64,000 bases of DNA from Verrucomicrobiota bacterium (GTDB taxonomy: Bacteria > Verrucomicrobiota > Verrucomicrobiia > Opitutales > Opitutaceae), in contig JACRQG010000046.1 in the NCBI GenBank assembly GCA_016222805.1, forward strand, positions 124,001 to 188,000, given 5' to 3'. Shown here in pieces: positions 1 to 64,000 of this stretch. Both the position numbers and the translations under genes were made by a program. The notes under the pieces are model-generated. The model saw nothing but the letters and a program-made list of their open reading frames with translations. It searched no databases and was not told the DNA's origin. The number at the start of each line of letters is the position of its first letter. Position 1 is the stretch's first letter.

Positions 1-1
1 C

Positions 2-1039
2 TATGTGATGACCCAGGGAAAGATCGGTCGCTATGGCTTCTTGTCCGGCGTGCGCGGGGAGAAAACGACGACGGAGGCCTCCTCCTTCGCGCGCTCCCGG
101 GTACCCACCACAACCGCCGCGCAACTGGCCAACCCCAAGGGCAGCGCCGAGCTCGACTACGCCAGCAACTACCGCACCCGGGAGGGGAGTTACACGAAGT
201 ACTTCCCCAGCGCGCACCTGTACCGGGACCTGCTCGCCAACCTCAAGGTGCGCGCCTCGTGGTCCACCAGCTTTGGCCGCCCGGCGATGACCAACGCCCT
301 GCCGACCGAATCCGTCAACGAGTCGGCCCAGACCCTGACCGTCGGCAATCCCGCCTTGCTGCCGCAGATGGCCAAGACCTGGGACCTGAATCTGGAGTAT
401 TACTTCGAACCCTCCGGCAACGTCACCGCCAGCTGGTTTCATAAAACGATCCGCGACTACATCGTGAGCGGCCGGGAGGTCGGCACCGTCGGCCTCGGCA
501 CGGGCAATGGTTTCAATGGCCAGTATGAGGGCTTCAAGCTGCTCTCCACCCAGAACGCCGGCACCGCCGTCATCCAGGGCTGGGAGTTCAGCTACCTGCA
601 GCAGTTCCGTTTCCTACCCGGGCTGCTCCGCGGCCTGACCCTCAACGCGAACTACTCGATCATCGACACGCACGGCGACTACGGCACGCCCGGCGCCTAC
701 CTCGGGACGAACCAGATCGTCGGCTTCATCCCGCGGACCGCCAACGTCAGCCTGTCGTGGAACTACCTCCGCTTCGGCGCTCGTATCCTCTACAACTATA
801 CGGCGGAGAACATCCGCAGTTACAATGCGGCGCAGCCCTCGCGCAACCAGTACCTGAGGGCCAGAAAGCTGTTAAATCTCGCCCTGAGCTACCGCCTCCG
901 CCCCAACCTCACGCTCCAGTTCGACGTGGCGAATCTCACCAACGCACCAATCGAATACTACCGCGGGATCCCGGACCAAATGGAGCAAACGGTGCTCCAG
1001 GGGGTGAAGGTCAACGCCGGGATTCAGGGCCGATTCTGA
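2..1039 (+). CDS. TonB-dependent receptor, C-terminal part (5' end outside window)
   Basis: The reading frame is open from the left edge, so this is the last 345 residues of a larger outer-membrane receptor. The visible part is the C-terminal beta-barrel: alternating aromatic strands (GWEFSYLQQFRF, SWNYLRFGARILYNY) and a terminal strand ending in Phe (NAGIQGRF), the usual BAM recognition end. It aligns almost throughout with the end of the complete receptor at 50733-53852, sharing stretches such as WSTSFGRP, NPALLPQ, YYFEP and QPSRNQY. The family imports oligosaccharides or metal chelates using TonB energy. It lies 35 bases before an ECF sigma gene and may report to that sigma/FecR pair, which is inference. 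The substrate is unknown. Confidence 0.93.
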   Translation, partial: YVMTQGKIGRYGFLSGVRGEKTTTEASSFARSRVPTTTAAQLANPKGSAELDYASNYRTREGSYTKYFPSAHLYRDLLANLKVRASWSTSFGRPAMTNALPTESVNESAQTLTVGNPALLPQMAKTWDLNLEYYFEPSGNVTASWFHKTIRDYIVSGREVGTVGLGTGNGFNGQYEGFKLLSTQNAGTAVIQGWEFSYLQQFRFLPGLLRGLTLNANYSIIDTHGDYGTPGAYLGTNQIVGFIPRTANVSLSWNYLRFGARILYNYTAENIRSYNAAQPSRNQYLRARKLLNLALSYRLRPNLTLQFDVANLTNAPIEYYRGIPDQMEQTVLQGVKVNAGIQGRF

Positions 1040-1041
1040 GA

Positions 1042-1069
1042 TTTTTGTACAAAAACCGTTCGCGACGGT
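1042..1069. promoter_or_regulatory. A/T palindrome followed by a small hairpin upstream of the sigma factor gene
   Basis: TTTTTGTACAAAAA (1042-1055) is a perfect 14-base palindrome in otherwise GC-rich DNA. It is followed directly by ACCGT-TCGCG-ACGGT (1055-1069), which can form a hairpin ending five bases before the sigma factor ATG. The palindrome could be an operator. On the minus strand the pair reads hairpin then T-run, but no minus-strand gene needs a terminator here. Function is not known. Confidence 0.4.
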
Positions 1070-1074
1070 GAAAG

Positions 1075-1614
1075 ATGAACGGCACCCCGATGCCTCCGGC
1101 CAACGACGACCACGAGCGATTCATGCGCCTCTTCCTGGAGCATGAGCCGGCCATCCTGCGTTCGGTCCTCGTGTTTGTCCCCCACCGGGCGGACGCCCGC
1201 GACATCGTGCAGGAGACCGCGGTGGCGCTCTGGCGGCATTTCGCGGAGTACGATCCCGCCCGGCCCTTCGTGAACTGGGCCTGCGGCTTCGCGCGCATCG
1301 AGGTGCGGCGCTTCCTCCGGCGCCGTCAGCGGCGGGCCGCGCTCTCCGAGACTGCGGCCGCAGCGCTGATCGAAAGCGAGGAGGCCCAGTCGGCATGGCA
1401 CGAGGAGCGCGAACGACACCTGGCGGATTGCCGGGCCCGGCTGGCGCCGGAACAGCGCCGAATTCTCGACGGTTACTATGTCGACGAGTTGGACGTGAAT
1501 GCCCTGGCGCAGCGCCACGACCGCAGCCCCGAGGCGATCTACAAGATGCTGCAACGGATCCGGCACGCGCTGCTCGATTGCATGGAGCGCAAGACCGCGG
1601 AGGCCCGCCTGTGA
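1075..1614 (+). CDS. ECF-type RNA polymerase sigma factor
   Basis: The protein is 179 aa, normal for an ECF sigma factor. Region 2 is at about residues 12-90 (core-binding ARDIVQETAVALWRHF, then WACGFARIEVRRFLRRR). Region 4 is at about 125-175 and holds the helix-turn-helix (LAPEQRRILDGYY, then VNALAQRHDRSPEAIYKMLQRIR). It resembles the planctomycete/verrucomicrobial ECF group. Its stop overlaps the GTG start of the FecR-like gene by four bases, so the two are probably translated together as a sigma/anti-sigma pair. A receptor ends just upstream, which suggests surface-signalling control of nearby carbohydrate genes. The controlled promoters cannot be told from the sequence. Confidence 0.92.
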   Translation: MNGTPMPPANDDHERFMRLFLEHEPAILRSVLVFVPHRADARDIVQETAVALWRHFAEYDPARPFVNWACGFARIEVRRFLRRRQRRAALSETAAAALIESEEAQSAWHEERERHLADCRARLAPEQRRILDGYYVDELDVNALAQRHDRSPEAIYKMLQRIRHALLDCMERKTAEARL

Positions 1615-2999
1615 GCCGCGACGAACTCGACTCCCTGATCGCCCGCCACCTCGACGGCCGCGCCACCGAGGCCGAAGCCGCGGCCCTCTCGCGGGAGTTG
1701 GAAGCCAGCGAGGACTCGCGCCGCGTCTACCTGCAAGTCGCGCGCCTGCACGCGGCCCTGGGGGCGGAGGAATCGGTGGAGCCCCCCCTGCCGGCGCTTT
1801 CGGAACGCGCGTCCCGGTCTCCCGGGTGGCGCTGGTGGCCGCTCGCGGCCTCGTTCGCGGGGATTGTCGCGCTGGCACTCCTGGCCCGCTTCGCCCTGCC
1901 GCCCAGGTCGGCCCCCCTTGAAACAACCCCGGTGGCCCGGTTCGGCGGTTTGCAGGACGTGCGCTGGGTGGCTCCCGCGACCCGGTTCGGCCCGGGCGAT
2001 CCCCTGCGGTCCGGGCAGCGCGTGGAGTTGTCCGCCGGTTCCGCCGGCATCACTTTCGCCAGCGGCGCCGAGGTCACCCTCGTGGGCCCGTGCATCTTCG
2101 AGGTGACCTCCGACAACGGCGGGTTCCTCACCCTCGGGCAACTCAAGGCCGTGGCCGCCACCCCGGCGTCGAAGGGCTTTACCGTACGCACCCGCACGGC
2201 ACGCGTGGTCGATATCGGCACGGAGTTCGTCGCGGCTGCGGCGCCCGACGGCCAGAGCCGCGTCGATGTGACGTCGGGCGAGGTCCACGTCCACCTCGAC
2301 GGCGCCAGCACTCCCCACCGCCTCCGCACGGGCGAAGCGCTCGCGATCGAGGCCGGACGAGCCCAGGTGCTGGTGCGCATCGAGCCGGGTGACGGCACGG
2401 CGGCGTTTCGTTTCCCCACGATTCCTCCGCCGACCGACCAGGATATCGCGGATCGGTCCCGGGGCTTCGCGACGCTGCAGGTGGTGCGTGGCGGGTTGTT
2501 CACGACGGCACCTGTCCCGAGCGGCCCGCCCGACCTGCTGTTGGACGGACGCGGCCAAACCGCACCGGATTCGCCGGCGGAATCGGTCTTCTTCGGCCCC
2601 AACGATTCCGGCGCGCTGCTGCTTGATTTGGGCCGCGCGATCACCATCTCCCAGATCACCACCTACTCCTGGCATCAGAACAAGTCCGTGGAGAATCGGG
2701 TGCGGGCCGTGCAGAAATACACGCTTTTCGGATACGCCGGCGATCGTCCCCCGGTTTTCGAAGGTCCGCCCGCCGAGTCCGGCTGGGTGCCGATCGCCCG
2801 GGTCGACTCGGATGATTTCTTCCGGGTGATGCAGCCGATCGACCGCCCCGCCCAGCAAGCCTGCTCGATTACCGGTGCCCATGGAGTCATCGGCCGATAC
2901 CGCTACCTGTTGTGGGCGGTCGAGCCGACTCAGTCCGTGACCAAGCCCGTCCTCGATAACACCTTCTACGCGGAATTTGACGTCTACGGCCAGCCGTAG
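1611..2999 (+). CDS. FecR-domain anti-sigma factor / transmembrane sensor
   Basis: The start is GTG in the four-base overlap GTGA with the sigma gene, giving 462 aa. A longer in-frame reading into the sigma gene is rejected. Residues 1-50 form an acidic cytoplasmic anti-sigma-like part (SRDELDSLIARHLDGR). A single membrane helix follows at about 66-90 (WWPLAASFAGIVALALLARF), then a periplasmic FecR domain at about 105-245 with the typical FTVRTRTARVVDIGTEF and TSGEVHVHLDG segments. The last 180 residues are an added domain with a discoidin-like look (ESVFFGPNDSGALLLDLG). It probably holds the sigma factor at the membrane until a receptor signals. The C-terminal extension may bind carbohydrate, but that is only an inference. 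Confidence 0.88.
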   Translation: MSRDELDSLIARHLDGRATEAEAAALSRELEASEDSRRVYLQVARLHAALGAEESVEPPLPALSERASRSPGWRWWPLAASFAGIVALALLARFALPPRSAPLETTPVARFGGLQDVRWVAPATRFGPGDPLRSGQRVELSAGSAGITFASGAEVTLVGPCIFEVTSDNGGFLTLGQLKAVAATPASKGFTVRTRTARVVDIGTEFVAAAAPDGQSRVDVTSGEVHVHLDGASTPHRLRTGEALAIEAGRAQVLVRIEPGDGTAAFRFPTIPPPTDQDIADRSRGFATLQVVRGGLFTTAPVPSGPPDLLLDGRGQTAPDSPAESVFFGPNDSGALLLDLGRAITISQITTYSWHQNKSVENRVRAVQKYTLFGYAGDRPPVFEGPPAESGWVPIARVDSDDFFRVMQPIDRPAQQACSITGAHGVIGRYRYLLWAVEPTQSVTKPVLDNTFYAEFDVYGQP

Positions 3000-3074
3000 G
3001 GCGAAGTCTGCGAGCTCCGATCCACTCAACCCCAAGTTCTCATGCCCACATCCTGCCGTGCTTTCATTCCAACT

Positions 3075-3152
3075 GTGGCCGGGGTCGTTGACCCCGGGAA
3101 ATCGGAAGTAATGTCCGACTGTGTTTCACCGGGCTCACCGAGCCCGGCTACA
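3075..3152 (+). repeat. Double-hairpin interspersed element, copy 1
   Basis: A hairpin of CCGGGGTC/GACCCCGG is followed by a 28-30 base spacer, then a hairpin of CCGGGCTC/GAGCCCGG. The outer ends are inverted (GTGGCCGG and CCGGCTACA). The spacer holds a weaker stem, TCGGA/TCCGA. It is the first of a tandem pair upstream of an FAD oxidoreductase gene. Confidence 0.9.
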
Positions 3153-3181
3153 ACGGGGCGGCATGGAGAGCTGCGGTCTGA

Positions 3182-3260
3182 TGTAGCCGGGGTCGTTGAC
3201 CCCGGGACATTGCCCTCGATGACGGTACGGTCCTCGCCGGGCTCGGCGAGCCCGGCTACA
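3182..3260 (+). repeat. Double-hairpin interspersed element, copy 2
   Basis: It has the same architecture as copy 1, with ends TGTAGCCGG and CCGGCTACA, a GGGGTC hairpin first and a GGGCTC hairpin second. Its last base lies directly before the TTG proposed as the start of the FAD oxidoreductase. Both copies are open in frame with that gene. Confidence 0.92.
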
Positions 3261-4961
3261 TTGCGGCGATCGCTGGCCGCGTTCGCCGCGCTGGCGGCGA
3301 CTCTGCTTTGCGGCGCGGGAGAAACCTCCTCGCATGACGTCGTCGTGTACGGCGGCACCTCCGGCGGCGTGACGGCCGCCGTGGCGGCGGCCCGGATGGG
3401 ACAATCCGTGGTGCTGATCGAGCCGGGCCGGCACCTGGGTGGACTCACCAGCGGCGGACTCGGCGCGACCGATATCGGCAAGAAGGAGTCGATCGGCGGC
3501 CTCTCCCGGGAGTTCTACCAGCGCGTCAAGAGACACTACGCGAACCCCGCGGCCTGGAAGTACGGGCGTCCCGATGAGTTTCGGAGCAACCAGCACGACC
3601 CCAAGGAGGACGTGATGTTCTACTTTGAGCCGCACGTGGCGGAGAAGATCTATGTCGACCTCCTGCGCGAGGCCAGGGTGGAGGTCGTGCGGGGGGAGCG
3701 CCTCGACTTGAAATCCGGCGTGGCCAAACACGGCACGCAAGTCGACGCGATCACGATGGAGTCGGGCCGGCGGTTTCGCGGGCGGGTGTTCATCGACGCC
3801 AGCTACGAGGGCGATCTGATGGCGAAGGCCGGGGTCAGGTACCTGGTGGGGCGCGAGTCCAACGCCACCTTCGGCGAAACGCACAACGGCAACCAGCCTT
3901 ACCTCCTGCGACGCCAGAAGGTGGCCTCGGCGCATGATTTTCGCCGCGCCGTCGATCCGTACGTTCGCCCCGGTGATCCGACCAGCGGCCTGATCTTCGG
4001 AGTGCAGCCCGGCGGCCCGGGCCCCGAAGGGGAAGGCGACCACCGCGTGCAGGCGTACTGTTTTCGCCTGTGTCTGACCAACGTGCCGGAGAACCGCGTG
4101 CCGTTCACCCGACCCGCCGACTACGACCCGGCGAAGTACGAACTCGTGGCGCGTTACCTGAACAGCGCGCAGATGCTGCCCGAATTCCCCACGGCCGGCG
4201 ACATCGAACATCCCGTGCTCGGCAACAACCTCACGCGACCGGAGCCGGTGGTCATCATGCCGAATCGCAAGAGCGATTCGAACAACAAGGACCCCGTCGG
4301 CTTCAACCTCATCGCGGGCAATTACGACTACCCCGACGCCGATCACGCCACGCGCGAACGCATCGTTCGCGAACACGTCAGCTGGCAGCAGGGGTTGATC
4401 TGGTTCTTCGTCAGCGACCCGCGCGTGCCGGAGAAGTACCGCGCACCGATGAAGGACTGGGGTTATCCCAAGGACGAATTCACCGACACCGGACACTGGC
4501 CGCACCAGCTCTACGTGCGCGAGGCGCGCCGCCTGCACGGTGCCCTGGTCATGACGCAGCGGCACTGCGACGGCACGTTGCCGGTCACGGACTCGATCGG
4601 CATGGGCGGCTACGCCATGGATTCCCACAACGTGCGCCGTTATGTCGACGAGAACGGCCACGTGCGTACCGAGGGAACGATCGGCCTCGGGGTGCGGCAG
4701 GCCTACCGGATCGGGTACGACGCCATCACCCCGCGGCGGGAGCAGTGCACGAATCTCCTGGTGCCGGTCTGTCTCTCCGCGACGCACGTCGCCTACGGCT
4801 CGATCCGCATGGAGCCGGTCTTCATGATCCTCGGCCACTCCGCCGGCGTCGCCGCCGCCCAGGCCATTGCGCAGCGGGCCGCCGTCCAGGCGATCGACCG
4901 GGCGCAGCTGCGCGCGGCGCTGCTGCAGCAGGGCCAGGTGCTGGAACGCCCCGCGCGTTGA
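3261..4961 (+). CDS. Exported FAD-dependent oxidoreductase (PF12831-like)
   Basis: TTG at 3261 gives 566 aa beginning with a good Sec signal peptide (RRSLAAFAALAATLLCGAG). ATG at 3219 or 3042 is in frame but would put repeat-encoded sequence before the signal. The Rossmann FAD site is VVVYGGTSGGVTAAVAAARMG, followed by GGLTSGGLGATD; IDASYEGDLMAKAG is the second conserved block. It belongs to the FAD_oxidored family often found in polysaccharide loci of Verrucomicrobia and Planctomycetes. The substrate is probably a sugar or sugar acid, but this is unproven. It is a close paralogue of the next gene, 11 bases downstream. Confidence 0.85.
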   Translation: MRRSLAAFAALAATLLCGAGETSSHDVVVYGGTSGGVTAAVAAARMGQSVVLIEPGRHLGGLTSGGLGATDIGKKESIGGLSREFYQRVKRHYANPAAWKYGRPDEFRSNQHDPKEDVMFYFEPHVAEKIYVDLLREARVEVVRGERLDLKSGVAKHGTQVDAITMESGRRFRGRVFIDASYEGDLMAKAGVRYLVGRESNATFGETHNGNQPYLLRRQKVASAHDFRRAVDPYVRPGDPTSGLIFGVQPGGPGPEGEGDHRVQAYCFRLCLTNVPENRVPFTRPADYDPAKYELVARYLNSAQMLPEFPTAGDIEHPVLGNNLTRPEPVVIMPNRKSDSNNKDPVGFNLIAGNYDYPDADHATRERIVREHVSWQQGLIWFFVSDPRVPEKYRAPMKDWGYPKDEFTDTGHWPHQLYVREARRLHGALVMTQRHCDGTLPVTDSIGMGGYAMDSHNVRRYVDENGHVRTEGTIGLGVRQAYRIGYDAITPRREQCTNLLVPVCLSATHVAYGSIRMEPVFMILGHSAGVAAAQAIAQRAAVQAIDRAQLRAALLQQGQVLERPAR

Positions 4962-4972
4962 ACCTCTCCCCC

Positions 4973-6712
4973 ATGACCCCGACTCAACTCTTCCCGCGGT
5001 TCTACGCCGCTCTCCTCGCCCTTCTCCCTGCGGCCGGCGCCGCCGAGTCCACGCCGCGGTACGATGTCATCGTCTACGGTGGCACCTCCGGCGGCGTCGT
5101 GGCCGCCGTTCAGGCGGCGCGCCTGAAGGCCTCGGTCCTGCTGATCGAACCGGGACAGCACCTCGGCGGACTCACCAGCGGCGGGCTCGGCGCGACGGAT
5201 TTCGGCCATCCCGACAGCATCGGCGGCATCTCGCGCGAGTTTTACCGCCGGGTGAAGCAGTATTACGCCAACCCGGCGGCCTGGAAGTATGAAAAACCCG
5301 GCGACTACCGCAGCCACCGACACGATCCGGCCGCCGACGTGATGTTCCACTTCGAGCCGCACGTGGCCGAGAAGATCTACCGCGAAATGGTCCGCGAAGC
5401 CGGCGTGACGGTGGTGTTTGGCGAACGGCTTGAGCTCAAGCGGGGCGTCGAGAAGGTCGGTCCGGAGATTCGCTCGCTCACGATGGAGTCGGGGAGGCGT
5501 TTCGCCGGCCGGATGTTCATCGACGCCACTTATGAAGGCGACGTGATGGCCAAGGCGGGCGTGACCTACACCGTGGGGCGCGAATCGAGTGCAACCTACG
5601 GGGAGCCGAAGAACGGCAACCAGTGGCGCCACATGCGCGAGCGCCCCCGGCCGGTCGGCCACGACTTCTTCCGCGCGGTCGATCCCTACGTGCGCCCCGG
5701 CGATCCCTCGAGCGGGACGATCTTCGGAGTGCCGGCGGCGGGGGCCGGCATTGAAGGCGCGGCCGACCATTCCGTGCAGGCGTACTGCTTCCGGCTCTGC
5801 CTGACCGATGTGCCGGAAAACCGCGCTCCCTGGCCGAAGCCGGCGGATTACGACCCGGCGCGGTACGAACTGCTGCTACGCTACCTCACGAGCCGGAAGC
5901 CCCTGCCCGAGTGGCCTTCCGCCCCGGAGGAAATCGAGCACCCCGTGCTCGGCCGCAGCCTGCTCGCCGTTCCCCCGGTCGTGATCATGCCGAACCGCAA
6001 GAGCGACTCGAACACGAAGGGCGCCGTTTCATTCAACCTGATCGGCGGCAATTACGACTACCCCGACGGCGATCATGCGACGAGGGAGCGGATCTTCCGC
6101 GAGCACGTGAGCTGGCAGCAGGGCCTGTGCTGGTTCGTGGCGAACGACCCGCGCGTGCCCGCGGACTACCGCGAGGCGATGAAGGCGTGGGGCCCCGCGC
6201 GGGACGAGTTTCCCGACACGGGTCACTGGCCGCACCAGCTCTACATCCGCGAGGCGCGGCGCATGGTCGGTGCGTTCGTCATGCGCCAGCAGGTGTGCGA
6301 GGGCACGGAGAGCGTCCCCGACCCGGTGGGCTGCGGCTCCTACACGATGGATTCCCACAATGTCCGCCGCTACATCGACGAGCACGGTTTTGTCCGCAAC
6401 GAAGGTACGCTCGGCATGCCGGTGAAGACACCCTACGGCATCAGCTACCGCTCGCTCATCCCGAAGAAGGAGCAGTGCACCAACCTGCTCGTGCCCGTCT
6501 GCATTTCGGCGAGCCATGTGGTCTACGGCTCCATGCGCATGGAGCCGGTCTTCATGGTGCTCGGCCAATCGGCCGCCACCGCCGCCGTCCAGGCCCTCGC
6601 CGCCCGCACCGCGGTGCAGGACATCCCGTATCCGGCGCTGCGCGACGCCCTCCGGCGCGACGGCCAGGTGCTGGCCGTCACCACCTCCAAAACCGAGGCA
6701 CGCAAGCGCTAG
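4973..6712 (+). CDS. Exported FAD-dependent oxidoreductase, tandem paralogue
   Basis: ATG at 4973 gives 579 aa with a signal peptide (FYAALLALLPAAGAA). The FAD Rossmann motif VIVYGGTSGGVVAAVQAAR is followed by GGLTSGGLGATDFG and IDATYEGDVMAKAG. It matches the preceding gene over nearly its whole length, including EHVSWQQGL, DTGHWPHQLY and CTNLLVPVC, so the two arose by tandem duplication. Differences cluster in the 300-360 loop and the C-terminus, which may mean different substrates. A receptor gene starts 32 bases later, and the spacing suggests one operon. Periplasmic oxidation of a glycan-derived sugar is the likely role. Confidence 0.88.
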   Translation: MTPTQLFPRFYAALLALLPAAGAAESTPRYDVIVYGGTSGGVVAAVQAARLKASVLLIEPGQHLGGLTSGGLGATDFGHPDSIGGISREFYRRVKQYYANPAAWKYEKPGDYRSHRHDPAADVMFHFEPHVAEKIYREMVREAGVTVVFGERLELKRGVEKVGPEIRSLTMESGRRFAGRMFIDATYEGDVMAKAGVTYTVGRESSATYGEPKNGNQWRHMRERPRPVGHDFFRAVDPYVRPGDPSSGTIFGVPAAGAGIEGAADHSVQAYCFRLCLTDVPENRAPWPKPADYDPARYELLLRYLTSRKPLPEWPSAPEEIEHPVLGRSLLAVPPVVIMPNRKSDSNTKGAVSFNLIGGNYDYPDGDHATRERIFREHVSWQQGLCWFVANDPRVPADYREAMKAWGPARDEFPDTGHWPHQLYIREARRMVGAFVMRQQVCEGTESVPDPVGCGSYTMDSHNVRRYIDEHGFVRNEGTLGMPVKTPYGISYRSLIPKKEQCTNLLVPVCISASHVVYGSMRMEPVFMVLGQSAATAAVQALAARTAVQDIPYPALRDALRRDGQVLAVTTSKTEARKR

Positions 6713-6744
6713 CACCCTCCCACCCCGAATTCCCCTCCCCAACC

Positions 6745-8946
6745 ATGAACACCCCGCTCCGTCCTCGTCGCGCGGCGGCTTGGTCCGCCTGCCTGCTGCC
6801 TTTCCTCGCACACGCGCAATCCGCGCCTTCGGCGGCCAGCGCCACAACCTCCTCGTCCAGCCAGGAGATCATCAAGCTCGACGAGTTCACCGTCTCCGCC
6901 TCGACCGACGACGGCTACAAGGCCACCAACGTGCTCTCCTGCACCCGCTTCAACACCGCGCTGCTCGACCTGCCCAAGCCGATCGACGTCGTCACCCGCG
7001 AGTTCATGAACGACATCGGTGCCCGCGACATCACCGAGGCGCTGCAGTACACCCCGGGCATCGCCGTCACACGCGAGACCGACCATGCGGGCAAGACCGA
7101 CAGCGACGTGCTGGTCCGCGGTTTCGCCGGCGGCGGGGGCGGCGTCTCCAGCGGCGGCGGCAACCAGTACATCAACGGTTACCGCACCTTCGGCAACTTC
7201 GACAGCCTCTCCATCGAGCGGATCGAGGTGCTGAAGGGCCCTTCCTCCCTGTTCTCGTGGGCAATCGGGGCCGGCGGGGCGATCAACACCGTCGTCCGCC
7301 AGCCGACCGAACGACGGAAGGGCTCGTTGATGCTGTCCGCCGGCTCGTTCGACAAATACCGCCTGGAACTCGAGCACTCCGGGCCCCTCACCTCGGATCG
7401 CAAGCTGCTCTACTGGGTGGGCGTTGGCGTCCAGGACTACGGGAGCCACATGGATTTCGCCAACTACCGGCGCGTGGTGATCTCGCCGACGCTGCTCTGG
7501 AAAGCGACGCCGCGGACCAACGTCACGCTCTTCGCGCAGGCCATGCACAACGAACAGGTGCCCGCCTCGCACCCGGTCTTCATGCAGCCGGACCTCCAGG
7601 CCTACCTGACGGACGTGCCGCGCTCCTTCAACCGCATGGGCCCGGAGGCGTTCAACGACTCCGAGCAGTTGCACGTGATCGCCGACGTCGTGCATGCGAT
7701 CAACGACAACTGGACGGTGAAGTTCGGCGGCATCTACCGCGGAATCGAGGGCTGGCGCAACCTGGTGACCGGCGGCACCACCGTGACCATCAACGCCACC
7801 ACGCGGGTGCGCACGCTGCCCCGGTCCGCCGCGGCGATCTACCAGCCGGAGCACGGCTTCGCGACCCAGGGTTATCTTCTCGGCCGGATGCACTATGCCG
7901 GCCTGGTGCACAAGGCGATCGCGGGCTACGAGTACTTCTCCCAGGCGAGCCAGGAGGATGTGCGGCAGCCGCGCCCGAACCTGACCGCGATCAACGTCGA
8001 CAATCCGAACTTCGCGGTCGGCGATCCGTTGAGTTATCCGCGCCTCGCCGGCCGCTATGGCAAGAGCCGACTCATCTCCCGGAGCTATTCCGCCAACAAC
8101 CTCTGGCAGGCCTTCCAGCAGCGTTTGACGATGCAGTTGGGCGTCCGGCGCGACGAGACCTACCAGGCGCGCGATGACTTCCAAACTCCAAGCGCCTCCT
8201 TCAGCGGCAAGGCCAAGCCCGCGGATCTCATCAGTGGCGGCGCCGCGTGGCGCGTGCTGCCCCGGGTCGCACTCTTCGTCTCCTACAGTGAATCCTACGA
8301 ACCCCTCGTGAAGTCGGACTATTTCGGGCGGCCGTTCGACCCGCGCGAGGGTATCGGGATGGATTACGGCCTGCGCTGGGACGAAGCGACCGGCCGCATC
8401 TCCGCCACGGTGACGGGATTCACGGTGGTGAACTCCAACCTCGAACAGGCCGACCCCGATCACGCTGGGTTTCAGGTGCAAACCGGCGAAAACAAGTCGC
8501 AGGGTGTCGAGTTCAGTCTGTTTGCCCGACCCGTGAAGGCCTGGCAGGTGGTGGGCAGCTACACCTACAACGAGACCCGCGTGGTGAAGGACCCGCGCGT
8601 GCCGGCCAATGTCGGCCTGCCAACGGCAAATGCGCCCCGCGACTCCTGGAATCTGTGGAATCGCTACCGCTTTGAGAGCGGCCCGGTGAAGGGTCTCGGG
8701 CTCGGCGTCGGGGTGGTGTTCGTCGGCCAGCGCCGGGGCAATCCCAACCTGGCCAACAACCCCGGCATCCGCAGTCCCGCGTACCATCGATGGCAGGCCA
8801 GCGCCTCCTACGCGGCCAGGCTCTTCGAGCGGAAGACGACGTTCTCGCTCAACGTGAACAACGTCTTCGACACGTTCTACCGCCAGAGCTACGCCGGGCT
8901 CGGCGAACCCCGAAGCGTCACGGGCCGGGTGACGTTTGAATTTTGA
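6745..8946 (+). CDS. TonB-dependent receptor (siderophore-receptor-like)
   Basis: The protein is 733 aa with a signal peptide ending near AHAQS. A TonB-box-like segment follows (IIKLDEFTVSA), then the plug domain (LPKPIDVVTREFMNDIGARDITEALQ at about 75-100, VLVRGFAGGG, IERIEVLKGPSSL). The 22-strand type barrel ends in TGRVTFEF. A Gly-rich loop (GGGGGVSSGGGNQ) interrupts the plug. By sequence it is siderophore-receptor-like, but it sits among exported sugar enzymes, so a glycan fragment is a likelier ligand. The ATG was chosen because it gives the signal peptide; upstream sequence in the same frame belongs to the overlapping FAD gene. It is probably co-transcribed with both neighbours. Confidence 0.93.
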   Translation: MNTPLRPRRAAAWSACLLPFLAHAQSAPSAASATTSSSSQEIIKLDEFTVSASTDDGYKATNVLSCTRFNTALLDLPKPIDVVTREFMNDIGARDITEALQYTPGIAVTRETDHAGKTDSDVLVRGFAGGGGGVSSGGGNQYINGYRTFGNFDSLSIERIEVLKGPSSLFSWAIGAGGAINTVVRQPTERRKGSLMLSAGSFDKYRLELEHSGPLTSDRKLLYWVGVGVQDYGSHMDFANYRRVVISPTLLWKATPRTNVTLFAQAMHNEQVPASHPVFMQPDLQAYLTDVPRSFNRMGPEAFNDSEQLHVIADVVHAINDNWTVKFGGIYRGIEGWRNLVTGGTTVTINATTRVRTLPRSAAAIYQPEHGFATQGYLLGRMHYAGLVHKAIAGYEYFSQASQEDVRQPRPNLTAINVDNPNFAVGDPLSYPRLAGRYGKSRLISRSYSANNLWQAFQQRLTMQLGVRRDETYQARDDFQTPSASFSGKAKPADLISGGAAWRVLPRVALFVSYSESYEPLVKSDYFGRPFDPREGIGMDYGLRWDEATGRISATVTGFTVVNSNLEQADPDHAGFQVQTGENKSQGVEFSLFARPVKAWQVVGSYTYNETRVVKDPRVPANVGLPTANAPRDSWNLWNRYRFESGPVKGLGLGVGVVFVGQRRGNPNLANNPGIRSPAYHRWQASASYAARLFERKTTFSLNVNNVFDTFYRQSYAGLGEPRSVTGRVTFEF

Positions 8947-8977
8947 TTCTGCGCCACCGCCTCGCCTTCCTTTCGCC

Positions 8978-9886
8978 ATGAACTCCGGCCCTTGTTTGTC
9001 CGCCCACGGCGCGGCCGTCTCCCGGGCCGCGCGGTTGGGCGTGGTCGCCCTGATGGCCTCGGCCGTCATTGGCTCCCTCGCGGCCGCCGAACCGGCCGCC
9101 GGCTACCCGCCCTACAAGAAGGGCGATCGGCTCCGGCCGCGGCCTCCGGTCGTCGCGCCTCCGGATGCCAGCACCCAGGACCAGCCAGGCCGGCCGCCCA
9201 GCGATGCGATCGTGCTCTTCGACGGGCGAGATCTTTCCCAGTGGATGGAGTTCAACGCCCGCACCGGCATCGACGACCCCAGCCAGCCACCCAAATGGCG
9301 CGTCCAGGACGGCTACGCGATGGCGGCCGGGAACAACATCCAGACGCGGGCGAAGTTCGCCGACTGCCACTTCCACGTCGAATGGCGCACGTCGCCCGAG
9401 GAGGCGGCCATCGGCGGCGATCGCTTCGACCAGCACCTCGGCAACAGCGGCATCGAGTTTGGCGATCATCCGGAAATCCAGATTCTCGACAGCTACCGGA
9501 ATGACACCTATCCGGACGGCCAGGCCTCCGCGATCTACGGGTATTTTCCGCCGCGGGTGAACGCGAGCCGCCCCCCGGGTGAATGGCAGAGCTACGACAT
9601 CTTCTACACCGCGCCGTTGTTTGAAAACGGCCGCAAGGTGAGAAGCGCCACCTACACGGTCCTGCACAACGGGCTGCCGGTGCACCTGGCGGTGGAGGTG
9701 AAGGGCGAGGATGTCGAATGCCGGATCAAGTTCCGCCCGCACGGCGGACAGCTTCGCTACCGCAATATCTGGGTGCGGCCCCTGCACGCCTACGACGAGG
9801 CCGCCGGCCAGCCGCTGCCGCCGGGCGCGCGCACCACCAATCCCTTTCCCCGCCCTCCGGCCAAGGGGAAGGCCAAGTCGCCATGA
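8978..9886 (+). CDS. Exported DUF1080 / 3-keto-disaccharide hydrolase family protein
   Basis: ATG at 8978 gives 302 aa with a signal sequence (RLGVVALMASAVIGSLAAA). The DUF1080 concanavalin-like fold is recognisable from IVLFDGRDLSQWMEF (about 85), GNSGIEFGDHPEIQILDSY (about 155-175), AIYGYFPPRVNASRPPGEW and LRYRNIWVRPL near the end. Members of this family hydrolyse 3-keto-glycosides after a partner oxidoreductase has made the keto group. Its stop overlaps the start of a Tat-exported Gfo/Idh by four bases (ATGA), which fits such a partnership. That this pair does the chemistry here is inference. A TTG at 8936 is an alternative start, but it would add residues before the signal peptide. Confidence 0.9.
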   Translation: MNSGPCLSAHGAAVSRAARLGVVALMASAVIGSLAAAEPAAGYPPYKKGDRLRPRPPVVAPPDASTQDQPGRPPSDAIVLFDGRDLSQWMEFNARTGIDDPSQPPKWRVQDGYAMAAGNNIQTRAKFADCHFHVEWRTSPEEAAIGGDRFDQHLGNSGIEFGDHPEIQILDSYRNDTYPDGQASAIYGYFPPRVNASRPPGEWQSYDIFYTAPLFENGRKVRSATYTVLHNGLPVHLAVEVKGEDVECRIKFRPHGGQLRYRNIWVRPLHAYDEAAGQPLPPGARTTNPFPRPPAKGKAKSP

Positions 9887-11292
9887 TCCGCTCCATCTCT
9901 ACTTCGCAGCCCGCCGGCGATCGTCCCGCGACCACGCCGCGCCGCCACTTTCTCAAGCTTGCCGTCGCGGCCGCCGGGGTCGGCCTCTCCACCCCGCCGC
10001 TGCGCGCGGCGGCCTCGCGCCGGCGGCCGGGCCAAAAACTGAGACTCGGCCTGATCGGTACCTCGGGCCGGGGGCGCAACATGATCCGCGATCTGCTCCA
10101 GCTCGACGAGGACGTGATCGCACTCTGCGACGTCGATCCGGCGCGGTTGGCCGAAGGAGCCGGCATCGCCGCACCGAAGTATGCGGGCGCGCGGCAGTAT
10201 CGCGACTACCGGAAGATGCTGGAGCAGGAGAAGGAACTCGACGCCGTGATCGTGACGACACCCGATCACATGCACGCGCCGATCAGCCTCCTGGCGATGT
10301 CCCGCGGCCTGCATGTCTTCTGCGAGAAGCCGCTCGCCCGCACCGTTGGGGAGGCGCGGCGGATGCGGGAGCTCGCCCGCACCACCGGGGTCGTCACGCA
10401 GATGGGCACCCAGGGGAGCGCGTCGCACGCGCTGCGCCGGGCGGTCGAGGTGATCCGCGCCGGCGTGCTCGGCACCGTGCGCGAGGTGCACGTTTGGACG
10501 GACCGTACGCCAAAGCTGCAGAAGGAGAACGTGGGCTCCGCGACGGTGCCGGCCGGCATGAATTGGGACGACTGGATCGGCGTGGCGCCGCCGCGCCCCT
10601 ACAGCCGCAACCTGCACCCCTTCGCCTGGCGGTGGTGGACGGGTTTCGGCACCGGACCGCTGGGTGACATGGCCTGCCATCTGACCAACATCGCGTTTCG
10701 CGCGCTCGATCTCATGGATCCCACGGAGATCGACGTGTCGGTGGGCGCGGCGCCCGCCCCCGGGATGTTTGGCGCCGGCAGTCGGATCGTGTATCGATTT
10801 CCCGAACGCGTCGGACGGAAGCCGGTCACACTCACGTGGTACGATGGAGGAAGGCTGCCGGATCAGGCGCTGCTCGAGGCGCACGGCATCCCGCAACAAT
10901 TCGGCAAGGTGCCGGGATCGGAGAAGCTGATCATCGGCGACCGGGGCGTCCTCTACGGCGACGCCTACTTGAAGCTCAACGGCGAGCCTCGCTTCAACGG
11001 TGTGGCCAAGCACCCCGCCTGCCTCGCCATTCCGGAGTCGATCGCCCGCGCCCGGCAGCAGGGCACGCTCGGGCATTACCAGGAGTGGATCGAGGCGTGC
11101 AAGGGGAACGGGCAGACCTATGCCGGTTTCGAAGTCGCCGCGGCGCACACCGAAATGGTCACGCTCGGCACGGTCGCCCTGCAACTCGGCCGCCGGATCC
11201 GCTGGGACCCGGTCGCGATGCGCGTGCCCGGCGAACCGGCGGCCGACGCCCTGCTGCAGCCCACCTACCGACCTGGCTTTACCCTGGCCTGA
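9883..11292 (+). CDS. Tat-exported Gfo/Idh/MocA family oxidoreductase
   Basis: ATG at 9883 overlaps the DUF1080 stop and gives 469 aa. The N-terminus carries a twin-arginine signal (PRRHFLKLAVAAAGVGL). The NAD(P) Rossmann segment LRLGLIGTSGRGRN is at about 48-60, followed by the family EKP motif (VFCEKPLAR) with the catalytic Lys. The C-terminal half has WRWWTGFGTGPLGDMACH, the hallmark of the large exported Gfo/Idh clade. Folding with cofactor in the cytoplasm before Tat export is expected for this clade. It probably oxidises or reduces a sugar or keto-sugar in the periplasm together with the DUF1080 enzyme. Confidence 0.92.
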   Translation: MIRSISTSQPAGDRPATTPRRHFLKLAVAAAGVGLSTPPLRAAASRRRPGQKLRLGLIGTSGRGRNMIRDLLQLDEDVIALCDVDPARLAEGAGIAAPKYAGARQYRDYRKMLEQEKELDAVIVTTPDHMHAPISLLAMSRGLHVFCEKPLARTVGEARRMRELARTTGVVTQMGTQGSASHALRRAVEVIRAGVLGTVREVHVWTDRTPKLQKENVGSATVPAGMNWDDWIGVAPPRPYSRNLHPFAWRWWTGFGTGPLGDMACHLTNIAFRALDLMDPTEIDVSVGAAPAPGMFGAGSRIVYRFPERVGRKPVTLTWYDGGRLPDQALLEAHGIPQQFGKVPGSEKLIIGDRGVLYGDAYLKLNGEPRFNGVAKHPACLAIPESIARARQQGTLGHYQEWIEACKGNGQTYAGFEVAAAHTEMVTLGTVALQLGRRIRWDPVAMRVPGEPAADALLQPTYRPGFTLA

Positions 11293-11306
11293 GCCGATTT
11301 TCACCC

Positions 11307-12011
11307 ATGCCTCGCTCCCTTTCCCGTGTCGCATTCCTTCCCGCTGCGCTGTTGGCCAGCCTGGCGCTCCTGCCCGTGGCCGCGGCCGACGCTGCCAAAG
11401 CCAAGCCGGCGCCGGATCCGGCGCTCGCGCCGATTGTCGACGTGCCCGGCCTGCCGCGCGTGCTGCTGATCGGTGACTCGATCTCCATTGGCTACACCCT
11501 GCCAGTCCGCGCGGCGCTCCAGGGCAAGGCCAATGTCCACCGCCCACCGGGCAACTGCAGCTCCACCGGCTACACGCTCTCGAAACTCGAGGAGTGGCTC
11601 GGCCCGGGAAGGTGGGACGTGATTCACTTCAACTGGGGGCTCCACGATGCCAAGCTCCCCCCCGAAGGCGTACGCCACGCGCCTCCGGACGTCTACGAGC
11701 GGAACCTCCGCCAACTCGTAGCACGGTTGAAGGCGACTGGAGCCAGACTGATCTGGGCGTCGACCACGCCCGTGCCCATGGGAGGCAACCTCGCCCCCAA
11801 CCGGCGCTTCGACAGCGTGGACAAGTACAATGCGATCGCCGCAAAGGTCATGGCAGAGCTTGGCGTGGTCACGAACGACCTCAACGCCGCCATCGCCCCC
11901 CACGTTGCGAAGTTCGGGCGACCGAACGACGTGCATTTCAGCGCGGAAGGCTCTGCGTTCCTGGCCGGGCACGTGGCCCGCAGCGTGGCGGCACAGTTGC
12001 CGGCGCGCTGA
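11307..12011 (+). CDS. Exported SGNH/GDSL hydrolase
   Basis: The protein is 234 aa starting at ATG 11307, with a signal peptide (VAFLPAALLASLALLPVAAA). Block I is VLLIGDSISIGYT with the nucleophile Ser. The region usually holding GxND reads NWGLHD. Block V is NDVHFSAEGSAF with the catalytic Asp and His. The family removes acyl groups from carbohydrates or lipids. Its place among glycan enzymes and next to a sialate-esterase-like gene suggests it deacetylates polysaccharide, but no substrate can be read from the sequence. It follows the Gfo/Idh gene by 14 bases and precedes the next gene by 25. Confidence 0.87.
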   Translation: MPRSLSRVAFLPAALLASLALLPVAAADAAKAKPAPDPALAPIVDVPGLPRVLLIGDSISIGYTLPVRAALQGKANVHRPPGNCSSTGYTLSKLEEWLGPGRWDVIHFNWGLHDAKLPPEGVRHAPPDVYERNLRQLVARLKATGARLIWASTTPVPMGGNLAPNRRFDSVDKYNAIAAKVMAELGVVTNDLNAAIAPHVAKFGRPNDVHFSAEGSAFLAGHVARSVAAQLPAR

Positions 12012-12036
12012 AGACCCGCACCCGAGTTCGTTGCAC

Positions 12037-14223
12037 ATGTCACTTCACCGCGATTTCCGTCGGCGCATCGCCCGGGGGTGTGGGATCACCCTGGGTCTAT
12101 TCGTCCTGTCGGTGACGGGGCACTCCGAGGTCACCGTCGCCGGACTCTTCCGCGACGGTGCCGTGCTGCAGCAGGGACGTCCGGTCCCGGTCTGGGGGAC
12201 AGCCGCGCCCGGCGAGGCGGTTTCGGTCGCCTTTGCCGGCCAGACGAAACCGGCCGTGGCGGGACCGGACGGACGATGGCGGGTGCAACTCGACCCACTC
12301 GCCGCGAGCCGCGAGTCGCGGAGTCTGGTGGTGCGCGGCACCCACACCGTTGAAGTGCGGGACGTGCTCGTCGGCGAGGTCTGGCTGCTCTCGGGGCAGT
12401 CGAACATGGCGATGTTGATGGAGAGTATGGCGCGGCCGTCGGAGCGCGATCCCGAGTGGCCGGCGCGGGCCCGACGCGACATGGCCGCGGCGGCGGATCC
12501 GTTGCTGCGGGAGTTTCGCGTCGACAACCGCGCCGCGCTCCGCCCGCGCGACGATGTGCCGACGCGCACCGGTTGGATGACGTGGACGCCGAAGTCCGCG
12601 GGCGCGTGGGCGGCGATGGCGGCGTACTTTGGTCAACGGCTGCGGGCAGAGCTCGAAGTGCCGGTGGGAATCGTGATGTGCGCGTGGGGCGGCTCCTCCT
12701 GCGCGGCCTGGATCAGTGCGGAAACGCTGCGCGGGCCCGGGTTGAACTCGCTGTGGCCCGAGGAAGTCAGCGGGATGACGATGAACCTCGCCAACGCGCA
12801 CCTTTACAACGGGATGCTGCGCCCGGTCGCCCCCTACGCGATCGCCGGCGTCGCCTGGTACCAGGGCGAGACCGAAGCGGTACCGGCGTTCAACCCCTAC
12901 GTGCATCGCCACCTGCTCCAGGCGATGATTCAGGACTGGCGACGGCTCTGGGGGCACCCCGACCTGCCCTTCTACTTCGTGCAACTGCCGAACCGGGACC
13001 ACGAACCGCGCTGGACCATCGTGCGGGAATCGCAAGCCGCGGCCCTCGCCCTGCCGGCCACGCAGATGATCACGGCCATCGACCTCGGGCAGGCCTGGGA
13101 CCTTCACCCGAAGAACAAGCCGCAGGTGGCGAACCGGCTCGCGGATCGGGTGCTCCATCGCGAGTACGGGAGAAAGACCTGGCCGGGAGAGGCAACCGTC
13201 GAGCGGGTGCGCCGCGAGCCGGGCGCGTTGCGGGTCGAGTTTCGCGGCGCCGAGGCGGGACTGACGACCAAGGATGGACGTTCGCCCGCCGAGTTTGAAG
13301 TGGCTGGGGAGGACCGAAAGTTCCATCCCGCCGAGGCGCGGATCGAGGGCGCAACCGTGCGCGTGAGCGCGGCGGTGGTGGCGGCGCCGGTCGCGGTGCG
13401 TTATGCGTGGCGCTCGGCTCCGGTGGTGAACCTCGTGCATCGCGGAGGGATCCCGGTGGCGCCGTTTCGCAGCGACGACTGGCCGGTCGACGGGCAGGAG
13501 GCCCTCGCCCAGCCCTTGCCGCCAAAGGCCACGCTCGCCACGACGGCGACCGGGGCGGCCCTGCTCACCGGCAAGGCGGCGAACTGGCAGGCCTGTGCCG
13601 ATCTCGAACAACTGGGACGGCACCGGGAGATGATGCTCACCCCGCGCGGTGCGATCGGCGCAGTCCTGGTGCGGGGCTTCCCGGTGCGGGAGGGCGCACC
13701 CGCGAGCCCCGCGTTGTTTTGGACGGCGCAGGTTCCGCTCCAAGCCGCCACCGGCTTCACCTTCGAGTTGGCGGCGCACGTCACCCGGGTGGGGAATGCG
13801 GAACGGGGCCTCGATCTCGAGGCCGGCCTGCCGCGGCCGGACGGCACGTTTCGCCGCTACCTCCTGTCCGCCTTTCCGATGAGGCTCCAGACCTACCGGA
13901 ACAACCTCGCTCCGCGCACCTCGCACGCCACGCAAACGCTGGTCCTGCGCAACGATCTCGACGCCGAGGCCGCCATCTACCGCCTCTCCATCCGCCCGGA
14001 TGGCATCGCCCAGGTCTATCTCAACGGGGAGTGCGTCGGCACGACGCCGGGCGAGACCCTGGTGGGGCCAACCCCGGCGCGCCCCTATCTGCGCCTCGGC
14101 AAGACCGTCACGCAGGGTGAATGGAACGCCAATCTCCAGCACGTCGCCTTCGACCCAACCGGGGCATTCGCTCCCGGCCCGGACATCCGACGACCAAAGG
14201 CCGCGCCGGCTGAAGCTCCGTGA
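12037..14223 (+). CDS. Sialate O-acetylesterase-like protein with C-terminal beta domain
   Basis: ATG at 12037 gives 728 aa with a signal peptide (GITLGLFVLSVTGHS). Residues 25-120 form the N-terminal Ig-like part (VTVAGLFRDGAVLQQGRPVPVWG). The esterase motif LLSGQSNMAM is near 125 and carries the nucleophile Ser; WYQGE is at about 275. The esterase domain ends near 480. Another 230 residues form a beta-rich domain (IYRLSIRPDGIAQVYLNGECVG) resembling LamG-type binding modules, which is longer than usual for the family. In bacteria of this group the fold also acts on acetylated plant or algal glycans, so sialic acid need not be the substrate. Confidence 0.87.
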   Translation: MSLHRDFRRRIARGCGITLGLFVLSVTGHSEVTVAGLFRDGAVLQQGRPVPVWGTAAPGEAVSVAFAGQTKPAVAGPDGRWRVQLDPLAASRESRSLVVRGTHTVEVRDVLVGEVWLLSGQSNMAMLMESMARPSERDPEWPARARRDMAAAADPLLREFRVDNRAALRPRDDVPTRTGWMTWTPKSAGAWAAMAAYFGQRLRAELEVPVGIVMCAWGGSSCAAWISAETLRGPGLNSLWPEEVSGMTMNLANAHLYNGMLRPVAPYAIAGVAWYQGETEAVPAFNPYVHRHLLQAMIQDWRRLWGHPDLPFYFVQLPNRDHEPRWTIVRESQAAALALPATQMITAIDLGQAWDLHPKNKPQVANRLADRVLHREYGRKTWPGEATVERVRREPGALRVEFRGAEAGLTTKDGRSPAEFEVAGEDRKFHPAEARIEGATVRVSAAVVAAPVAVRYAWRSAPVVNLVHRGGIPVAPFRSDDWPVDGQEALAQPLPPKATLATTATGAALLTGKAANWQACADLEQLGRHREMMLTPRGAIGAVLVRGFPVREGAPASPALFWTAQVPLQAATGFTFELAAHVTRVGNAERGLDLEAGLPRPDGTFRRYLLSAFPMRLQTYRNNLAPRTSHATQTLVLRNDLDAEAAIYRLSIRPDGIAQVYLNGECVGTTPGETLVGPTPARPYLRLGKTVTQGEWNANLQHVAFDPTGAFAPGPDIRRPKAAPAEAP

Positions 14224-14267
14224 CGCCGCCGGCAGAGGGCCGGCCTCCAATCCCCTTCGAATCCACC

Positions 14268-15164
14268 ATGAGCTCATCCCTGTCCTCACGCCGCACGTTT
14301 CTCCGACACACCATGCTTGGCACGCTGGCCGTCTGCACGGGGCCGCGGCTCCGCGCGGCCGCCCACGGCCTGACGATCGGCCTCTCCCAATACTCGCTCA
14401 AGGGGTTGTTCACCGCCAAGACCCTCGACCCGCTGGACTACCCGGCCTTCGCCCGGAGGGAGTTCGGCATCACCGAGCTCGACCTCTGGGAGGGCGGGCT
14501 GCCCGCGGACCGGCTCGACGACGACCGTTACCTCGCCGAACTCCGGAAGCGCGCGGCCGACGCCGGCACGCACCTGTTCCTGCTCATGGCGGGCGTGGTC
14601 GACGCCACCGGGGGTGCGGGCAAGGCCAAGAAGAAAGCCAAGCCCGCAGACCACGCGCGTTCGATCGAGCGCTCCGCCCAGCTCGGCTGCCAGTACGTCC
14701 GCTTCTTCGTCAGCGCGCCCGAGGGCGATCGCGCCGCCGCCGTGGCTCGTTGCACCGAGGCCCTGGCGCCGCTCGCCGAAGTCGCCAAGGCCCGCGGTAT
14801 CACGATCGCGATCGAGCCGGGCGCGTCGACGCACACCCAGGATGGCGCGTTCCTCGCCGCGGTCGCGACGCGGCTCGGCCACTCGCACTGCCGGCTCATG
14901 CCCGACTTTGGCAAGCTCCGCGGCGACATCTACGCGGGGACGGAGGCGATGATGCCCCACGCGGCCGTCATTTCGGCCAAGACCCACGAGTTCGACGACG
15001 CCGGCAACCAGGTCGAGTTCGACTACTTCCGCCTGATGAAGATCGTCGCCGCCGCCGGCTTCCGCGGGATCGTCGCCATCGAGTGGGAGGGCAAGAAGCT
15101 CGACCCCGTCGCCGGCGTGCACGCCTCCAAGAAGCTCATCGAGCGCGCCCTCGCCGCGGTGTGA
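14268..15164 (+). CDS. Exported sugar phosphate isomerase/epimerase-like TIM-barrel protein
   Basis: ATG at 14268 gives 298 aa. An N-terminal twin-Arg signal is likely (SSRRTFLRHTMLGTLAVCTG). The AP-endonuclease-2 type TIM barrel is seen from IGLSQYSLK, ELDLWEGGLPADR, ITIAIEPGAS, CRLMPDFGKL and GIVAIEWEG, which supply the acidic and His metal ligands of the fold. Homologues with this signal are frequent beside Gfo/Idh and DUF1080 genes and are thought to isomerise keto-sugars or act as lyases. Co-location here supports the same pathway. No experimental function is implied by the sequence alone. Confidence 0.85.
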   Translation: MSSSLSSRRTFLRHTMLGTLAVCTGPRLRAAAHGLTIGLSQYSLKGLFTAKTLDPLDYPAFARREFGITELDLWEGGLPADRLDDDRYLAELRKRAADAGTHLFLLMAGVVDATGGAGKAKKKAKPADHARSIERSAQLGCQYVRFFVSAPEGDRAAAVARCTEALAPLAEVAKARGITIAIEPGASTHTQDGAFLAAVATRLGHSHCRLMPDFGKLRGDIYAGTEAMMPHAAVISAKTHEFDDAGNQVEFDYFRLMKIVAAAGFRGIVAIEWEGKKLDPVAGVHASKKLIERALAAV

Positions 15165-15193
15165 TGCCTTCATGCATTGTTCTTTCTCGTCCT

Positions 15194-15271
15194 GTGGCCG
15201 GGGTCGCTGACCCCGGGAGAATCAGTCGATACTTCGGCTGATCGAGCCCGGGCTCCGCGAGCCCGGCTACA
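15194..15271 (+). repeat. Double-hairpin interspersed element, copy 3
   Basis: The GGGGTC hairpin comes first (GGCCGGGGTCGCTGACC) and the GGGCTC hairpin second, with outer ends GTGGCCGG and CCGGCTACA. The spacer holds its own stem, ATCAG/CTGAT around TTCG. It lies 35 bases upstream of a Gfo/Idh gene in the same orientation, between two genes of the same strand. Confidence 0.9.
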
Positions 15272-15306
15272 CCCCGGTCAGGCATTCTGCCGATCCATTC
15301 CTTGTC

Positions 15307-16668
<1,362 letters not shown>

Positions 16669-16991
16669 TGCGGAGAGGTGGTGCCGAGGGCGCGGGCATT
16701 CCGGGCCCGCCCCAGGCCGGCCGAGTTCGCCGAGGTCTGGTCCTTGGCTCCCTTCGACACGAAGTGTCGGACGAATTTACAGAATCCTGGCGCCGACCGC
16801 TGCCACCGGATTTCGCGGGAAAAGTATTATCAGCCCATTTCGCCCGCTGGGATTCGATTGCACTCCCGCCCCGGGAAACACGTCTTTCCGGCACGAGCGA
16901 TGCTCGATGGTTGGGTTGATCTGGTGGCGGCAGTTCCGCCGACGATTGCCGCGACTTCCCGTGTCGGTCGGCGAGAAGGGAAAGGTATCGT
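16669..16991. other. Spacer with two hairpins, no gene seen
   Basis: 323 bases without a convincing gene. An imperfect GC-rich hairpin lies around 16692-16720 (GGGCGCGGGC, then GGGCCCGCCC) shortly after the Gfo/Idh stop and may act in termination, though no T-run follows. CGACAC-GAA-GTGTCG (16755-16769) is a perfect 6 bp stem. The remainder is somewhat less GC-rich (AAAAGTATTATCAGC near 16820) and probably holds the promoter of the following gene. I see no further structure. Confidence 0.5.
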
Positions 16992-17747
16992 ATGAACCAT
17001 GAATCGCTGCGCATCGCGGCGCGGTTCGCGCTGGGTCTCGCCGTTGCGGCGCTGGCCGGCGGACTCCAGGGAGGCATCGTGGCGCCAACCCCCGACCTCC
17101 CGCCGCCCGGGGTGTATCACATGAGCCCGGGTGACTTCCTCGATTTTGACGTCCCCGGTTGGGCCAAGATTCGAATCTCCGAGGTCGCCCATCAGCCACT
17201 GCCGCCAGTCGTCGTGACTCCGCTTTCTCCCGATGAGGAGGAGAGCTTCAATTCGATCGCCTGGATGCTCGTGGCGGTGGACCTCGGTTTCGACTCCAGT
17301 TTCGATCTCCTCTTCAACCTGGTCCTTTCGGGGCAGACCCGCGTGCTGTTGCGGAACTACCCCGACCCGATCACCGGGAGGACCGGGACGTTTCAAACCG
17401 AGATGCTCTCCATGGATCTGACGGGCAGCACGCCGTTTGGTCCGGTCATGATTCGTGAGAGCCCCACCCTCCCGTCGGTCGGACAGACCACCGTAGCCGA
17501 CCTCGGCAGCGGCCAATATCAGATCGACAGCTTTTTCGACATCTTCACCGAACTTTCCCTGGATGGCGGGCAAAGCTGGATCTTACCCACATCTCCCGAA
17601 CCGAAGCGCATGACGCTTCCGGACCGCAGCAGCACAGCGACCCTGGTCCTCCTGGCCGCCGGAGCCTGGCTGGCAGGCTCACGGTGCTGGAGCGCGAAGC
17701 CAGTGCGCCGGCGGAAAGGGCTGAGGACAACGCCCGGTAACACGTGA
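16992..17747 (+). CDS. Unknown secreted protein with VPDSG-like C-terminal sorting tail
   Basis: I do not recognise the family. It has 251 aa with an N-terminal signal (FALGLAVAALAGGLQGG). The body is beta-rich and polar (MSPGDFLDFDVPG; LGFDSSFDLLFNLVL). The C-terminus reads LPDRSSTATLVLLAAGAWLAG (209-229), followed by basic KPVRRRKG. This matches the layout of VPDSG-CTERM sorting signals (short motif, membrane helix, Arg cluster), with Leu for Val and Arg for Ser in the motif. Such tails are handled by exosortase-type enzymes in Verrucomicrobia. The neighbour at 17898 has a similar tail. Function is otherwise unknown. Confidence 0.7.
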   Translation: MNHESLRIAARFALGLAVAALAGGLQGGIVAPTPDLPPPGVYHMSPGDFLDFDVPGWAKIRISEVAHQPLPPVVVTPLSPDEEESFNSIAWMLVAVDLGFDSSFDLLFNLVLSGQTRVLLRNYPDPITGRTGTFQTEMLSMDLTGSTPFGPVMIRESPTLPSVGQTTVADLGSGQYQIDSFFDIFTELSLDGGQSWILPTSPEPKRMTLPDRSSTATLVLLAAGAWLAGSRCWSAKPVRRRKGLRTTPGNT

Positions 17748-17897
17748 CCCGGGCGAGGCCCACGGTGGTGATCCCACCAAAGGTCAGCACGAACGATCTT
17801 CGTCAACCCGCACCAGAAGAGGTCGACAGCCCCTCGTCCCACGGGGGGCTGGGCGCTCCCCGAACGACTCACCACGAACAACCAACCCGAACCCGCC

Positions 17898-18947
17898 ATG
17901 AGCCTTTCCTTTTCCGACAGAGCTCTTCCTGCGATCTCGGCGAACAACCGAGTCGAACCCGCGCCATGGTCTTCCACTCACTGTCCCGTCCCGCGCCGAA
18001 CCAACCGCTGGTGGGTCGCCGGCCTCGTCGCAGCAACCATCGGCGCCGGGCCGCCTGCGATCCTGTGCGCCGCGGAACCGGACATGGGTGTAAGATCTCC
18101 CGACGCCGTTCGGATTCAAACGACGATCCGGAACCAGACCGGCCAGACCGCGAACGACTTCCATGCGCAAGTCTCTGCCAAGGTGGAGAAAGGAACGGAC
18201 ATCACGGGCGCGCGCGTGAGTCAAAACACGTTTCCGAACGAAACCGTCAACCGCACGGCCTCCAATACGTTCGAGTTTGATCTGTCCGGGGCCGAAGTCC
18301 CCAACAACGGCGTCATGCCACTCGACATGATCGTCTGGCTCACCCAGCAGAATGCGATCCTCTTCGACTGGTACTGGACCCGCGACGGCGTGCCGATCGG
18401 AGGCCGAGGGGGAATGGGGTTCAGAGCCGGTCTGCCCCAGCCGGGAGGCGCCGGCGGCAACCCAGGCCAGCAGGGCGGAGGCGGGGGAGGCGGCAACTTT
18501 GTTCACGGCTTCTCCTTCTACAACCCGGGCGACAAGCCGTTGAGCCTGCTCAGCCTCTCGATCTTCGCTTCGATGGACTACTACGAGGCGATGGACCAAA
18601 TCAACTGGGGTGCGGTGGCTCCCGTGCTCACTTCCCCGACGGAAGTGCTGCCGGGGCAGTCGTGGGACTATCTCTTCGAAACCACCGGCGATTACGTGAA
18701 TGGCCACCTGTATTTCATGGCGTCGTTTGTCGACGATCCGGAGGCGCAAATCGTCTTCGGGGATCATCCGGTGTACGTCACACCCGACACCGGCGGCACC
18801 CTGGCCATCCTGGGGCTCGGCGTGCTCTGCCTTTTCGCGTTCGCCCAGCGCCGACGCCTGGTGAATTGGCTGGCCGAGAAGAAGCCGACCCCCGGCGTCT
18901 CCCGATCGGACGGGATCGAACCGCCAGGAGAACGACAGGCCGAGTAG
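17898..18947 (+). CDS. Unknown secreted protein with VPDTG-like C-terminal sorting tail
   Basis: 349 aa, family not recognised. The N-terminal hydrophobic stretch WWVAGLVAATIGAGPPAIL (39-57) comes after about 38 residues, so the true start may be further in, though no better ATG is evident before the helix. The middle has a Gly-rich linker (GGAGGNPGQQGGGGGGG, 183-199) between two beta-rich halves. The C-terminus has VTPDTGGTLAILGLGVLCLF (294-313) and RRR (318-320), a VPDSG-CTERM-like signal, then a 29-residue hydrophilic tail that is long for this class. Together with the gene at 16992 it suggests a small surface-protein pair anchored by the same sorting system. Confidence 0.72.
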   Translation: MSLSFSDRALPAISANNRVEPAPWSSTHCPVPRRTNRWWVAGLVAATIGAGPPAILCAAEPDMGVRSPDAVRIQTTIRNQTGQTANDFHAQVSAKVEKGTDITGARVSQNTFPNETVNRTASNTFEFDLSGAEVPNNGVMPLDMIVWLTQQNAILFDWYWTRDGVPIGGRGGMGFRAGLPQPGGAGGNPGQQGGGGGGGNFVHGFSFYNPGDKPLSLLSLSIFASMDYYEAMDQINWGAVAPVLTSPTEVLPGQSWDYLFETTGDYVNGHLYFMASFVDDPEAQIVFGDHPVYVTPDTGGTLAILGLGVLCLFAFAQRRRLVNWLAEKKPTPGVSRSDGIEPPGERQAE

Positions 18948-19166
18948 CCCCGCTGGCGCCGGGCGGACGATTCAGTGCTGGCCCAGCAACACCCGGGCGC
19001 CGGCTGTCCGGAGGATCCAACCCGGCTCGCCGGGCCCGGCTGACGCCGAAATACCAGGAGGGTATCTGAGCGTAAATCGTGAATCCGACGCAGCCATCTG
19101 ATCTACTCCCCCCTCCCCCCGCTCCACTAGTGACGATCCCTCACGTCCCCCTGTCGGCACAGCGTG
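18948..19166. other. Convergent spacer with a degenerate repeat-like hairpin
   Basis: No gene is seen between the two convergent genes. CCCGGCTCGCCGGGCCCGGCT at 19021-19041 resembles the GGGCTC arm of the double-hairpin element, with several mismatches and no clear partner arm. A pyrimidine-rich stretch follows near 19106. It may be an eroded copy and may aid termination of both genes. Confidence 0.35.
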
Positions 19167-20426
19167 TCACCGTCCGACTTCGGACCGCGCCGAATCCGCG
19201 CCGCTCGCACGGTTCTCTGCGAGCAGCCACTCAAGGTTGAACCGGGCAACGGTGAGGCGCGCGTAGGCCCAATCGCCGTTGCGGCGTGTCTCGCCGAGTT
19301 TTCCACTCTCGTAGAAGCACAGCACCGTGCCGTCAGGGAGCACCGCGAGATCGCTGTAAGCGCTCGGCCCGGCCTGCAGGAGCTTCCGCACCGGCCAGGT
19401 GCGGCCGTCGTCCTGGCTCACGTGGATCGAGACGTTCTTGCGCTCCCGGTGTTCGCGTTTCGTGGTGTGCGGGCTGGAATGCAGGAGCAACGGGCGGTTC
19501 TCGCCGCGCACGCCCGGGTGCCTCACGAGACCGGCCATGCACCCAGGCTCCAGCACGTCCTCGAGGAACTGCGGCGTACTCCAGCCGGTGGCACCGTCCG
19601 CGCTGAAGACGACGGCGCGGCGGTTGCGCTTGTCCGTGTTGCGCGAGCTGAGCATGACCCGGCCGTCGGACAACTCCGCCACACTCGACTCGCCGCCAAT
19701 GGTCATCGCCAGGTCGCCGCGCTGCCAGCTGGCGCCCTGGTCGTCGCTGAAGATGACGGAGCATCCCCGGCGCAGGGGCGGCGCCGGATCCTTGTCGTAG
19801 TTGGCCAGCCACACCGGGACGACCAGGCGGCCGCTGCGCAGCTGAAGCCCATGGCCGGGGCCGGTGGCGACGGCCTGCCAGGGGACCTCGAGGCGGAAGC
19901 GCTCCAGGGTGGCGGTGATTTCCACCGGCGGCGACCACGTGACACCGTCGTCGTCGCTGCGGGCATGGAAGACGCGCATGTATTCGACGCAGTAGACGAA
20001 GTGCACAGGGCCCTCGCGCATGGCGATGAACATCGGGTTGTTCACCGTCTGCTGCTCCGGTCCGCCCATGTCCTTCCTCTTCTTGTCGTCCGGCAGGTGC
20101 GGATTGCGTGGGAGACGCGGCCCGAGGTGGGCGATCTGCAGCTGAGGACTCCAGGTGCGGCCGCCGTCGGAGCTTCGCCGCAGGTGAATCTCGAGTTCGC
20201 CCCGGTCGGCGGGCGTGAACTTCCGCGCCTCGCAGTACGCCAGCACGGTGCCCTTGGCCGTCACCACGATCCCGGGGATGCGGTAGGAGACGAAGCCGGC
20301 CTGGCCCTCGGCAAAGAGGTCCACCCGTTCGAGCAACGGTGCCGCCGCCAGGGGCAGCGCACCGCCGGTGGTGAGCACGGCGGTCAGGAACAGGCGTCGG
20401 AGACGGAGCAGGGGAAGCATGTCCAT
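19167..20426 (-). CDS. Exported sialidase-like BNR-repeat glycosidase
   Basis: ATG at 20426 gives 419 aa with a signal peptide (LRRLFLTAVLTTGGALPLAAA). The six-bladed sialidase fold is shown by the RIP-type motif SYRIPG (about 45) with the first catalytic Arg, and by Asp boxes SSDGGRTWSP, SDDDGVTWSP, SDDQGASWQ and SQDDGRTWPV. The order and length fit GH33-like exo-sialidases. Many Verrucomicrobia and Planctomycetes proteins of this type have untested specificity, so sialic acid release is likely but not assured. It is transcribed alone and diverges from the HEAT-repeat gene. An upstream extension without a signal sequence was rejected. Confidence 0.88.
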   Translation of the reverse strand: MDMLPLLRLRRLFLTAVLTTGGALPLAAAPLLERVDLFAEGQAGFVSYRIPGIVVTAKGTVLAYCEARKFTPADRGELEIHLRRSSDGGRTWSPQLQIAHLGPRLPRNPHLPDDKKRKDMGGPEQQTVNNPMFIAMREGPVHFVYCVEYMRVFHARSDDDGVTWSPPVEITATLERFRLEVPWQAVATGPGHGLQLRSGRLVVPVWLANYDKDPAPPLRRGCSVIFSDDQGASWQRGDLAMTIGGESSVAELSDGRVMLSSRNTDKRNRRAVVFSADGATGWSTPQFLEDVLEPGCMAGLVRHPGVRGENRPLLLHSSPHTTKREHRERKNVSIHVSQDDGRTWPVRKLLQAGPSAYSDLAVLPDGTVLCFYESGKLGETRRNGDWAYARLTVARFNLEWLLAENRASGADSARSEVGR

Positions 20427-20696
20427 GAAGACTGGGGAGGGGAAACACGGTGACCAACCGCGGAGTGGTGCGCCAATTCCGCCCCGCGCAGGATGGAATC
20501 CTAGCTCCGGCCGCCCCTCCCGAAAGGCGAATCGGCCGGTCCCATGGTTGAACCAGGGCCGCCGCCGGCGCATCTCCGTCCGGAGTTCAGGACCCTGCCG
20601 GCTTCACGTCCGCGCCACGCGCCGGCCGCGCCATCCCTCACCTCCCCGTTGACGCCCCCACTCCACCGCGGTCAGAATCGGCCCGCCTCCTCCGCC

Positions 20697-21281
20697 ATGG
20701 CTTCCGCAAAATCACCCTCGCCGCCGCCCGTCCAGTCCCTCGATGCGGAGCGCTCCGTTCGCGGAGCCTCCTACCTCAACCGCACCGCGCAGACCCCGGA
20801 TCCGTGGAAACTCTGTGCCGCGCTGGAGTACGGCGGCGACCGGTCATTCGCCACCGCCGTGGAGCAGCTCGTCGTGCAGACGGCGCCCAAGGACTGGCCA
20901 AAACTCGAACAGCAGCTGCTCTCCGCGCTGGCGCTCCCGGAATGCACCGCCGCCGGCCGCGCATTCCTCTGTCGGATGCTGGCCTTGGTGGGTTCGGCGA
21001 AGGGCGTGCCCGCGCTTGCGGCGTTGGTGCGCGATCCCCGCACCGCGGATGCCGCCCGCACCGCGCTGGAAGTCATCCCCGGGCCCGAGGCCAGCGCGGC
21101 GCTTCGTGACGCCCTCGCGGCGCTGTCCGGTCCGGCCAAGGCGGGCGCAATCGGCAGCATCGTGGCGCGTCGCGACACCGCCGCCCGGCCGGCCCTCACC
21201 CGCCTCAGGGAGCAATCCGCCGAGCCGGCCATCGTGCGCGGCACCGCCGCCCGCGCCCTTCAGTACCTTCCCACCACGTGA
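20697..21281 (+). CDS. HEAT-repeat domain protein
   Basis: ATG at 20697 gives 194 aa. From about residue 70 to the end it consists of Ala/Leu-rich helical pairs with the HEAT pattern (GKGVPALAALVRDPRTADAARTALEVI; EASAALRDALAAL; PALTRLREQS). There is no signal peptide. Its stop overlaps the GTG preceding the next gene, whose ATG is eight bases further on, so it is translated just before a Gfo/Idh gene. Small HEAT proteins are common next to such genes in this phylum, where HEAT segments are often fused to heme or dehydrogenase domains. The role may be protein-protein contact. Confidence 0.72.
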   Translation: MASAKSPSPPPVQSLDAERSVRGASYLNRTAQTPDPWKLCAALEYGGDRSFATAVEQLVVQTAPKDWPKLEQQLLSALALPECTAAGRAFLCRMLALVGSAKGVPALAALVRDPRTADAARTALEVIPGPEASAALRDALAALSGPAKAGAIGSIVARRDTAARPALTRLREQSAEPAIVRGTAARALQYLPTT

Positions 21282-21289
21282 GGCCTCCC

Positions 21290-22645
21290 ATGAATCCTCC
21301 CGCCTCCGCCTCTCCGATCGCCGCGTCCGCGTCGCCCGCCGCGCTCACCCGCCGCCGGTTCCTCCAGCGTTCGTCCGCCGCCACCGCAGTCGTCGCCGCG
21401 CCCCAGGTGGTCACGACCAAGCTCTTCGGCCAAAGCGCCCCCAGCAACCGCATCAACCTCGGCCTAATCGGCGCCGGCAACATCGGTGTCGCCCATCTCG
21501 ATACCCTGCTCGGCCTCAAGGACACCGTGCGCGTCCTCGGCGTCTGCGATGTGGATCGGGAACGGCGCGAGTCCGCGGCCGAACGCATCAATCAGGAGTA
21601 CGGCGGCAAGGACTGCCGGCCCTACGCCGATTTCCGCGAACTCAACCGCCGGCGCGAGATCGACGCGGTCCTCATCTGCACGCCCGACCACTGGCACGCG
21701 CTCAACGCCCTCGATGCCATCCGCCAGGGCAAGGACCTCTACATCGAGAAACCGCTGACGCTGACGATCGCCGAGGGCCGGGCTTTGGTGGAGGAGGCCC
21801 GGAAGCACGGCCGCGTGGTGCAGCACGGCACGTGGCAGCGCTCGATGAAGCGCTTCCACGACCTCGTCGAATTCGTGCGCAGCGGCGGGCTCGGCCAGCT
21901 GCAGTACGTCGAATGCCTCATCGGAGCCAACAACCGCCACGTCGGCGCCACCTGGCAGCCGGAGCCGGTGCCGGAGGGACTTGACTGGGACATGTGGCTC
22001 GGTCCGGCGCCGTGGCGGCCGTATACCTTCAACGGTTGCCATTACAACTTCCGCTTCATCGCCGACAACGCGTCCGGCCAGATGACCAACCTCGGCGCGC
22101 ACTGCCTCGACATCGGACAGTGGGTGCTCGACGCGGATCGCAGCGGGCCGGTCGAGATCGAGGGGCACGGGGACTACCCGTCCTCCGGACTCTTCACCAC
22201 GCCGACGCGCATCGACGTCACCTTCCGCTACGCCAGCGGCGTGCCGATGTACTGCCGCACCGATCTTGCCGTGAGCGGCAACAACACCTCGCGCTTCTTC
22301 GGCGAACGCGGCTGGCTCGACATCGGCTACTCGAAGATGAGCGCCTCGGACCCCAACCTCCTGCGCGAGATGCAGGCGCCGAACAAACGGGTGAAGGTGC
22401 CGTCCAGCAAGAACCACTACGACGATTTCTTCGCGGCGATGCGCACGCGCCAGCGCACCATCGCGGACGCCGAGACCGCGCACCGCACCACCACCGTCTG
22501 CAACCTCGGGCAAATCGCGATGGCCCTCGGCCGCAAGCTGCGGTGGGATCCCGCGAAGGAGGAGTTTATCGGCGACGAGATGGCGAACCGCCTCCGCTCC
22601 CGCCCGATGCGTGCGCCCTGGTCGCTGGTCGCGGACCTGGCCTGA
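21290..22645 (+). CDS. Tat-exported Gfo/Idh/MocA family oxidoreductase
   Basis: ATG at 21290 gives 451 aa. The twin-Arg signal is TRRRFLQRSSAATAVVAA. NAD(P) binding is INLGLIGAGNIGVAH (about 52-65), the EKP motif is LYIEKPLTL and the C-terminal half contains NASGQMTNLGAHCLDIGQW. It differs from the two other exported Gfo/Idh proteins in lacking their WWDFG block, so it belongs to another branch of the clade. It pairs with the small HEAT protein and ends ten bases before the convergent sulfatase. Substrate unknown; a sugar or inositol-like compound is typical of the family. Confidence 0.9.
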   Translation: MNPPASASPIAASASPAALTRRRFLQRSSAATAVVAAPQVVTTKLFGQSAPSNRINLGLIGAGNIGVAHLDTLLGLKDTVRVLGVCDVDRERRESAAERINQEYGGKDCRPYADFRELNRRREIDAVLICTPDHWHALNALDAIRQGKDLYIEKPLTLTIAEGRALVEEARKHGRVVQHGTWQRSMKRFHDLVEFVRSGGLGQLQYVECLIGANNRHVGATWQPEPVPEGLDWDMWLGPAPWRPYTFNGCHYNFRFIADNASGQMTNLGAHCLDIGQWVLDADRSGPVEIEGHGDYPSSGLFTTPTRIDVTFRYASGVPMYCRTDLAVSGNNTSRFFGERGWLDIGYSKMSASDPNLLREMQAPNKRVKVPSSKNHYDDFFAAMRTRQRTIADAETAHRTTTVCNLGQIAMALGRKLRWDPAKEEFIGDEMANRLRSRPMRAPWSLVADLA

Positions 22646-22654
22646 CGCTCCCGC

Positions 22655-24190
22655 TCAACCCTGGCGTTTCTTCTTCTTTCTCGATGGCGTCGTCTCCCCG
22701 CCTTCCGGGGCGGGACGGGGCGGGGCCACGATCGAGCGCTCGCGCAGCACCTGGTCCATCTTGGCGCGCAGGTCGGCGAGCACGGTGGCGGAGGTTGGTT
22801 CGGCGAGGAGATTTCGCCGCTCGACATAAGTCGTCCACCGGGTCTCGGCGCTGCCGGCGGCGGCATAGTCGTAGAGTTCCTCCGCGGTGGTCTGGCGGGC
22901 CGGCCAGTCGACCCAGCGCGTGTACCGGTGCGTGGCCGTGCGAAGGGTGTAGCCCATCGCCTGGGGCGGGCCGGCATTGAAGGGACGCGAGAACTGGGAG
23001 AGCGCGAAATCGCGTCCCGGCTGCGCCGGATCGCGCAGGATCGGCGCGAAACTGCGGCCCGCCAGGTACGGGGGCGCCGGCAGGCCCGCCAGCTCCGCCA
23101 AGGTCGGGTAAAGATCGACATACTCGATCAGCGACGCGGTGGCGCGGCCGGGCTGGGCCATCCCCGGCACGCGCACCAGGAACGGCACGCGAGTATCGAG
23201 TTCGAAATTGGTCCCCTTGCACCAGCGGCCGGCATCGCCCAGCGCGTAACCGTGGTCACCCCAGAGGACGACAATGGTCTGGCGATCGAGGTCGTGGCGG
23301 CGCAGGGCGTCGAGGACCTTGCCAACCTGCGCGTCGGTGTAGCTCACACACGCGTAATAACCGTGCCGCAGCGTGCGTGTCTGCGCGGTGTCGAGCCGCT
23401 CGTCCTTGGGCATGCCGGTGTAGCCGCCCAACTCGCGATGCGTATGATACGCGAGGTCGGGCGCGCCCTGCACGCGCTGCGGTTCTCCCGGTAGGTCGAA
23501 CTTCGCGGGGTCATGCAGATCCCAGTAGCGCTTCGGCGCGTTGAAGGGCAGGTGCGGCTTGAAGAAGCCCACGGCAAGGAAGAACGGTTTCGCCTCCGCC
23601 TTGAGCCGGCCGAGGGCCTCGACGGCGAGGTTGGCCAGCTTGCCGTCGGGGTACCCGTCGTCCGGCACGTCCGCCGCCTCGTAGGGGGCCTGCTTGCCGC
23701 TTCCTTCGCTGCGCGGCAGGGCGTAGTTCTTCCAACCCTCGCGGCGCAGGACTTCCGGCACCGACCACGACACCGGATCCAGTTCGCGCTCGTCGCCGCT
23801 GAAGATCTTGCCCATCGACTCGGTGTGGTAGCCGTGCTGCTTGAACAACTGCGGCAGCGTGACGGAGTCGGGGTTGGTCTCGCGGAAGAGGTTCCGATTG
23901 TGCCACGAGCGGTTGTGGTCGGGCAGGCGGCCGGTGAGGAGCGCAGTGCGCGCGGGGCCGCAGACCGCCTGCATCGTGTAGGCGCGCTCGAAGACCCGGG
24001 CCTCGGCGGCGAGGCGGTCGATGTTCGGCGATTTCGCCAGCGGGTCGCCATAGCACCCGAGCGACACGCGCAGATCATCGACGGCGATGAAGAGGACGTT
24101 GGGTTGCGGCGCCGCGCCAACGGCGCCTACCGGAACGGCAGCCAGAGCGGCCGCCAGGAGGAGGCCGGAGAGGCTGGGACGAGTACGCAT
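22655..24190 (-). CDS. Exported sulfatase (iduronate-2-sulfatase-like, S1 family)
   Basis: ATG at 24190 gives 511 aa with a signal peptide (LSGLLLAAALAAVPVGAVGA). The S1 sulfatase signature is AVCGPARTALLTGR, with Cys77 expected to become formylglycine. FIAVDDLRVSLGCYGD supplies metal-binding Asp residues, and VLWGDHGYALGD carries the second Asp/His set. The architecture resembles iduronate-2-sulfatases. The C-terminus ends in a Lys-rich run (RKKKKRQG), also seen in two neighbouring sulfatases. It lies eight bases after the Kelch-symporter gene and is the last gene of a sulfatase cluster. Maturation needs a formylglycine-generating enzyme encoded elsewhere. Confidence 0.92.
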   Translation of the reverse strand: MRTRPSLSGLLLAAALAAVPVGAVGAAPQPNVLFIAVDDLRVSLGCYGDPLAKSPNIDRLAAEARVFERAYTMQAVCGPARTALLTGRLPDHNRSWHNRNLFRETNPDSVTLPQLFKQHGYHTESMGKIFSGDERELDPVSWSVPEVLRREGWKNYALPRSEGSGKQAPYEAADVPDDGYPDGKLANLAVEALGRLKAEAKPFFLAVGFFKPHLPFNAPKRYWDLHDPAKFDLPGEPQRVQGAPDLAYHTHRELGGYTGMPKDERLDTAQTRTLRHGYYACVSYTDAQVGKVLDALRRHDLDRQTIVVLWGDHGYALGDAGRWCKGTNFELDTRVPFLVRVPGMAQPGRATASLIEYVDLYPTLAELAGLPAPPYLAGRSFAPILRDPAQPGRDFALSQFSRPFNAGPPQAMGYTLRTATHRYTRWVDWPARQTTAEELYDYAAAGSAETRWTTYVERRNLLAEPTSATVLADLRAKMDQVLRERSIVAPPRPAPEGGETTPSRKKKKRQG

Positions 24191-24198
24191 GGAGAGAA

Positions 24199-26748
24199 TC
24201 ACGAGTCGCGTTTGAGGGTCCGGTAGGTGAGCCCGGTCAGGTCGCGGGGTTTGCCGCTCCACACCCGGCCCGCCAGCCAGCCGATGACGAAGCAGGAGGT
24301 CAGCCCGATGGGCGCGTACGCGTAAACGTTGAGGGGCAGCACCAACCGAATCGTGAAGACGATCGCGGCGCTGCCGACCGCGCCGATCAAGGCTCCGCGG
24401 CCGCCGGCGCGCGTGCTGAAGATGCCGAGGAGAAACATCCCGCTCAGCGTCCCGCCCAGCAGGCCGAGCACCTCGAGAAAGGCAGTGTAGAACGACCGGA
24501 TGTCGGTGCTCGCCATGACGAGGGCCAGGGTGGTGCCCGCAACGCCGATCGCCACCGTCGCCCATCGCGCCGTGCGGAGATAGTGCCCCTCGTCCCTCCC
24601 GGGGAGGAAGCGGCGGTGAAAGTCCGTCACGTACGCCGTCGCCACCGAGTTCATGCTGCTCGCCAGCGTCGATTGTGCCGCCGCAAAGATCCCGGCCACG
24701 ATCAGGCCGGCCACCCCGGCCGGCAATTCGGCCATCATGAAGTAGGGGAAGATGGCGTCGTTTTGCAGGGCCGGGTCGAGGCGCCCCGGGTTCTGGCGAT
24801 AGAAGACGTAAAGGGCGGTGCCGATGGCAAAGAACACCGCCTGCGCGGGCGCGCACAGGAGGGCGTTGAGCCAGATGCCGCGGGCGGCCGTCCGCTGGTC
24901 CGGCGTCGTGACGTAGCGCTGCACGACATCCTGGCTCGCGGTGTAGGGGAAGAGATTGTGGAAGAGGCTGCCGATGAGAATGGTCCAGCCCGAGGCCACC
25001 GTGAGATCCCAGGACCAGTCGACCGTTTCGAAGAAATGCCGGCCCTCCGTCGCCAGGCGGATCGTTGTTCCGATGCCGCCCTCCACCCGGAACAGGATGA
25101 AGCCAAGGCTCAAGAACGCGCCGCCGAGCAGGATGAACGCCTGCGCCACATCGGTCCAGATCACCGCCTCGATACCACCCACCACGGTGTAGGCGATGCA
25201 CAGCACGCCCATGACGAGGATGCAGGTCTGGAGGTCGAAATCGCTGACGGTCGCGAGCGCCAGCGCCGGGAGGTAGAGCACGATGGCGATGCGACCGAAC
25301 TGGTAGAGCATGAACAGCGTGCTGCCCGCCAGCCGCGTGCCGAGGTTGAAGCGCCGTTCGAGGTACTCGTAGGCCGAAGTCACATTCAGCGTCCGGTAGA
25401 AGGGCAGGAACACGAACACCACGACGGGCGTGATCAGGATGTACGAGTTGGCGAGGAACAGGTTCCAGCCGTCGGTGTACGCGACGGCGGGGAGCGCCAT
25501 GAAGGTGATGGAGCTGAGCATCGTCGCAAAGATGCTCAGGCCGGCCGCCCACCAGGGGATGCGCTGCCCTCCCCGGAAGAAGTCGTTGGTGTCCTTGTTG
25601 CGTTTCGCGCAGGCGGCGCCGATCCACACCATCGCCGCCAGGTACACGCCGAGCATCGTGTAGTTGAGCCAGCCAAAGCTGGCTTTGCGCGGCGCCGCGC
25701 GCAGCGACCAGACATCCGGCGAACGCACGCCCGGCCGCACCTCGCCACTCGGCATGACAAAGGTGTCGCCCCAGCGCACCAGCGGAGTCGTCACGTGGGC
25801 CCGCGGCATCTTCCCCGAATCGCGCCAGGTGTTTGTGATGGTGTGATAGGTGAGAATGCGCCCGGGGAAGCCCGGGTGCTGGGCCAGCGGCGTGAAGGTG
25901 GCCAACGACCCGTCGTCGCCGCCGAGGATGAGGAAACTCGACTGCCCGAGGGCCGGCGCCGGCGTGGGCGGCGCGACCACCGGATGGGGCAGATCCGCCA
26001 CCCGCTGCCAGCCGCGCCCCGGCTGATACCGGTACGCGTCGTTCAGATACGTGCGGGCCGGCTTGCCCTGCGCATCGGGCGCCAGCGACGTGCCGCCGAC
26101 GAGATAGAACGCCTTGTCCTGCACCGCCGCCGTCGCGAGCATGCGGCCCGGACCGGGCCAGGGTTCGAGTTCGCGCCAGCGGGGATTTGCCTCGCCCAAG
26201 TCCAGCGCCCAGAAGGTGTGCAGGGCGGTCGTCGAGCCGGGGGTCTCGATGCCTCCCGCGACGTAGAGGGTGTTGCCCAGCTGGGCGCCGCAGAAGTTGG
26301 CCACCGGCTTGGGCAGCGACGGGAGCGGCGACGTCTCCAAACGACCGTTCACCCAACGCAGCAGGAAGCTGTCGGCGTAGTGGCGCTGCAGATCGCTGCC
26401 CCCAAGGCAGGCGACGCCTTCCCTGGTGGTGAGAGAAACGCCGTAGCCGAGCGGCCGTGACAGCCGGCCGGCGACCTTCCAGGCGCCGTCGGGTTTCTCC
26501 AGGACGAAGACGGTGTCATACCAGACCTTGGCCCCACCCTCCCAGGGCTTCTTCTCCGGGAAGTTGGCGCCGCCGGCGACGAGGAGTGCGCCGTTGCTCA
26601 CCCCCGCATAAGGATAGGCGAAACCCTCGCGATCCGGGAGCGACGGCAACTTGGACCATTGCAGCGGGTCCGGGGTTGCGGACGGCGGTGGAGCCGCCAT
26701 CCCGGTTCCGGCGAGGCAAAGCACGGAGACCAGCAAGAGCGAAGGCAA
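24199..26748 (-). CDS. Kelch beta-propeller (NanM/mutarotase-like) fused to sodium:solute symporter
   Basis: TTG at 26748 gives 849 aa beginning with a signal peptide (LPSLLLVSVLCLAGTGMAA). ATG at 26964, which overlaps the upstream sulfatase stop, is in frame but reads through two repeat elements first. Residues about 30-390 are Kelch-like blades (LLVAGGANF, LYVAGGIETPG, FYLVGGTS, FLILGGDDGS) like the cyclically permuted mutarotase NanM. From about 410 a full SSS transporter follows (GWLNYTMLGVYLAAMVWIG, NDFFRGGQRIPWWAAGLS, IASTDIRSFYTAFLEVLG-type helices). The propeller would sit in the periplasm before the first helix, perhaps interconverting sugar anomers for import. It sits in the sulfatase operon; sialic acid or another sugar is possible. 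Confidence 0.88.
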   Translation of the reverse strand: MPSLLLVSVLCLAGTGMAAPPPSATPDPLQWSKLPSLPDREGFAYPYAGVSNGALLVAGGANFPEKKPWEGGAKVWYDTVFVLEKPDGAWKVAGRLSRPLGYGVSLTTREGVACLGGSDLQRHYADSFLLRWVNGRLETSPLPSLPKPVANFCGAQLGNTLYVAGGIETPGSTTALHTFWALDLGEANPRWRELEPWPGPGRMLATAAVQDKAFYLVGGTSLAPDAQGKPARTYLNDAYRYQPGRGWQRVADLPHPVVAPPTPAPALGQSSFLILGGDDGSLATFTPLAQHPGFPGRILTYHTITNTWRDSGKMPRAHVTTPLVRWGDTFVMPSGEVRPGVRSPDVWSLRAAPRKASFGWLNYTMLGVYLAAMVWIGAACAKRNKDTNDFFRGGQRIPWWAAGLSIFATMLSSITFMALPAVAYTDGWNLFLANSYILITPVVVFVFLPFYRTLNVTSAYEYLERRFNLGTRLAGSTLFMLYQFGRIAIVLYLPALALATVSDFDLQTCILVMGVLCIAYTVVGGIEAVIWTDVAQAFILLGGAFLSLGFILFRVEGGIGTTIRLATEGRHFFETVDWSWDLTVASGWTILIGSLFHNLFPYTASQDVVQRYVTTPDQRTAARGIWLNALLCAPAQAVFFAIGTALYVFYRQNPGRLDPALQNDAIFPYFMMAELPAGVAGLIVAGIFAAAQSTLASSMNSVATAYVTDFHRRFLPGRDEGHYLRTARWATVAIGVAGTTLALVMASTDIRSFYTAFLEVLGLLGGTLSGMFLLGIFSTRAGGRGALIGAVGSAAIVFTIRLVLPLNVYAYAPIGLTSCFVIGWLAGRVWSGKPRDLTGLTYRTLKRDS

Positions 26749-26766
26749 CCAGCCGGGAGAGCGCCT

Positions 26767-26845
26767 GTGGCCGGGCTCGCTGAGCCCGGGGCGATCCGGA
26801 CGGACCTCGGTTCCTTTTGGGCCGGGGTCACCGACCCCGGCTACA
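26767..26845 (-). repeat. Double-hairpin interspersed element, copy 4
   Basis: Read on the minus strand it has the same order as copies 1-3 (GGGGTC hairpin, spacer, GGGCTC hairpin, ends TGTAGCCGG and CCGGCCACA). It lies upstream of the Kelch-symporter gene in that gene's orientation. Its spacer is almost the same as that of copy 5, pointing to recent tandem duplication. Confidence 0.92.
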
Positions 26846-26870
26846 CCAATCGTGAGACCGCACGTACCCC

Positions 26871-26950
26871 TGTAGCCGGGCTCGTCGAGCCCGGGACAAG
26901 CCGGACGGACCTCGGTCCCTTTTGGGCCGGGGTCAACGACCCCGGCTACA
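26871..26950 (-). repeat. Double-hairpin interspersed element, copy 5
   Basis: It has the same structure and nearly the same spacer (CGGACGGACCTCGGT) as copy 4. Its outer end lies 11 bases from the stop codon of the upstream sulfatase. The minus strand is open through both copies in frame with the symporter. Confidence 0.92.
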
Positions 26951-26960
26951 TGTCCGGTTC

Positions 26961-28421
26961 TCATTTGGCGGCCCTCTTCTTCTTGCCCTTCTGCGGCGGC
27001 TGCACGTTGGGATCGTAATCCGGATTGGGTTTCATCATCTCAGCGCCCACTTCTTTCCGCCACGCCTCCAGTTCGCGCCGCAGTTCGGCGGTCCTCGCGG
27101 CGTGGTCGGCGGCGAGATTGTGCTTCTCACCCAGATCCTCCGCCAGGTTGTAGAGCTCCACGCCCTCCGGGTCGAAGGTCTCGATCAACTTCCAGGTCCC
27201 CTTGCGGATGACGCTGGAGGGCACACTCGACGGATGGTCGTTGTAGTGCGGGAAATGCCAGAAGATCGCGGTGCGGTCGAGCGAGGCGCCGCCCGCGAGG
27301 ACGGGTTGCAGGTTGAGCCCGTCGACGTGCTGGTGCGGCCGGGGCTGCAGGCCCGCCGCCGCCAGACACGTGGGGTAAAGGTCGGTGCTGGTCACCGGCT
27401 CGGCGCTCACCGCCCCGACTCGCCCCACCCCGGGCCATTTGATGATCAGCGGCACGCGGATGCCTCCTTCGTAGTACGCCCCCTTGTTGGCCCGCAGCGG
27501 CGCGTTGCTCGTGGCATTGTAGAAACCCCCGTTGTCAGAGGTGAAGATGACGAGCGTGTTCTGCTCGAGGCCCAGTTCGCGCAGCGTCGCCATCACCCGT
27601 CCCACGCTCTCGTCCATGCTCTCCACCATCGCCGCATAGACCGGTTTGCCCTGCTGCTGCGCCTCGGAGACCTTCTCGTACTTCGCCACCCTCTCGGGTT
27701 TCGCCTGCAGCGGGGTGTGCACCGCGTAGTGCGGGAAGTAGAGGAAGAAAGGCCGCGCGCGGTTCTCGCGGATGAAGTTCACGGCCTCGTCCGTCAGGCG
27801 GTCGGTGAGATACTCGCCCGGCTTGCCGTCGGGCAGCAAGTTCCACTTCGCCCTCAGGCCCGTGGTCGGGATCGCCCAGTCTCCGTCGTAGGGGTGGAAG
27901 TACGTGCCCGGCGCCCCGTGCGCGTTGCCTCCGATGTTGACGTCGAACCCATGGTGCTCGGGCAGGGAAAACGGCTCGCTGCCGAGGTGCCACTTGCCGA
28001 TGCTGGCGGTGCGGTACCCGGCCTCGCGCAGCGCCTCCGCCAGCGTGAACTCCTCGAGCGGCAGCCCGCGCACGAACCGCGCGCTTTGCAGCTTCGCCTT
28101 CGGATGCCAGCGGCCGTTGGGCAGCCAGTCGGTGAGCAGCAGCCGCGCCGGGTACTTGCCGGTCAGCACCGCCGCGCGCGTCGGCGAACAGACGGCGCAC
28201 GCCGCATAGGCATCGGTGAAGCGCACGCCCTCGCGGGCGAGGCGGTCGATGTTCGGCGTCTGGTAATAGGTGCTGCCGTTGGCGCCGATGTCGCGCCAGC
28301 CGAGATCGTCGATCAGGAAGAGGACGATGTTGGTCCTGCCGGCGGGCGCAGGTCGGTCGGCGGCGAAATGCGCGGTCAGCGGCAGGCACAGCAGGAAGGC
28401 GAAGACGGAGCGTCGGAGCAT
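26961..28421 (-). CDS. Exported arylsulfatase-type sulfatase (S1 family)
   Basis: 486 aa with a signal peptide (SVFAFLLCLPLTAHFA). The signature is AVCSPTRAAVLTGKYPARL, with Cys78 as the formylglycine precursor. NIVLFLIDDLGWRDIG provides the metal-binding Asp pair, and VIFTSDNGG the second Asp/Asn set. GKWHLGSEPFSLPEHHGFD is the conserved middle block. It resembles arylsulfatase A of the kind found in plant- or algal-glycan loci. The C-terminus is Lys-rich (PQKGKKKRAAK). Its stop overlaps a possible ATG at 26964 that opens into the repeats before the symporter. It follows the hydroxyacid dehydrogenase gene by 51 bases. Confidence 0.93.
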   Translation of the reverse strand: MLRRSVFAFLLCLPLTAHFAADRPAPAGRTNIVLFLIDDLGWRDIGANGSTYYQTPNIDRLAREGVRFTDAYAACAVCSPTRAAVLTGKYPARLLLTDWLPNGRWHPKAKLQSARFVRGLPLEEFTLAEALREAGYRTASIGKWHLGSEPFSLPEHHGFDVNIGGNAHGAPGTYFHPYDGDWAIPTTGLRAKWNLLPDGKPGEYLTDRLTDEAVNFIRENRARPFFLYFPHYAVHTPLQAKPERVAKYEKVSEAQQQGKPVYAAMVESMDESVGRVMATLRELGLEQNTLVIFTSDNGGFYNATSNAPLRANKGAYYEGGIRVPLIIKWPGVGRVGAVSAEPVTSTDLYPTCLAAAGLQPRPHQHVDGLNLQPVLAGGASLDRTAIFWHFPHYNDHPSSVPSSVIRKGTWKLIETFDPEGVELYNLAEDLGEKHNLAADHAARTAELRRELEAWRKEVGAEMMKPNPDYDPNVQPPQKGKKKRAAK

Positions 28422-28472
28422 GAGGGGAAACGCAGGGCAGAGATCGCGGGGGGGGGCGGCTTAAGGCGGCAG

Positions 28473-29426
28473 TCAGTTGACCACGTTGACCGGGGCGCCG
28501 GCCAGGAAGGCGCGCAGGTTTTCGACGGCGATGGCCATCAGCCGCGACCGGGCCGAGTGGGTCGCCCACGCGATGTGGGGGGTAATCAGGCAGTTTCGCG
28601 CCGCGAGCAGCGGGTGATCGGGCGGGGGCGGCTCGACGGCGAGCACATCGAGAGCGGCGCCCGCGATGCGGCCGGCGTTGAGCGCCGCGGCGAGGTCGTC
28701 CTCCTTCACCAAGGGCCCGCGGCTCGTGTTGATCAGGAAGGCCGATTTCTTCATCAGCCCGAGACGGCGAGAGTCCACGAGGTGCCGGTTGTCGGCCGTA
28801 AGCGGGCAATGCAGGCTCACCACGTCGGCCTCGGCGAAAAGTGCATCGAGATCGACCATTCGTACGGCCGGCGCGCCCGGAGGCGGGACGCCCACCTCGT
28901 GCGCGATCACGTTCATGTCGAGGGCCTCCGCCACCCTGGCCGTGGCCTGGCCGATCCGGCCGTAACCCACGATGCCCATGGTCAGCCCGGCCAGCTCGAT
29001 CAACGGGTAATCCCAATAGCACCAATCGGGCGCCGTCGACCACCGCCCCTCGCGCACGGTGGCGGCGTGATGTCCCACTCGCTGGGTGAGTTCGAGGAGG
29101 AGGGCGAAGACATGCTGGGCGACGGATCGCGTGCCGTACGTGGGGATGTTGGTGACCACGACCCCAAGCTCCCGCGCCGTCTGGACATCCACGATGTTAT
29201 AGCCCGTCGCCAGCACGCCGAGGTAGCGGAGACCCGGCAGTGCCCGCAGCGTGCGTGCGTCGAACGTGATCTTATTGGTCAGGATCGCCCCCGCCCCACG
29301 TGCCCGCGCGACGACCTCGCCGGCCGGAGTCCGGTCATACACGGAACATTCGCCGAGGGGATCGAAGGCGGCCCAGCTGAGGTCACCGGGATTGAGGGCG
29401 TACCCGTCGAGGACGATGATGCGCAT
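28473..29426 (-). CDS. D-2-hydroxyacid dehydrogenase (glycerate dehydrogenase-like)
   Basis: 317 aa, normal for the family, with no signal peptide. The NAD site is MGIVGYGRIGQATARVAEA (about 148-166). Catalytic residues are seen in INTSRGPLV (Arg), VLAVEPPPPDHPLL (Glu) and ITPHIAWATHSAR (His). It reduces 2-keto acids such as hydroxypyruvate or glyoxylate with NAD(P)H in the cytoplasm. Placed between sulfatase genes on the same strand, it may process acid products of glycan breakdown. The ATG start leaves the usual N-terminal beta strand (MRIIVLDGYAL) intact. Confidence 0.93.
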   Translation of the reverse strand: MRIIVLDGYALNPGDLSWAAFDPLGECSVYDRTPAGEVVARARGAGAILTNKITFDARTLRALPGLRYLGVLATGYNIVDVQTARELGVVVTNIPTYGTRSVAQHVFALLLELTQRVGHHAATVREGRWSTAPDWCYWDYPLIELAGLTMGIVGYGRIGQATARVAEALDMNVIAHEVGVPPPGAPAVRMVDLDALFAEADVVSLHCPLTADNRHLVDSRRLGLMKKSAFLINTSRGPLVKEDDLAAALNAGRIAGAALDVLAVEPPPPDHPLLAARNCLITPHIAWATHSARSRLMAIAVENLRAFLAGAPVNVVN

Positions 29427-29738
29427 GGGAAGGCGTGAAGTGAGGGTTATTCTGCCAGGTTTGGGTGGGCGGGGCGAACTCGCGCCGCACCCGTCGATTC
29501 AGAGCCCGGCTCGCGCGGGGCGAGGTCGCCCCGCCCACAAGGGAACACCGACAGAGTGAATCGACGGGTCATCCCGCCACTTGCCTGATCGGTCGATGGC
29601 GTGGCGGAAACTTCGGGTCGTTCGGCGGGCACTGCGGGAGATGCTGCTCCGTCGCGCCGCGCCGGAAGGCCATGGGGCCGTTGCTTCGATGAGTGCATCC
29701 GTTGAGGTTGGGCAGGTGAGGCTGGCGGCGCCTGCCGC
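29427..29738. other. 312-base spacer between a sulfatase and the dehydrogenase gene
   Basis: The first half holds the GC-rich palindromic element described separately. The second half has no gene. Near 29711-29744, at the stop of the sulfatase at 29739, GGCAGG/CCTGCC and GGTGAG/CTCACC can form alternative stems that may terminate that gene on the minus strand. No T-run follows. Confidence 0.4.
29465..29569. repeat. GC-rich palindromic element, second family
   Basis: GTGGGCGGGGCGA (29465-29477) is inverted at 29526-29538. A near-perfect hairpin, GCGGGGCGA/TCGCCCCGC, spans 29515-29534, and the first arm is a degraded version of it. ACCCGTCGATTC (29489-29500) is inverted at 29558-29569. The layout (two hairpins, inverted outer ends) parallels the main repeat family, but the sequence is different. 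Confidence 0.75.
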
Positions 29739-31220
29739 TCACCCGGCCTTCTTCCTGCCCTTCTTCGAGAGCGACGGCGTGTCGGTCCTGGGCAGCCACT
29801 GCGCGAGCCGGGCCTTCACCGCCGCGTACTCCGGCTGACCGGCGAGGTTGGTCCACTCATTCGGATCGCGATCGTGATCGTAGAGTTCTTCGCCTCCGTC
29901 GGCATAACGGATGTAGCGCCAGCGCTCGTCGCGCACGGCGTGGTTGCCCTGCCCGTGCGTGGTCAGCGCCGGCCGATCCCAGGTTCGCTGCGGATCCCGC
30001 AGCAGCGGCACGAGGCTCTGGCCGTCGAGCCCGGGCACCGCCGGCAGGCCGCAGAGTTCGTTCAGCGTCGGGAACAAGTCGACGAAGCCCACCGGCCGCG
30101 CGGTGCGGGTGCTCGGTTTCCCCACCCCGGGGGCCGCGATGATGAAGGGCAGGCGGGTGGATCGATCCCAAAGTGTGAACTTGTGGAGGTGCTGTTTTTC
30201 CCCGAGGTGGAAGCCGTTGTCCGACCAGAACACGACGATGGTGTTCGACGCCGCCGGGCTGCGGTCCAGCGCATCCAGCAGCCGCCCGACGAGGGCGTCG
30301 CAGAAACTGATGTTGGCGAGGTAGGCCTGGAGCACGCGGCGGTACTGCCCGGCCTGCTTCACCATCACGAGATCCTCGGCCCGGTCGGCCGCCATCCGGC
30401 GACCACCCTCGGGCAGGTCGTCGAGGTCGTCGTCCTTGACCGGCGGCAGCGTGACTTTGTCTTCCGGATACATGTCGAAGTACCGGCGCGGCGCATACCA
30501 CGGCAGGTGCGGGCGGTAGATGCCGGCGGCGAGGAAGAAGGGCTGCGCGGGCGGCCGGGCGAGGAACCGTTCCGCCCACTGCACCATCCTGGCGTCGCCC
30601 ATTTCGTCATCGCTCTTGTCGAAGGGGCCCCAGTCGAACTCGTTTGAATTCTGCGGCGGGCGGGCCAGCGCCTTGACCGCCGGCAGGCCGTTGAGCGGAA
30701 AGCCGTCGGGAAAGGCGAACTTCTTCGTGTCCCCGCCGCTGGCCCAGAGGGTCTGGTAGTGGCTGTCGAAGACCTGGTTGAAGTAATCGTGCCAGTCGCT
30801 GCGGCGGTTGAAGCCGGGCGGATGGTGGTAGATCTTGCCGCCTCCGGCGACGTGGTACCCCTGAGCCTTGAAATGCTGCGGGATGGTCGCGATGCCCGGG
30901 AGCACCTGGTGCCAGACCACATCGTTGCCATAGGCGCCGGTGGAACTGGGCCGGCGGCCGGTCAGCGTAGCGATGCGCGAGGGATTGCAGACGGGCGCGG
31001 GACAGTGCGCATTGGTAAAGAGGAGCCCGCGGGCCGCGAGCCGATCGAGGTTCGGCGTCTTGACGTCGGGGTGCCCCCCCAGACAGCCGATCCAGTCGTT
31101 CAGATCGTCCGCGATGATCATCAGGACATTGGGACGAGAAGGGGCCGCGGCATGCCCCACCGCGAGAACCCCGAAGCCGGCCAGGGCCGGCAGAAACGCC
31201 CGGCGAAGGAAACGCTTCAT
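29739..31220 (-). CDS. Exported sulfatase (iduronate-2-sulfatase/choline-sulfatase-like)
   Basis: 493 aa with a signal peptide (AFLPALAGFGVLAVGHAAA). The signature is APVCNPSRIATLTGRRP with Cys78 as the formylglycine precursor. VLMIIADDLNDWIGCLGGHPDV gives the first metal-binding residues and VVFWSDNGFHLGEKQHLHK the second set. IYRPHLPWYAPRRYFDMYP is typical of iduronate-2-sulfatase relatives. The C-terminus is Lys-rich (SKKGRKKAG). Its ATG overlaps the stop of the upstream sulfatase (31217-32752) by four bases, so the two are translationally coupled. It probably removes sulfate from a polysaccharide imported or digested by this locus. Confidence 0.93.
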   Translation of the reverse strand: MKRFLRRAFLPALAGFGVLAVGHAAAPSRPNVLMIIADDLNDWIGCLGGHPDVKTPNLDRLAARGLLFTNAHCPAPVCNPSRIATLTGRRPSSTGAYGNDVVWHQVLPGIATIPQHFKAQGYHVAGGGKIYHHPPGFNRRSDWHDYFNQVFDSHYQTLWASGGDTKKFAFPDGFPLNGLPAVKALARPPQNSNEFDWGPFDKSDDEMGDARMVQWAERFLARPPAQPFFLAAGIYRPHLPWYAPRRYFDMYPEDKVTLPPVKDDDLDDLPEGGRRMAADRAEDLVMVKQAGQYRRVLQAYLANISFCDALVGRLLDALDRSPAASNTIVVFWSDNGFHLGEKQHLHKFTLWDRSTRLPFIIAAPGVGKPSTRTARPVGFVDLFPTLNELCGLPAVPGLDGQSLVPLLRDPQRTWDRPALTTHGQGNHAVRDERWRYIRYADGGEELYDHDRDPNEWTNLAGQPEYAAVKARLAQWLPRTDTPSLSKKGRKKAG

Positions 31221-32752
31221 TTGTTCTTCCGTTTCTTCCGACCCTGGGCTTCCGCCTCAGCCGAGCCCTTCGGCGGCGGTTCCTGGCCGAAGAAATAGTA
31301 GGGGTATTCCCACGACATCTCCCGTGCCAGCTGCTTCGATCCGGCGGAGACCTCGGCCGTCAGGCGCCGAAGGTGGTCGGGATTCAGCAAGGGGTCCGCC
31401 GTCTCCTTCCGCCATCCAGCCAGCGCGCCCTGCAACTCCGCGAGCACGGAGGCGTGGGCGGCCTGGTCGGCAAGGTTCCGGAATTCGAAGGGATCCGTCT
31501 GCAGGTCGTAGAGTTCCCAGCGCGGCGGCCGTTCCATCCGGGCGTACGCCGCGCGCACCTCTGTGGGCGCGGCGGCGATGGCCGCCCCCAGGTCGGCCTC
31601 GAGGTGGTGCAGGGTGAACTCGTAGCCGGCGTTCACTTCCCCCGGCAGCAGGTTCTCGATCAGCTTGTAGCGGTCGGTGCACACCGTGCGCTGCGGGTAG
31701 TAGTTGTTGCGGCCGCCGTGGGTGTGGTACTCGGTGAAAAGATAGCGGCGCCACTCGGTCTTCTCCGCGCGCAGGAGCGGCACGAGCGAACAACCAGCCA
31801 GCCCGGCCACCGGCGCCGCGCCGGCGGCGGCGAGCACGGTGGGCATCAGGTCCACCGTGGACACGAGGTCGTCGCGCACCTGCCCGGCCCGGGCCTGGCC
31901 CGGCCAGCGCACGAGCAGTGGCACGCGCACACCGCCCTCATAGGAGGTGCGCTTGCCGCGCAGCATGTCGGCCCCGTGATCGCCGAAGTACACGACCAGG
32001 GTGTGGTCCGCCTTGCCCGATCGCTGCAGCACGGCGAGCAACTCGCCGACGAGGACATCGAGCCGGTTCATGCAATTGTAGTAGTTCGCCACACACGCGC
32101 GCAGGTCCGGGCGATCGACGCCCATGTAGGGCATGGGCTTCACGTCCTTGCCGTCGAGGGGTTGGGCGGGCAGGCCGTTCACCTGCCGTGTCCACGGCTG
32201 GTGGGTGTCGGGGTAATTCACGCTCAGGAAGAACGGCTGGTCGGAGGCCCGGATGAAGGCCTCGGCGTGGCGCGCGTAGTCGGCGAGACCCTTGCGGGCG
32301 AAGTTCGCGTTGTGGATTTCCCAGAAGTCGAACGGGAACGCCGACTCCGGATTGATGTGCAGCTTGCCAATAAGACCGGTGCGGTAACCGGCGGATTTCA
32401 GCCTGCGCGGCAGGTTGGGCAGATCCGGGCGGTACAGGCGGAATCCCCAGGTGGCCAGTCCGAGCTGGCCGTTCTGATGGGGATACAGCCCCGTCATGAT
32501 GCTCGAACGCGACTGGCTGCAGCCGGCCTGGGTCACATACGCACGGGTGAAGCGGACGCCCTCGGCCGCCAGCCGATCGAGGTGGGGCGTGCGGGCGTAG
32601 GGGTCGCCGTAACAGCCGAGTTCCGGCCCGTTATCCTCGGAGACGATGAAGAGAATGTTGGGCCGCTCAGGAGGGGCGCCCCTCGCCCCCGTGACCGCAG
32701 ACAGCGCAAACCAGACTCCCAGCAGGCTGTGGCGACAAAGGCGAAAGATCAT
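31217..32752 (-). CDS. Exported sulfatase with CSQSR active-site motif (heparan N-sulfatase-like)
   Basis: ATG at 32752 gives 511 aa with a signal peptide (SLLGVWFALSAVTGARG). The active-site region reads AGCSQSRSSIMTGLYPHQNG: Cys78 is in place, but the consensus Pro two residues on is Gln. FIVSEDNGPELGCYGD replaces the usual DD pair with SED-N, as in sulfamidase-like enzymes. VVYFGDHGADMLRGK is the second metal-site block. The C-terminus is Lys-rich (QGRKKRKNK). It is first in the sulfatase run and overlaps the next gene by four bases. Activity is likely but depends on whether CSQSR is accepted by the maturation enzyme. Confidence 0.9.
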   Translation of the reverse strand: MIFRLCRHSLLGVWFALSAVTGARGAPPERPNILFIVSEDNGPELGCYGDPYARTPHLDRLAAEGVRFTRAYVTQAGCSQSRSSIMTGLYPHQNGQLGLATWGFRLYRPDLPNLPRRLKSAGYRTGLIGKLHINPESAFPFDFWEIHNANFARKGLADYARHAEAFIRASDQPFFLSVNYPDTHQPWTRQVNGLPAQPLDGKDVKPMPYMGVDRPDLRACVANYYNCMNRLDVLVGELLAVLQRSGKADHTLVVYFGDHGADMLRGKRTSYEGGVRVPLLVRWPGQARAGQVRDDLVSTVDLMPTVLAAAGAAPVAGLAGCSLVPLLRAEKTEWRRYLFTEYHTHGGRNNYYPQRTVCTDRYKLIENLLPGEVNAGYEFTLHHLEADLGAAIAAAPTEVRAAYARMERPPRWELYDLQTDPFEFRNLADQAAHASVLAELQGALAGWRKETADPLLNPDHLRRLTAEVSAGSKQLAREMSWEYPYYFFGQEPPPKGSAEAEAQGRKKRKNK

Positions 32753-32946
32753 GGGGCGGGGCGACACGGACAACCTTGGCAGTCCTCGCAGCGGCAGGAA
32801 AGCCCAGGCTATGCGGTACTTTTGCTGGACCACCTGCGGGCCCGGTCACCCCTCCCCCACGGCGCAGCCCAACCTTCACCAGCGACCGGGCCACCTCTCA
32901 CTTTTCTGTTTTCCCTCAGCCCAGTCATCGTTCAATGCCCGGCACC
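32753..32946. other. Divergent promoter region
   Basis: 194 bases separate the sulfatase run on the minus strand from the DUF971 gene on the plus strand. It must contain promoters for both directions. I could not identify clear -35/-10 boxes or a strong inverted repeat. Confidence 0.4.
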
Positions 32947-33249
32947 ATGCACACTCCCGTCAACCTCCAACTCATCGGGCAGGAAATCGCCATCGCCTGG
33001 GACGACGGGGCCGAAACCTACGTCACCTGCGAGCGGTTGCGCGCCGCTTCGCCTAGCGCCGCCAACATGGGGGAGCGCGACATCCTCGGCAACCAGTACG
33101 GCGGCGACGGCCCGAAGCAGTTTCCCGGGGTGACCGTCCTCGGCTGGGAGAAAATCGGCAACTACGCGATCCGGTTCGATTTCAGCGACGGCCACCGCAC
33201 GGGCCTGTACAGCTACGACTATTTGCGCGCGCTCGGTGCCTCCCCGTGA
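32947..33249 (+). CDS. DUF971 / gamma-butyrobetaine hydroxylase-like N-terminal domain protein
   Basis: ATG at 32947 gives 100 aa. ATG at 32935 is an alternative four codons upstream. The protein matches the small DUF971 family: NLQLIGQEIAIAWDDGAETYVTCERLRAASP at the start, then WEKIGNYAIRFDFSDGHRTGLYSYDYLRAL. The family resembles the N-terminal domain of gamma-butyrobetaine hydroxylase and occurs alone in many bacteria, sometimes near iron-sulfur genes. No motif points to a particular reaction. It is probably cytoplasmic. It precedes hisI by 51 bases on the same strand. Confidence 0.83.
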   Translation: MHTPVNLQLIGQEIAIAWDDGAETYVTCERLRAASPSAANMGERDILGNQYGGDGPKQFPGVTVLGWEKIGNYAIRFDFSDGHRTGLYSYDYLRALGASP

Positions 33250-33300
33250 CGGAAAGGGGGATTGCCATGGGCGGGGCCGCTCGCAAACAAACGGACGCCC

Positions 33301-33765
33301 ATGAGCACCTACGTCTTCCCCGCCCGTACGAGCACCGCCGAGATCGAGCTCGGCAGCACCCTGCAGCCCAAGTTCGGCCCCGACGGCCTGATCCCCTGCA
33401 TCACCCAGGATGTGCACACGGGCGAGGTGCTGATGTTCGCCTTCATGAACGCGGAGTCGCTGGCCCACACCCTGAAGACCAGGAAGGCCACCTACTGGAG
33501 CCGCTCGCGGCAGAAACTCTGGGTGAAGGGAGAAGAGTCGGGCAACGTCCAGCACGTGCGGGAACTCCGGACGGACTGCGATCAGGACGTGCTCCTGATC
33601 AAGGTTGAGCAAAGCGGCGCCGCCAACGCGAGCTGCCACAACGGCTACAAGTCCTGTTTCTACCGGAAGCTCTCCGACCTCGAGGCCGCCGCGGAGGGTG
33701 ACTATCGCCTGGCCTTCACGGCGGAGCGCCTCTTCGACCCGGCCACGGTCTACAAGAAGAAGTAA
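33301..33765 (+). CDS. hisI: Phosphoribosyl-AMP cyclohydrolase
   Basis: ATG at 33301 gives 154 aa. The enzyme opens the purine ring of phosphoribosyl-AMP in the third step of histidine synthesis, in the cytoplasm. Recognisable blocks are [39 protein letters not shown], the metal-binding [13 protein letters not shown] and the Cys-containing [15 protein letters not shown]. It is the monofunctional form without a fused HisE domain. No other his gene is in the window. In-frame codons from 33262 are rejected because they lie outside the family's usual start. Confidence 0.95.
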
Positions 33766-33833
33766 GTCCGCGGCGATTCGTCGGGAGACCCGCCCGGAGA
33801 AGTCGCAACCCAAATACCCCCGGGCGCTGCCGG

Positions 33834-33913
33834 GTAGCCGGGTGCGGTGAGCCCGGCACGAGCGACCCGTGAATCGATCGCCTTCGCTGCCGGGGTCGCC
33901 GACCCCGGCTACA
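33834..33913 (-). repeat. Double-hairpin interspersed element, copy 6
   Basis: Read on the minus strand it starts TGTAGCCGGGGTCGGCGACC and ends with a damaged GGGCTC arm (GGGCTCACCGCACCCGG) and CGGCTAC. It lies between the convergent hisI and beta-helix genes, the only good copy not upstream of a gene. Confidence 0.85.
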
Positions 33914-33987
33914 AGAATACCTTCGAACGCCGGCATGTAGCGTACCGATTTCCACGCACTCCGCCGGCCCCCGGCGCTCGCGTGCAC

Positions 33988-36159
33988 CTATCGCCGCAGC
34001 CCCACCTGCCGGAGGTCGAGGGGCTCGATCCCCAGGTCGACGGCCGGCGAACCCGGCGCGAAACGGGCGTCTCCCTGGTCTGGATCGCGGAGCCGCGGAT
34101 CCGCGAACCGGCTTTCCCGCTCCTGCCCCTCCGCACGGGCCGCCGCGAAGTGCGCTTCGGCCCACGCCGGATCGTGCGGGTGCCAGAGCAGGTTTCGATT
34201 GGTGCGGGTCTCGCCGTACTTGGGATCCGGCGGCACACCGAGCACGTTTTTCAGGTAGAACGGCCGCAGCCCCGGTTGGTGGGCGACGAGAATGTTGCGC
34301 TCGATCACGGCGCCCTCGACCGGCACCCCTTCGAGCGAGATGAGCCCGCGCGGCTGGAAGAAGCCCGTCGGATCGACCACAAAGTTGTTGCGCACGACAT
34401 TGCGCCCCTTGATCGCGATGCCCGTGCCCATACCGCCGTTGCGGAGGATCAGGTTGCGCTCAATCACGGTGTCGTGCTGGTCGTCGTCGCAGCGAATCGC
34501 CTCACCCATGTTCTCCGAGAGGCAGTCCCGGATGAAGTTCTCGCGCACCTGGTTTCCCGCGCCGGTGCCGGACACGTAGATGGCGTCGCCGTCCCAGAGG
34601 CGCAGCATCACGTCGTGAATCTCGTTGCGTTCGATCACGTTGTTGCGCCCATGCAGGAACGGAGCGCGCGCCTCCCATGAGGGCCGCGGCAGCCCGGGGC
34701 CCGCCTGGGGCGGAGGCCCGCCGGCGGCGGCAATCTCCTCCCACCGGATCGTGCGCCAACCATCACCGCGCCCGTCGCGGTTCCACGCGATGCGGCCACT
34801 CACCGTGATCGCGGTGTAGTTGGTGTGGTGAATCAGGTTGTGGGCGACGCGGTTTTCGCCGCTCTGCCAGATCGCAATCGCCGCACCCTGCCAGAGGATC
34901 TCGCCGACATGGTGCAGGTGGTTGCGGACGATCTCGTTGCGCCGGTTGACGTCCTTGGTCCCGGGGCCGTACCCCGCCACCACGATGCCCGCGCCGCCCA
35001 GGTGCTCGAAGGTGCAATCCGCGACGCGGTTGCGCTGCGCGTGCAGATCAAGCCGCAGCCCGGCTCCCCCGCTGTGTGCCCAACGGCAGCGCTCGAAGAT
35101 CACTTCCTCCGCCCCGCGCAGCCGGACGATCGCGGTCGGCCGATCGTACATCTCCCAGTCGTGCTGCAGCGTCGCGCCCATGCGGTCCTTCTCCCACGGC
35201 CATCGGTCCCCGCCGGTGAAGTGCAGGCCGCGAAACACCAATCCGCGCACCGGGACGTCGCGCGGGCCGTCGTGGTCGATCCCGCCCTCGACACGAAGAA
35301 GTTCGGTGAGCTGCGGTGCCTCGATGCCCTCCGGCGGGCCGCCGTCGCGTGTCCGCAGCGTGAGGATGCGCTCCCGCGCTTGGAGGGTCCATTCGCCCGG
35401 CTCGTCGAGGGCGGCACGCACGTTCTCGATCCAGGCCGTGCCCTTTGCGTTCACATCGCGCAGGCCCCACCGAATGCGCACCATCGGATAGCTCGCCGGG
35501 ATGCGCGTGCGCAACAACCCGGTGGCGAGGTCGACTGATTCGATCGGCAGGATATTGAGTATCCACCCGTAATTCGGCCGGATCACCAGCTCGGCTTCGG
35601 CCAGGTCGGGCCAGTTCGGCACGACGCCTGGCGGCACCGGCAGCGTCGATCGGCCCAGTTCCTCCACGGCACGGTAGTCTCTCGCCGGCGAAAACGCCGC
35701 CGTCCGAGCCCGCGGCAGAAGCCCGCGCCCATCGAACAGGGTGAGAAACGGCTTCAGCGTCTCCGGCAGGCGGGTTGTCCACGCCGCACCTTCCCGCCTC
35801 CAACCGCCCACGACCACCGCCGACGTCAGCACCGGCGTTTCCCCCGGAGCCGCGGCATATTCGACAAACCGCCCCGGGGCGGCGGAATCCTCAAGGGAAA
35901 AGACCAGCGTCTCCGCCAGCCGGTAGGTGCCACCGTGGATGGCGACCGCGTAGTCGCGATCCGGGATTCGGCGCTTGGCCTCGCGCACCGCCTGTTGCGC
36001 GCGCGAGAGCGTGGCGAACGGTCGCTCGCGCGTGCCGGGCCCCTGGTCGTCACCGGAGGGAGCCACGTGGAAGTCGGCCGCGCGTGCCGGCACGAATCCC
36101 CCCGCCGTGAACAGCGCGGCGGCCACGCGGACGATGCGCCAGTGTTTCACGGCAAACAC
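33988..36159 (-). CDS. Exported right-handed parallel beta-helix protein
   Basis: 723 aa with a signal peptide (IVRVAAALFTAGGFVPARA). The start of the mature protein, DFHVAPSGDDQGPGTRERPFATLSRAQQAV, is the DUF1565-like entry common to beta-helix polysaccharide enzymes. Repeated short strands with Asn ladders follow (NRVADCTFEHLGGAGIVVAGYG; ENRVAHNLIHHTNYTAITVSG; NNVIERNEIHDVM; DTVIERNLILRNGGMGTGIAI). This is the parallel beta-helix of polygalacturonases, pectate lyases and related lyases or epimerases; the exact activity cannot be told. Its start overlaps the end of the pectate-lyase-like gene upstream by 13 bases, so they share an operon. Confidence 0.85.
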   Translation of the reverse strand: MFAVKHWRIVRVAAALFTAGGFVPARAADFHVAPSGDDQGPGTRERPFATLSRAQQAVREAKRRIPDRDYAVAIHGGTYRLAETLVFSLEDSAAPGRFVEYAAAPGETPVLTSAVVVGGWRREGAAWTTRLPETLKPFLTLFDGRGLLPRARTAAFSPARDYRAVEELGRSTLPVPPGVVPNWPDLAEAELVIRPNYGWILNILPIESVDLATGLLRTRIPASYPMVRIRWGLRDVNAKGTAWIENVRAALDEPGEWTLQARERILTLRTRDGGPPEGIEAPQLTELLRVEGGIDHDGPRDVPVRGLVFRGLHFTGGDRWPWEKDRMGATLQHDWEMYDRPTAIVRLRGAEEVIFERCRWAHSGGAGLRLDLHAQRNRVADCTFEHLGGAGIVVAGYGPGTKDVNRRNEIVRNHLHHVGEILWQGAAIAIWQSGENRVAHNLIHHTNYTAITVSGRIAWNRDGRGDGWRTIRWEEIAAAGGPPPQAGPGLPRPSWEARAPFLHGRNNVIERNEIHDVMLRLWDGDAIYVSGTGAGNQVRENFIRDCLSENMGEAIRCDDDQHDTVIERNLILRNGGMGTGIAIKGRNVVRNNFVVDPTGFFQPRGLISLEGVPVEGAVIERNILVAHQPGLRPFYLKNVLGVPPDPKYGETRTNRNLLWHPHDPAWAEAHFAAARAEGQERESRFADPRLRDPDQGDARFAPGSPAVDLGIEPLDLRQVGLRR

Positions 36160-37514
36160 AGGCTATTCAGGTATTCCTCGAGATTGGTATAGCCGTCGGC
36201 GTTCCGGTCCCCATTGCAATCGCTCGGATCCCGCGGATTGAGGCCGTGGGCAAGTTCCCACGCATCGGCCATGCCATCCCGGTCTTGATCCAGCTGGGGA
36301 GGCCCGGGTCGCAAGACGGGCCAGCCGCCCACCTGCGCCGGAGAATTGAGCAGCCGCCCGCGGCGGGTGCGCAAGTCGGCCACGACCCGGTGATCCACGG
36401 CATCGCGCCGCAGCGACGCCCCGGCGAGCGTCAGCACCCGTTCAAAGGCCTCCGCCGCCGTCTCCAGCCGCGGAGCATCGGGTCCGAGGTCCGGCGGAAC
36501 GGCGACCCGCCAGTCGGCCAGTTTGCCGGCATATTTGTATCTTCCGCGCGGCGGCAACCACCGCTCGAAATCCAACGCGGCGTAGTTGTCGCGCGTGAGG
36601 TCCTCCCGCCCTTCAAACACATTGCCGCTCATATAGCCCCGGCCCAGGTCGGGCAGACTGCCCTTCATCGCAATCGGAAGCTGGGCGGCATCCGTTTCGG
36701 GGCCGGGCCGCCACGTGTTGTTCAGACAGAGGATGAAATGGTCGCAGAAGTTGGCCGTGCCGCCCTTGCTCCAGTTGTAGATGACATTGTTGCGGAAATC
36801 GACGATGTGACGCGGCGGCTGGCTCGCGCTGCCGAGCGTCGGGTGGCGGTCCCGGCAGGTGCTGAAGAGATTGTGGTGCAGGGTCAGCGGCCCCGAGAGA
36901 TCGCGGTAGGAGGCGCACATCGCATGAGCGCCCTTGTTGTGCAGGCTCTCGTTCAGCGCCTCGCTCAGGATGCACCACTGCACCGTCACGTTCCCTCCGC
37001 GTCGCAGGTCATGAGTGCCGTCGATTGCCCAACTCAGGGAACAATGATCGAGGATGAGTCGCTCCACGTCATCCGTCGTCAGGGTATCGTCGCCGCCCGC
37101 CGCTCCCTTCGGCTTGTTTTCATCCCCCAGCCGAAAGCGCAGGTAGCGGATGACCACGTCCCGCGCCCGCCGGACCTGAAACGAATAGTCGCGCAAGGTG
37201 ATCCCCTCGCCCGGAGCCGTCTGGCCGGCGATGGTCAGCTGCGACTTCTCGACCACCAGCCGGCTGCGCAGGGCGATGGTACCCGCCACCTCGAAGACGA
37301 TGGTGCGCGGCCCCTGGGCGGAACGGATGCCCTCGCGGAGCGAACCCGGGCCATCGTCGGTCAGGGTGGTGACGTGGTACACGTCGCCCCCGCGCCCACC
37401 CCGCGCCAGGCGGCCAAAACCCTCGGCGCCGGGAAAGGCCGGCAACTCGGCGGCGAGGCCCGCCGATGGGAGCAAACCAGCAACCAATCCCAGACGAAAC
37501 AAAGTGCCGATCAT
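36147..37514 (-). CDS. Exported pectate-lyase-like polysaccharide lyase with Ca-binding tail
   Basis: ATG at 37514 gives 455 aa with a signal peptide (LFRLGLVAGLLPSAGLAA). The pectate lyase fold is shown by PAFPGAEGFGRLARGGRGGDVYHVTTLTDDGPGSLREG, LTIAGQTAPGEGITLRDY, VVIRYLRFRLGDENK and ILDHCSLSWAIDGTHDL. The C-terminus has a thrombospondin type-3-like calcium segment (DQDRDGMADAWELAHGLNP, then DCNGDRNADGYTNLEEYLNSL). It is close in layout to the lyase at 41017. It probably cleaves pectin-like uronans outside the cell or in the periplasm. A long open stretch upstream in the same frame is antisense-like noise over the receptor gene. Confidence 0.9.
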   Translation of the reverse strand: MIGTLFRLGLVAGLLPSAGLAAELPAFPGAEGFGRLARGGRGGDVYHVTTLTDDGPGSLREGIRSAQGPRTIVFEVAGTIALRSRLVVEKSQLTIAGQTAPGEGITLRDYSFQVRRARDVVIRYLRFRLGDENKPKGAAGGDDTLTTDDVERLILDHCSLSWAIDGTHDLRRGGNVTVQWCILSEALNESLHNKGAHAMCASYRDLSGPLTLHHNLFSTCRDRHPTLGSASQPPRHIVDFRNNVIYNWSKGGTANFCDHFILCLNNTWRPGPETDAAQLPIAMKGSLPDLGRGYMSGNVFEGREDLTRDNYAALDFERWLPPRGRYKYAGKLADWRVAVPPDLGPDAPRLETAAEAFERVLTLAGASLRRDAVDHRVVADLRTRRGRLLNSPAQVGGWPVLRPGPPQLDQDRDGMADAWELAHGLNPRDPSDCNGDRNADGYTNLEEYLNSLCLP

Positions 37515-37621
37515 CAGGCAAAAGGAGCTGAACTGGGCTCCCTCCAAAGGAGCCGCTCGAGCAAGACATCGCGGCAGCGGTGGGGTGTGGCTGTTGGCAT
37601 TCACCAGGGTAAGCGAGTCGG

Positions 37622-40600
37622 CTACAGATCGAACTTCACCTGCACGATGTACACGGCCGGGTCGACGATGCGATAGGCGAGCGGGACACCGTTGGGATAG
37701 GCGCCCACGGGCTGGAGGCGGCCATTCTCGCCCAGGTTGCGCACATTCAACTGCACCTGCGTGCCGATCTTCGAAGCCGTCAACCGGGTGCGATAGCTGA
37801 TGAAGGCGTCCACGTAGGTGTGGGCCTTGTCCCAAATCGGGCGGTTGGGATCGAGCGCCGTGATCGTCGCCGGAAACTCCTGCACCCCGTAGTAACCGAT
37901 CCCTCCCTTGTCCTCCCAGCGCAGTGCGCCCCCCACGGTCACCGCCTTCAGCCAGCGCTGTTCGGTCAAGCCCGCGAGTTGATAGCTGGTCGAGGCCTTG
38001 AAACGGTAGCGCCGGATCTGGGGATTGGCCTTGCCCTGCTGCTGCACGATGACGTTGAGCGGCGTCTCCACGTTGCTGAGATAGGTCTGCCGCGGCGTGT
38101 TGCCGCTGTAGGCGGTGTCCCACCACAGCGTATTGGTACGGGGATCGCGGATCGTCGTCCAAATCGGCATCCGGCGCGCGATCCACTCGGTGATCGAGGT
38201 CGAGACATTGGTGTTGGCCGTGCGCGTGTCCGTCAGGGAGGCGGCCAGGGTCCAGTAGCGGTTCGGGTTGTGGTTCAGCTCAATCTCCCAGCCCTTCGAT
38301 TCCACGTCCTGCGTGGCGGAGATGCCGGGATCGGGATTGGCCAGCTCGGTCTGTTCCTCGACCGACAAGCCGGTCTGCCGCGCGATTTCCGCCTGCACCT
38401 GTGCGGCGGTCCAGGAGGGGTTGGCCAGGGTGATCCACTGCCGCGCGTTGTTCACCAGTTGATGGGCGTCGTTCTGGTAGACATCGAGCCGCAGCACCCG
38501 CTGCGCGATGGTCGCGGCGTCGCCATTGCGGGTCTGGAGGCGGGAAGTCTCGAAGCGGTTGACGCGAACCACGAACCGCCCGTCGTTGGCGTTGAGCCAG
38601 AAACCGTAGTCGCGCCCGCGCCCGCGGGAATTCGGCAGCGCGCGCCGGAACACATCCTGGGCCGGCCCCTGGGGATTGAAGCTGTCGGATTCGTTGTACG
38701 TCAGGGACAACCCGTGGAGCAGGCCGGCCGCGAAGCCGCCGGTGCCTCCCCGCTCCATCCACCGCTTGATCGGTGCCGCTCCGCGGAGGGGGCGCACCAC
38801 CACCCCGCCCGTCTTGGTGCGGCCGGAATTGAAGGCGTAGTCGCCCGTCGCCCAGGCGTTCATCGAGGGATAGTCGAAATTGCGCCCGTCGGCGGTGAGG
38901 AAACGCGGATCCGCCCCGCGTTTGTCATAGGTCTTGTCCTCGCGCACGCCAAAGGTCGTCACCACCCGCCCCTCCCAGAACTGGCTCTGCAGCACTCCGC
39001 CCGTCGTCTTGATGTTCTGGATCGAGTTGCTGCCTCCTCCGGCGGAATCCGTGGTCGGCAACTGGTCCATCACCGCCGGCTCCCGCTGGAACACGCCGGT
39101 CACCGCATTGCCCCACACGTAGGTCGCCGGGCCATAGGGAAACGTGGTCGGCGCATGGTCGACGTTGGCGCCGTCGGCGTCGCCGAGGTAATAGCGGAAA
39201 TAACCGCGGAAGCGGGCCGCGGACGACTGCGGACCGCCGGCCACGTTGCCCGACACCGCGGGCAGCGCCCCGGTGGGGACCCAGGCATGCGACGAGGCCA
39301 GGACGTCGCGATAGCTAAAGCGCCGGGTGAGGTTGTACTTGAATTCGTCGTAACCGATCAGCTGATGCGCCCCCAGCCGTCGCAGCCAGCCGCCCTCGCG
39401 GGTGAGGTCGAGCCGGTAGGCCAGTTGGCCGCGCCAGGTCTCGGCCCGGGAGGGAATCCACTGAGTCAGCGGCTGATCGAGACCGATGTACGGCCGGCCG
39501 AAAAACGGATTCGGCGAGCCGTCCAGCAGGCGGGAGTTTACGTCGATGAAGATCTGCGCCGAAGTGCCGGTGCCATAGAGGTTGCGCTGGTAGCGCAGGT
39601 AGTCCTCCCGGAGCCAGTCGCCCTGGACCACGAGCGATTGGCGGCCGGAACTCAGCAGCACCTGCTGCAGGCTGATCATCGAGGTGAGGGTGCGGTCCAT
39701 CAGCCGGTTCATCGCGCCGAGATTGACCCGGCGCCAGTCGTAGTAGGTGTCGTTGCTCAGGGTCGGGATGGTGGAGAACAGCGGTTGACTGGTGAACCGG
39801 CCCGAGGCGACCCCCGCCGCCGGGTTGGGCGCCATGTACCGGTTGCTGGTGTTGTTCGCCAGCGGGGTCGTGCCGGAGTTGCCCGTGGGCGTGGTCCAAT
39901 AGGCAATGCGTCCCTCGTCGATGAAGACGTAGCTGCGGTCATTGCCGGAGAACGAGCGCTGGAAGTAGTCAGGGATGTTGTTGTCGCTGGTGATCGCGGT
40001 GCGGGTGGCTGCCGGTCCCGCCCCGTTGAGGCCATAGGCGACCCCGTTGAGGGTGTACGTGCTGGTCACCGGGTCCCAGGCCGGCCGGCCGCTCTGCACC
40101 CAGTACGAGATGAAATCGCGGGGCAGGAGCGTGTTCGGTCGGTTGCCGTTCATGCGGTAGTAGCCGTAGGAGGCGGTGACCGTCGTCCACGGGAACGGCT
40201 GGTACTTCACCATGCCGTTGTAGCGCAGGGTGTCGGTGCCGGAGGGTTTGCGCTCGTAGCCGTCGTGCTGGAAGGCGCTGTTGACGCGCACGGCGAGCCG
40301 GTTGCGCCAGAGCACGCGGTTGACGTCGAACTCGAACCGATAGCCGCCCACGCTGTCGGCCCGGGAGCCGGCGGAGGCCTTGTTCCGGCTGAGGTGGGCG
40401 GAAGCCGGCACCATGTTGAGGGTGCCTCCCGGGCTCCCGAGCCCGAAGACGTTGGCATTGGGTCCGCGGCTGATCTCAATTGCGTCGATGGCCAGCGGGT
40501 CCACCGGCGTGAGCCCGGAGAGGTTGATGTTCCCCAGGGAGACGTTGGCGGAGCCGATGCCCCGCACCCGATTGGCGCCGCGCGGGTTGTTCATGACGTT

Positions 40601-41008
40601 GTCCGCGACGTTGCCGCTGTTGTTCACGGCGAAATCGGTGTACTCCCCCGCCCCTTCCGTGCCCGCGGCGTAGAGGAAGAGGTCGTTGATATCGAGCAGC
40701 GCGAAGTCCGCCATCTGCTCCTTCGTGATCACCGTGATGGACGCGCCGAGATCCTCCAGCCGGCCGTTCAGCCGCGTGCCCGACATCGTGTTCGCGGAAA
40801 AGTACCCCTTGGTGTCGGCAACCACCTCGAACGGGCTCAGCCGCACCGGCTCGGCGTCCTCGACCGCACCCACGAGCGGCGACGGCCGGGTCGGAACGGC
40901 GGCCGGAGCCGGCGCGACAGTCTGCGCCTGCGTCAGAACGAGCGGAAGGAGTACCAGGGCGGCGGTGCAGGGCACCACCACCCGCGGGAGGCGGGCAGGG
41001 AGGTTCAT
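37622..41008 (-). CDS. Large TonB-dependent receptor of the pectin-type locus
   Basis: ATG at 41008 gives 1128 aa with a signal peptide (CTAALVLLPLVLTQAQT). A TonB-box-like segment (VRLSPFEVVADTKGYFSANTMSGTRLN) leads into the plug (GASITVITKEQMADFALLDINDLFLYAAG; IDAIEISRGPNANVFGLGSPGG). The barrel fills the rest and ends in YIVQVKFDL. It belongs to the long verrucomicrobial receptor type with the FEV..D..GY..NT..GTR start. It lies between two pectate-lyase-like genes on the same strand, 8 bases after one and 107 before the other, so oligogalacturonide uptake is a reasonable inference. Confidence 0.93.
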   Translation of the reverse strand: MNLPARLPRVVVPCTAALVLLPLVLTQAQTVAPAPAAVPTRPSPLVGAVEDAEPVRLSPFEVVADTKGYFSANTMSGTRLNGRLEDLGASITVITKEQMADFALLDINDLFLYAAGTEGAGEYTDFAVNNSGNVADNVMNNPRGANRVRGIGSANVSLGNINLSGLTPVDPLAIDAIEISRGPNANVFGLGSPGGTLNMVPASAHLSRNKASAGSRADSVGGYRFEFDVNRVLWRNRLAVRVNSAFQHDGYERKPSGTDTLRYNGMVKYQPFPWTTVTASYGYYRMNGNRPNTLLPRDFISYWVQSGRPAWDPVTSTYTLNGVAYGLNGAGPAATRTAITSDNNIPDYFQRSFSGNDRSYVFIDEGRIAYWTTPTGNSGTTPLANNTSNRYMAPNPAAGVASGRFTSQPLFSTIPTLSNDTYYDWRRVNLGAMNRLMDRTLTSMISLQQVLLSSGRQSLVVQGDWLREDYLRYQRNLYGTGTSAQIFIDVNSRLLDGSPNPFFGRPYIGLDQPLTQWIPSRAETWRGQLAYRLDLTREGGWLRRLGAHQLIGYDEFKYNLTRRFSYRDVLASSHAWVPTGALPAVSGNVAGGPQSSAARFRGYFRYYLGDADGANVDHAPTTFPYGPATYVWGNAVTGVFQREPAVMDQLPTTDSAGGGSNSIQNIKTTGGVLQSQFWEGRVVTTFGVREDKTYDKRGADPRFLTADGRNFDYPSMNAWATGDYAFNSGRTKTGGVVVRPLRGAAPIKRWMERGGTGGFAAGLLHGLSLTYNESDSFNPQGPAQDVFRRALPNSRGRGRDYGFWLNANDGRFVVRVNRFETSRLQTRNGDAATIAQRVLRLDVYQNDAHQLVNNARQWITLANPSWTAAQVQAEIARQTGLSVEEQTELANPDPGISATQDVESKGWEIELNHNPNRYWTLAASLTDTRTANTNVSTSITEWIARRMPIWTTIRDPRTNTLWWDTAYSGNTPRQTYLSNVETPLNVIVQQQGKANPQIRRYRFKASTSYQLAGLTEQRWLKAVTVGGALRWEDKGGIGYYGVQEFPATITALDPNRPIWDKAHTYVDAFISYRTRLTASKIGTQVQLNVRNLGENGRLQPVGAYPNGVPLAYRIVDPAVYIVQVKFDL

Positions 41009-41016
41009 GACAGGGG

Positions 41017-42714
41017 TCAGGGCCGCAACTCGCGGCTGGGGAGAAGCGAATGGAGGTAACGTTCGAGATTCGTGTACTCGCCGGGGTTGGAGGATTGCGC
41101 CCCGTCGGCGGGATTGAGGGGATCCAGGCCGTGGCGACGCTCCCACTCATCGGGCATGCCGTCGTGGTCCGTGTCGACCGGAGCCGGCAAGGAGCGCAGC
41201 ACCGGCCAGCCTCCGACCGCACGCTGCGAATCGATGATCCCCTTGCCTCCTCCGGCGTAAGTCTCCCCGAAACGCGCCGTGCCGGTCCGCACCTCCTCCA
41301 CGATGCGCGCATCGACCGCGTCGCGCACCCGCGAGCAGCCAGCCTCCGCCAGCACCGCAACCAAGGCCTCCGCGGCCGACTGGGTGGCCACCGGCGCGAC
41401 GACGAACGGCCGGTCGACTCGCAGCGTCGCCTCGGTCGCCTCACCATCCGGGGCAAAGTCGATACCGCCCCGCCAGTTGTCCGCAGAGATCGCCGGAAAG
41501 CCCTCGACAAGATTTCCCGCGGCAAACATGCGGCCGCGCGGGTCCTTCTGGAGAAAGATGCGATGCCGGACGTTGGCCGAGGTCGCCGGACCGGCCTTGT
41601 AGTAGTTGTTGATCCAGTTGCGCGGCCAGAGTTCGCCGCCGTACGCACTGTTGAAGCCCCAGTTGTAGACGACGTTGTTGCGATAGTCCATCAGGCCGGA
41701 ATCGGCGTTGCCCGAGGCCCGCGGATTCCGGCTGGAGTGGTGGGCGAGCAGGTTGTGGTGCCAGGAACCGCCGGGGCCGCCCCAGAGGCCGCCGTAGCCG
41801 TGGTTGCCCTTCTTGTGGAGGGAGCGGGTGAGGCTCTCGGTGACCATGCACCACTGCACGGTCAAGTTGGAGGCCTTGTTGATCGAGAGGGTCTCGTCGA
41901 CGCCCCAGCTCACCGAGCAATGATCGATGAGGATGTGATCGCCCTGGCCGCCAAAGGCGTCCTGCTCCTTGCCCTTCTCGTCGCCGGGCCGCACCCGCAG
42001 GTAACGGATGATGAGGTGCTGCGTGTCGAAGTTCAGCTGGTAGTTCTTCAGGCAGATGCCGTCGCCCGGGGCGGTCTCGCCCGCAATGGTGAGGTAGGGC
42101 GTGCGGATCTTCACCTCGGACTCGAGCGCGATCGTCCCCGACACCCGAAAGACCACGGTGCGCGGTCCCGTTGCCAGCACGGCCTCGCGGAAGGATCCCG
42201 GGCCGCGGTCGTTCAAGTTGGTGACCTCGATCACCCGCCCACCGCGCCCGCCGAGGGTGTACTTGCCAAAACCCTCCGCCCCCGGGAACGCCGGGGCCTG
42301 TGTCGGACGCACGCGCTGGATAACGACGGCGCGGCGCTCGTGATCATACGCCAGATCCCCCTGCCAGCCTTCCGGCCAGACGACGCGGCGGAACCGTCCC
42401 TCGAGCCTCTCCACCGCGCCCCCGAACAGCGGCCAGATCGAACCTTCGTGCGGTTGAATGCGGCCAACAAACCGCAGTTCAAGCTCATGGGCGGCGAGGT
42501 TCCAGCTCCCGCTCGTCACCGGATTGACGACCCGATCGTGCTCCACCTCGAAAACCAGCCGAGCCTGGTCGGGACGGGGCGGCGCTGCGCCAGCCCGGGC
42601 ACCCACCGTCGCCAGCACGGCAAGGGCCAGCAGACCGAGGAGAAGGGTTGCGTACGGCGCTTCGCCGGGACGCCGCGGGTAAGCCCCAGTGCATCCTCCC
42701 GCCTCCCTTCGCAT
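41017..42714 (-). CDS. Exported pectate-lyase-like polysaccharide lyase
   Basis: ATG at 42714 gives 565 aa with a membrane or signal segment (ATLLLGLLALAVLATVGARAGA). About 100 residues of an added N-terminal domain (LVFEVEHDRVVNPVTSGSWNL) come before the lyase domain: PAFPGAEGFGKYTLGGRGGRVIEVTNLNDRGPGSFREAV, LTIAGETAPGDGICLKNY, LIIRYLRVRPGDEKG and LIDHCSVSWGVDETLSI. The C-terminus carries DTDHDGMPDEWERRHGLDPLNP, a calcium-binding thrombospondin-3-like unit. It starts only 13 bases after lpxA on the same strand and leads into the receptor eight bases further on. Action on pectin-type uronans is likely. Confidence 0.9.
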   Translation of the reverse strand: MRREAGGCTGAYPRRPGEAPYATLLLGLLALAVLATVGARAGAAPPRPDQARLVFEVEHDRVVNPVTSGSWNLAAHELELRFVGRIQPHEGSIWPLFGGAVERLEGRFRRVVWPEGWQGDLAYDHERRAVVIQRVRPTQAPAFPGAEGFGKYTLGGRGGRVIEVTNLNDRGPGSFREAVLATGPRTVVFRVSGTIALESEVKIRTPYLTIAGETAPGDGICLKNYQLNFDTQHLIIRYLRVRPGDEKGKEQDAFGGQGDHILIDHCSVSWGVDETLSINKASNLTVQWCMVTESLTRSLHKKGNHGYGGLWGGPGGSWHHNLLAHHSSRNPRASGNADSGLMDYRNNVVYNWGFNSAYGGELWPRNWINNYYKAGPATSANVRHRIFLQKDPRGRMFAAGNLVEGFPAISADNWRGGIDFAPDGEATEATLRVDRPFVVAPVATQSAAEALVAVLAEAGCSRVRDAVDARIVEEVRTGTARFGETYAGGGKGIIDSQRAVGGWPVLRSLPAPVDTDHDGMPDEWERRHGLDPLNPADGAQSSNPGEYTNLERYLHSLLPSRELRP

Positions 42715-42727
42715 GGCGACCGCCCGG

Positions 42728-43519
42728 CTACCCTTTGCCTCCGGGGGCGAGCCCCCGCTGGCTCGTCTGGGCGAAGCGCAGCATCCGTTGGAATTCGTCG
42801 GACCCGGCGTCGGCATGTGCGGCCAGACGTTCGAGAGCCTGGGTACGATTCAGCCCGGCGCGATAAAGCAGTCGGTGCACCTGGCGCACCCGGTCCAATT
42901 GCGCCGGACTAAACCCGTTGCGCTCCAATCCCACCCGGTTGATTGCCCGAATCTCCGCCGGCGTGCCATCTGCGATGAAATACGGCGGCAGGTCGTGCAC
43001 GAGCTTCGCCATCGCCGACAACATCGCGTAAGCCCCGACGCGGCAGAACTGGTGGACCCCGCCGTAGCCGCCGATCACCACGTGATCATCGACGGTCACG
43101 TGGCCGGCCAGCACGGCGCCATTGCTCATTACCACGTGGCTCCCGACGATGCAGTCGTGGGCGACATGACACGTCGCCAGCAACACATTGTCCGAACCGA
43201 TTCGCGTGAACTCGCCGTCGTTGGTCGCGCAGTGAATCGTGACGTACTCGCGAAAGGTGTTGCGATCGCCAATCCGCAGGCCCGGGTTGCCGCCGGCGTA
43301 CTTCAGGTCCTGAGTCTTTCCGCCGACGCAGGCATAGGGAAAGATCTCGCACGCCGCCCCGACCACGGTGTTGCCCTCGACGGAGGCGTGGTGGTGCAGC
43401 CGCGTCCCGGTCCCGAGGGAAACCTGGGGGCCGACATAGGCATAAGCGCCGATCTCCACCCCTTCGCTGAGCACTGCGCCGGGTTCGATGATGGCGGTCG
43501 GATGAATCTTCGCCGCCAT
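42728..43519 (-). CDS. lpxA: Acyl-ACP--UDP-N-acetylglucosamine O-acyltransferase
   Basis: 263 aa, the usual length. It transfers the first 3-hydroxyacyl chain to UDP-GlcNAc, the first step of lipid A synthesis, in the cytoplasm. The hexapeptide-repeat left-handed helix runs from IHPTAIIEPGAVLSEGVEIG to about 190, with the catalytic His in TCHVAHDCIVGSHVVM. The helical C-terminus (VRQVHRLLYRAGLNRTQALERL) is complete. It follows lpxC-fabZ by three bases. The last codons form a GC-rich hairpin (42742-42757), giving a species-specific GLAPGGKG tail. Confidence 0.96.
   Translation of the reverse strand: MAAKIHPTAIIEPGAVLSEGVEIGAYAYVGPQVSLGTGTRLHHHASVEGNTVVGAACEIFPYACVGGKTQDLKYAGGNPGLRIGDRNTFREYVTIHCATNDGEFTRIGSDNVLLATCHVAHDCIVGSHVVMSNGAVLAGHVTVDDHVVIGGYGGVHQFCRVGAYAMLSAMAKLVHDLPPYFIADGTPAEIRAINRVGLERNGFSPAQLDRVRQVHRLLYRAGLNRTQALERLAAHADAGSDEFQRMLRFAQTSQRGLAPGGKG
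42742..42757 (-). terminator. GC-rich hairpin at the end of lpxA
   Basis: CGGGGGC-GA-GCCCCCG forms a perfect 7 bp stem overlapping the last lpxA codons, ahead of the pectate-lyase-like gene. It may weaken read-through from the lipid A genes into the pectin locus. No T-run follows, so termination is uncertain; it could equally be a repeat remnant. Confidence 0.35.
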
Positions 43520-43522
43520 CGT

Positions 43523-44848
43523 TTACTCCTCGCCCTCCTCAACCACGGCAAACATCAGCTCGGCCGAAGACACCACCTGGCCTCCGACGGTGCAGTTGCA
43601 CTCGGCCACCGCGAGCTTCTCGCCCCGCGCCTTGGTGATCTTGGCGTTGATCAAAATCTGGTCCCCGGGCCGAACCGGCTTGCGGAACTTCACCTTGTCC
43701 GCGCTCATGAAGAAGGCCGTCTTGCCGCTGTTGCCGGTGCGCCGGAGCATCACGATGCCCGCGGCCTGGGCCATCGCCTCCAGTTGGAGGACCCCGGGCA
43801 TCACCGGATTGTCCGGGAAATGGCCCGAGAAATACGGTTCGTTGATCGTCACGTTCTTCACCGCCACGAGTTCGTCGTTGCCGATGAACTCCAGCACGCG
43901 GTCGATCATCACGAACGGATACCGATGCGGAATCGTGTCGAGGATGCGCCGGATATCCAGCGAGGTCTCGGTGGGCAGCACGGCGCTCGGCCGCGGTTTC
44001 TTCTTCGGGCCCTTCCGGCGCTCCTCCAGCCGAGCGAACAGCGCCTTGGTGAGCTCCGCATTGATGGCATGACCCGGTCGCGTGGCGACCAGGTGCGCCC
44101 GCAGGGGCAGCCCGAGCAGCATCACGTCCCCGATGATGTCGAGAATCTTGTGCCGCACGAACTCATCGGCGAACCGCAGCGGTTCCTTGGAGATGATCTT
44201 GTCCCCCCGGATCACGACCGCGCAGTCCAGCGAGCCTCCCTTGATCTTCCCGAGTTTCAGCAACTCCTCGATGTCCTCGTAAATCGTGAACGTCCGCGCG
44301 GCGGCGATCTGGGACATGTACACGTCGGGATCAATTGTCAGCGAGAGGTGCTGGGTGTGGATCCCGCGATCATCCGCGGAGGTGCAGGAGATCTTCAGCT
44401 GGTCGCACGGCAGGGCGATGATCGAGGAGTTGCCGCGGGTCACCGAGATCGGCGCATCGAGTTCGAAGTACTCCCGGTCGGCGTCCTGCTCCTGGGGCTC
44501 GCCCTGAAGGATCAAGTTGACGAAGGGCCGGGCCGAGCCGTCCAGGATCGGCGGTTCGGAGGCATCCATCTCGACCACCACGTTGTCGATCCCGCAGCCG
44601 TGCAAGGCGCTCAGCACATGCTCGACGGTGTGGATCTTGACGTGCCCGGACTGAATGGTGGTCGCCCGGACGAGGTCGGTCACGAGGTCCACCCGCGGAC
44701 GCAGTTCCGGCGTGCCGCTGAGGTCGATCCGACGGATCACGATGCCGGTTCCGGCCGGAGCGGGCTTGAGACACAACGTGACATTCTCACCGGTGTGGAG
44801 CGCATTGCCCTTGATCAAAACTTCCCGCGCGAGAGTGCGTTGCTTCAT
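43523..44848 (-). CDS. lpxC-fabZ: Bifunctional UDP-3-O-acyl-GlcNAc deacetylase / 3-hydroxyacyl-ACP dehydratase
   Basis: ATG at 44848 gives 441 aa. Residues 1-280 are LpxC: the zinc ligands and catalytic residues lie in [25 protein letters not shown] and GHAINAEL. After a basic linker ([17 protein letters not shown]), residues about 300-441 are Fab[14 protein letters not shown] and [19 protein letters not shown] with the active His and Glu. The first half deacetylates the LpxA product; the second dehydrates 3-hydroxyacyl-ACP for fatty acid elongation. The fusion is known in Bacteroidota, Chlorobi and Verrucomicrobiota and may balance lipid A against phospholipid synthesis. It is the first gene of lpxC-fabZ/lpxA and divergent from efp. 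Confidence 0.95.
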
Positions 44849-45039
44849 GCGTCGTTCCGCAGTTTCGAAAACCGCCGCCACCCAGGGCAAGCGTGGAGAT
44901 CGGTCGTTGGCAACCCGCCCGGGCCGCTCATCCACGGCTCCTGGGCCGCCTCTCCCGCCCGGGACTTGACACCGGCGAAACCGCCGCCCCACTCTCGCCC
45001 CCTTCTACACGCAAAACTGCCAGTCTGAACCGTACCACC

Positions 45040-45597
45040 ATGCCCGCAGCCAACGACATTCGCAAAGGCCAAGTCATCAAATTCAACGGCGAGCCGCACC
45101 TCGTCATGGAGACCCAGCACCGCACCCCGGGCAACCTGCGGGCCTTCGTGCAGATCAAGATGCGCAACCTTCGCTACGGCAAGGCCCTCGATCAGCGGTT
45201 CGCCTCCACCGACACGATCGAAGTGCTGCCGACCGACCGGAAGACGCTGGAGTTCAGCTACGCTGACCGCGACACGTACGCGTTCATGGACCCCGAGTCC
45301 TTCGAGCAGATCGAGCTGACCGAAGCGCAGTTGGGCGATGTGAAGAACTATCTCGCCCCCGGTGGCAAGGTCGACGTGCTCTGGGTGGACGAGCGGCCGC
45401 TGTCAGTTGATCTGCCCTCGACGGTGGCCCTAAAGGTCATCGAGTCCGCGGAAGGTGTGAAGGGCGACACCGCCAGCAACGTGCAGAAGCCCGCCAAGGT
45501 CGAAACCGGTCTCGTCGTGCAAGTGCCTCTCTTCATCAAGGAAGGCGAAGTCATCCGCGTCAGCACGATCGACGGCACCTATCTGGGCCGCGTCTGA
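45040..45597 (+). CDS. efp: Translation elongation factor P
   Basis: ATG at 45040 gives 185 aa. EF-P relieves ribosomes stalled at polyproline. The three domains are the KOW-like N-domain (IRKGQVIKFNGEPHLVMETQH), a central OB domain (EFSYADRDTYAFMDPESFEQI) and the C-terminal OB domain (VKGDTASNVQKPAKVETGLVVQVPLFIKEGEVIRVSTIDGTYLGRV). The loop that normally carries a modified Lys or Arg reads RTPGNLRAF, so Asn32 occupies the tip and Arg34 lies two residues on. The gene stands alone, divergent from lpxC-fabZ and convergent with the next gene. No EpmA-type enzyme is nearby. Confidence 0.96.
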   Translation: MPAANDIRKGQVIKFNGEPHLVMETQHRTPGNLRAFVQIKMRNLRYGKALDQRFASTDTIEVLPTDRKTLEFSYADRDTYAFMDPESFEQIELTEAQLGDVKNYLAPGGKVDVLWVDERPLSVDLPSTVALKVIESAEGVKGDTASNVQKPAKVETGLVVQVPLFIKEGEVIRVSTIDGTYLGRV

Positions 45598-45700
45598 CGG
45601 GCGCGCAAGGGATCGGTTTCCGACGGGAGGTTGCCGATCCTTCCGTATACCCGCAGCAGGCAGACCGCCGGCGGGAGTTGCTCCCTGCGGTTGTCCATCC

Positions 45701-45729
45701 GGCTCGTCCTCGGGTTCCGAGGACGAGTC
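45701..45729. terminator. Strong hairpin between convergent efp and an unknown gene
   Basis: CTCGTCCTCGG-GTT-CCGAGGACGAG (45703-45727) is a perfect 11 bp stem with a three-base loop, extended on both sides by weak pairs. It lies between two convergent genes, 104 bases after efp, and can terminate transcription from both. There is no T-run on either side, so the mechanism is uncertain. Confidence 0.6.
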
Positions 45730-45762
45730 CATTATCACCTCCCACCGCGGGATGGCGACAGG

Positions 45763-47406
45763 CTAACTCGCCCCGGGCACCGTCGCCGTCGGATGGGAGG
45801 CGCAGCGCCAACCCGTTCCTTCAGCCGCCATCTTGGCCTCGCAGATTGGACAGGACGGCGTGGAGTAGTCGCCGGACGTCACGATTTGCATCAGTTCGGT
45901 GCGGGCAGCCTCGGGCAGGGCGTTCAGTTTCTCGAGGAAGAGGTCGCCCGAGAGCAAGGTGAGATGCTTCTCCTCGGCGTAGTCCCGGGCCGGCACCGAG
46001 AATTTCGAAGTCGAGACGACGTAACCCCGGCGAATATCTTCGGCCGCGAGCAACGTGAATAACTCCTGCAAGGGCTTGACCTCGATCAACCCCGGATGGT
46101 GGGAAATGCATCGGACCAAGGCGAAAGGTCGCTGCTCTCCCTTCCAGGAAATTTTCACCTGGGCCCCGACCGTTGGCCCTCCCTTGCAGCGCTGGGCGAC
46201 CACTCCGGTCTTGCTGTAGTAGGCCTCCACCAGTTCCTCGAAGCGCTTCCACTCCAGCTTTCCGATCAAGTCCGTCGTGAATTGGGAACCGCCGCCATCG
46301 CCACCCGAGGCCGGCGCCTCGAACGGTGTGCGGGAAACGGCGGTCGCCGCCAATTCCAGTCGTCGCTGGTAGCCGCGCCACACCAGGAAGCCAATTCCTC
46401 CGGCAACCGTAATGATGGCGATGATGTAGGTCCGCGCCGAGAAGATGCTCACCGTTGGATCCGGCTCATTCGTATCGAGCGTGGCCTCCAGCCGCCGACG
46501 AGCGGCCTGGATCACCTTTGCCTTCTTCGCCGCGGCCGCGTCGCGCTTGGCCTTGTCCTCATCGACCGCCGGGGCCTCCTCTGCCGGCCGGGTCGCGGCC
46601 TCCGGCAAAGGCTCCGTAACGGGAGTTGCCACCGTCTGGACGACCGGAGCCGGCGCGGCAGCGGCCACCGGAGGCGCGGAAGGGGCGGCCGGCAGAACTG
46701 CCCCGGGACCCGAGGCTGGAGCCACTGACTCTGCCTTGCCGACCGACGGAGTCGGGACCGCGGCAGGTGCGCTCGGGGATGCAGGCGGGGCCGCGGTGGT
46801 CGTGGTCGACGGGGTTGCCCGAGCCGGGGTCCGCGGTGCGGCTGGCCGGGCACCTCCGGAGGTGGGCGGCCGAATGAGTTTGATTTCCACCTTTGGTTCC
46901 GGCGTCGCAGGCGCGGCCTCTCCTTTGGCCGCGGGAGCGGAAACGGGGGCGGCCGGTTCCGTGGGAGGGGGCTGGACGTTTTCGGGATTCGCCGGCGCCG
47001 CCTGGGCCTGACTTGGCACCACCGCAGGAATCACCGCAGGCGCTGGTACCGTCGAAGCCACCGGGGTGGGCGTCGCAGGTGCCGCCCCCCCGCTTTCTGC
47101 TGCCGGGGTGGGCGACGGAGCCGGCGCGACTGCTGGTGCGGGAGGAGGCCGCCGGACCGGCTCCGCCGCCAGCCGTTCGACCTCCACCACCACACCGTCC
47201 CGGAGGACGACGCGCTCCCGCGCATACAGCATCACCAACCGGTTGCCCACCTCCAGCTGGCTGCGCGGTTCCCCCAGTTTCCGAATCACCTGATCGCGAG
47301 TGGACCCGAGCAGCGACGGGGTTTGCTCCGCGGACTGCACGGGCGCCAGCAGCACTGCCACCAGCACCAGCAGTAATCTCAGGGCAAACGCAGTCTTCAG
47401 CGACAT
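45763..47406 (-). CDS. Membrane protein with SmpA-like, Pro/Ala linker, Mrr-nuclease-like and zinc-finger parts
   Basis: ATG at 47406 gives 547 aa; GTG at 47421 is an alternative. A signal sequence (ALRLLLVLVAVLLAPVQS, 8-25) precedes an SmpA/BamE-like piece (TPSLLGSTRDQVIRKLGEPRSQLEVGNRLVMLY, 29-61). Residues 82-285 are a low-complexity Pro/Ala linker. A Lys/Arg-rich stretch (284-306) leads to a membrane helix (TYIIAIITVAGGIGFLVW, 326-343). Residues 375-505 look like the Mrr/restriction-endonuclease fold (LEWKRFEELVEAYYSKTGVVAQ, then VVSTSKFSVPARDYAEEKHLTLLSGDLFLEKL). The usual catalytic D-(E/Q)xK is not evident: GAQVKI and ALVRCI stand in its place. CPIC...WRCASH (519-538) is a zinc-ribbon remnant. 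Function unknown. Confidence 0.75.
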   Translation of the reverse strand: MSLKTAFALRLLLVLVAVLLAPVQSAEQTPSLLGSTRDQVIRKLGEPRSQLEVGNRLVMLYARERVVLRDGVVVEVERLAAEPVRRPPPAPAVAPAPSPTPAAESGGAAPATPTPVASTVPAPAVIPAVVPSQAQAAPANPENVQPPPTEPAAPVSAPAAKGEAAPATPEPKVEIKLIRPPTSGGARPAAPRTPARATPSTTTTAAPPASPSAPAAVPTPSVGKAESVAPASGPGAVLPAAPSAPPVAAAAPAPVVQTVATPVTEPLPEAATRPAEEAPAVDEDKAKRDAAAAKKAKVIQAARRRLEATLDTNEPDPTVSIFSARTYIIAIITVAGGIGFLVWRGYQRRLELAATAVSRTPFEAPASGGDGGGSQFTTDLIGKLEWKRFEELVEAYYSKTGVVAQRCKGGPTVGAQVKISWKGEQRPFALVRCISHHPGLIEVKPLQELFTLLAAEDIRRGYVVSTSKFSVPARDYAEEKHLTLLSGDLFLEKLNALPEAARTELMQIVTSGDYSTPSCPICEAKMAAEGTGWRCASHPTATVPGAS

Positions 47407-47480
47407 GGGATGAGGATACACCTACTCAGGCACATCGGACGCGGCAATTCCGAACTTAAGGTCGGTCTTGATCGGCGGGC

Positions 47481-48713
47481 TCACACCACCCTCGCCCACA
47501 GCACTTTCAGATAACGGCTTTCGAGGCAGTTTGAATAGACGGGGTGGTCCGCACCCGGCCCGGTGCGATCGAAAAACTGCAGGCGCCGTTGCTGGCGATG
47601 GGCCGCCTTGATCACGTGCGACTCGAAATCCTCGAGGGACAGCAGTCCGGAGCAGGAACAGGTCACGAACACCCCTCCGGGACGCACCAGCGACAAGGCG
47701 AGGAGGTTCAGATCCTCGTACTTCTGCCGTCCCTCCCAGTTGCCGTGCTCGTCGCGGGTGAAGATGAACTTCGGCGGGTCCAGGATGACGACATCCCACT
47801 TCTCCCCGTTGGTCTGCATCTGCCGCGCGTAGGCAAACGCATCGGCGTGCACAAACTTCAACCGGGCCTGGTTGAGATTGGCATTGCGGCGCGCCTGGGC
47901 GATCGCCGCCTCGTCCAGATCGACGCTGGTCACCTCCGCGGCGCCGCCCAGGACTTTGGCGCAAAGGGAGAATCCTCCGGTGTAGCAGCACAGATCCAGC
48001 ACGCGCGCCTCACGGGTAAAGCGCGCCAGCCGGCGCCGGTTCTCCCGTTGGTCACAGAAGAACCCCGTCTTGTGCCCCTCAGCAAAGTCGACCTCGTAGC
48101 GCACTCCGTGCTCGCGGATCTTCACCACCGCCGGCGCTGCGGCATTGGTCTCATTGAACACCGATGGCTTGATTCCCTCCAGGCTGCCGAGGTCGTGATC
48201 CACCACCACCCGGGCATGGCGCGTGCCTGCCAGTTCGTGCAACAATGGCAGCCACGACGGCAGCCGGCGGGCGATGCCCAGGCTATAGACCTCGCACAGC
48301 AGGGTGTCCCCGTACCGATCAATCGTCAGCCCGCTAAGCCCATCCCCGTCGGAGTTGATCAGGCGATAGGCGTCCGTCACCTCATCCAAAGTAAAGATGC
48401 GCCGCCGCAGTTCGACCGCCCTTCGCAAGGCCGACTCGAAGTACGACTCCCCGACGGGCTCCGCCGAATGACACACCACCCGCAGGGGAATCTTGGCCCG
48501 GGGATTGTAGAGGCCGCCGCCGGCGAGCTTTCCACCCTTGTCATACACGTTCACCAGGTCGCCCGCGCGCGCGTCCGGTGAAACCTGGCCCAGCAGCCGC
48601 GGGAAGATCGCGGGCTGAAAGGTGAAGTACTTCAGCTGCGCCCAGGGCCGGATCCACGCCGAGCGATCGATCGGCGGCGAGGGCGGGTCCTTGGGCGGCT
48701 GCGATTCAGACAT
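47481..48713 (-). CDS. Class I SAM-dependent rRNA methyltransferase, RlmI-like
   Basis: ATG at 48713 gives 410 aa. The N-terminal third is PUA-like (LLGQVSPDARAGDLVNVYDKGGKLAGGGLYNPRAKIPLRVV). The middle is an EEHEH-type linker domain, and the C-terminal half is a Rossmann methyltransferase: VLDLCCYTGGFSLCAKVLG (SAM site), VTSVDLDEAAIAQARRN, WDVVILDPPKFIF and GVFVTCSCSGLLS with the Cys seen in m5C enzymes. RlmI methylates 23S rRNA C1962; the exact site in this organism is inferred. Upstream in-frame sequence is not family-like. It precedes the gene at 45763 by 74 bases on the same strand. Confidence 0.9.
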   Translation of the reverse strand: MSESQPPKDPPSPPIDRSAWIRPWAQLKYFTFQPAIFPRLLGQVSPDARAGDLVNVYDKGGKLAGGGLYNPRAKIPLRVVCHSAEPVGESYFESALRRAVELRRRIFTLDEVTDAYRLINSDGDGLSGLTIDRYGDTLLCEVYSLGIARRLPSWLPLLHELAGTRHARVVVDHDLGSLEGIKPSVFNETNAAAPAVVKIREHGVRYEVDFAEGHKTGFFCDQRENRRRLARFTREARVLDLCCYTGGFSLCAKVLGGAAEVTSVDLDEAAIAQARRNANLNQARLKFVHADAFAYARQMQTNGEKWDVVILDPPKFIFTRDEHGNWEGRQKYEDLNLLALSLVRPGGVFVTCSCSGLLSLEDFESHVIKAAHRQQRRLQFFDRTGPGADHPVYSNCLESRYLKVLWARVV

Positions 48714-48831
48714 CCCCCAGTGGGACCTTGCCGCCGTACCGCCGCAATTTTTTTCCGGAAACGGGCGGTCGGGTCGCCATGGCCGCCACGGCTGTCCACG
48801 CTCCCCGAAGCCGGCCCACCGCCGGCGGGCA

Positions 48832-48864
48832 AGAAAAAGGCCGACCGGAACAATCCGGTCGGCC
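48832..48864 (-). terminator. Rho-independent terminator of the nucleoside phosphorylase gene
   Basis: On the minus strand GGCCGACCGGA-TTGT-TCCGGTCGGCC is a perfect 11 bp stem followed by TTTTTCT. It begins 25 bases after the stop of the gene at 48889. Confidence 0.93.
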
Positions 48865-48888
48865 GAAACCTGAAAGAGAACGCCAGCC

Positions 48889-50235
48889 TCAGGCGACGCG
48901 CTCGACGATGAGCGGCGGCGGGGTCGGGCGCTTGGGCGCGAGCCGGTAGGCGTTCTTGAAATACTCCAGCGCCTGCTCGAGCCGGGCCTCATCGTTGTAG
49001 TGAATCATCATCAGGGGCTCTCCCTGTTTCACCTGGGTCCCAACCTTCTTGATCTCGGAGACGCCGACGGAGTGATCGATCTTGCCGTGATGCTCGTCGC
49101 GACCCGCGCCCAGCAGGTGCACGCCGCGGGCAATCATCGCCGCGTTGATCGTGTGCACATAACCGCGTTTCGGCGCCGGCAGCTTCCGGATGTGGCGCGC
49201 CGGGGTGAACTTCTCCGGATGATCCACGTACGAGGCATCCCCGCCCTGGGCCTTGACCAGATCCTTCAGCTTCTCGAGCGCGGAGCCATCCGTGAGATGC
49301 CGCTGCACGGTCTGCTTGGCCGAAAGCGTCGAACCCGCCACGCCCGCGAGCCGGACGATTTCCATTCCGAGCTTCAAGACGAGTTCCTTCATGTCCTCCG
49401 GACCTTCGCCCTTGAGGAGTTGGATCGCCTCCTTGACCTCGAGCGCGGTGCCGACGGTGTCGCCGAGGGGCTGGTTCATGTCAGTGACGAGCGCCACGCA
49501 GCGGCGCTTCATCGACCGGCCCACGCGCGTCATCGAGCGGGCGAGCTGTTTCGCCTGCTCCAGATCCTTGATGAAGGAGCCGTTCCCCCACTTCACGTCG
49601 ATCACGAGGCCTTCGGATCCCTCGGCCAGCTTCTTCGACAGCACGCTGCCAGTGATCAGCGGGAGGCTCGGAATCGTGCCGGTTTCCTTGCGCAGTTCGT
49701 AGAACTTGGCGTCGGCGGGAGCAAGGTCCTCGGTCTGGGCCACGATCGCGCCCCCGATTCGGGCCAGCTGCGACGCGAAATGCTCGTTGGAGTGGTGGCT
49801 CTTGAAACCTGGAATCGCGCCCAGCTTGTCGAGCGTGTTGATCACGTAGTCGTGCTCGACGCCGCACATCATCGGGACGACCACCCCGGACGCCATGGCG
49901 AGCGGCACCAGCACCAGGGACGTCTTGTCCCCGACCCCGCCCGTGGAGTACTTGTCGATTTTCGGCTTCGCAATGTGGGAAAGGTCGATCACCTCGCCCG
50001 AGAGCATCATCTCTTCGGTCAGGTCCGCCGTTTCCTGGGCAGACATGCCCGAGAAGTAAATCGCCATCGCCAGGGCCGCCAGCTGGTGCTGGGGCATTTC
50101 CCCATCCAGCGTACTGTCGATGATATAGCGAATCTCCTCCTGCGTGAATTCACCCCCATCCCGCTTCTTTTCGATCAGGAAATTGAATGAAGGCTTGATG
50201 AATCGGCGCGTCGGAATGTTTCTTTTGCTGGTCAT
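48889..50235 (-). CDS. deoA: Thymidine / pyrimidine-nucleoside phosphorylase
   Basis: ATG at 50235 gives 448 aa. It splits pyrimidine nucleosides with phosphate in the cytoplasm for salvage. The class II nucleoside phosphorylase signature is clear: KYSTGGVGDKTSLVLVPLAMASG, MMCGVEHDYVINTLDKLGAIPGF, LPLITGSVLSKKLAEGSEGLVIDVKWGNGSFIKD. The C-terminal barrel-sandwich part is KRGYVHTINAAMIARGVHLLGAGR ... VKQGEPLMMIHYNDEARLEQAL. Whether it prefers thymidine or acts more broadly (pdp) cannot be told. It is monocistronic, with a strong terminator downstream. The 147 upstream in-frame bases have no family similarity. Confidence 0.92.
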   Translation of the reverse strand: MTSKRNIPTRRFIKPSFNFLIEKKRDGGEFTQEEIRYIIDSTLDGEMPQHQLAALAMAIYFSGMSAQETADLTEEMMLSGEVIDLSHIAKPKIDKYSTGGVGDKTSLVLVPLAMASGVVVPMMCGVEHDYVINTLDKLGAIPGFKSHHSNEHFASQLARIGGAIVAQTEDLAPADAKFYELRKETGTIPSLPLITGSVLSKKLAEGSEGLVIDVKWGNGSFIKDLEQAKQLARSMTRVGRSMKRRCVALVTDMNQPLGDTVGTALEVKEAIQLLKGEGPEDMKELVLKLGMEIVRLAGVAGSTLSAKQTVQRHLTDGSALEKLKDLVKAQGGDASYVDHPEKFTPARHIRKLPAPKRGYVHTINAAMIARGVHLLGAGRDEHHGKIDHSVGVSEIKKVGTQVKQGEPLMMIHYNDEARLEQALEYFKNAYRLAPKRPTPPPLIVERVA

Positions 50236-50732
50236 GTGTGCTGAGAAGTAGGAAGCGGATAGGCCCCTCGGCCCCCCGGCGAAAAGTTTGCCAGCCAATG
50301 ACATTCCCTGCGAAAGTCGAGCCAAAACACCTCTGGGCCGGGCCCCGATTGCCTCGGAGAACGAGGTAACCAATTGGTGCATTTGGACGCCCGGAGTCTA
50401 GGTTCCCGGACCGAGCCCCGTGCTGATCCGTCCGACCGGCGTTCCGCCGCCTCGCCTCCGCCAACCAGGCTCAAGGGCTTTGCAGACGCAAGGGGCGGCA
50501 CCCGTTGGATATAGAGGCGCCCGCACGGCAATACTGGCGGACCCGGCATCCCTCCCTCCCCTCGAGGGCTCCAGGCGCGACCGGCAGCAACGGCTGAAAA
50601 AAAGCGCCACGGCGAATAAAAAAACCCGCTGGATTTTGGCGTTCCGACTGTGCAACCTCCCGGGCTTTGCTGCCGGCCCCGTTCATTTCTTGCCCCGCCT
50701 TTCCGACCCTGGAGCCCTTGTTTCCTAATGCC
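50236..50732. other. Divergent promoter spacer of about 500 bases
   Basis: No gene is supported here. It separates the nucleoside phosphorylase (-) from the receptor (+), so it must hold promoters in both directions. The A-rich patch CGAATAAAAAAACCCGC near 50615-50632, in very GC-rich surroundings, may mark the receptor promoter region. I see no clear inverted repeat or riboswitch fold. Confidence 0.4.
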
Positions 50733-53700
50733 ATGACTACCAACCCCTCGTTCCGAAAACTCCGCCTGGATGCGACACTGCGAGTCGCCGCGTTGGCCTT
50801 CGCCGCCCTGGCGATAGCGGCCAGCCCGGTCCTAACCACACCCTTGGTGGCAGCCGAGAGTGCGGCCGGGGTAATCTCCGGCATCGTCACCAACAAGACC
50901 ACGGGCAACGGCTTAATCGGCGCCAAGGTGGAGATCACCGCGCTCAACCTCTCCGCCTTGGTGGACGACACCGGGCGGTACATGCTGCGGGGAGTCCCCG
51001 CTGGCACCCATGAGCTGGTCGTAACCTACACCGGCCTCGACACCCAACGCAGCATGGTCCTCGTGTCCGCCGGCCAGCCCGCCGTGCGGGACTTCGAAAT
51101 GAGCAGTACCATCCTGATGCTCGATACCTTCAAGGTCGTGAGCGAAAAGGCCGGTCTCTCCTCGGCGCTCACGCAGCAGCGCAACGCCGACAACCTGAAA
51201 AACGTGGCCTCGATGGATGCCCTCGTCGACCTGCCCAACATGAACGCGACCGAGCTGGCCATCCGGCTGCCTGGTGTGGCGTTCGGCAACCCGGGCGACG
51301 AAGTTGTCGAAGTCATCAGCGTGCGTGGCATGGGCGCGGGCATGAGCTCCATCACGATTGACGGCGGCGGCATGTCGTCGTTCAGCGCGCAAAACCGCAA
51401 CACGCGCATGACCGCCTTTACCGGCGCGATGTTCGAGGCCCTTGAAGTCGTGAAGGGCCAGACTCCGGACAAGCCCGTCGATTCCCTCGGCGGCGGGGTG
51501 AACTTCAAGACGCGCTCCCCGCTGTCGATGCGCGAAAAGCGCCGTATCACGGTCAACCTCACCGGCCGCGTCGCGCCGTCGTTCACCGAGCAGGTGCCGC
51601 TTCGCTCCGACCGGCCCGCGCACGCGCTCTTCAACGCCGCCTACATCGAGAAGTTCGCCGTCTTCGGCAGCTCGGTGGAGAACCTCGCGGTGTCGGTGAA
51701 TGCCTTCTACTCCGAGAACGCGTTCGGATTCTTCCGGACCCAGCGCGACTACCAGCAGACCAATGTCCAGCCCGCCTACCTCTGGGACTACCGCACCACG
51801 GACAACTACAACAACCGCAAGCAGCGCAGCCTGAACACCAAGTGGGACTACCGGTTTGACCGCAACAACCTCCTCAAGCTCAACCTCGTTTACAACGACG
51901 CGCCCGAGCCGATGCGCCGGCAATACGTCACCCGCGCCTTCACCGGCAGCCAGACCACCGTCCCCAACGCCACGACCTCCGGCATCGTACCCGGCTGGAC
52001 CGACCGCATCACCACCGTCCGCGCCGTGCCGACCGCAGCCAACGCCACCTCCGGCACCACCGCGCCGGCCCTAATCGACGTCACCTCGACGCTCATCAAT
52101 CGCGACCAGCGGCTGCGCCACATCGACCTCGCGGGCGAGCACACCTTCAGCCGCTTCGAACTCGAGTGGGCGGGTCTCTGGAGCCGCACGCGCTACCGTT
52201 ACCTCGGCGCCGAGGGCGCGCTCACCAACCGCCTCGGCAACGTGCCTTTCCGGGGGCCCAATGGCCGGATCAACAATGTGGCCGGCACCGCCGCCAGCCC
52301 GCTCGACAACATCGTCGGTCCAAACGGCGAGACTGGCGTGGGCTGGATTCTCGACCGCACCCAGAACGACCTGTACCCGCGCTTCATCCAGAATGGCGGC
52401 CTTGATTTCACCAATCCCGCTTACTACCGCCCGTCGGTCAACGGTCTCTCGACGCAGTCCGGCAACCTCGACATCGACCTGATCAAGGAGGCCCGCGCGC
52501 ACCTCACCTACAAGGTGCCGATCGACTCCTTCAGCCTGTACCTCAAGACGGGCGGTCAGATTCGCGACCACACGGTGGAACTCGAGCGTCGCAACCGGCG
52601 CTGGAGCTACATCGGCCTCAATGCCCTGCCGGCGGATCCGTCGATTCTCCTCTGGGACAAGGTCAAGACCGGCCGCAACATCCCGACCTGGGAGGGCGCC
52701 CAGTTCATCCAGAATGGACAGCCCACCGATCCCTCCCTCTGGCAGGAAGACCTGTACTTCTATCACCAGAACCGTCTCTCCGCCTCGAACAAGGTCAACG
52801 AGGTCATCACCGGTTCGTACATCATGGCCCGCGGTCGCATCGGCCAGACCGGGTTCCTCGGTGGCATCCGCCGCGAAGTCACCGAAACCACCGGCATCTC
52901 CCGCATCCGCGCGCGCGTGCTCACCACCGCCGCCCAGCAGGCGGCCGACCCCCTCGGCTCCGCGGAGCGCGACTACGCCCAGGTCCTCGAACTCGACGGC
53001 AAGTACAACCAGAACTTCCCCAGCTTCCATGCCTGGAGGGATATCACCCCGAACCTCAAGCTGCGCGGTTCCTGGTCGACCAGCTTTGGCCGTCCCTCGA
53101 TGGCCAATGCGCTGCCGTCCTTCTCCTTCAGCGACACCAACCAGACGGTCTCGATCGGCAATCCCGCCCTCCTGCCGCAAAAGGCCCGCAACTGGGACTT
53201 CGGAGCGGAATACTACTTTGAGCCGGCGGGTTCGTTCAGCGTCGGCTGGTTCCACAAGACCATCAATGACTTCATCCTGACCGGCCGTGAGACCGGCACC
53301 GTCGGCATCGGTCCGGACAACGGCTTCGACGGTCTCTACGAAGGCTACCGCATCCTGCAGTCGATCAACGCCGGTTCCGCCATCACCCAAGGCTGGGAGT
53401 TTGCCTACCAGCAGCAGTTCCGCTTCCTCCCCGGCCTGCTGCGGACCCTGCGCTTCGGCGCCAACTTCACCGTGATCAACACCCACGGCAACTTTGGCAC
53501 CACGGGTGCCTATCGGAAGAACGCCCAGGTCCCCGGCTTCATTCCGCGCACGGGCAACCTCTCCGTGTCCTGGGACTATCGGAAGTTCGGCGTGTCGCTC
53601 AGCTACAACTACACGAGCCAGAACATCCGCTCGTTCGATGCCAACCAGCCGTCCCGCAATCAGTACATGAGCCGTCGCGACCTCTATAACCTGAATCTGC

Positions 53701-53852
53701 GCTACCAACTCCGCTCCAACCTCACCGCGACCGTCGGTATCGCCAACCTCTTCAACGAACCTCAGCGTTACTTCCGCGGCATCGACACCCAGATGGAGCA
53801 GTTCCTGATCCAGGGAACCACGATGACAGTCGGCCTCGAGGGTCGCTTCTGA
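50733..53852 (+). CDS. TonB-dependent receptor with N-terminal carboxypeptidase-like domain
   Basis: ATG at 50733 gives 1039 aa with a signal peptide (RVAALAFAALAIAASPVLTTP). A carboxypeptidase-regulatory-like beta domain follows (GVISGIVTNKTTGNGLIGAKVEITALNLSALVDDTGRYMLRGVPAGTHELVVTY, about 45-100), as in SusC-type receptors. The plug includes MNATELAIRLPGVAFGNPGDEVVEVISVRGMGAGMSSITIDG and FEALEVVKGQTPDKPVDSLGGGVNFKT. The barrel ends in VGLEGRF. It is paralogous to the receptor at the left edge. No SusD gene is adjacent. A small exported Dabb protein follows after 26 bases and is probably in the same operon. Confidence 0.94.
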   Translation: MTTNPSFRKLRLDATLRVAALAFAALAIAASPVLTTPLVAAESAAGVISGIVTNKTTGNGLIGAKVEITALNLSALVDDTGRYMLRGVPAGTHELVVTYTGLDTQRSMVLVSAGQPAVRDFEMSSTILMLDTFKVVSEKAGLSSALTQQRNADNLKNVASMDALVDLPNMNATELAIRLPGVAFGNPGDEVVEVISVRGMGAGMSSITIDGGGMSSFSAQNRNTRMTAFTGAMFEALEVVKGQTPDKPVDSLGGGVNFKTRSPLSMREKRRITVNLTGRVAPSFTEQVPLRSDRPAHALFNAAYIEKFAVFGSSVENLAVSVNAFYSENAFGFFRTQRDYQQTNVQPAYLWDYRTTDNYNNRKQRSLNTKWDYRFDRNNLLKLNLVYNDAPEPMRRQYVTRAFTGSQTTVPNATTSGIVPGWTDRITTVRAVPTAANATSGTTAPALIDVTSTLINRDQRLRHIDLAGEHTFSRFELEWAGLWSRTRYRYLGAEGALTNRLGNVPFRGPNGRINNVAGTAASPLDNIVGPNGETGVGWILDRTQNDLYPRFIQNGGLDFTNPAYYRPSVNGLSTQSGNLDIDLIKEARAHLTYKVPIDSFSLYLKTGGQIRDHTVELERRNRRWSYIGLNALPADPSILLWDKVKTGRNIPTWEGAQFIQNGQPTDPSLWQEDLYFYHQNRLSASNKVNEVITGSYIMARGRIGQTGFLGGIRREVTETTGISRIRARVLTTAAQQAADPLGSAERDYAQVLELDGKYNQNFPSFHAWRDITPNLKLRGSWSTSFGRPSMANALPSFSFSDTNQTVSIGNPALLPQKARNWDFGAEYYFEPAGSFSVGWFHKTINDFILTGRETGTVGIGPDNGFDGLYEGYRILQSINAGSAITQGWEFAYQQQFRFLPGLLRTLRFGANFTVINTHGNFGTTGAYRKNAQVPGFIPRTGNLSVSWDYRKFGVSLSYNYTSQNIRSFDANQPSRNQYMSRRDLYNLNLRYQLRSNLTATVGIANLFNEPQRYFRGIDTQMEQFLIQGTTMTVGLEGRF

Positions 53853-53878
53853 CCCAAGCTTCACCCACCCACCCACCC

Positions 53879-54292
53879 ATGAAACGAACCCTCCTCCCCC
53901 TCCTTGCCCTCGGCGTCCTCGCGCTCGGGATTCCTTCCCTGGCCGGCGCCGCCGAGGAAAAGAAAGCGAAGAAAGCAGCGGCACCCGCCGCGAGTACCGC
54001 CCCGAAGACTGTGATCCACGTGGTCACGGTCACATGGAAAGCGGGCACCACCGCGGATCAGATCAAGGCCGCCCTGGACGGGGCCCAAAAGCTTCCGGCG
54101 GCCTACAAGGGCATCACCCGCGTCTGGACCAAGACGATCAAGGCTCAGGGCGAACGCACCCACGCCATCGTCATGGAGTTCGCGAGCGAACAGGCGCTGA
54201 AGGATTACACCGACAGCGACGCCCAGAAGAAGTGGTACGAGGTCTACGTGCCGATCCGCGAGCGCAGCACGACCTTCGACATCACGAACTGA
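53879..54292 (+). CDS. Exported Dabb (stress-responsive A/B barrel) domain protein
   Basis: 137 aa with a signal peptide (LLPLLALGVLALGIPSLAGA), then a Lys/Ala-rich linker (EEKKAKKAAAPAAS). The Dabb ferredoxin-like fold is seen from TVIHVVTVTWKAGTTADQIKAALDGAQKLPAAYKGITRVWTK and THAIVMEFASEQALKDYTDSDAQKKWYEVYVPIRERSTTFDI. Dabb proteins often dimerise and bind or convert small aromatic or polyketide molecules, and many in this phylum are exported. It is placed directly after a receptor and before a terminator, suggesting a periplasmic partner of the receptor. The ligand is unknown. Confidence 0.85.
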   Translation: MKRTLLPLLALGVLALGIPSLAGAAEEKKAKKAAAPAASTAPKTVIHVVTVTWKAGTTADQIKAALDGAQKLPAAYKGITRVWTKTIKAQGERTHAIVMEFASEQALKDYTDSDAQKKWYEVYVPIRERSTTFDITN

Positions 54293-54330
54293 GCCGGCGC
54301 GCCTGCACCTGCAGCGCCACGTCTCTCCGA

Positions 54331-54356
54331 GGCGGTCCTTCGCGGGCCGCCTTTTT
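54331..54356 (+). terminator. Rho-independent terminator after the Dabb gene
   Basis: GGCGGTCC-TTCGC-GGGCCGCC forms an 8 bp stem with one G-T pair, followed by TTTTT. It ends the receptor/Dabb unit and precedes the next gene by about 60 bases. Confidence 0.85.
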
Positions 54357-54416
54357 CTTTTCCCGATCGCCGGCTGGAGGGTTGCCCGGTCCGGCAGACT
54401 TCCCTTGGTTTCGAGC

Positions 54417-55472
54417 GTGCAAGCACGCCACACCATCCGCTGGGGCATCATCGGCTGCGGAGACGTCACCGAGGTCAAGAGTGGGCCCGGGTTTCAACGG
54501 GCTGCCGGCTCCCAACTCGTCGCCGTGATGCGGCGAAACGGCCCGCTCGCAGCCGACTACGCCCGCCGCCACGGCGTGCCCCGGTGGTACGACGATGCCC
54601 GCGCGCTCGTCGCCGACCCCGAGGTCGATGCCGTCTATGTCGCCACACCGCCCGGAGCGCACCTCGAGGGTGCGCTGCTGGCGGCGGCCGCGGGCAAACC
54701 CTGCTACGTCGAGAAACCGATGGCGCGGCACACGCCCGAGTGCGACGCGATGATCACCGCCTTCACCGCCGCCCGCCAGAAACTCTTCGTCGCGTACTAC
54801 CGTCGGGCGTTGCCGCGTTTCCTCCGGGTCCGCGAACTGCTGGAGGACGGCGCGATTGGCCGCCTCACCGGCATCACGTACCGCCACGCCTCGCCCACCC
54901 CGGTCAACGCCGATCCCGCCAAGGCAAGTTGGCGCGTCGCTCCAGACTCCGCGGGAGGAGGCCTCCTCCTCGACGTCGGCTCCCACGTGCTCGACTTCCT
55001 CGATTTCGTCGCCGGCCCCTTGGAGGAGGTTCGCGGCAGCGCAGCGAACGTGTCCGGCGGCTACGCCGTCGAGGACACCGTCGTGATGACGTTTCGGACC
55101 GCGACCGGCGTGCCAGGCGCCGCGTCGTGGAATTTCGCCAGCTTCGCCCGCGAGGATACGCTGGAGTTCCTGGGCACCGCCGGGCGCCTCTCGTTCACGT
55201 TCTTTTCCGCCGACCCGCTGCGGCTGGAAACCTCCCGGGGGACGGAGGAGTTCAACCTGCCAAACCCTCCGCACATCGCGCAGCCGCTGATCCAGGCCAT
55301 CGTCGACGAGCTGCTCGGCCGCGGCACGTGCCCGAGCACCGCCGCCTCCGCCCGCCGCACCTCTGTCGTCATGGACCGCGTCCTCGCCGGTTACTACGGG
55401 GGCCGCGACGATGCGTTCTGGGAGCGCCCCGCCACCTGGCCGGGTCGGCTGGCGGTTGACGCGGTTTCATAA
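54417..55472 (+). CDS. Cytoplasmic Gfo/Idh/MocA family oxidoreductase
   Basis: No ATG is available; GTG at 54417 gives 351 aa and TTG at 54405 is an alternative. The NAD(P) site is IRWGIIGCGDVTEVKSGPG. The EKP motif is CYVEKPMARHTPECDAM, and GGGLLLDVGSHVLDFLDFVAGP holds the conserved Asp and His. Unlike the three other Gfo/Idh proteins here it has no Tat signal, so it works in the cytoplasm. It sits between a receptor unit and an SDR gene 21 bases downstream, and may act on a sugar or polyol released by the neighbouring exported enzymes. Confidence 0.9.
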   Translation: MQARHTIRWGIIGCGDVTEVKSGPGFQRAAGSQLVAVMRRNGPLAADYARRHGVPRWYDDARALVADPEVDAVYVATPPGAHLEGALLAAAAGKPCYVEKPMARHTPECDAMITAFTAARQKLFVAYYRRALPRFLRVRELLEDGAIGRLTGITYRHASPTPVNADPAKASWRVAPDSAGGGLLLDVGSHVLDFLDFVAGPLEEVRGSAANVSGGYAVEDTVVMTFRTATGVPGAASWNFASFAREDTLEFLGTAGRLSFTFFSADPLRLETSRGTEEFNLPNPPHIAQPLIQAIVDELLGRGTCPSTAASARRTSVVMDRVLAGYYGGRDDAFWERPATWPGRLAVDAVS

Positions 55473-55493
55473 TCATCAAGTGTCGGGACCATC

Positions 55494-56267
55494 ATGAGCA
55501 GACTCCTCGGAAAACGCGCCCTCGTCACCGCCGGCGCCCAGGGCATCGGCCTCGCGATCAGCCGTCACCTGCTGCAGGCAGGCTGCGACGTCTTCGTCCA
55601 CTATCGTTCCAGCGCCGAGGCAGCCCGCGCCCTGGCGAGCGAAGCGGCGGCCCTCGGCCGGCGCGCGGGTTGTGCCAATGCCGATCTCACGGAGACCAGA
55701 GAGGGCGAGCGCCTCGTCCGCGAGGCCGTCGCTTTCCTTGGCGGGCTGGATCTCTTGATCAACAACGCCGGCTCCCTCATCGCCCGCCGTTCCCTGGCCG
55801 AGGCCGACGACGCGTTTTGGGAGGAAACCCTTTCGCTCAACCTCGGCAGCCTGCGGCGGATCACCCGTGCCGCCGTGCCGCACCTGGCCGAGGCGGCCCG
55901 GACGCGCGGTGGCGCGGCGATCGTCAATCTCTCCTCCCTCGCCGGTCGCAAGGGCGGTCACGCCGGTTCCCTCGCCTACGCCACTTCGAAGGGCGCGGTC
56001 CTGACCTTCACGCGCGCCCTCTCCAGCGAACTGGGACCCCAGGGCATCCGGGTCAACGCCCTCGCCCCCGGGCTCATCCTTGGGACCAGTTTCCACAACA
56101 CGCACACCACGCCGGAATCGGCCCTCGCCACGGTTGCCGGCATCCCGCTCGGCAGAGCGGGCAACGCCGACGATGTCGCTCGCGCCGCCGTGTTCCTCGC
56201 CGGCGAATTCGACGGCTTCATCACCGGAGCCACCCTCGACATCAACGGCGGGGTCTACTGCGCGTAG
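55494..56267 (+). CDS. Short-chain dehydrogenase/reductase
   Basis: 257 aa, the classical SDR length. The cofactor motif is ALVTAGAQGIGLAISRHLLQ, with the structural DLLINNAGS. Catalytic residues are Ser in IVNLSSLAGRKGG and Tyr/Lys in LAYATSKGAVL. VRVNALAPGLI is the usual C-terminal block. It is a 3-oxoacyl-ACP-reductase-like SDR whose context with a Gfo/Idh oxidoreductase and a carbohydrate regulator suggests sugar or polyol oxidation. The Arg in the strand after the first Rossmann helix (VHYRSS) suggests NADP preference, which is an inference. Confidence 0.92.
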   Translation: MSRLLGKRALVTAGAQGIGLAISRHLLQAGCDVFVHYRSSAEAARALASEAAALGRRAGCANADLTETREGERLVREAVAFLGGLDLLINNAGSLIARRSLAEADDAFWEETLSLNLGSLRRITRAAVPHLAEAARTRGGAAIVNLSSLAGRKGGHAGSLAYATSKGAVLTFTRALSSELGPQGIRVNALAPGLILGTSFHNTHTTPESALATVAGIPLGRAGNADDVARAAVFLAGEFDGFITGATLDINGGVYCA

Positions 56268-56399
56268 CGCGGTAGCAGCCCCGGTCCGGCCTCAGCGCGG
56301 CCGGCCACAACCGGACACTGGAAAACGCGGTCCGCCCTCGCGGGGCGACGGCTGCCGGCTTGTCCCGGCGGCATCGGTCGCGCAGCCTCGGGAGCGCGC

Positions 56400-57488
56400 A
56401 TGCTCCGGTTTCAAAAGACATCCCTGGTCGAGCAGGTGGCCGACGCCCTGCGCCGCGACATCGAAGCCGGTGGCTGCCGCGGCTGGTTGCCAACCGAACG
56501 GCAGCTTTGCAGCCAGCTCAGGGTGAGCCGTCGCACCTTGAGGTGCGCGCTCGAGCAGTTGAAGCAGCAAGGGCTCGTCTCCGCCCAGGTTGGCGTCGGA
56601 ACCCGTGTGCATCCGGAGCGCCTGCGCCGACCGGCTCCAACCGGCGAGATCGGTCCTTCCGTGGGACTCCTGATGCCGGAACCGATCGACGTGCTGCGCC
56701 CCTACGTCACCCTCTGGATTGACCTGCTGAAGAGCGAACTGTTCGAGGCCGGTGTGTCGCTGCGGGTCCACGCCGGCCGGCAGTACTTCCGGGCTGGTGC
56801 GGCGCCGGCATTGCGCCGCCTGGTGGCACAGCACCCCCACACCTGCTGGGTCCTGGCGCTGTCGAATGCCGGGCTGCAACGGTGGTTCGCGGCGGAGTCG
56901 CACACGGCCGTCGTGGCCGGTGCCCCGGCCGCCGGCTGCGGTCTTCCGGCCGTGTTCATCGACAGCGGCGCGCTCGGCCGCCACATCGCCGGCCGCATGC
57001 TCGCGCTGGGCCACCGGCGCCTGGTGATGTTTTCGGAAATCCAGCCGTCACCGGGCGCCGCGGTCGCAGAACAAGGCTTTCTCTCCGCCATCGCGGCCTC
57101 CCCCGACGCCCAGGGCGAAGTTTTGCGCCCGGAAGCGACGCCCGCCGGCTACCGGCGGGCCGTGGCGCGTCTGCTCCGGATCCGTCCGCGGGTGACCGCC
57201 GTGCTCTCCCTCAACCCGCTGCTGGGCGCGACGGTCGTCACCGCGCTGATGCGGGAGGGCATGCACCTGCCGGAAGACATCTCCTTCGCGACCACTTACG
57301 GCGATCCGTTCATGCGCTTTCTCCATCCGGAGCCGACGCGCTACACGTACCAGCCGGCGCTGTTTGCCCGCAAGCTCGCCCGCACCGTACTGCAACTCGC
57401 ACGGGGCGAACCCCCGACTGTGCGGCACGCACGGCTCATCCCGACCTTTGTCGCGGGCGAAACCCTCGGGCCGGCCCCGCGGCCGTAG
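56400..57488 (+). CDS. GntR-type HTH / LacI-type ligand-binding transcriptional regulator
   Basis: 362 aa. Residues 1-70 are a GntR-like winged helix (SLVEQVADALRRDIEAGGCRGWLPTERQLCSQLRVSRRTLRCALEQLKQQGLV). Residues about 85-355 are a LacI/periplasmic-binding-protein-like effector domain (SVGLLMPEPIDVL, FIDSGALGRHIAGRMLALGHRRLVMFSE, TAVLSLNPLLGATVVTALMREGMHLPEDISF). The combination is typical of regulators of sugar catabolism, as in the AraR type. It is the last gene of the plus-strand run and convergent with the BNR proteins, so it may control this Gfo/Idh-SDR unit or the sialidase-like locus next to it. The effector sugar is unknown. Confidence 0.88.
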   Translation: MLRFQKTSLVEQVADALRRDIEAGGCRGWLPTERQLCSQLRVSRRTLRCALEQLKQQGLVSAQVGVGTRVHPERLRRPAPTGEIGPSVGLLMPEPIDVLRPYVTLWIDLLKSELFEAGVSLRVHAGRQYFRAGAAPALRRLVAQHPHTCWVLALSNAGLQRWFAAESHTAVVAGAPAAGCGLPAVFIDSGALGRHIAGRMLALGHRRLVMFSEIQPSPGAAVAEQGFLSAIAASPDAQGEVLRPEATPAGYRRAVARLLRIRPRVTAVLSLNPLLGATVVTALMREGMHLPEDISFATTYGDPFMRFLHPEPTRYTYQPALFARKLARTVLQLARGEPPTVRHARLIPTFVAGETLGPAPRP

Positions 57489-57552
57489 GCAGGCGCCCGC
57501 GGCGTCCCGCGCAACGGCAGGACGGAGGATTCTCCGGTCAGCGCGAAGCCGG

Positions 57553-58665
57553 TTAGATCGAGGTTTCGAGCACCCAAATCGGACAGGGGCCCCGCCCGAG
57601 ACCGTGGTAGTAGAACACCAGCGCGCGCCGGCCCTCCAGCGGGAGGAGCCACGCGTAACCGAAATCGGTGTGATTGTCGCCCGCGAACTTCGGCAGCTCG
57701 ACCAAGGTGCGGTCGTGCTTGAACGCGAGGGTCTTCGCCGGCGCGCGCCACAGCTGCGCCGCGCCCGGCAGCGGCCGTTCGAAAGTGACGGCAAGCAGTT
57801 CCGCCGGGTTGTGCGGGTTCACCATCGCGAAAGGATGCGCGAGTGAGCTCGCGTGCTTCTGGATCGGGCCAAGGTTCAGGAGGTCCGTGACCCAGGTTTG
57901 TCCCCAATCATCGGAAACGGACACGAACTGGCGCGCCGCCGCCGGGCCGCGGCCCCGGATGAAGACCAACAGGCGGTTGTCGTGACGCACCAGCACGGGC
58001 TCGCCGGCGTTGAGATTGTTGACCATCTGCGGTTCGCCCCACGAGAGGCCATCGTCGGCCGACACCGCCTGCCAGATGCCCAGGCGGTGCGGCTTCGAGC
58101 CTTCGCGGTAGTGGCCGGTCACCATCAGCCGGCGTCCTGGCAGTTGCACGATCGTGCCGGTAGACGATCCGGTCTTGTTCGGCCCGAGCTTCGAGGTGTC
58201 GACCGGTTGCCACGTGCGCCCCTGATCGGCGGAGCGCCAGCCGTAGATGTGGTTGGAGTCCTTGCTGTGCCCGTGCGCCAACAACAGCACCGCTCCGTCG
58301 TGAGCGACTCCGAGTGCCATGTTGCCGCTGTTGCCGTACTCCTTCCCGGGCCCGAACTCCTTCAGCACCTGCGGCGCGGAGAATGTCCTCCCGCCGTCGG
58401 TCGAGACCGCCACCGCCGGGCAGCTCTCGCTGCCGTGGTGGGTCCCCGCCAGGAACCCGAGCACGATCGTGCCGTCGGCGGTGCGCACCGCCTTGGGCCA
58501 GGCCAGGTGTTCGAAGCGCGGATTGGCCGGCGGCGCAACGGCGACGCGGACGACCTCGCCCGCAGGTGAACGCCCGGCCCAGGGAGGCAGTGGTTCGGCG
58601 GCCTGGGCCGGGCTGGAAAGCGCAAGAGCGAGCGGAAGGAATGAGGCGAGGCGGATTGGCTTCAT
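57553..58665 (-). CDS. Exported sialidase-like BNR-repeat protein
   Basis: ATG at 58665 gives 370 aa with a signal peptide (LASFLPLALALSSPAQAA). Asp-box turns STDGGRTFSAP, SADQGRTWQPV, SADDGLSWGEP and SDDWGQTWVT lie at regular intervals, as expected for a six-bladed propeller. The Arg triad of true sialidases is not as clear as in the protein at 19167; the RIP-type motif is not obvious. It may therefore be a glycosidase of other specificity or a non-catalytic binding protein. It follows the second BNR gene by 153 bases on the same strand. Confidence 0.82.
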   Translation of the reverse strand: MKPIRLASFLPLALALSSPAQAAEPLPPWAGRSPAGEVVRVAVAPPANPRFEHLAWPKAVRTADGTIVLGFLAGTHHGSESCPAVAVSTDGGRTFSAPQVLKEFGPGKEYGNSGNMALGVAHDGAVLLLAHGHSKDSNHIYGWRSADQGRTWQPVDTSKLGPNKTGSSTGTIVQLPGRRLMVTGHYREGSKPHRLGIWQAVSADDGLSWGEPQMVNNLNAGEPVLVRHDNRLLVFIRGRGPAAARQFVSVSDDWGQTWVTDLLNLGPIQKHASSLAHPFAMVNPHNPAELLAVTFERPLPGAAQLWRAPAKTLAFKHDRTLVELPKFAGDNHTDFGYAWLLPLEGRRALVFYYHGLGRGPCPIWVLETSI

Positions 58666-58818
58666 GACGGAAGAAAGCAAATTACGGCGAGGCGGTTGGT
58701 CGCAGCCCGAAGGGTAGCTGTGGCTGCGCCGCAGGCGAAAGCGTGGGAAGATCCGTTACCGCCCGGCGGCATGGCATCCCTGAAGAACTGGCGCAGGAAA
58801 AACACATGGACGTTCTTA

Positions 58819-60069
58819 TTACTGGATCCACGTGAGCGGCACGCGCACGAGCGCGGTGCCGGTCAGCCCCTGCAGCACGCCGGAGCCGCTGCTGACGCGC
58901 AGGGTGATCCAAACCTCGTCGCGGTGGTAGAGCACACTCGGGTAGTCCGTCGACTTGCCGGGATCATGAATCAGGATCTTTCGCCGGGCCAACGGCCAGG
59001 ATCGCCCGCCGTCGTCGCTGACGCACACCGCGATGGTGTTGCGGCGACCCATCATCCCCTTCGCGGATTCGTAATTGGGAGTCCAGACCATGAGCAGCCG
59101 TTCGGTGCCGGGAATTCGCGTCAGATTTGCCGGGGCGAGCGGACTGGTGAGTTCCAGGCTGCGCGGATCGGTCCAGGTTTCGCCGCGATCAAACGACTCG
59201 GAAAAGAACTGCGTGCCCATGGCGGTCCGCATGGTCATGAGCAACGAGCCATCGGCCCGCTCCGCGATGCCAGGTTCATGCGGGCCGGATTCCAGGCCGA
59301 TCTTGCGGCCGGGCTGGCCTTTCTCATCCAGCCAACGGACGTAAGGAAGCTCGATCTTCGACGCCGACATGCGCCAGCCCCGCCCCTGATCGTCGGACCA
59401 GGCGATCTTCACGTGCAGGTGGTGCCTCTCCCAGTCAACGCTGCAGTGTAACGGCGCGAGGAGGCGTCCGCTGCCGAGCACGGTGAGGCGATCGTTGCAG
59501 CCGGTCATGTACGGGTCACTCCCGTCGGACACCAGCACGGGCTCGGTCCACGTCGCACCTTCATCCGCGGACCGCATGAACCTCCGGGAAGCCTCTTTCG
59601 TGCTCATCCGGTAGCTGAACGCCATCCCGATTTCGCCGTTGGCCAGGCGGCGCAACGCAGGGGAGAGGGAGTTCAGGCCGCCCGGCGGCGTCGGCACCAC
59701 GATGCGCGGTTCACCGCGCGGCTTCCCCTCGGCATCCAGTTGCACCGCGGAGATGTAACCCTTGGCGTTGTCGCTGCGGCCCACGAGGTCGCACCACGCC
59801 ACGAGGACATCGCCGTTCTTGAGCGTGACGGCACTCGCCTCGGAGCGGCGCTGGTACTGGGCATCGGCCGGAGCGATCCAGGTGGTTGGGAACGCGTAGT
59901 AGGGAGTGGTCGCCTTCTGGGCGTAAATCTCATCGAACGAAGGCGCCGCCGCGTTGGCGTCACGGATCCCCGGAACCAGCCCCAGCCAGATGAGGGCAAG
60001 GAGCAAGCCAGGGACGAGTCGTATCGGCCAGCTGCAAAGGCGACTCACAACAGGAATGGTGGGACGCAC
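58819..60069 (-). CDS. Exported sialidase-like BNR-repeat protein
   Basis: 416 aa with a long hydrophobic signal (VPGLLLALIWLGLVPGIRDANA). Asp-box turns are SADEGATWTEP, SDDQGRGWRMS, SFDRGETWTDP and SDDGGRSWPL. RRSEASAVTLKNGDVLVAW, ESGPHEPGIAERADGSLLMTMRT and DYPSVLYHRDEVWITLR are typical blade cores of exo-sialidase-like proteins of Planctomycetes and Verrucomicrobia. Specificity is unproven. It begins 57 bases after the end of a receptor gene on the same strand, so receptor and BNR proteins probably form one uptake and degradation unit. Confidence 0.84.
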   Translation of the reverse strand: MRPTIPVVSRLCSWPIRLVPGLLLALIWLGLVPGIRDANAAAPSFDEIYAQKATTPYYAFPTTWIAPADAQYQRRSEASAVTLKNGDVLVAWCDLVGRSDNAKGYISAVQLDAEGKPRGEPRIVVPTPPGGLNSLSPALRRLANGEIGMAFSYRMSTKEASRRFMRSADEGATWTEPVLVSDGSDPYMTGCNDRLTVLGSGRLLAPLHCSVDWERHHLHVKIAWSDDQGRGWRMSASKIELPYVRWLDEKGQPGRKIGLESGPHEPGIAERADGSLLMTMRTAMGTQFFSESFDRGETWTDPRSLELTSPLAPANLTRIPGTERLLMVWTPNYESAKGMMGRRNTIAVCVSDDGGRSWPLARRKILIHDPGKSTDYPSVLYHRDEVWITLRVSSGSGVLQGLTGTALVRVPLTWIQ

Positions 60070-60126
60070 GGTGATTGGGGGTGGAGGTAAAGTTAGATTT
60101 CGATTCAGGCCGGGCGGGACGACACT

Positions 60127-63100
60127 TCAGAAGCCAAACGTGGCGGTCAGCTGGATCGTCCGCGGCGCAGCGATGCGGAAGAGTTGGTAGCCGGCCGCCT
60201 TGTAGTGGTCGAACGCCGGGTACTTCGAATAGACATCCGCCTGCTGCGCCCGGATGGGGATCAGCTTGTCGTTCACAAAGGCGTTACGGATGTTGAGCTG
60301 GAGCTTGAGCGATACCTTCTCGGCAAAGATCCGCCTCCGGTAGGAGGTCCAGAAGTCGAAGTTGGTTTCGGTCGGCCCCATCATCGGCTTGGTCGGGTCC
60401 GCGATGAGGGCTCCCGTGGGATCCGCCGGATTGAGCTTCCCCTGGTATCCGAGAAAGACGCGGTCCTGGAACCGCACGCCGCCCCCTACCCCGACGCCGC
60501 GGAGTCGGGAGGTAGACGGAAACGTGTAGTTCGTGATGGCGTTGCCACGCCACTTCACGATGCGCGGGTTCGACGCGCCGTTGGTGGCCTGGATATTCCG
60601 GAACCCGGTGATCGCCCGTTGCTCCCAGCCACCGACCGTGTCGAGCACGCCCCCCGCGCCCACCCGGAGCGCCCGGATGGCTGGATTGCTGAACCAGTTC
60701 TTCTGCACCCATTCCACGACTTCCGCCCAGTTCGTCCCCTTCTCGCTCTCCACGGCCTTGGTCTCCGCCACATTGACGGCGAACCGCCAGTTGCGCGTGA
60801 CATTGTAGGTGGCCTCCCACTCGAAACCGCGCGACACCGAGGCCTTGATGTCCTGGCCCGCGAAACTGCGCGTGTAGCTGGAAAAGCCCTGCGCGTTGGG
60901 CGCGCCGATCCGGATGCCCAAGGAGTCGATGATGCTGGGCGGCATCGTGAAGCCTACCGCCGCCAACTGGGCCGCCGTGTAGAGATTGTAGACCCCGCCG
61001 CTGGCGAAGTCCGGGATGAAGCTCGTGATGGTGGTGATCGACTCGTCCACCGAGGAGTCCGCGAGGTTGCGCTGCGCGGTCTCGAACCAGTTCGCCCGGA
61101 AAAGCAGCTTTCCCTCGAAGAGTCCCATGCTGAAGCCACGCTCGGTCGTCTCCCCGACCGGGGCGTCGAAGAAGCCACCCTTGACGCTGCGCACGCCGGT
61201 GAGCCCCTGATAGTTTTCGGACCAGCCATAGTGCAGGTCGATCTCGACGCCTCGCGGGAGCCGCCGGCCCAGCAGCCGGTTCAGCCGCAGGACCCCGCTG
61301 TAGGTCAGGGTGTCGCGCTCCCCTTCGTTGGCGGGTGCGGCCCCGTCCAGTGCCCCGGGATTGAACACCCGCGTGAAGTCGGTGCGCGTGGCAAAGGACG
61401 CCGATCCGAGGGAATAGCGCTTCACCTCGTCCCGGCGCAGCCCGTAGGTGGTGACGAGCGCCCCGTCCCACCAGTGGCTCTGCAGCACGGCCGCCTGTGT
61501 CTCGAGTCGGTCGCGCGCGACGCTGATGCCGGTTGCGAGCCGCTCCAGCGGGTCGTTCTGGACATGATGCAGGCGCACCGAGCCGGTGCGCAGGTCACCC
61601 GTCGGGGACTGGATGACGTTGAGGTTCACCCGGTCCGGGTATACCAGCGTGCCCTTATACCCGGTGAGGCCGAGCCCCGTGACCGTGGAGCGACCCGCCA
61701 GCGAATCGCCGAGGTAGATCACGTTGCCGAGAGAGTTGGCGCTCGCGCGCGACTGCGCATCCGACACGCCCAGGAGGCGCAGATCATCGTAATCGAGGAA
61801 CGATGGATTCCCCGAAAGCGTACGGCGGTCGACCTCGTAGTCGAAGACGAGCAGGGTGAGCGAATGCCGCCCGAGGAGCCGCCCCATCCAGCCTTTGGCA
61901 TGCTCGGCAAAGTTGTGCCGAAGCAGTCCGGTGGCCCGGAAGGTCCGGCTCTCATTGCCGCGGTCCTGAAAGGACCCGCGCGAACCGATGAACGGCCGAA
62001 GGTAGTCCGGATTGCGGGCCAGCCCCGCACTCGGGTTGCCCGGCGAAGCGTAGGCGAAGACGCCCTGGTTGACATCGATCTTCAGGGCGTTGCCACGGAT
62101 GCCGTCGAGCGCGTCGACAAATCCGGAATCGTAGCGTTGCTGATCGAAACCAAGTTCGATTCCCGCCCGGCCACCGAACAACTCTTGGCGCAATGCCGCG
62201 TTGAACGCCTGCAGCCGGCCCCACTGGTAACTCGCCCGGCCATCGATGTTGTTGTTGAAGAAATCGAACACCGTCGGGTCGATGAGGAAGAGCTGGTAGG
62301 CGTCGAGGCCCCGCGGATCGCCATAGGCGGCCGCAATGTACTCCCGGCCGTTCTGCAGGGCGTACTGCCGGAACCGGAAGTCGTTCGCGCGCGCCGGATT
62401 CGCCGCCGCCGGGTTGACGATGCCGCGGTTAAACACGCTGTCCGGCCACTGGTAGTACGCCGTCGCGGCGGTGCTCGCAGTGGGACCCGAGAGGGCCATT
62501 AGCCGGCCACCGGTGCCGCTGTCGAACTGGATCAACGACGCCGTGGCCGGCAGGTCGCGGTAATCCGTGTTGTTCGGCACCGTGTAGGCCCCGGTGGTCG
62601 AGAAGTGCGTGAGGTAGTCGCGCGGAGGATCCTGCCGCGGGAGGGTCGAGTCGATCCACCCCTTTTCAAAGCTCGCCACGATCGTGGTGCTGCGGAACGG
62701 CCGATACGTCGCCGCCCCGTAGTAGCGGCGATCGTCGCGAAACGCCGGGTCCTGCTTGTACTTGGTCTGGTCGTTCAGCGCCGCCACACGAACCGCCAGC
62801 CGGTCCTTCAGCACGACGCGATTAAAGTCGAGCGAGGTGCGGATGCTCCCGAAGTTGTCCGTGCGAAAAGCCACCTTGTGCTCGTTGCGCCACCCCGCCT
62901 CGGAAGGGCTGTGGTCGATGATGCCGGCGGGCGAACCGAGACCGACCAGCACGCTGTTGGCGCCGCGGTTGATCTCGATCCGGGCCGTGTTGTAGCTGTC
63001 GAAGGGGATCAGCGAGGGCACCAGGTTGCGCGAGCGCGAGGCGCTGGTCATGCCCCGGATGCGCGTTGGCGACGATTCGGCGCGGCGGTTCTCGTCGCTG

Positions 63101-63486
63101 CCGACAAAGGCGGTGGATTCGGTCGAGTCGCCGCCGAAAAAGTTGCCGCCGGCCCCGCCCGCCACCTCGGTCGAAGTGGTGTACTGGAGGAGCTCGGTGT
63201 CATTGGTGATGCCGGCGTCCTCGAGAAACTCCGGCGTGATTGCCTGGATCGAGGCCGCGATGTCGCGCAGCGAGGTGTTGATGCGCGTGCCCGATAGGGT
63301 GCTGGTCGCGCGGTAACCGGTGTCACGGTCCGCCTGCACGGCAAAGGGGCTCAGTTCGACGATCTCAGAGGACGTCCGGACAGCGGAGGGAGTGCCGGAA
63401 ACTGGAACGGCCTGGCCGGACGCACCGGGCGACACCTGCAGCAGCACAGCCAGCGCGAGGCAGGGGGGAAGCGTGGGGGGTTTCAT
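60127..63486 (-). CDS. Large TonB-dependent receptor of the BNR-protein locus
   Basis: 1119 aa with a signal peptide (LPPCLALAVLLQVSPGASGQA). The TonB-box-like start is EIVELSPFAVQADRDTGYRATSTLSGTRIN. The plug includes DIAASIQAITPEFLEDAGITNDTELLQYTTSTEV and ARIEINRGANSVLVGLGSPAGIID. The barrel ends in TIQLTATFGF. It belongs to the same long receptor class as the one at 37622 but shares only the conserved blocks. It starts six bases after the end of the truncated gene at the right edge and is followed by two BNR proteins. The ligand is presumably an oligosaccharide. Confidence 0.93.
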   Translation of the reverse strand: MKPPTLPPCLALAVLLQVSPGASGQAVPVSGTPSAVRTSSEIVELSPFAVQADRDTGYRATSTLSGTRINTSLRDIAASIQAITPEFLEDAGITNDTELLQYTTSTEVAGGAGGNFFGGDSTESTAFVGSDENRRAESSPTRIRGMTSASRSRNLVPSLIPFDSYNTARIEINRGANSVLVGLGSPAGIIDHSPSEAGWRNEHKVAFRTDNFGSIRTSLDFNRVVLKDRLAVRVAALNDQTKYKQDPAFRDDRRYYGAATYRPFRSTTIVASFEKGWIDSTLPRQDPPRDYLTHFSTTGAYTVPNNTDYRDLPATASLIQFDSGTGGRLMALSGPTASTAATAYYQWPDSVFNRGIVNPAAANPARANDFRFRQYALQNGREYIAAAYGDPRGLDAYQLFLIDPTVFDFFNNNIDGRASYQWGRLQAFNAALRQELFGGRAGIELGFDQQRYDSGFVDALDGIRGNALKIDVNQGVFAYASPGNPSAGLARNPDYLRPFIGSRGSFQDRGNESRTFRATGLLRHNFAEHAKGWMGRLLGRHSLTLLVFDYEVDRRTLSGNPSFLDYDDLRLLGVSDAQSRASANSLGNVIYLGDSLAGRSTVTGLGLTGYKGTLVYPDRVNLNVIQSPTGDLRTGSVRLHHVQNDPLERLATGISVARDRLETQAAVLQSHWWDGALVTTYGLRRDEVKRYSLGSASFATRTDFTRVFNPGALDGAAPANEGERDTLTYSGVLRLNRLLGRRLPRGVEIDLHYGWSENYQGLTGVRSVKGGFFDAPVGETTERGFSMGLFEGKLLFRANWFETAQRNLADSSVDESITTITSFIPDFASGGVYNLYTAAQLAAVGFTMPPSIIDSLGIRIGAPNAQGFSSYTRSFAGQDIKASVSRGFEWEATYNVTRNWRFAVNVAETKAVESEKGTNWAEVVEWVQKNWFSNPAIRALRVGAGGVLDTVGGWEQRAITGFRNIQATNGASNPRIVKWRGNAITNYTFPSTSRLRGVGVGGGVRFQDRVFLGYQGKLNPADPTGALIADPTKPMMGPTETNFDFWTSYRRRIFAEKVSLKLQLNIRNAFVNDKLIPIRAQQADVYSKYPAFDHYKAAGYQLFRIAAPRTIQLTATFGF

Positions 63487-63492
63487 GGAGAA

Positions 63493-64000
63493 TCAACGGG
63501 GGGACGAGGGAAGTGGCGCCGGAGTCGTGGGCCGTCGGGTCTCCTCGCCGGGGTGGCCGCGCCGGACGAGGGCGGCGTCGAACTCCGCGAGCAGCACCGC
63601 GCGCACCGGCAGAATGGTCGCCAGGCGGTGGCCGACTCGCGCGACCTCGTCGACGTCGGCCAGGGTCCAGTGATCGGCGCGATCCAGCCGCGCTCCGAGG
63701 CGATCCGCTTCCGCCAGCAGGCTTTCGCGACTGAGTTCACGGAAGCGATCCCGCTGGCGCATCAACACCGCCCTGATTTCCGCGGTCGGAGGCAGAACCT
63801 CCAGCCGCGGGGCCAGGGCTGCGCCCAACGCGGCCTGGTGCTCGGCGGAGGAAGACCCGACCGCGGTGGCCGCCCGGGCCACGACGATGGCCTCCGTGAG
63901 CAGACCGGAGAATGACCGTTCCGCCGGCGGCGTGACGGTCTCGCGGATCCAGGTCGCCGCCGCCAGGGCACGGGCATCCGATCCGAGATACAGCCCGAGA
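63493..64000 (-). CDS. Unknown protein, C-terminal part (5' end outside window)
   Basis: The frame stays open to the right edge, so the N-terminus is missing; about 168 residues are visible. I do not recognise the family. The visible part is helical and rich in Ala, Arg and Glu (LLTEAIVVARAATAVG; RQRDRFRELSRESLLAEADRLGARLDRADHW; VDEVARVGHRLATILPVRAVLLAEF) and ends in a Pro-rich tail (RRPTTPAPLPSSPR). No membrane segment or motif is seen. It lies six bases upstream of the receptor ATG, so it is probably the first known gene of that operon. Anti-sigma or scaffold roles are possible but unsupported. Confidence 0.6.
   Translation of the reverse strand, partial: LGLYLGSDARALAAATWIRETVTPPAERSFSGLLTEAIVVARAATAVGSSSAEHQAALGAALAPRLEVLPPTAEIRAVLMRQRDRFRELSRESLLAEADRLGARLDRADHWTLADVDEVARVGHRLATILPVRAVLLAEFDAALVRRGHPGEETRRPTTPAPLPSSPR

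Follow-up and report, generated by a model that had tools for sequence, protein, structure and literature searches.

The six double-hairpin elements of the 64,000-nucleotide stretch of DNA analysed here (the window) are very probably BIME-type pairs of a single GTAG-tagged REP family shared among several genomes within the same bacterial family, the pairs being non-autonomous and copied, now or formerly, in trans as single-stranded DNA by the RAYT/TnpA-REP enzyme encoded on contig C8 of the same genome. More narrowly, a small RAYT transposase located elsewhere in the genome probably moves these REP pairs. The resemblance to REP/BIME repeats served by RAYT enzymes, proposed in an earlier sequence-only reading of the window, is borne out by the GTAG tag, the inverted and tandem pairs, the many copies, and a repeat-flanked RAYT gene both here and in two relatives. 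REP/BIME repeats occur in many bacteria and, with its many-copy inverted pairs and hairpin-flanked RAYT, the family therefore belongs to an already known kind of repeat, the dissemination of which is called poorly understood (PMC8266576). The interest of the pairs lies in their arms, which almost never have the same sequence, a hint at what allows such pairs to persist. Because the family combines three alternative arms with a linked RAYT and is present in many copies across several genomes, the heterodimer question is countable and directly testable in it.

Each element comprises two inverted copies of one hairpin, GTRG-CCGG-NN-[T/G]C-GNN-GA-N'N'-CCGG, tagged by GTAG, and thus constitutes a REP pair (BIME). 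As in GTAG-tagged REPs, a palindrome of 20-40 nt follows immediately 3' of the GTAG/GTRG tag, and the inverse-oriented REPs are joined by a linker and also occur as tandem pairs (3074/3182 and 26766/26871), as in BIMEs. The stem displays three versions of a compensated dinucleotide, GG, GC and CC, with the following distribution of dinucleotide and partner over 354 arms: (i) GG/CC in 163, (ii) CC/GG in 98, (iii) GC/GC in 66, and (iv) other combinations in 27. The claim that stems are kept while the sequence varies thus holds for the arms. Within the window, the hairpin pattern gives 35 matches at ≤3 mismatches, most arms being counted on both strands, compared with 2.94 expected and a maximum of 10 in 100 shuffles.

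Table 1. REP pairs of the window and neighbouring genes (positions within the window).
Feature	Position	Strand	Remarks
REP pair 1	3074..3152	+	GG arm then GC arm; spacer 31; tandem with copy 2
REP pair 2	3182..3260	+	GG then GC; spacer 31; separated from copy 1 by 29 bp; flanking genes both + as called
FAD-dependent oxidoreductase (PF12831)	3261..4961	+	Context; start uncertain, since the open frame begins at 3042 and spans copies 1 and 2
REP pair 3	15193..15271	+	GG then GC; spacer 31; flanked by + genes 14313-15164 and 15307-16668
Gfo/Idh/MocA oxidoreductase	15307..16668	+	Context
REP pair 4	26766..26845	-	Reversed, with the GC arm at left and the GG arm at right; spacer 32; forms a tandem with copy 5
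REP pair 5	26871..26950	-	Reversed; spacer 32, resembling that of copy 4
Sulfatase (PF00884)	26961..28421	-	Context
Phosphoribosyl-AMP cyclohydrolase (PF01502)	33301..33765	+	Context
REP pair 6	33834..33913	-	Reversed; degenerate left arm GGGTGC; spacer 33; convergent genes on both sides

All six copies were recovered within one base of where the sequence-only reading had placed them (Table 1), with several adjustments to their design. The proposed order of a GGGGTC hairpin followed by a GGGCTC hairpin describes copies 1-3, but copies 4-6 present the element in reverse, with GGGCTC first; similarly, the two arms do differ, at the compensated 2-bp switch, but they represent the same REP in inverse orientation and not two separate sequences. 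A common end sequence applies only in part, the left tag being TGTGGCC in 3/6 copies and copy 6 carrying G for T before its left tag, and the spacer, given as about 28 bases, measures 31-33 bases between 23-base arms. The small stem noted inside the spacer is faintly indicated in the window subfamily (Stouffer Z -2.5 for 10 copies, to which copy 3 alone, at z -3.7, contributes nearly half) and is absent from the 27-base-spacer subfamily (Z 0.24, 16 copies) in a test with RNA parameters and mononucleotide shuffles; the idea of a third conserved stem, formed by the spacer, was dropped on these grounds.

The family is far from restricted to the window. A genome-wide search with the GG+GC hairpin pattern (≤2 mismatches) gave 231 matches, compared with 2 for the reversed control pattern, so that a repertoire of only these six copies, which would have spoken against a mobile family, does not apply. 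In the window's own genome 67 REP pairs were collected, 62 of them outside called genes, a high-copy and mostly extragenic distribution typical of GTAG-tagged REPs. The repeat is also carried by G029, a single 5,957,605-bp contig from the same bacterial family, by its length putatively Opitutus terrae PB90-1, where the spacer is 1-2 bp in 32/46 pairs as compared with 6/67 in the own genome. Over 1.11 Mb of contigs C34, C51 and C46, the fixed part is intact in 35/42 doublet arms versus 10/35 singlets; some of these 35 singlets are chance matches, since the reversed control gives 13 matches at ≤2 mismatches over the same sequence, none of them intact. In the 16 copies of the 27-base class, among which one tandem pair is identical, spacer identity is 62% versus 27% after shuffling, and the pair and its spacer therefore spread together; in the window itself, spacer conservation is limited to tandem copies 4 and 5. 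Both the retention of the spacer with the pair and the stronger conservation of doublets relative to singlets are properties of REPINs, and the REP pair would move as a unit. As a separate observation, 4/7 GGxGC sites fall within 31 kb (for exact matches with tandems merged and an interval picked post hoc, P 2e-5 if placement were uniform); local hopping was considered, and no cause for this cluster was found.

A search of the window for RAYT/Y1 transposases gave no match, in agreement with the sequence-only reading, and the linked TnpA-REP/RAYT gene for which it had proposed to look is located, flanked by repeats, on contig C8 (120111-120572). The gene scores 95.3 bits against NF047646 (cut-off 80) and its product matches PDB 4er8, 'TnpArep', at 6.4e-10 at the level of sequence, being only a distant relative of this E. 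coli TnpA-REP structure. H66, H68 and Y128 are invariant in 11 aligned sequences, providing the HUH motif and the tyrosine of such enzymes, and Y128, judged by its position, would be the catalytic tyrosine. Five GTAGCCGGGGTC hairpins surround the gene, as anticipated for a RAYT and its cognate REP, and its relatives in G029 (63%) and G001 (62%) are flanked by the same hairpins, there with GG and GC arms. More broadly, 22 of the 30 named RAYT loci checked have a GTRG hairpin within 450 bp, where the density of this hairpin is 1.97 per kb compared with 0.08 per kb beyond 1 kb.

A RAYT at least 50% identical and the REP tend to occur together (6/9 genomes versus 14/67; Fisher p 0.008; 0.022 without the own genome), a count in which a partial 59% match in G013 is included and a short 56% fragment in G016 is left out, the main piece of that gene being 46% identical. 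Two observations count against the link: (i) no RAYT at least 50% identical was found in 5/8 genomes with ≥20 REP matches (G003, G042, G045, G047 and G048), the single-contig G045 having a best relative of 44% with no flanking GTRG hairpin found; and (ii) the neighbours of the C8 gene are GGxCC pairs, unlike the GGxGC type of the window. The GC-arm subfamily of the window would use the same enzyme, as suggested by the GG and GC arms that flank the relatives in G029 and G001, and the enzyme would recognise the GTAG tag plus the hairpin on one strand. Other candidates for the cognate enzyme were rejected: the RAYT-like genes on C38 and C51 each have their own, different repeats, and neither C34:91989 nor C46:66659 reaches the NF047646 cut-off or shows direct repeats, each having only one imperfect inverted pair with arms >800 bp apart.

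The comparison with an element-free site covers one of the six window sites. At the orthologous junction of copy 3 in the same-genus genome G007, the element is absent and there is no GTRG hairpin, with 127 bp between the aligned blocks versus 258 bp in the window; the intergenic DNA outside the element is unalignable, so that no exact insertion point is seen.

Among known systems, the closest are the GTAG repeats of O. terrae, a species described as highly enriched in them and for which GTAG-17, -19 and -20 were named (Di Nocera et al. 2013, PMC3733652). These families share with the window family a GTAG or GTGG tag, a short stem-loop, inverted dimers and a high copy number (PMC3733652). The dimer partners of GTAG-17 and GTAG-19 lie 1-2 bp apart (PMC3733652), the spacing of most G029 pairs (32/46), in contrast to the 31-33 bp of the window pairs. 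The window family, compared by description only, is probably identical with one of these, an outcome that the sequence-only reading had listed as counting against it, and the earlier statement that no named family has this sequence is therefore probably wrong, since the O. terrae repeats were described in 2013 (PMC3733652). E. coli BIMEs likewise comprise inverted REP pairs with a GTAG tag and a RAYT beside the REPs (PMC8266576); in contrast to E. coli REPs, which require a bulge, the stems of the window family are perfect (T-A) or contain one G.A mismatch. The REPINs of Pseudomonas fluorescens SBW25 share the inverted doublet as replicative unit, the better conservation of doublets than singlets, and the linked RAYT (PMC3116915). 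SBW25 doublets, however, have symmetrical arms and a single long hairpin as their predicted fold (PMC3116915), whereas the arms here are unlike and, where spacers are short, the one-hairpin and two-hairpin folds have about the same energy.

Unlike arms have been stated for Enterobacteriaceae, and the preference for heterodimers was said to have 'no obvious explanation', protection from palindrome-processing enzymes having been suggested (Di Nocera et al. 2013, PMC3733652). Among 177 pairs from eight genomes, 153 have differing arms, 3 have matching arms and 21 are degenerate, a ratio of 153:3 that does not reflect 177 independent events because the pairs share ancestry. If arms were paired at random inside each genome, the prediction would be 27.0 matched pairs versus 0 observed in G000, and 15.6 versus 0 in G029. 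The mismatched combinations comprise GGxCC (90), GCxGG (57) and CCxGC (3), and the three matched-arm pairs have spacers of 13, 25 and 29 bp only, the contrast between short and long spacers giving p 0.06. In folding calculations, the single long hairpin is the preferred form of modelled matched-arm pairs, with an advantage of about 15-20 kcal/mol, whereas real short-spacer pairs lie near energy balance between the one-hairpin and two-hairpin folds; for real pairs with spacers >6 bp, the long hairpin remains the better fold by a mean of 3.3 kcal/mol. The two-hairpin form is the more stable in 55/106 short-spacer and 13/66 long-spacer pairs, and the long hairpin is the minimum-energy fold of 4/6 window copies.

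We tentatively propose that the stem versions GG, GC and CC combine mutually and hardly ever with themselves, selection or the transposase removing pairs that could zip together, with the 2-bp switch keeping the fold balance near zero at short spacers. Matched arms would be disfavoured because, 0-6 bp apart, they would make a near-perfect palindrome of ~47 bp that forms one long hairpin, prone to deletion or blocking recognition. Switching two stem bases together with their complement would leave each hairpin intact and weaken the pairing between arms, and a pair would survive only if its arms differ. The alternative that a few mismatched founder pairs were copied, without selection against matched arms, is rather unlikely; it accounts for the copying of pairs together with their spacers and for the near-exclusive GGxCC or GGxGC composition of the own-genome pairs (64/67), but not readily for the occurrence of all three mismatched combinations, with matched arms confined to the three long-spacer cases, nor for the two further RAYT-linked repeat families of the own genome (C38 and C51), which likewise pair unlike arms.

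The position of the pairs relative to genes bears on a different explanation, in which the elements are selected RNAs, either bidirectional terminators or stabilisers of mRNA 3' ends, kept for function and not mobile. Convergent intergenes are enriched (26/62 extragenic own-genome pairs versus 17% of intergenic bases) and divergent ones depleted (9/62 versus 30%), with a chi-square p of 5e-7 that is optimistic because tandem copies were counted singly; avoidance of promoters explains this distribution equally well, and nine pairs do lie between divergent genes. In each of the five window copies that lie between co-directional genes, transcription meets the GG arm before the other, but genome-wide the co-directional pairs divide into 14 GG-first and 13 GG-last, and a fixed orientation relative to transcription was thus rejected. 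In addition, pairs are called inside genes (5/67 in the own genome, 15/46 in G029), no copies at ≤1 mismatch were found in same-genus genomes such as G007 and G009, and an Rfam search of the window returned no family at gathering thresholds, all of which renders such RNA elements improbable. Under the REP-pair reading, effects on neighbouring genes (transcript ends, mRNA stability), if any, would be secondary.

Finally, a scenario in which the pairs were carried along within a larger inverted-repeat (MITE-like) element that has its own transposase, and were not spread by RAYT, is very improbable as a general account, given that a loose scan (up to 5 substitutions in 20 bases, within 45 bp of each pair) detects no end of such an element at 52/67 own-genome pairs, including all six window copies, and that, over all pairs, no flank signal is stronger than those of the adjacent T (0.90) and A (0.85). 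In its favour are 11 own-genome pairs (8 identical), spaced by 3 bp, that share ~35 bp of left flank and 24 bp of right flank ending in imperfect inverted repeats, GGGCGCATCTG...CAGATGCGCCC; the scan finds such an end at 15/67 pairs, namely these 11 and four others, maybe by chance. At least 11 of the 67 pairs, lying inside this larger element, may have spread with it instead, and the C at +3 (0.75) among the flank signals is partly owed to them.

Six REP pairs lie in the window (C34:124001-188000 of the own genome, G000). Each has two 23-base arms that point in opposite directions, their GTAG tags at the outer ends, with a spacer of 31-33 bases between them. The arms follow the pattern GTRG-CCGG-NN-[T/G]C-GNN-GA-N'N'-CCGG and occur in GG, GC and CC versions, named after the stem dinucleotide. 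The single layout proposed by the sequence-only reading for all six holds for copies 1-3, whereas copies 4-6 run reversed. In own-genome pairs with enough flank, the bases beyond the tag are conserved (T 0.90, A 0.85), so that TGTAG...CTACA is likely the full end of the pair. At up to three mismatches, the hairpin pattern finds 35 matches in the window versus 2.94 expected, the maximum of 100 shuffles being 10.

REP pairs and RAYT (REP-associated tyrosine transposase) genes of the own genome; copies 1-6 in window positions, others as contig:position; MITE-embedded pairs lie within a MITE-like element
Feature	Position	Description	Examined stretches
Copy 1	3074-3152	GG arm then GC arm	
Copy 2	3182-3260	GG arm then GC arm	
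Copy 3	15193-15271	GG arm then GC arm	
Copy 4	26766-26845	reversed: GC arm then GG arm	
Copy 5	26871-26950	reversed: GC arm then GG arm	
Copy 6	33834-33913	reversed order; one arm degenerate	
RAYT	C8:120111-120572	GGxCC pairs around	
RAYT	C38:323025	other pair family	L002/L040
RAYT	C51:45794	other pair family	L034/L039
RAYT-like	C34:91989-92369	under cut-off	L001/L036/L041
RAYT-like	C46:66659-67027	under cut-off	L037/L042
MITE-embedded pair	C13:140595		
MITE-embedded pair	C25:213056		
MITE-embedded pair	C34:115275		
MITE-embedded pair	C36:15541		
MITE-embedded pair	C36:114699		
MITE-embedded pair	C36:190264		
MITE-embedded pair	C38:190004		
MITE-embedded pair	C46:299804		
MITE-embedded pair	C49:261357		
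MITE-embedded pair	C49:427034		
MITE-embedded pair	C51:83427		

Across the own genome (7.9 Mb, 51 contigs), the GG/GC-version pattern at up to two mismatches, from which CC-version arms mostly deviate further, finds 231 matches, and its reversed control 2. Exact-pattern pairs comprise (i) 39 with spacers of 0-30 bases and (ii) 14 with spacers of 31-60, each listed on both strands by the search. The examined stretches, an unbiased part (1.11 Mb of contigs C34, C51 and C46) plus stretches chosen around known pairs, contain 67 pairs at up to one mismatch per arm, with spacer lengths clustering at 1-3, 23-24, 27-29 and 31-33. Ten GGxGC pairs with 31-33 spacers were found if copy 6 is counted despite its degenerate arm, and six of the ten fall within 31 kb of one contig (window 3074-33913).

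The two arms of a pair are almost never of the same version. Among 177 pairs from eight genomes (the own genome, G001, G003, G029, G042, G045, G047 and G048), 153 carry unlike intact arms, 3 like arms (in G001, G045 and G047, with spacers of 13, 25 and 29) and 21 a degenerate arm; the 354 arms show the stem dinucleotide and partner GG/CC (163), CC/GG (98), GC/GC (66) or other (27). At spacers of up to six bases, none of 94 pairs with intact arms is like-armed, 14 further pairs having a degenerate arm; taken alone, the contrast between short and long spacers gives p 0.06. Random within-genome pairing, computed for the five largest sets, predicts 27.0 like pairs in the own genome (observed 0), 15.6 in G029 (0), 6.1 in G001 (1), 5.5 in G045 (1) and 3.7 in G042 (0), the search in relatives other than G029 covering spacers up to 30. 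Descent of pairs from few founders inflates these figures; nevertheless, a pure founder effect is disfavored as the source of unlike arms, since all three unlike combinations occur in G029.

Folding energies, computed with DNA parameters after excluding the 5 of 177 pairs sharing a dinucleotide in both arms, bear on what unlike arms achieve. At spacers of up to six (106 pairs), the two-hairpin and one-hairpin forms have the same mean energy, -17.2 kcal/mol, whereas in matched models, where one arm is swapped for the mirror of the other, the long hairpin is ahead by about 15 kcal/mol, with the two-hairpin form more stable in none of the 106. In the 66 pairs with spacers above six, the mean lead of the long hairpin is 3.3 kcal/mol, rising to about 20 in matched models. 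The 2-bp switch thus lowers arm-to-arm pairing while keeping the strength of each hairpin. This may affect how pairs survive, through palindrome cleavage or slippage, or how the RAYT recognizes them. PMC3733652 describes heterodimers as favored in most families with no obvious explanation, and proposes protection against SbcCD-type removal.

A search of the own genome with the NF047646 profile (REP-associated tyrosine transposase) returned five genes, three above the cut-off. The RAYT gene on contig C8 is surrounded by GGxCC pairs of the window's family, and its protein matches TnpArep (PDB 4er8) at 6.4e-10; two histidines and one tyrosine are invariant in an alignment of 11 sequences including it. 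In G029 and G001, its relatives (63% and 62%, respectively) have GTAGCCGGGGTC together with GGGCTC or GGCCTC arms on their flanks, and that in G035 (55%) has a GGGGGC version alongside. The C38 and C51 genes each have their own, different inverted-pair family alongside, whose arms are unlike too. Around the two RAYT-like genes under the cut-off, the search found no direct repeats. In 22 of 30 named RAYT loci, chosen among 80 matches listed, GTRG-tagged hairpins of at least 20 bases lie within 450 bp of the RAYT, GCCGG adjoining the tag in 7 of the 22; hairpin density is 1.97 per kb within that distance and drops to 0.08 per kb in the parts of those loci lying over 1 kb from the RAYT.

The hairpin at up to one mismatch occurs in 20 of 76 genomes (own included), all of the same bacterial family, the richest being G029 (158), the own genome (125), G045 (89), G047 (61) and G001 (60). 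A RAYT at least 50% identical occurs in 9 of 76, that of G013 being a partial match. The repeat is present in 6 of these 9 versus 14 of the 67 others (p 0.008; p 0.022 without the own genome). Against a link between repeat and RAYT, such an enzyme is missing from 5 of 8 repeat-rich genomes: the enzyme may have been lost, its role may be filled by a more distant one, or it may fall in a draft gap, the last being no explanation for G045, a single contig.

In G007, of the same genus, both genes around copy 3 are adjacent (87% and 81% identical), and 127 bp separate the aligned blocks versus 258 bp in the window. No GTRG hairpin was found in this junction, the one of six sites compared, and no copy at up to one mismatch throughout G007. 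The point of insertion cannot be placed exactly, since intergenic DNA outside copy 3 is unalignable.

Criteria for TnpA-REP and REPINs follow PMC8266576 and PMC3116915. According to PMC3733652, a survey from 2013, GTAG repeats are highly enriched in O. terrae, where GTAG-17, -19 and -20 are named, with dimer partners 1-2 bp apart; a literature search of limited reach met no other report on REPs of Opitutaceae, and in a word search of PMC12306157 neither Verrucomicrobia nor Opitutaceae nor RAYT came up. At the level of the family, the survey from 2013 probably includes the window's repeats already, and the six elements are an ordinary but clean member of a known repeat kind, to which the present analysis adds a linked RAYT and a counted rule of unlike arms per pair.

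According to a simple codon-usage gene caller, all six copies are intergenic, which for copies 1 and 2 depends on where the next gene is taken to start, its frame being open from 3042. Of the 62 extragenic pairs across the genome, 26 sit between convergent genes versus 17% of intergenic bases, and 9 between divergent genes versus 30%, as expected for elements tolerated away from promoters. In G029 (stretches L141-L220), 15 of 46 pairs were called inside genes, 13 of the 15 with the GG arm first in the coding direction. Window 24199-26700 (strand -) holds an 833-aa frame fusing an N-acetylneuraminate-epimerase-like Kelch domain and a sodium:solute symporter.

Eleven near-identical own-genome pairs with a 3-bp spacer are each enclosed in a MITE-like element roughly 110 bp long, whose ends are the imperfect inverted GGGCGCATCTG...CAGATGCGCCC; a strict search for these ends in the examined stretches gave 12 matches, all 12 with a REP pair inside.
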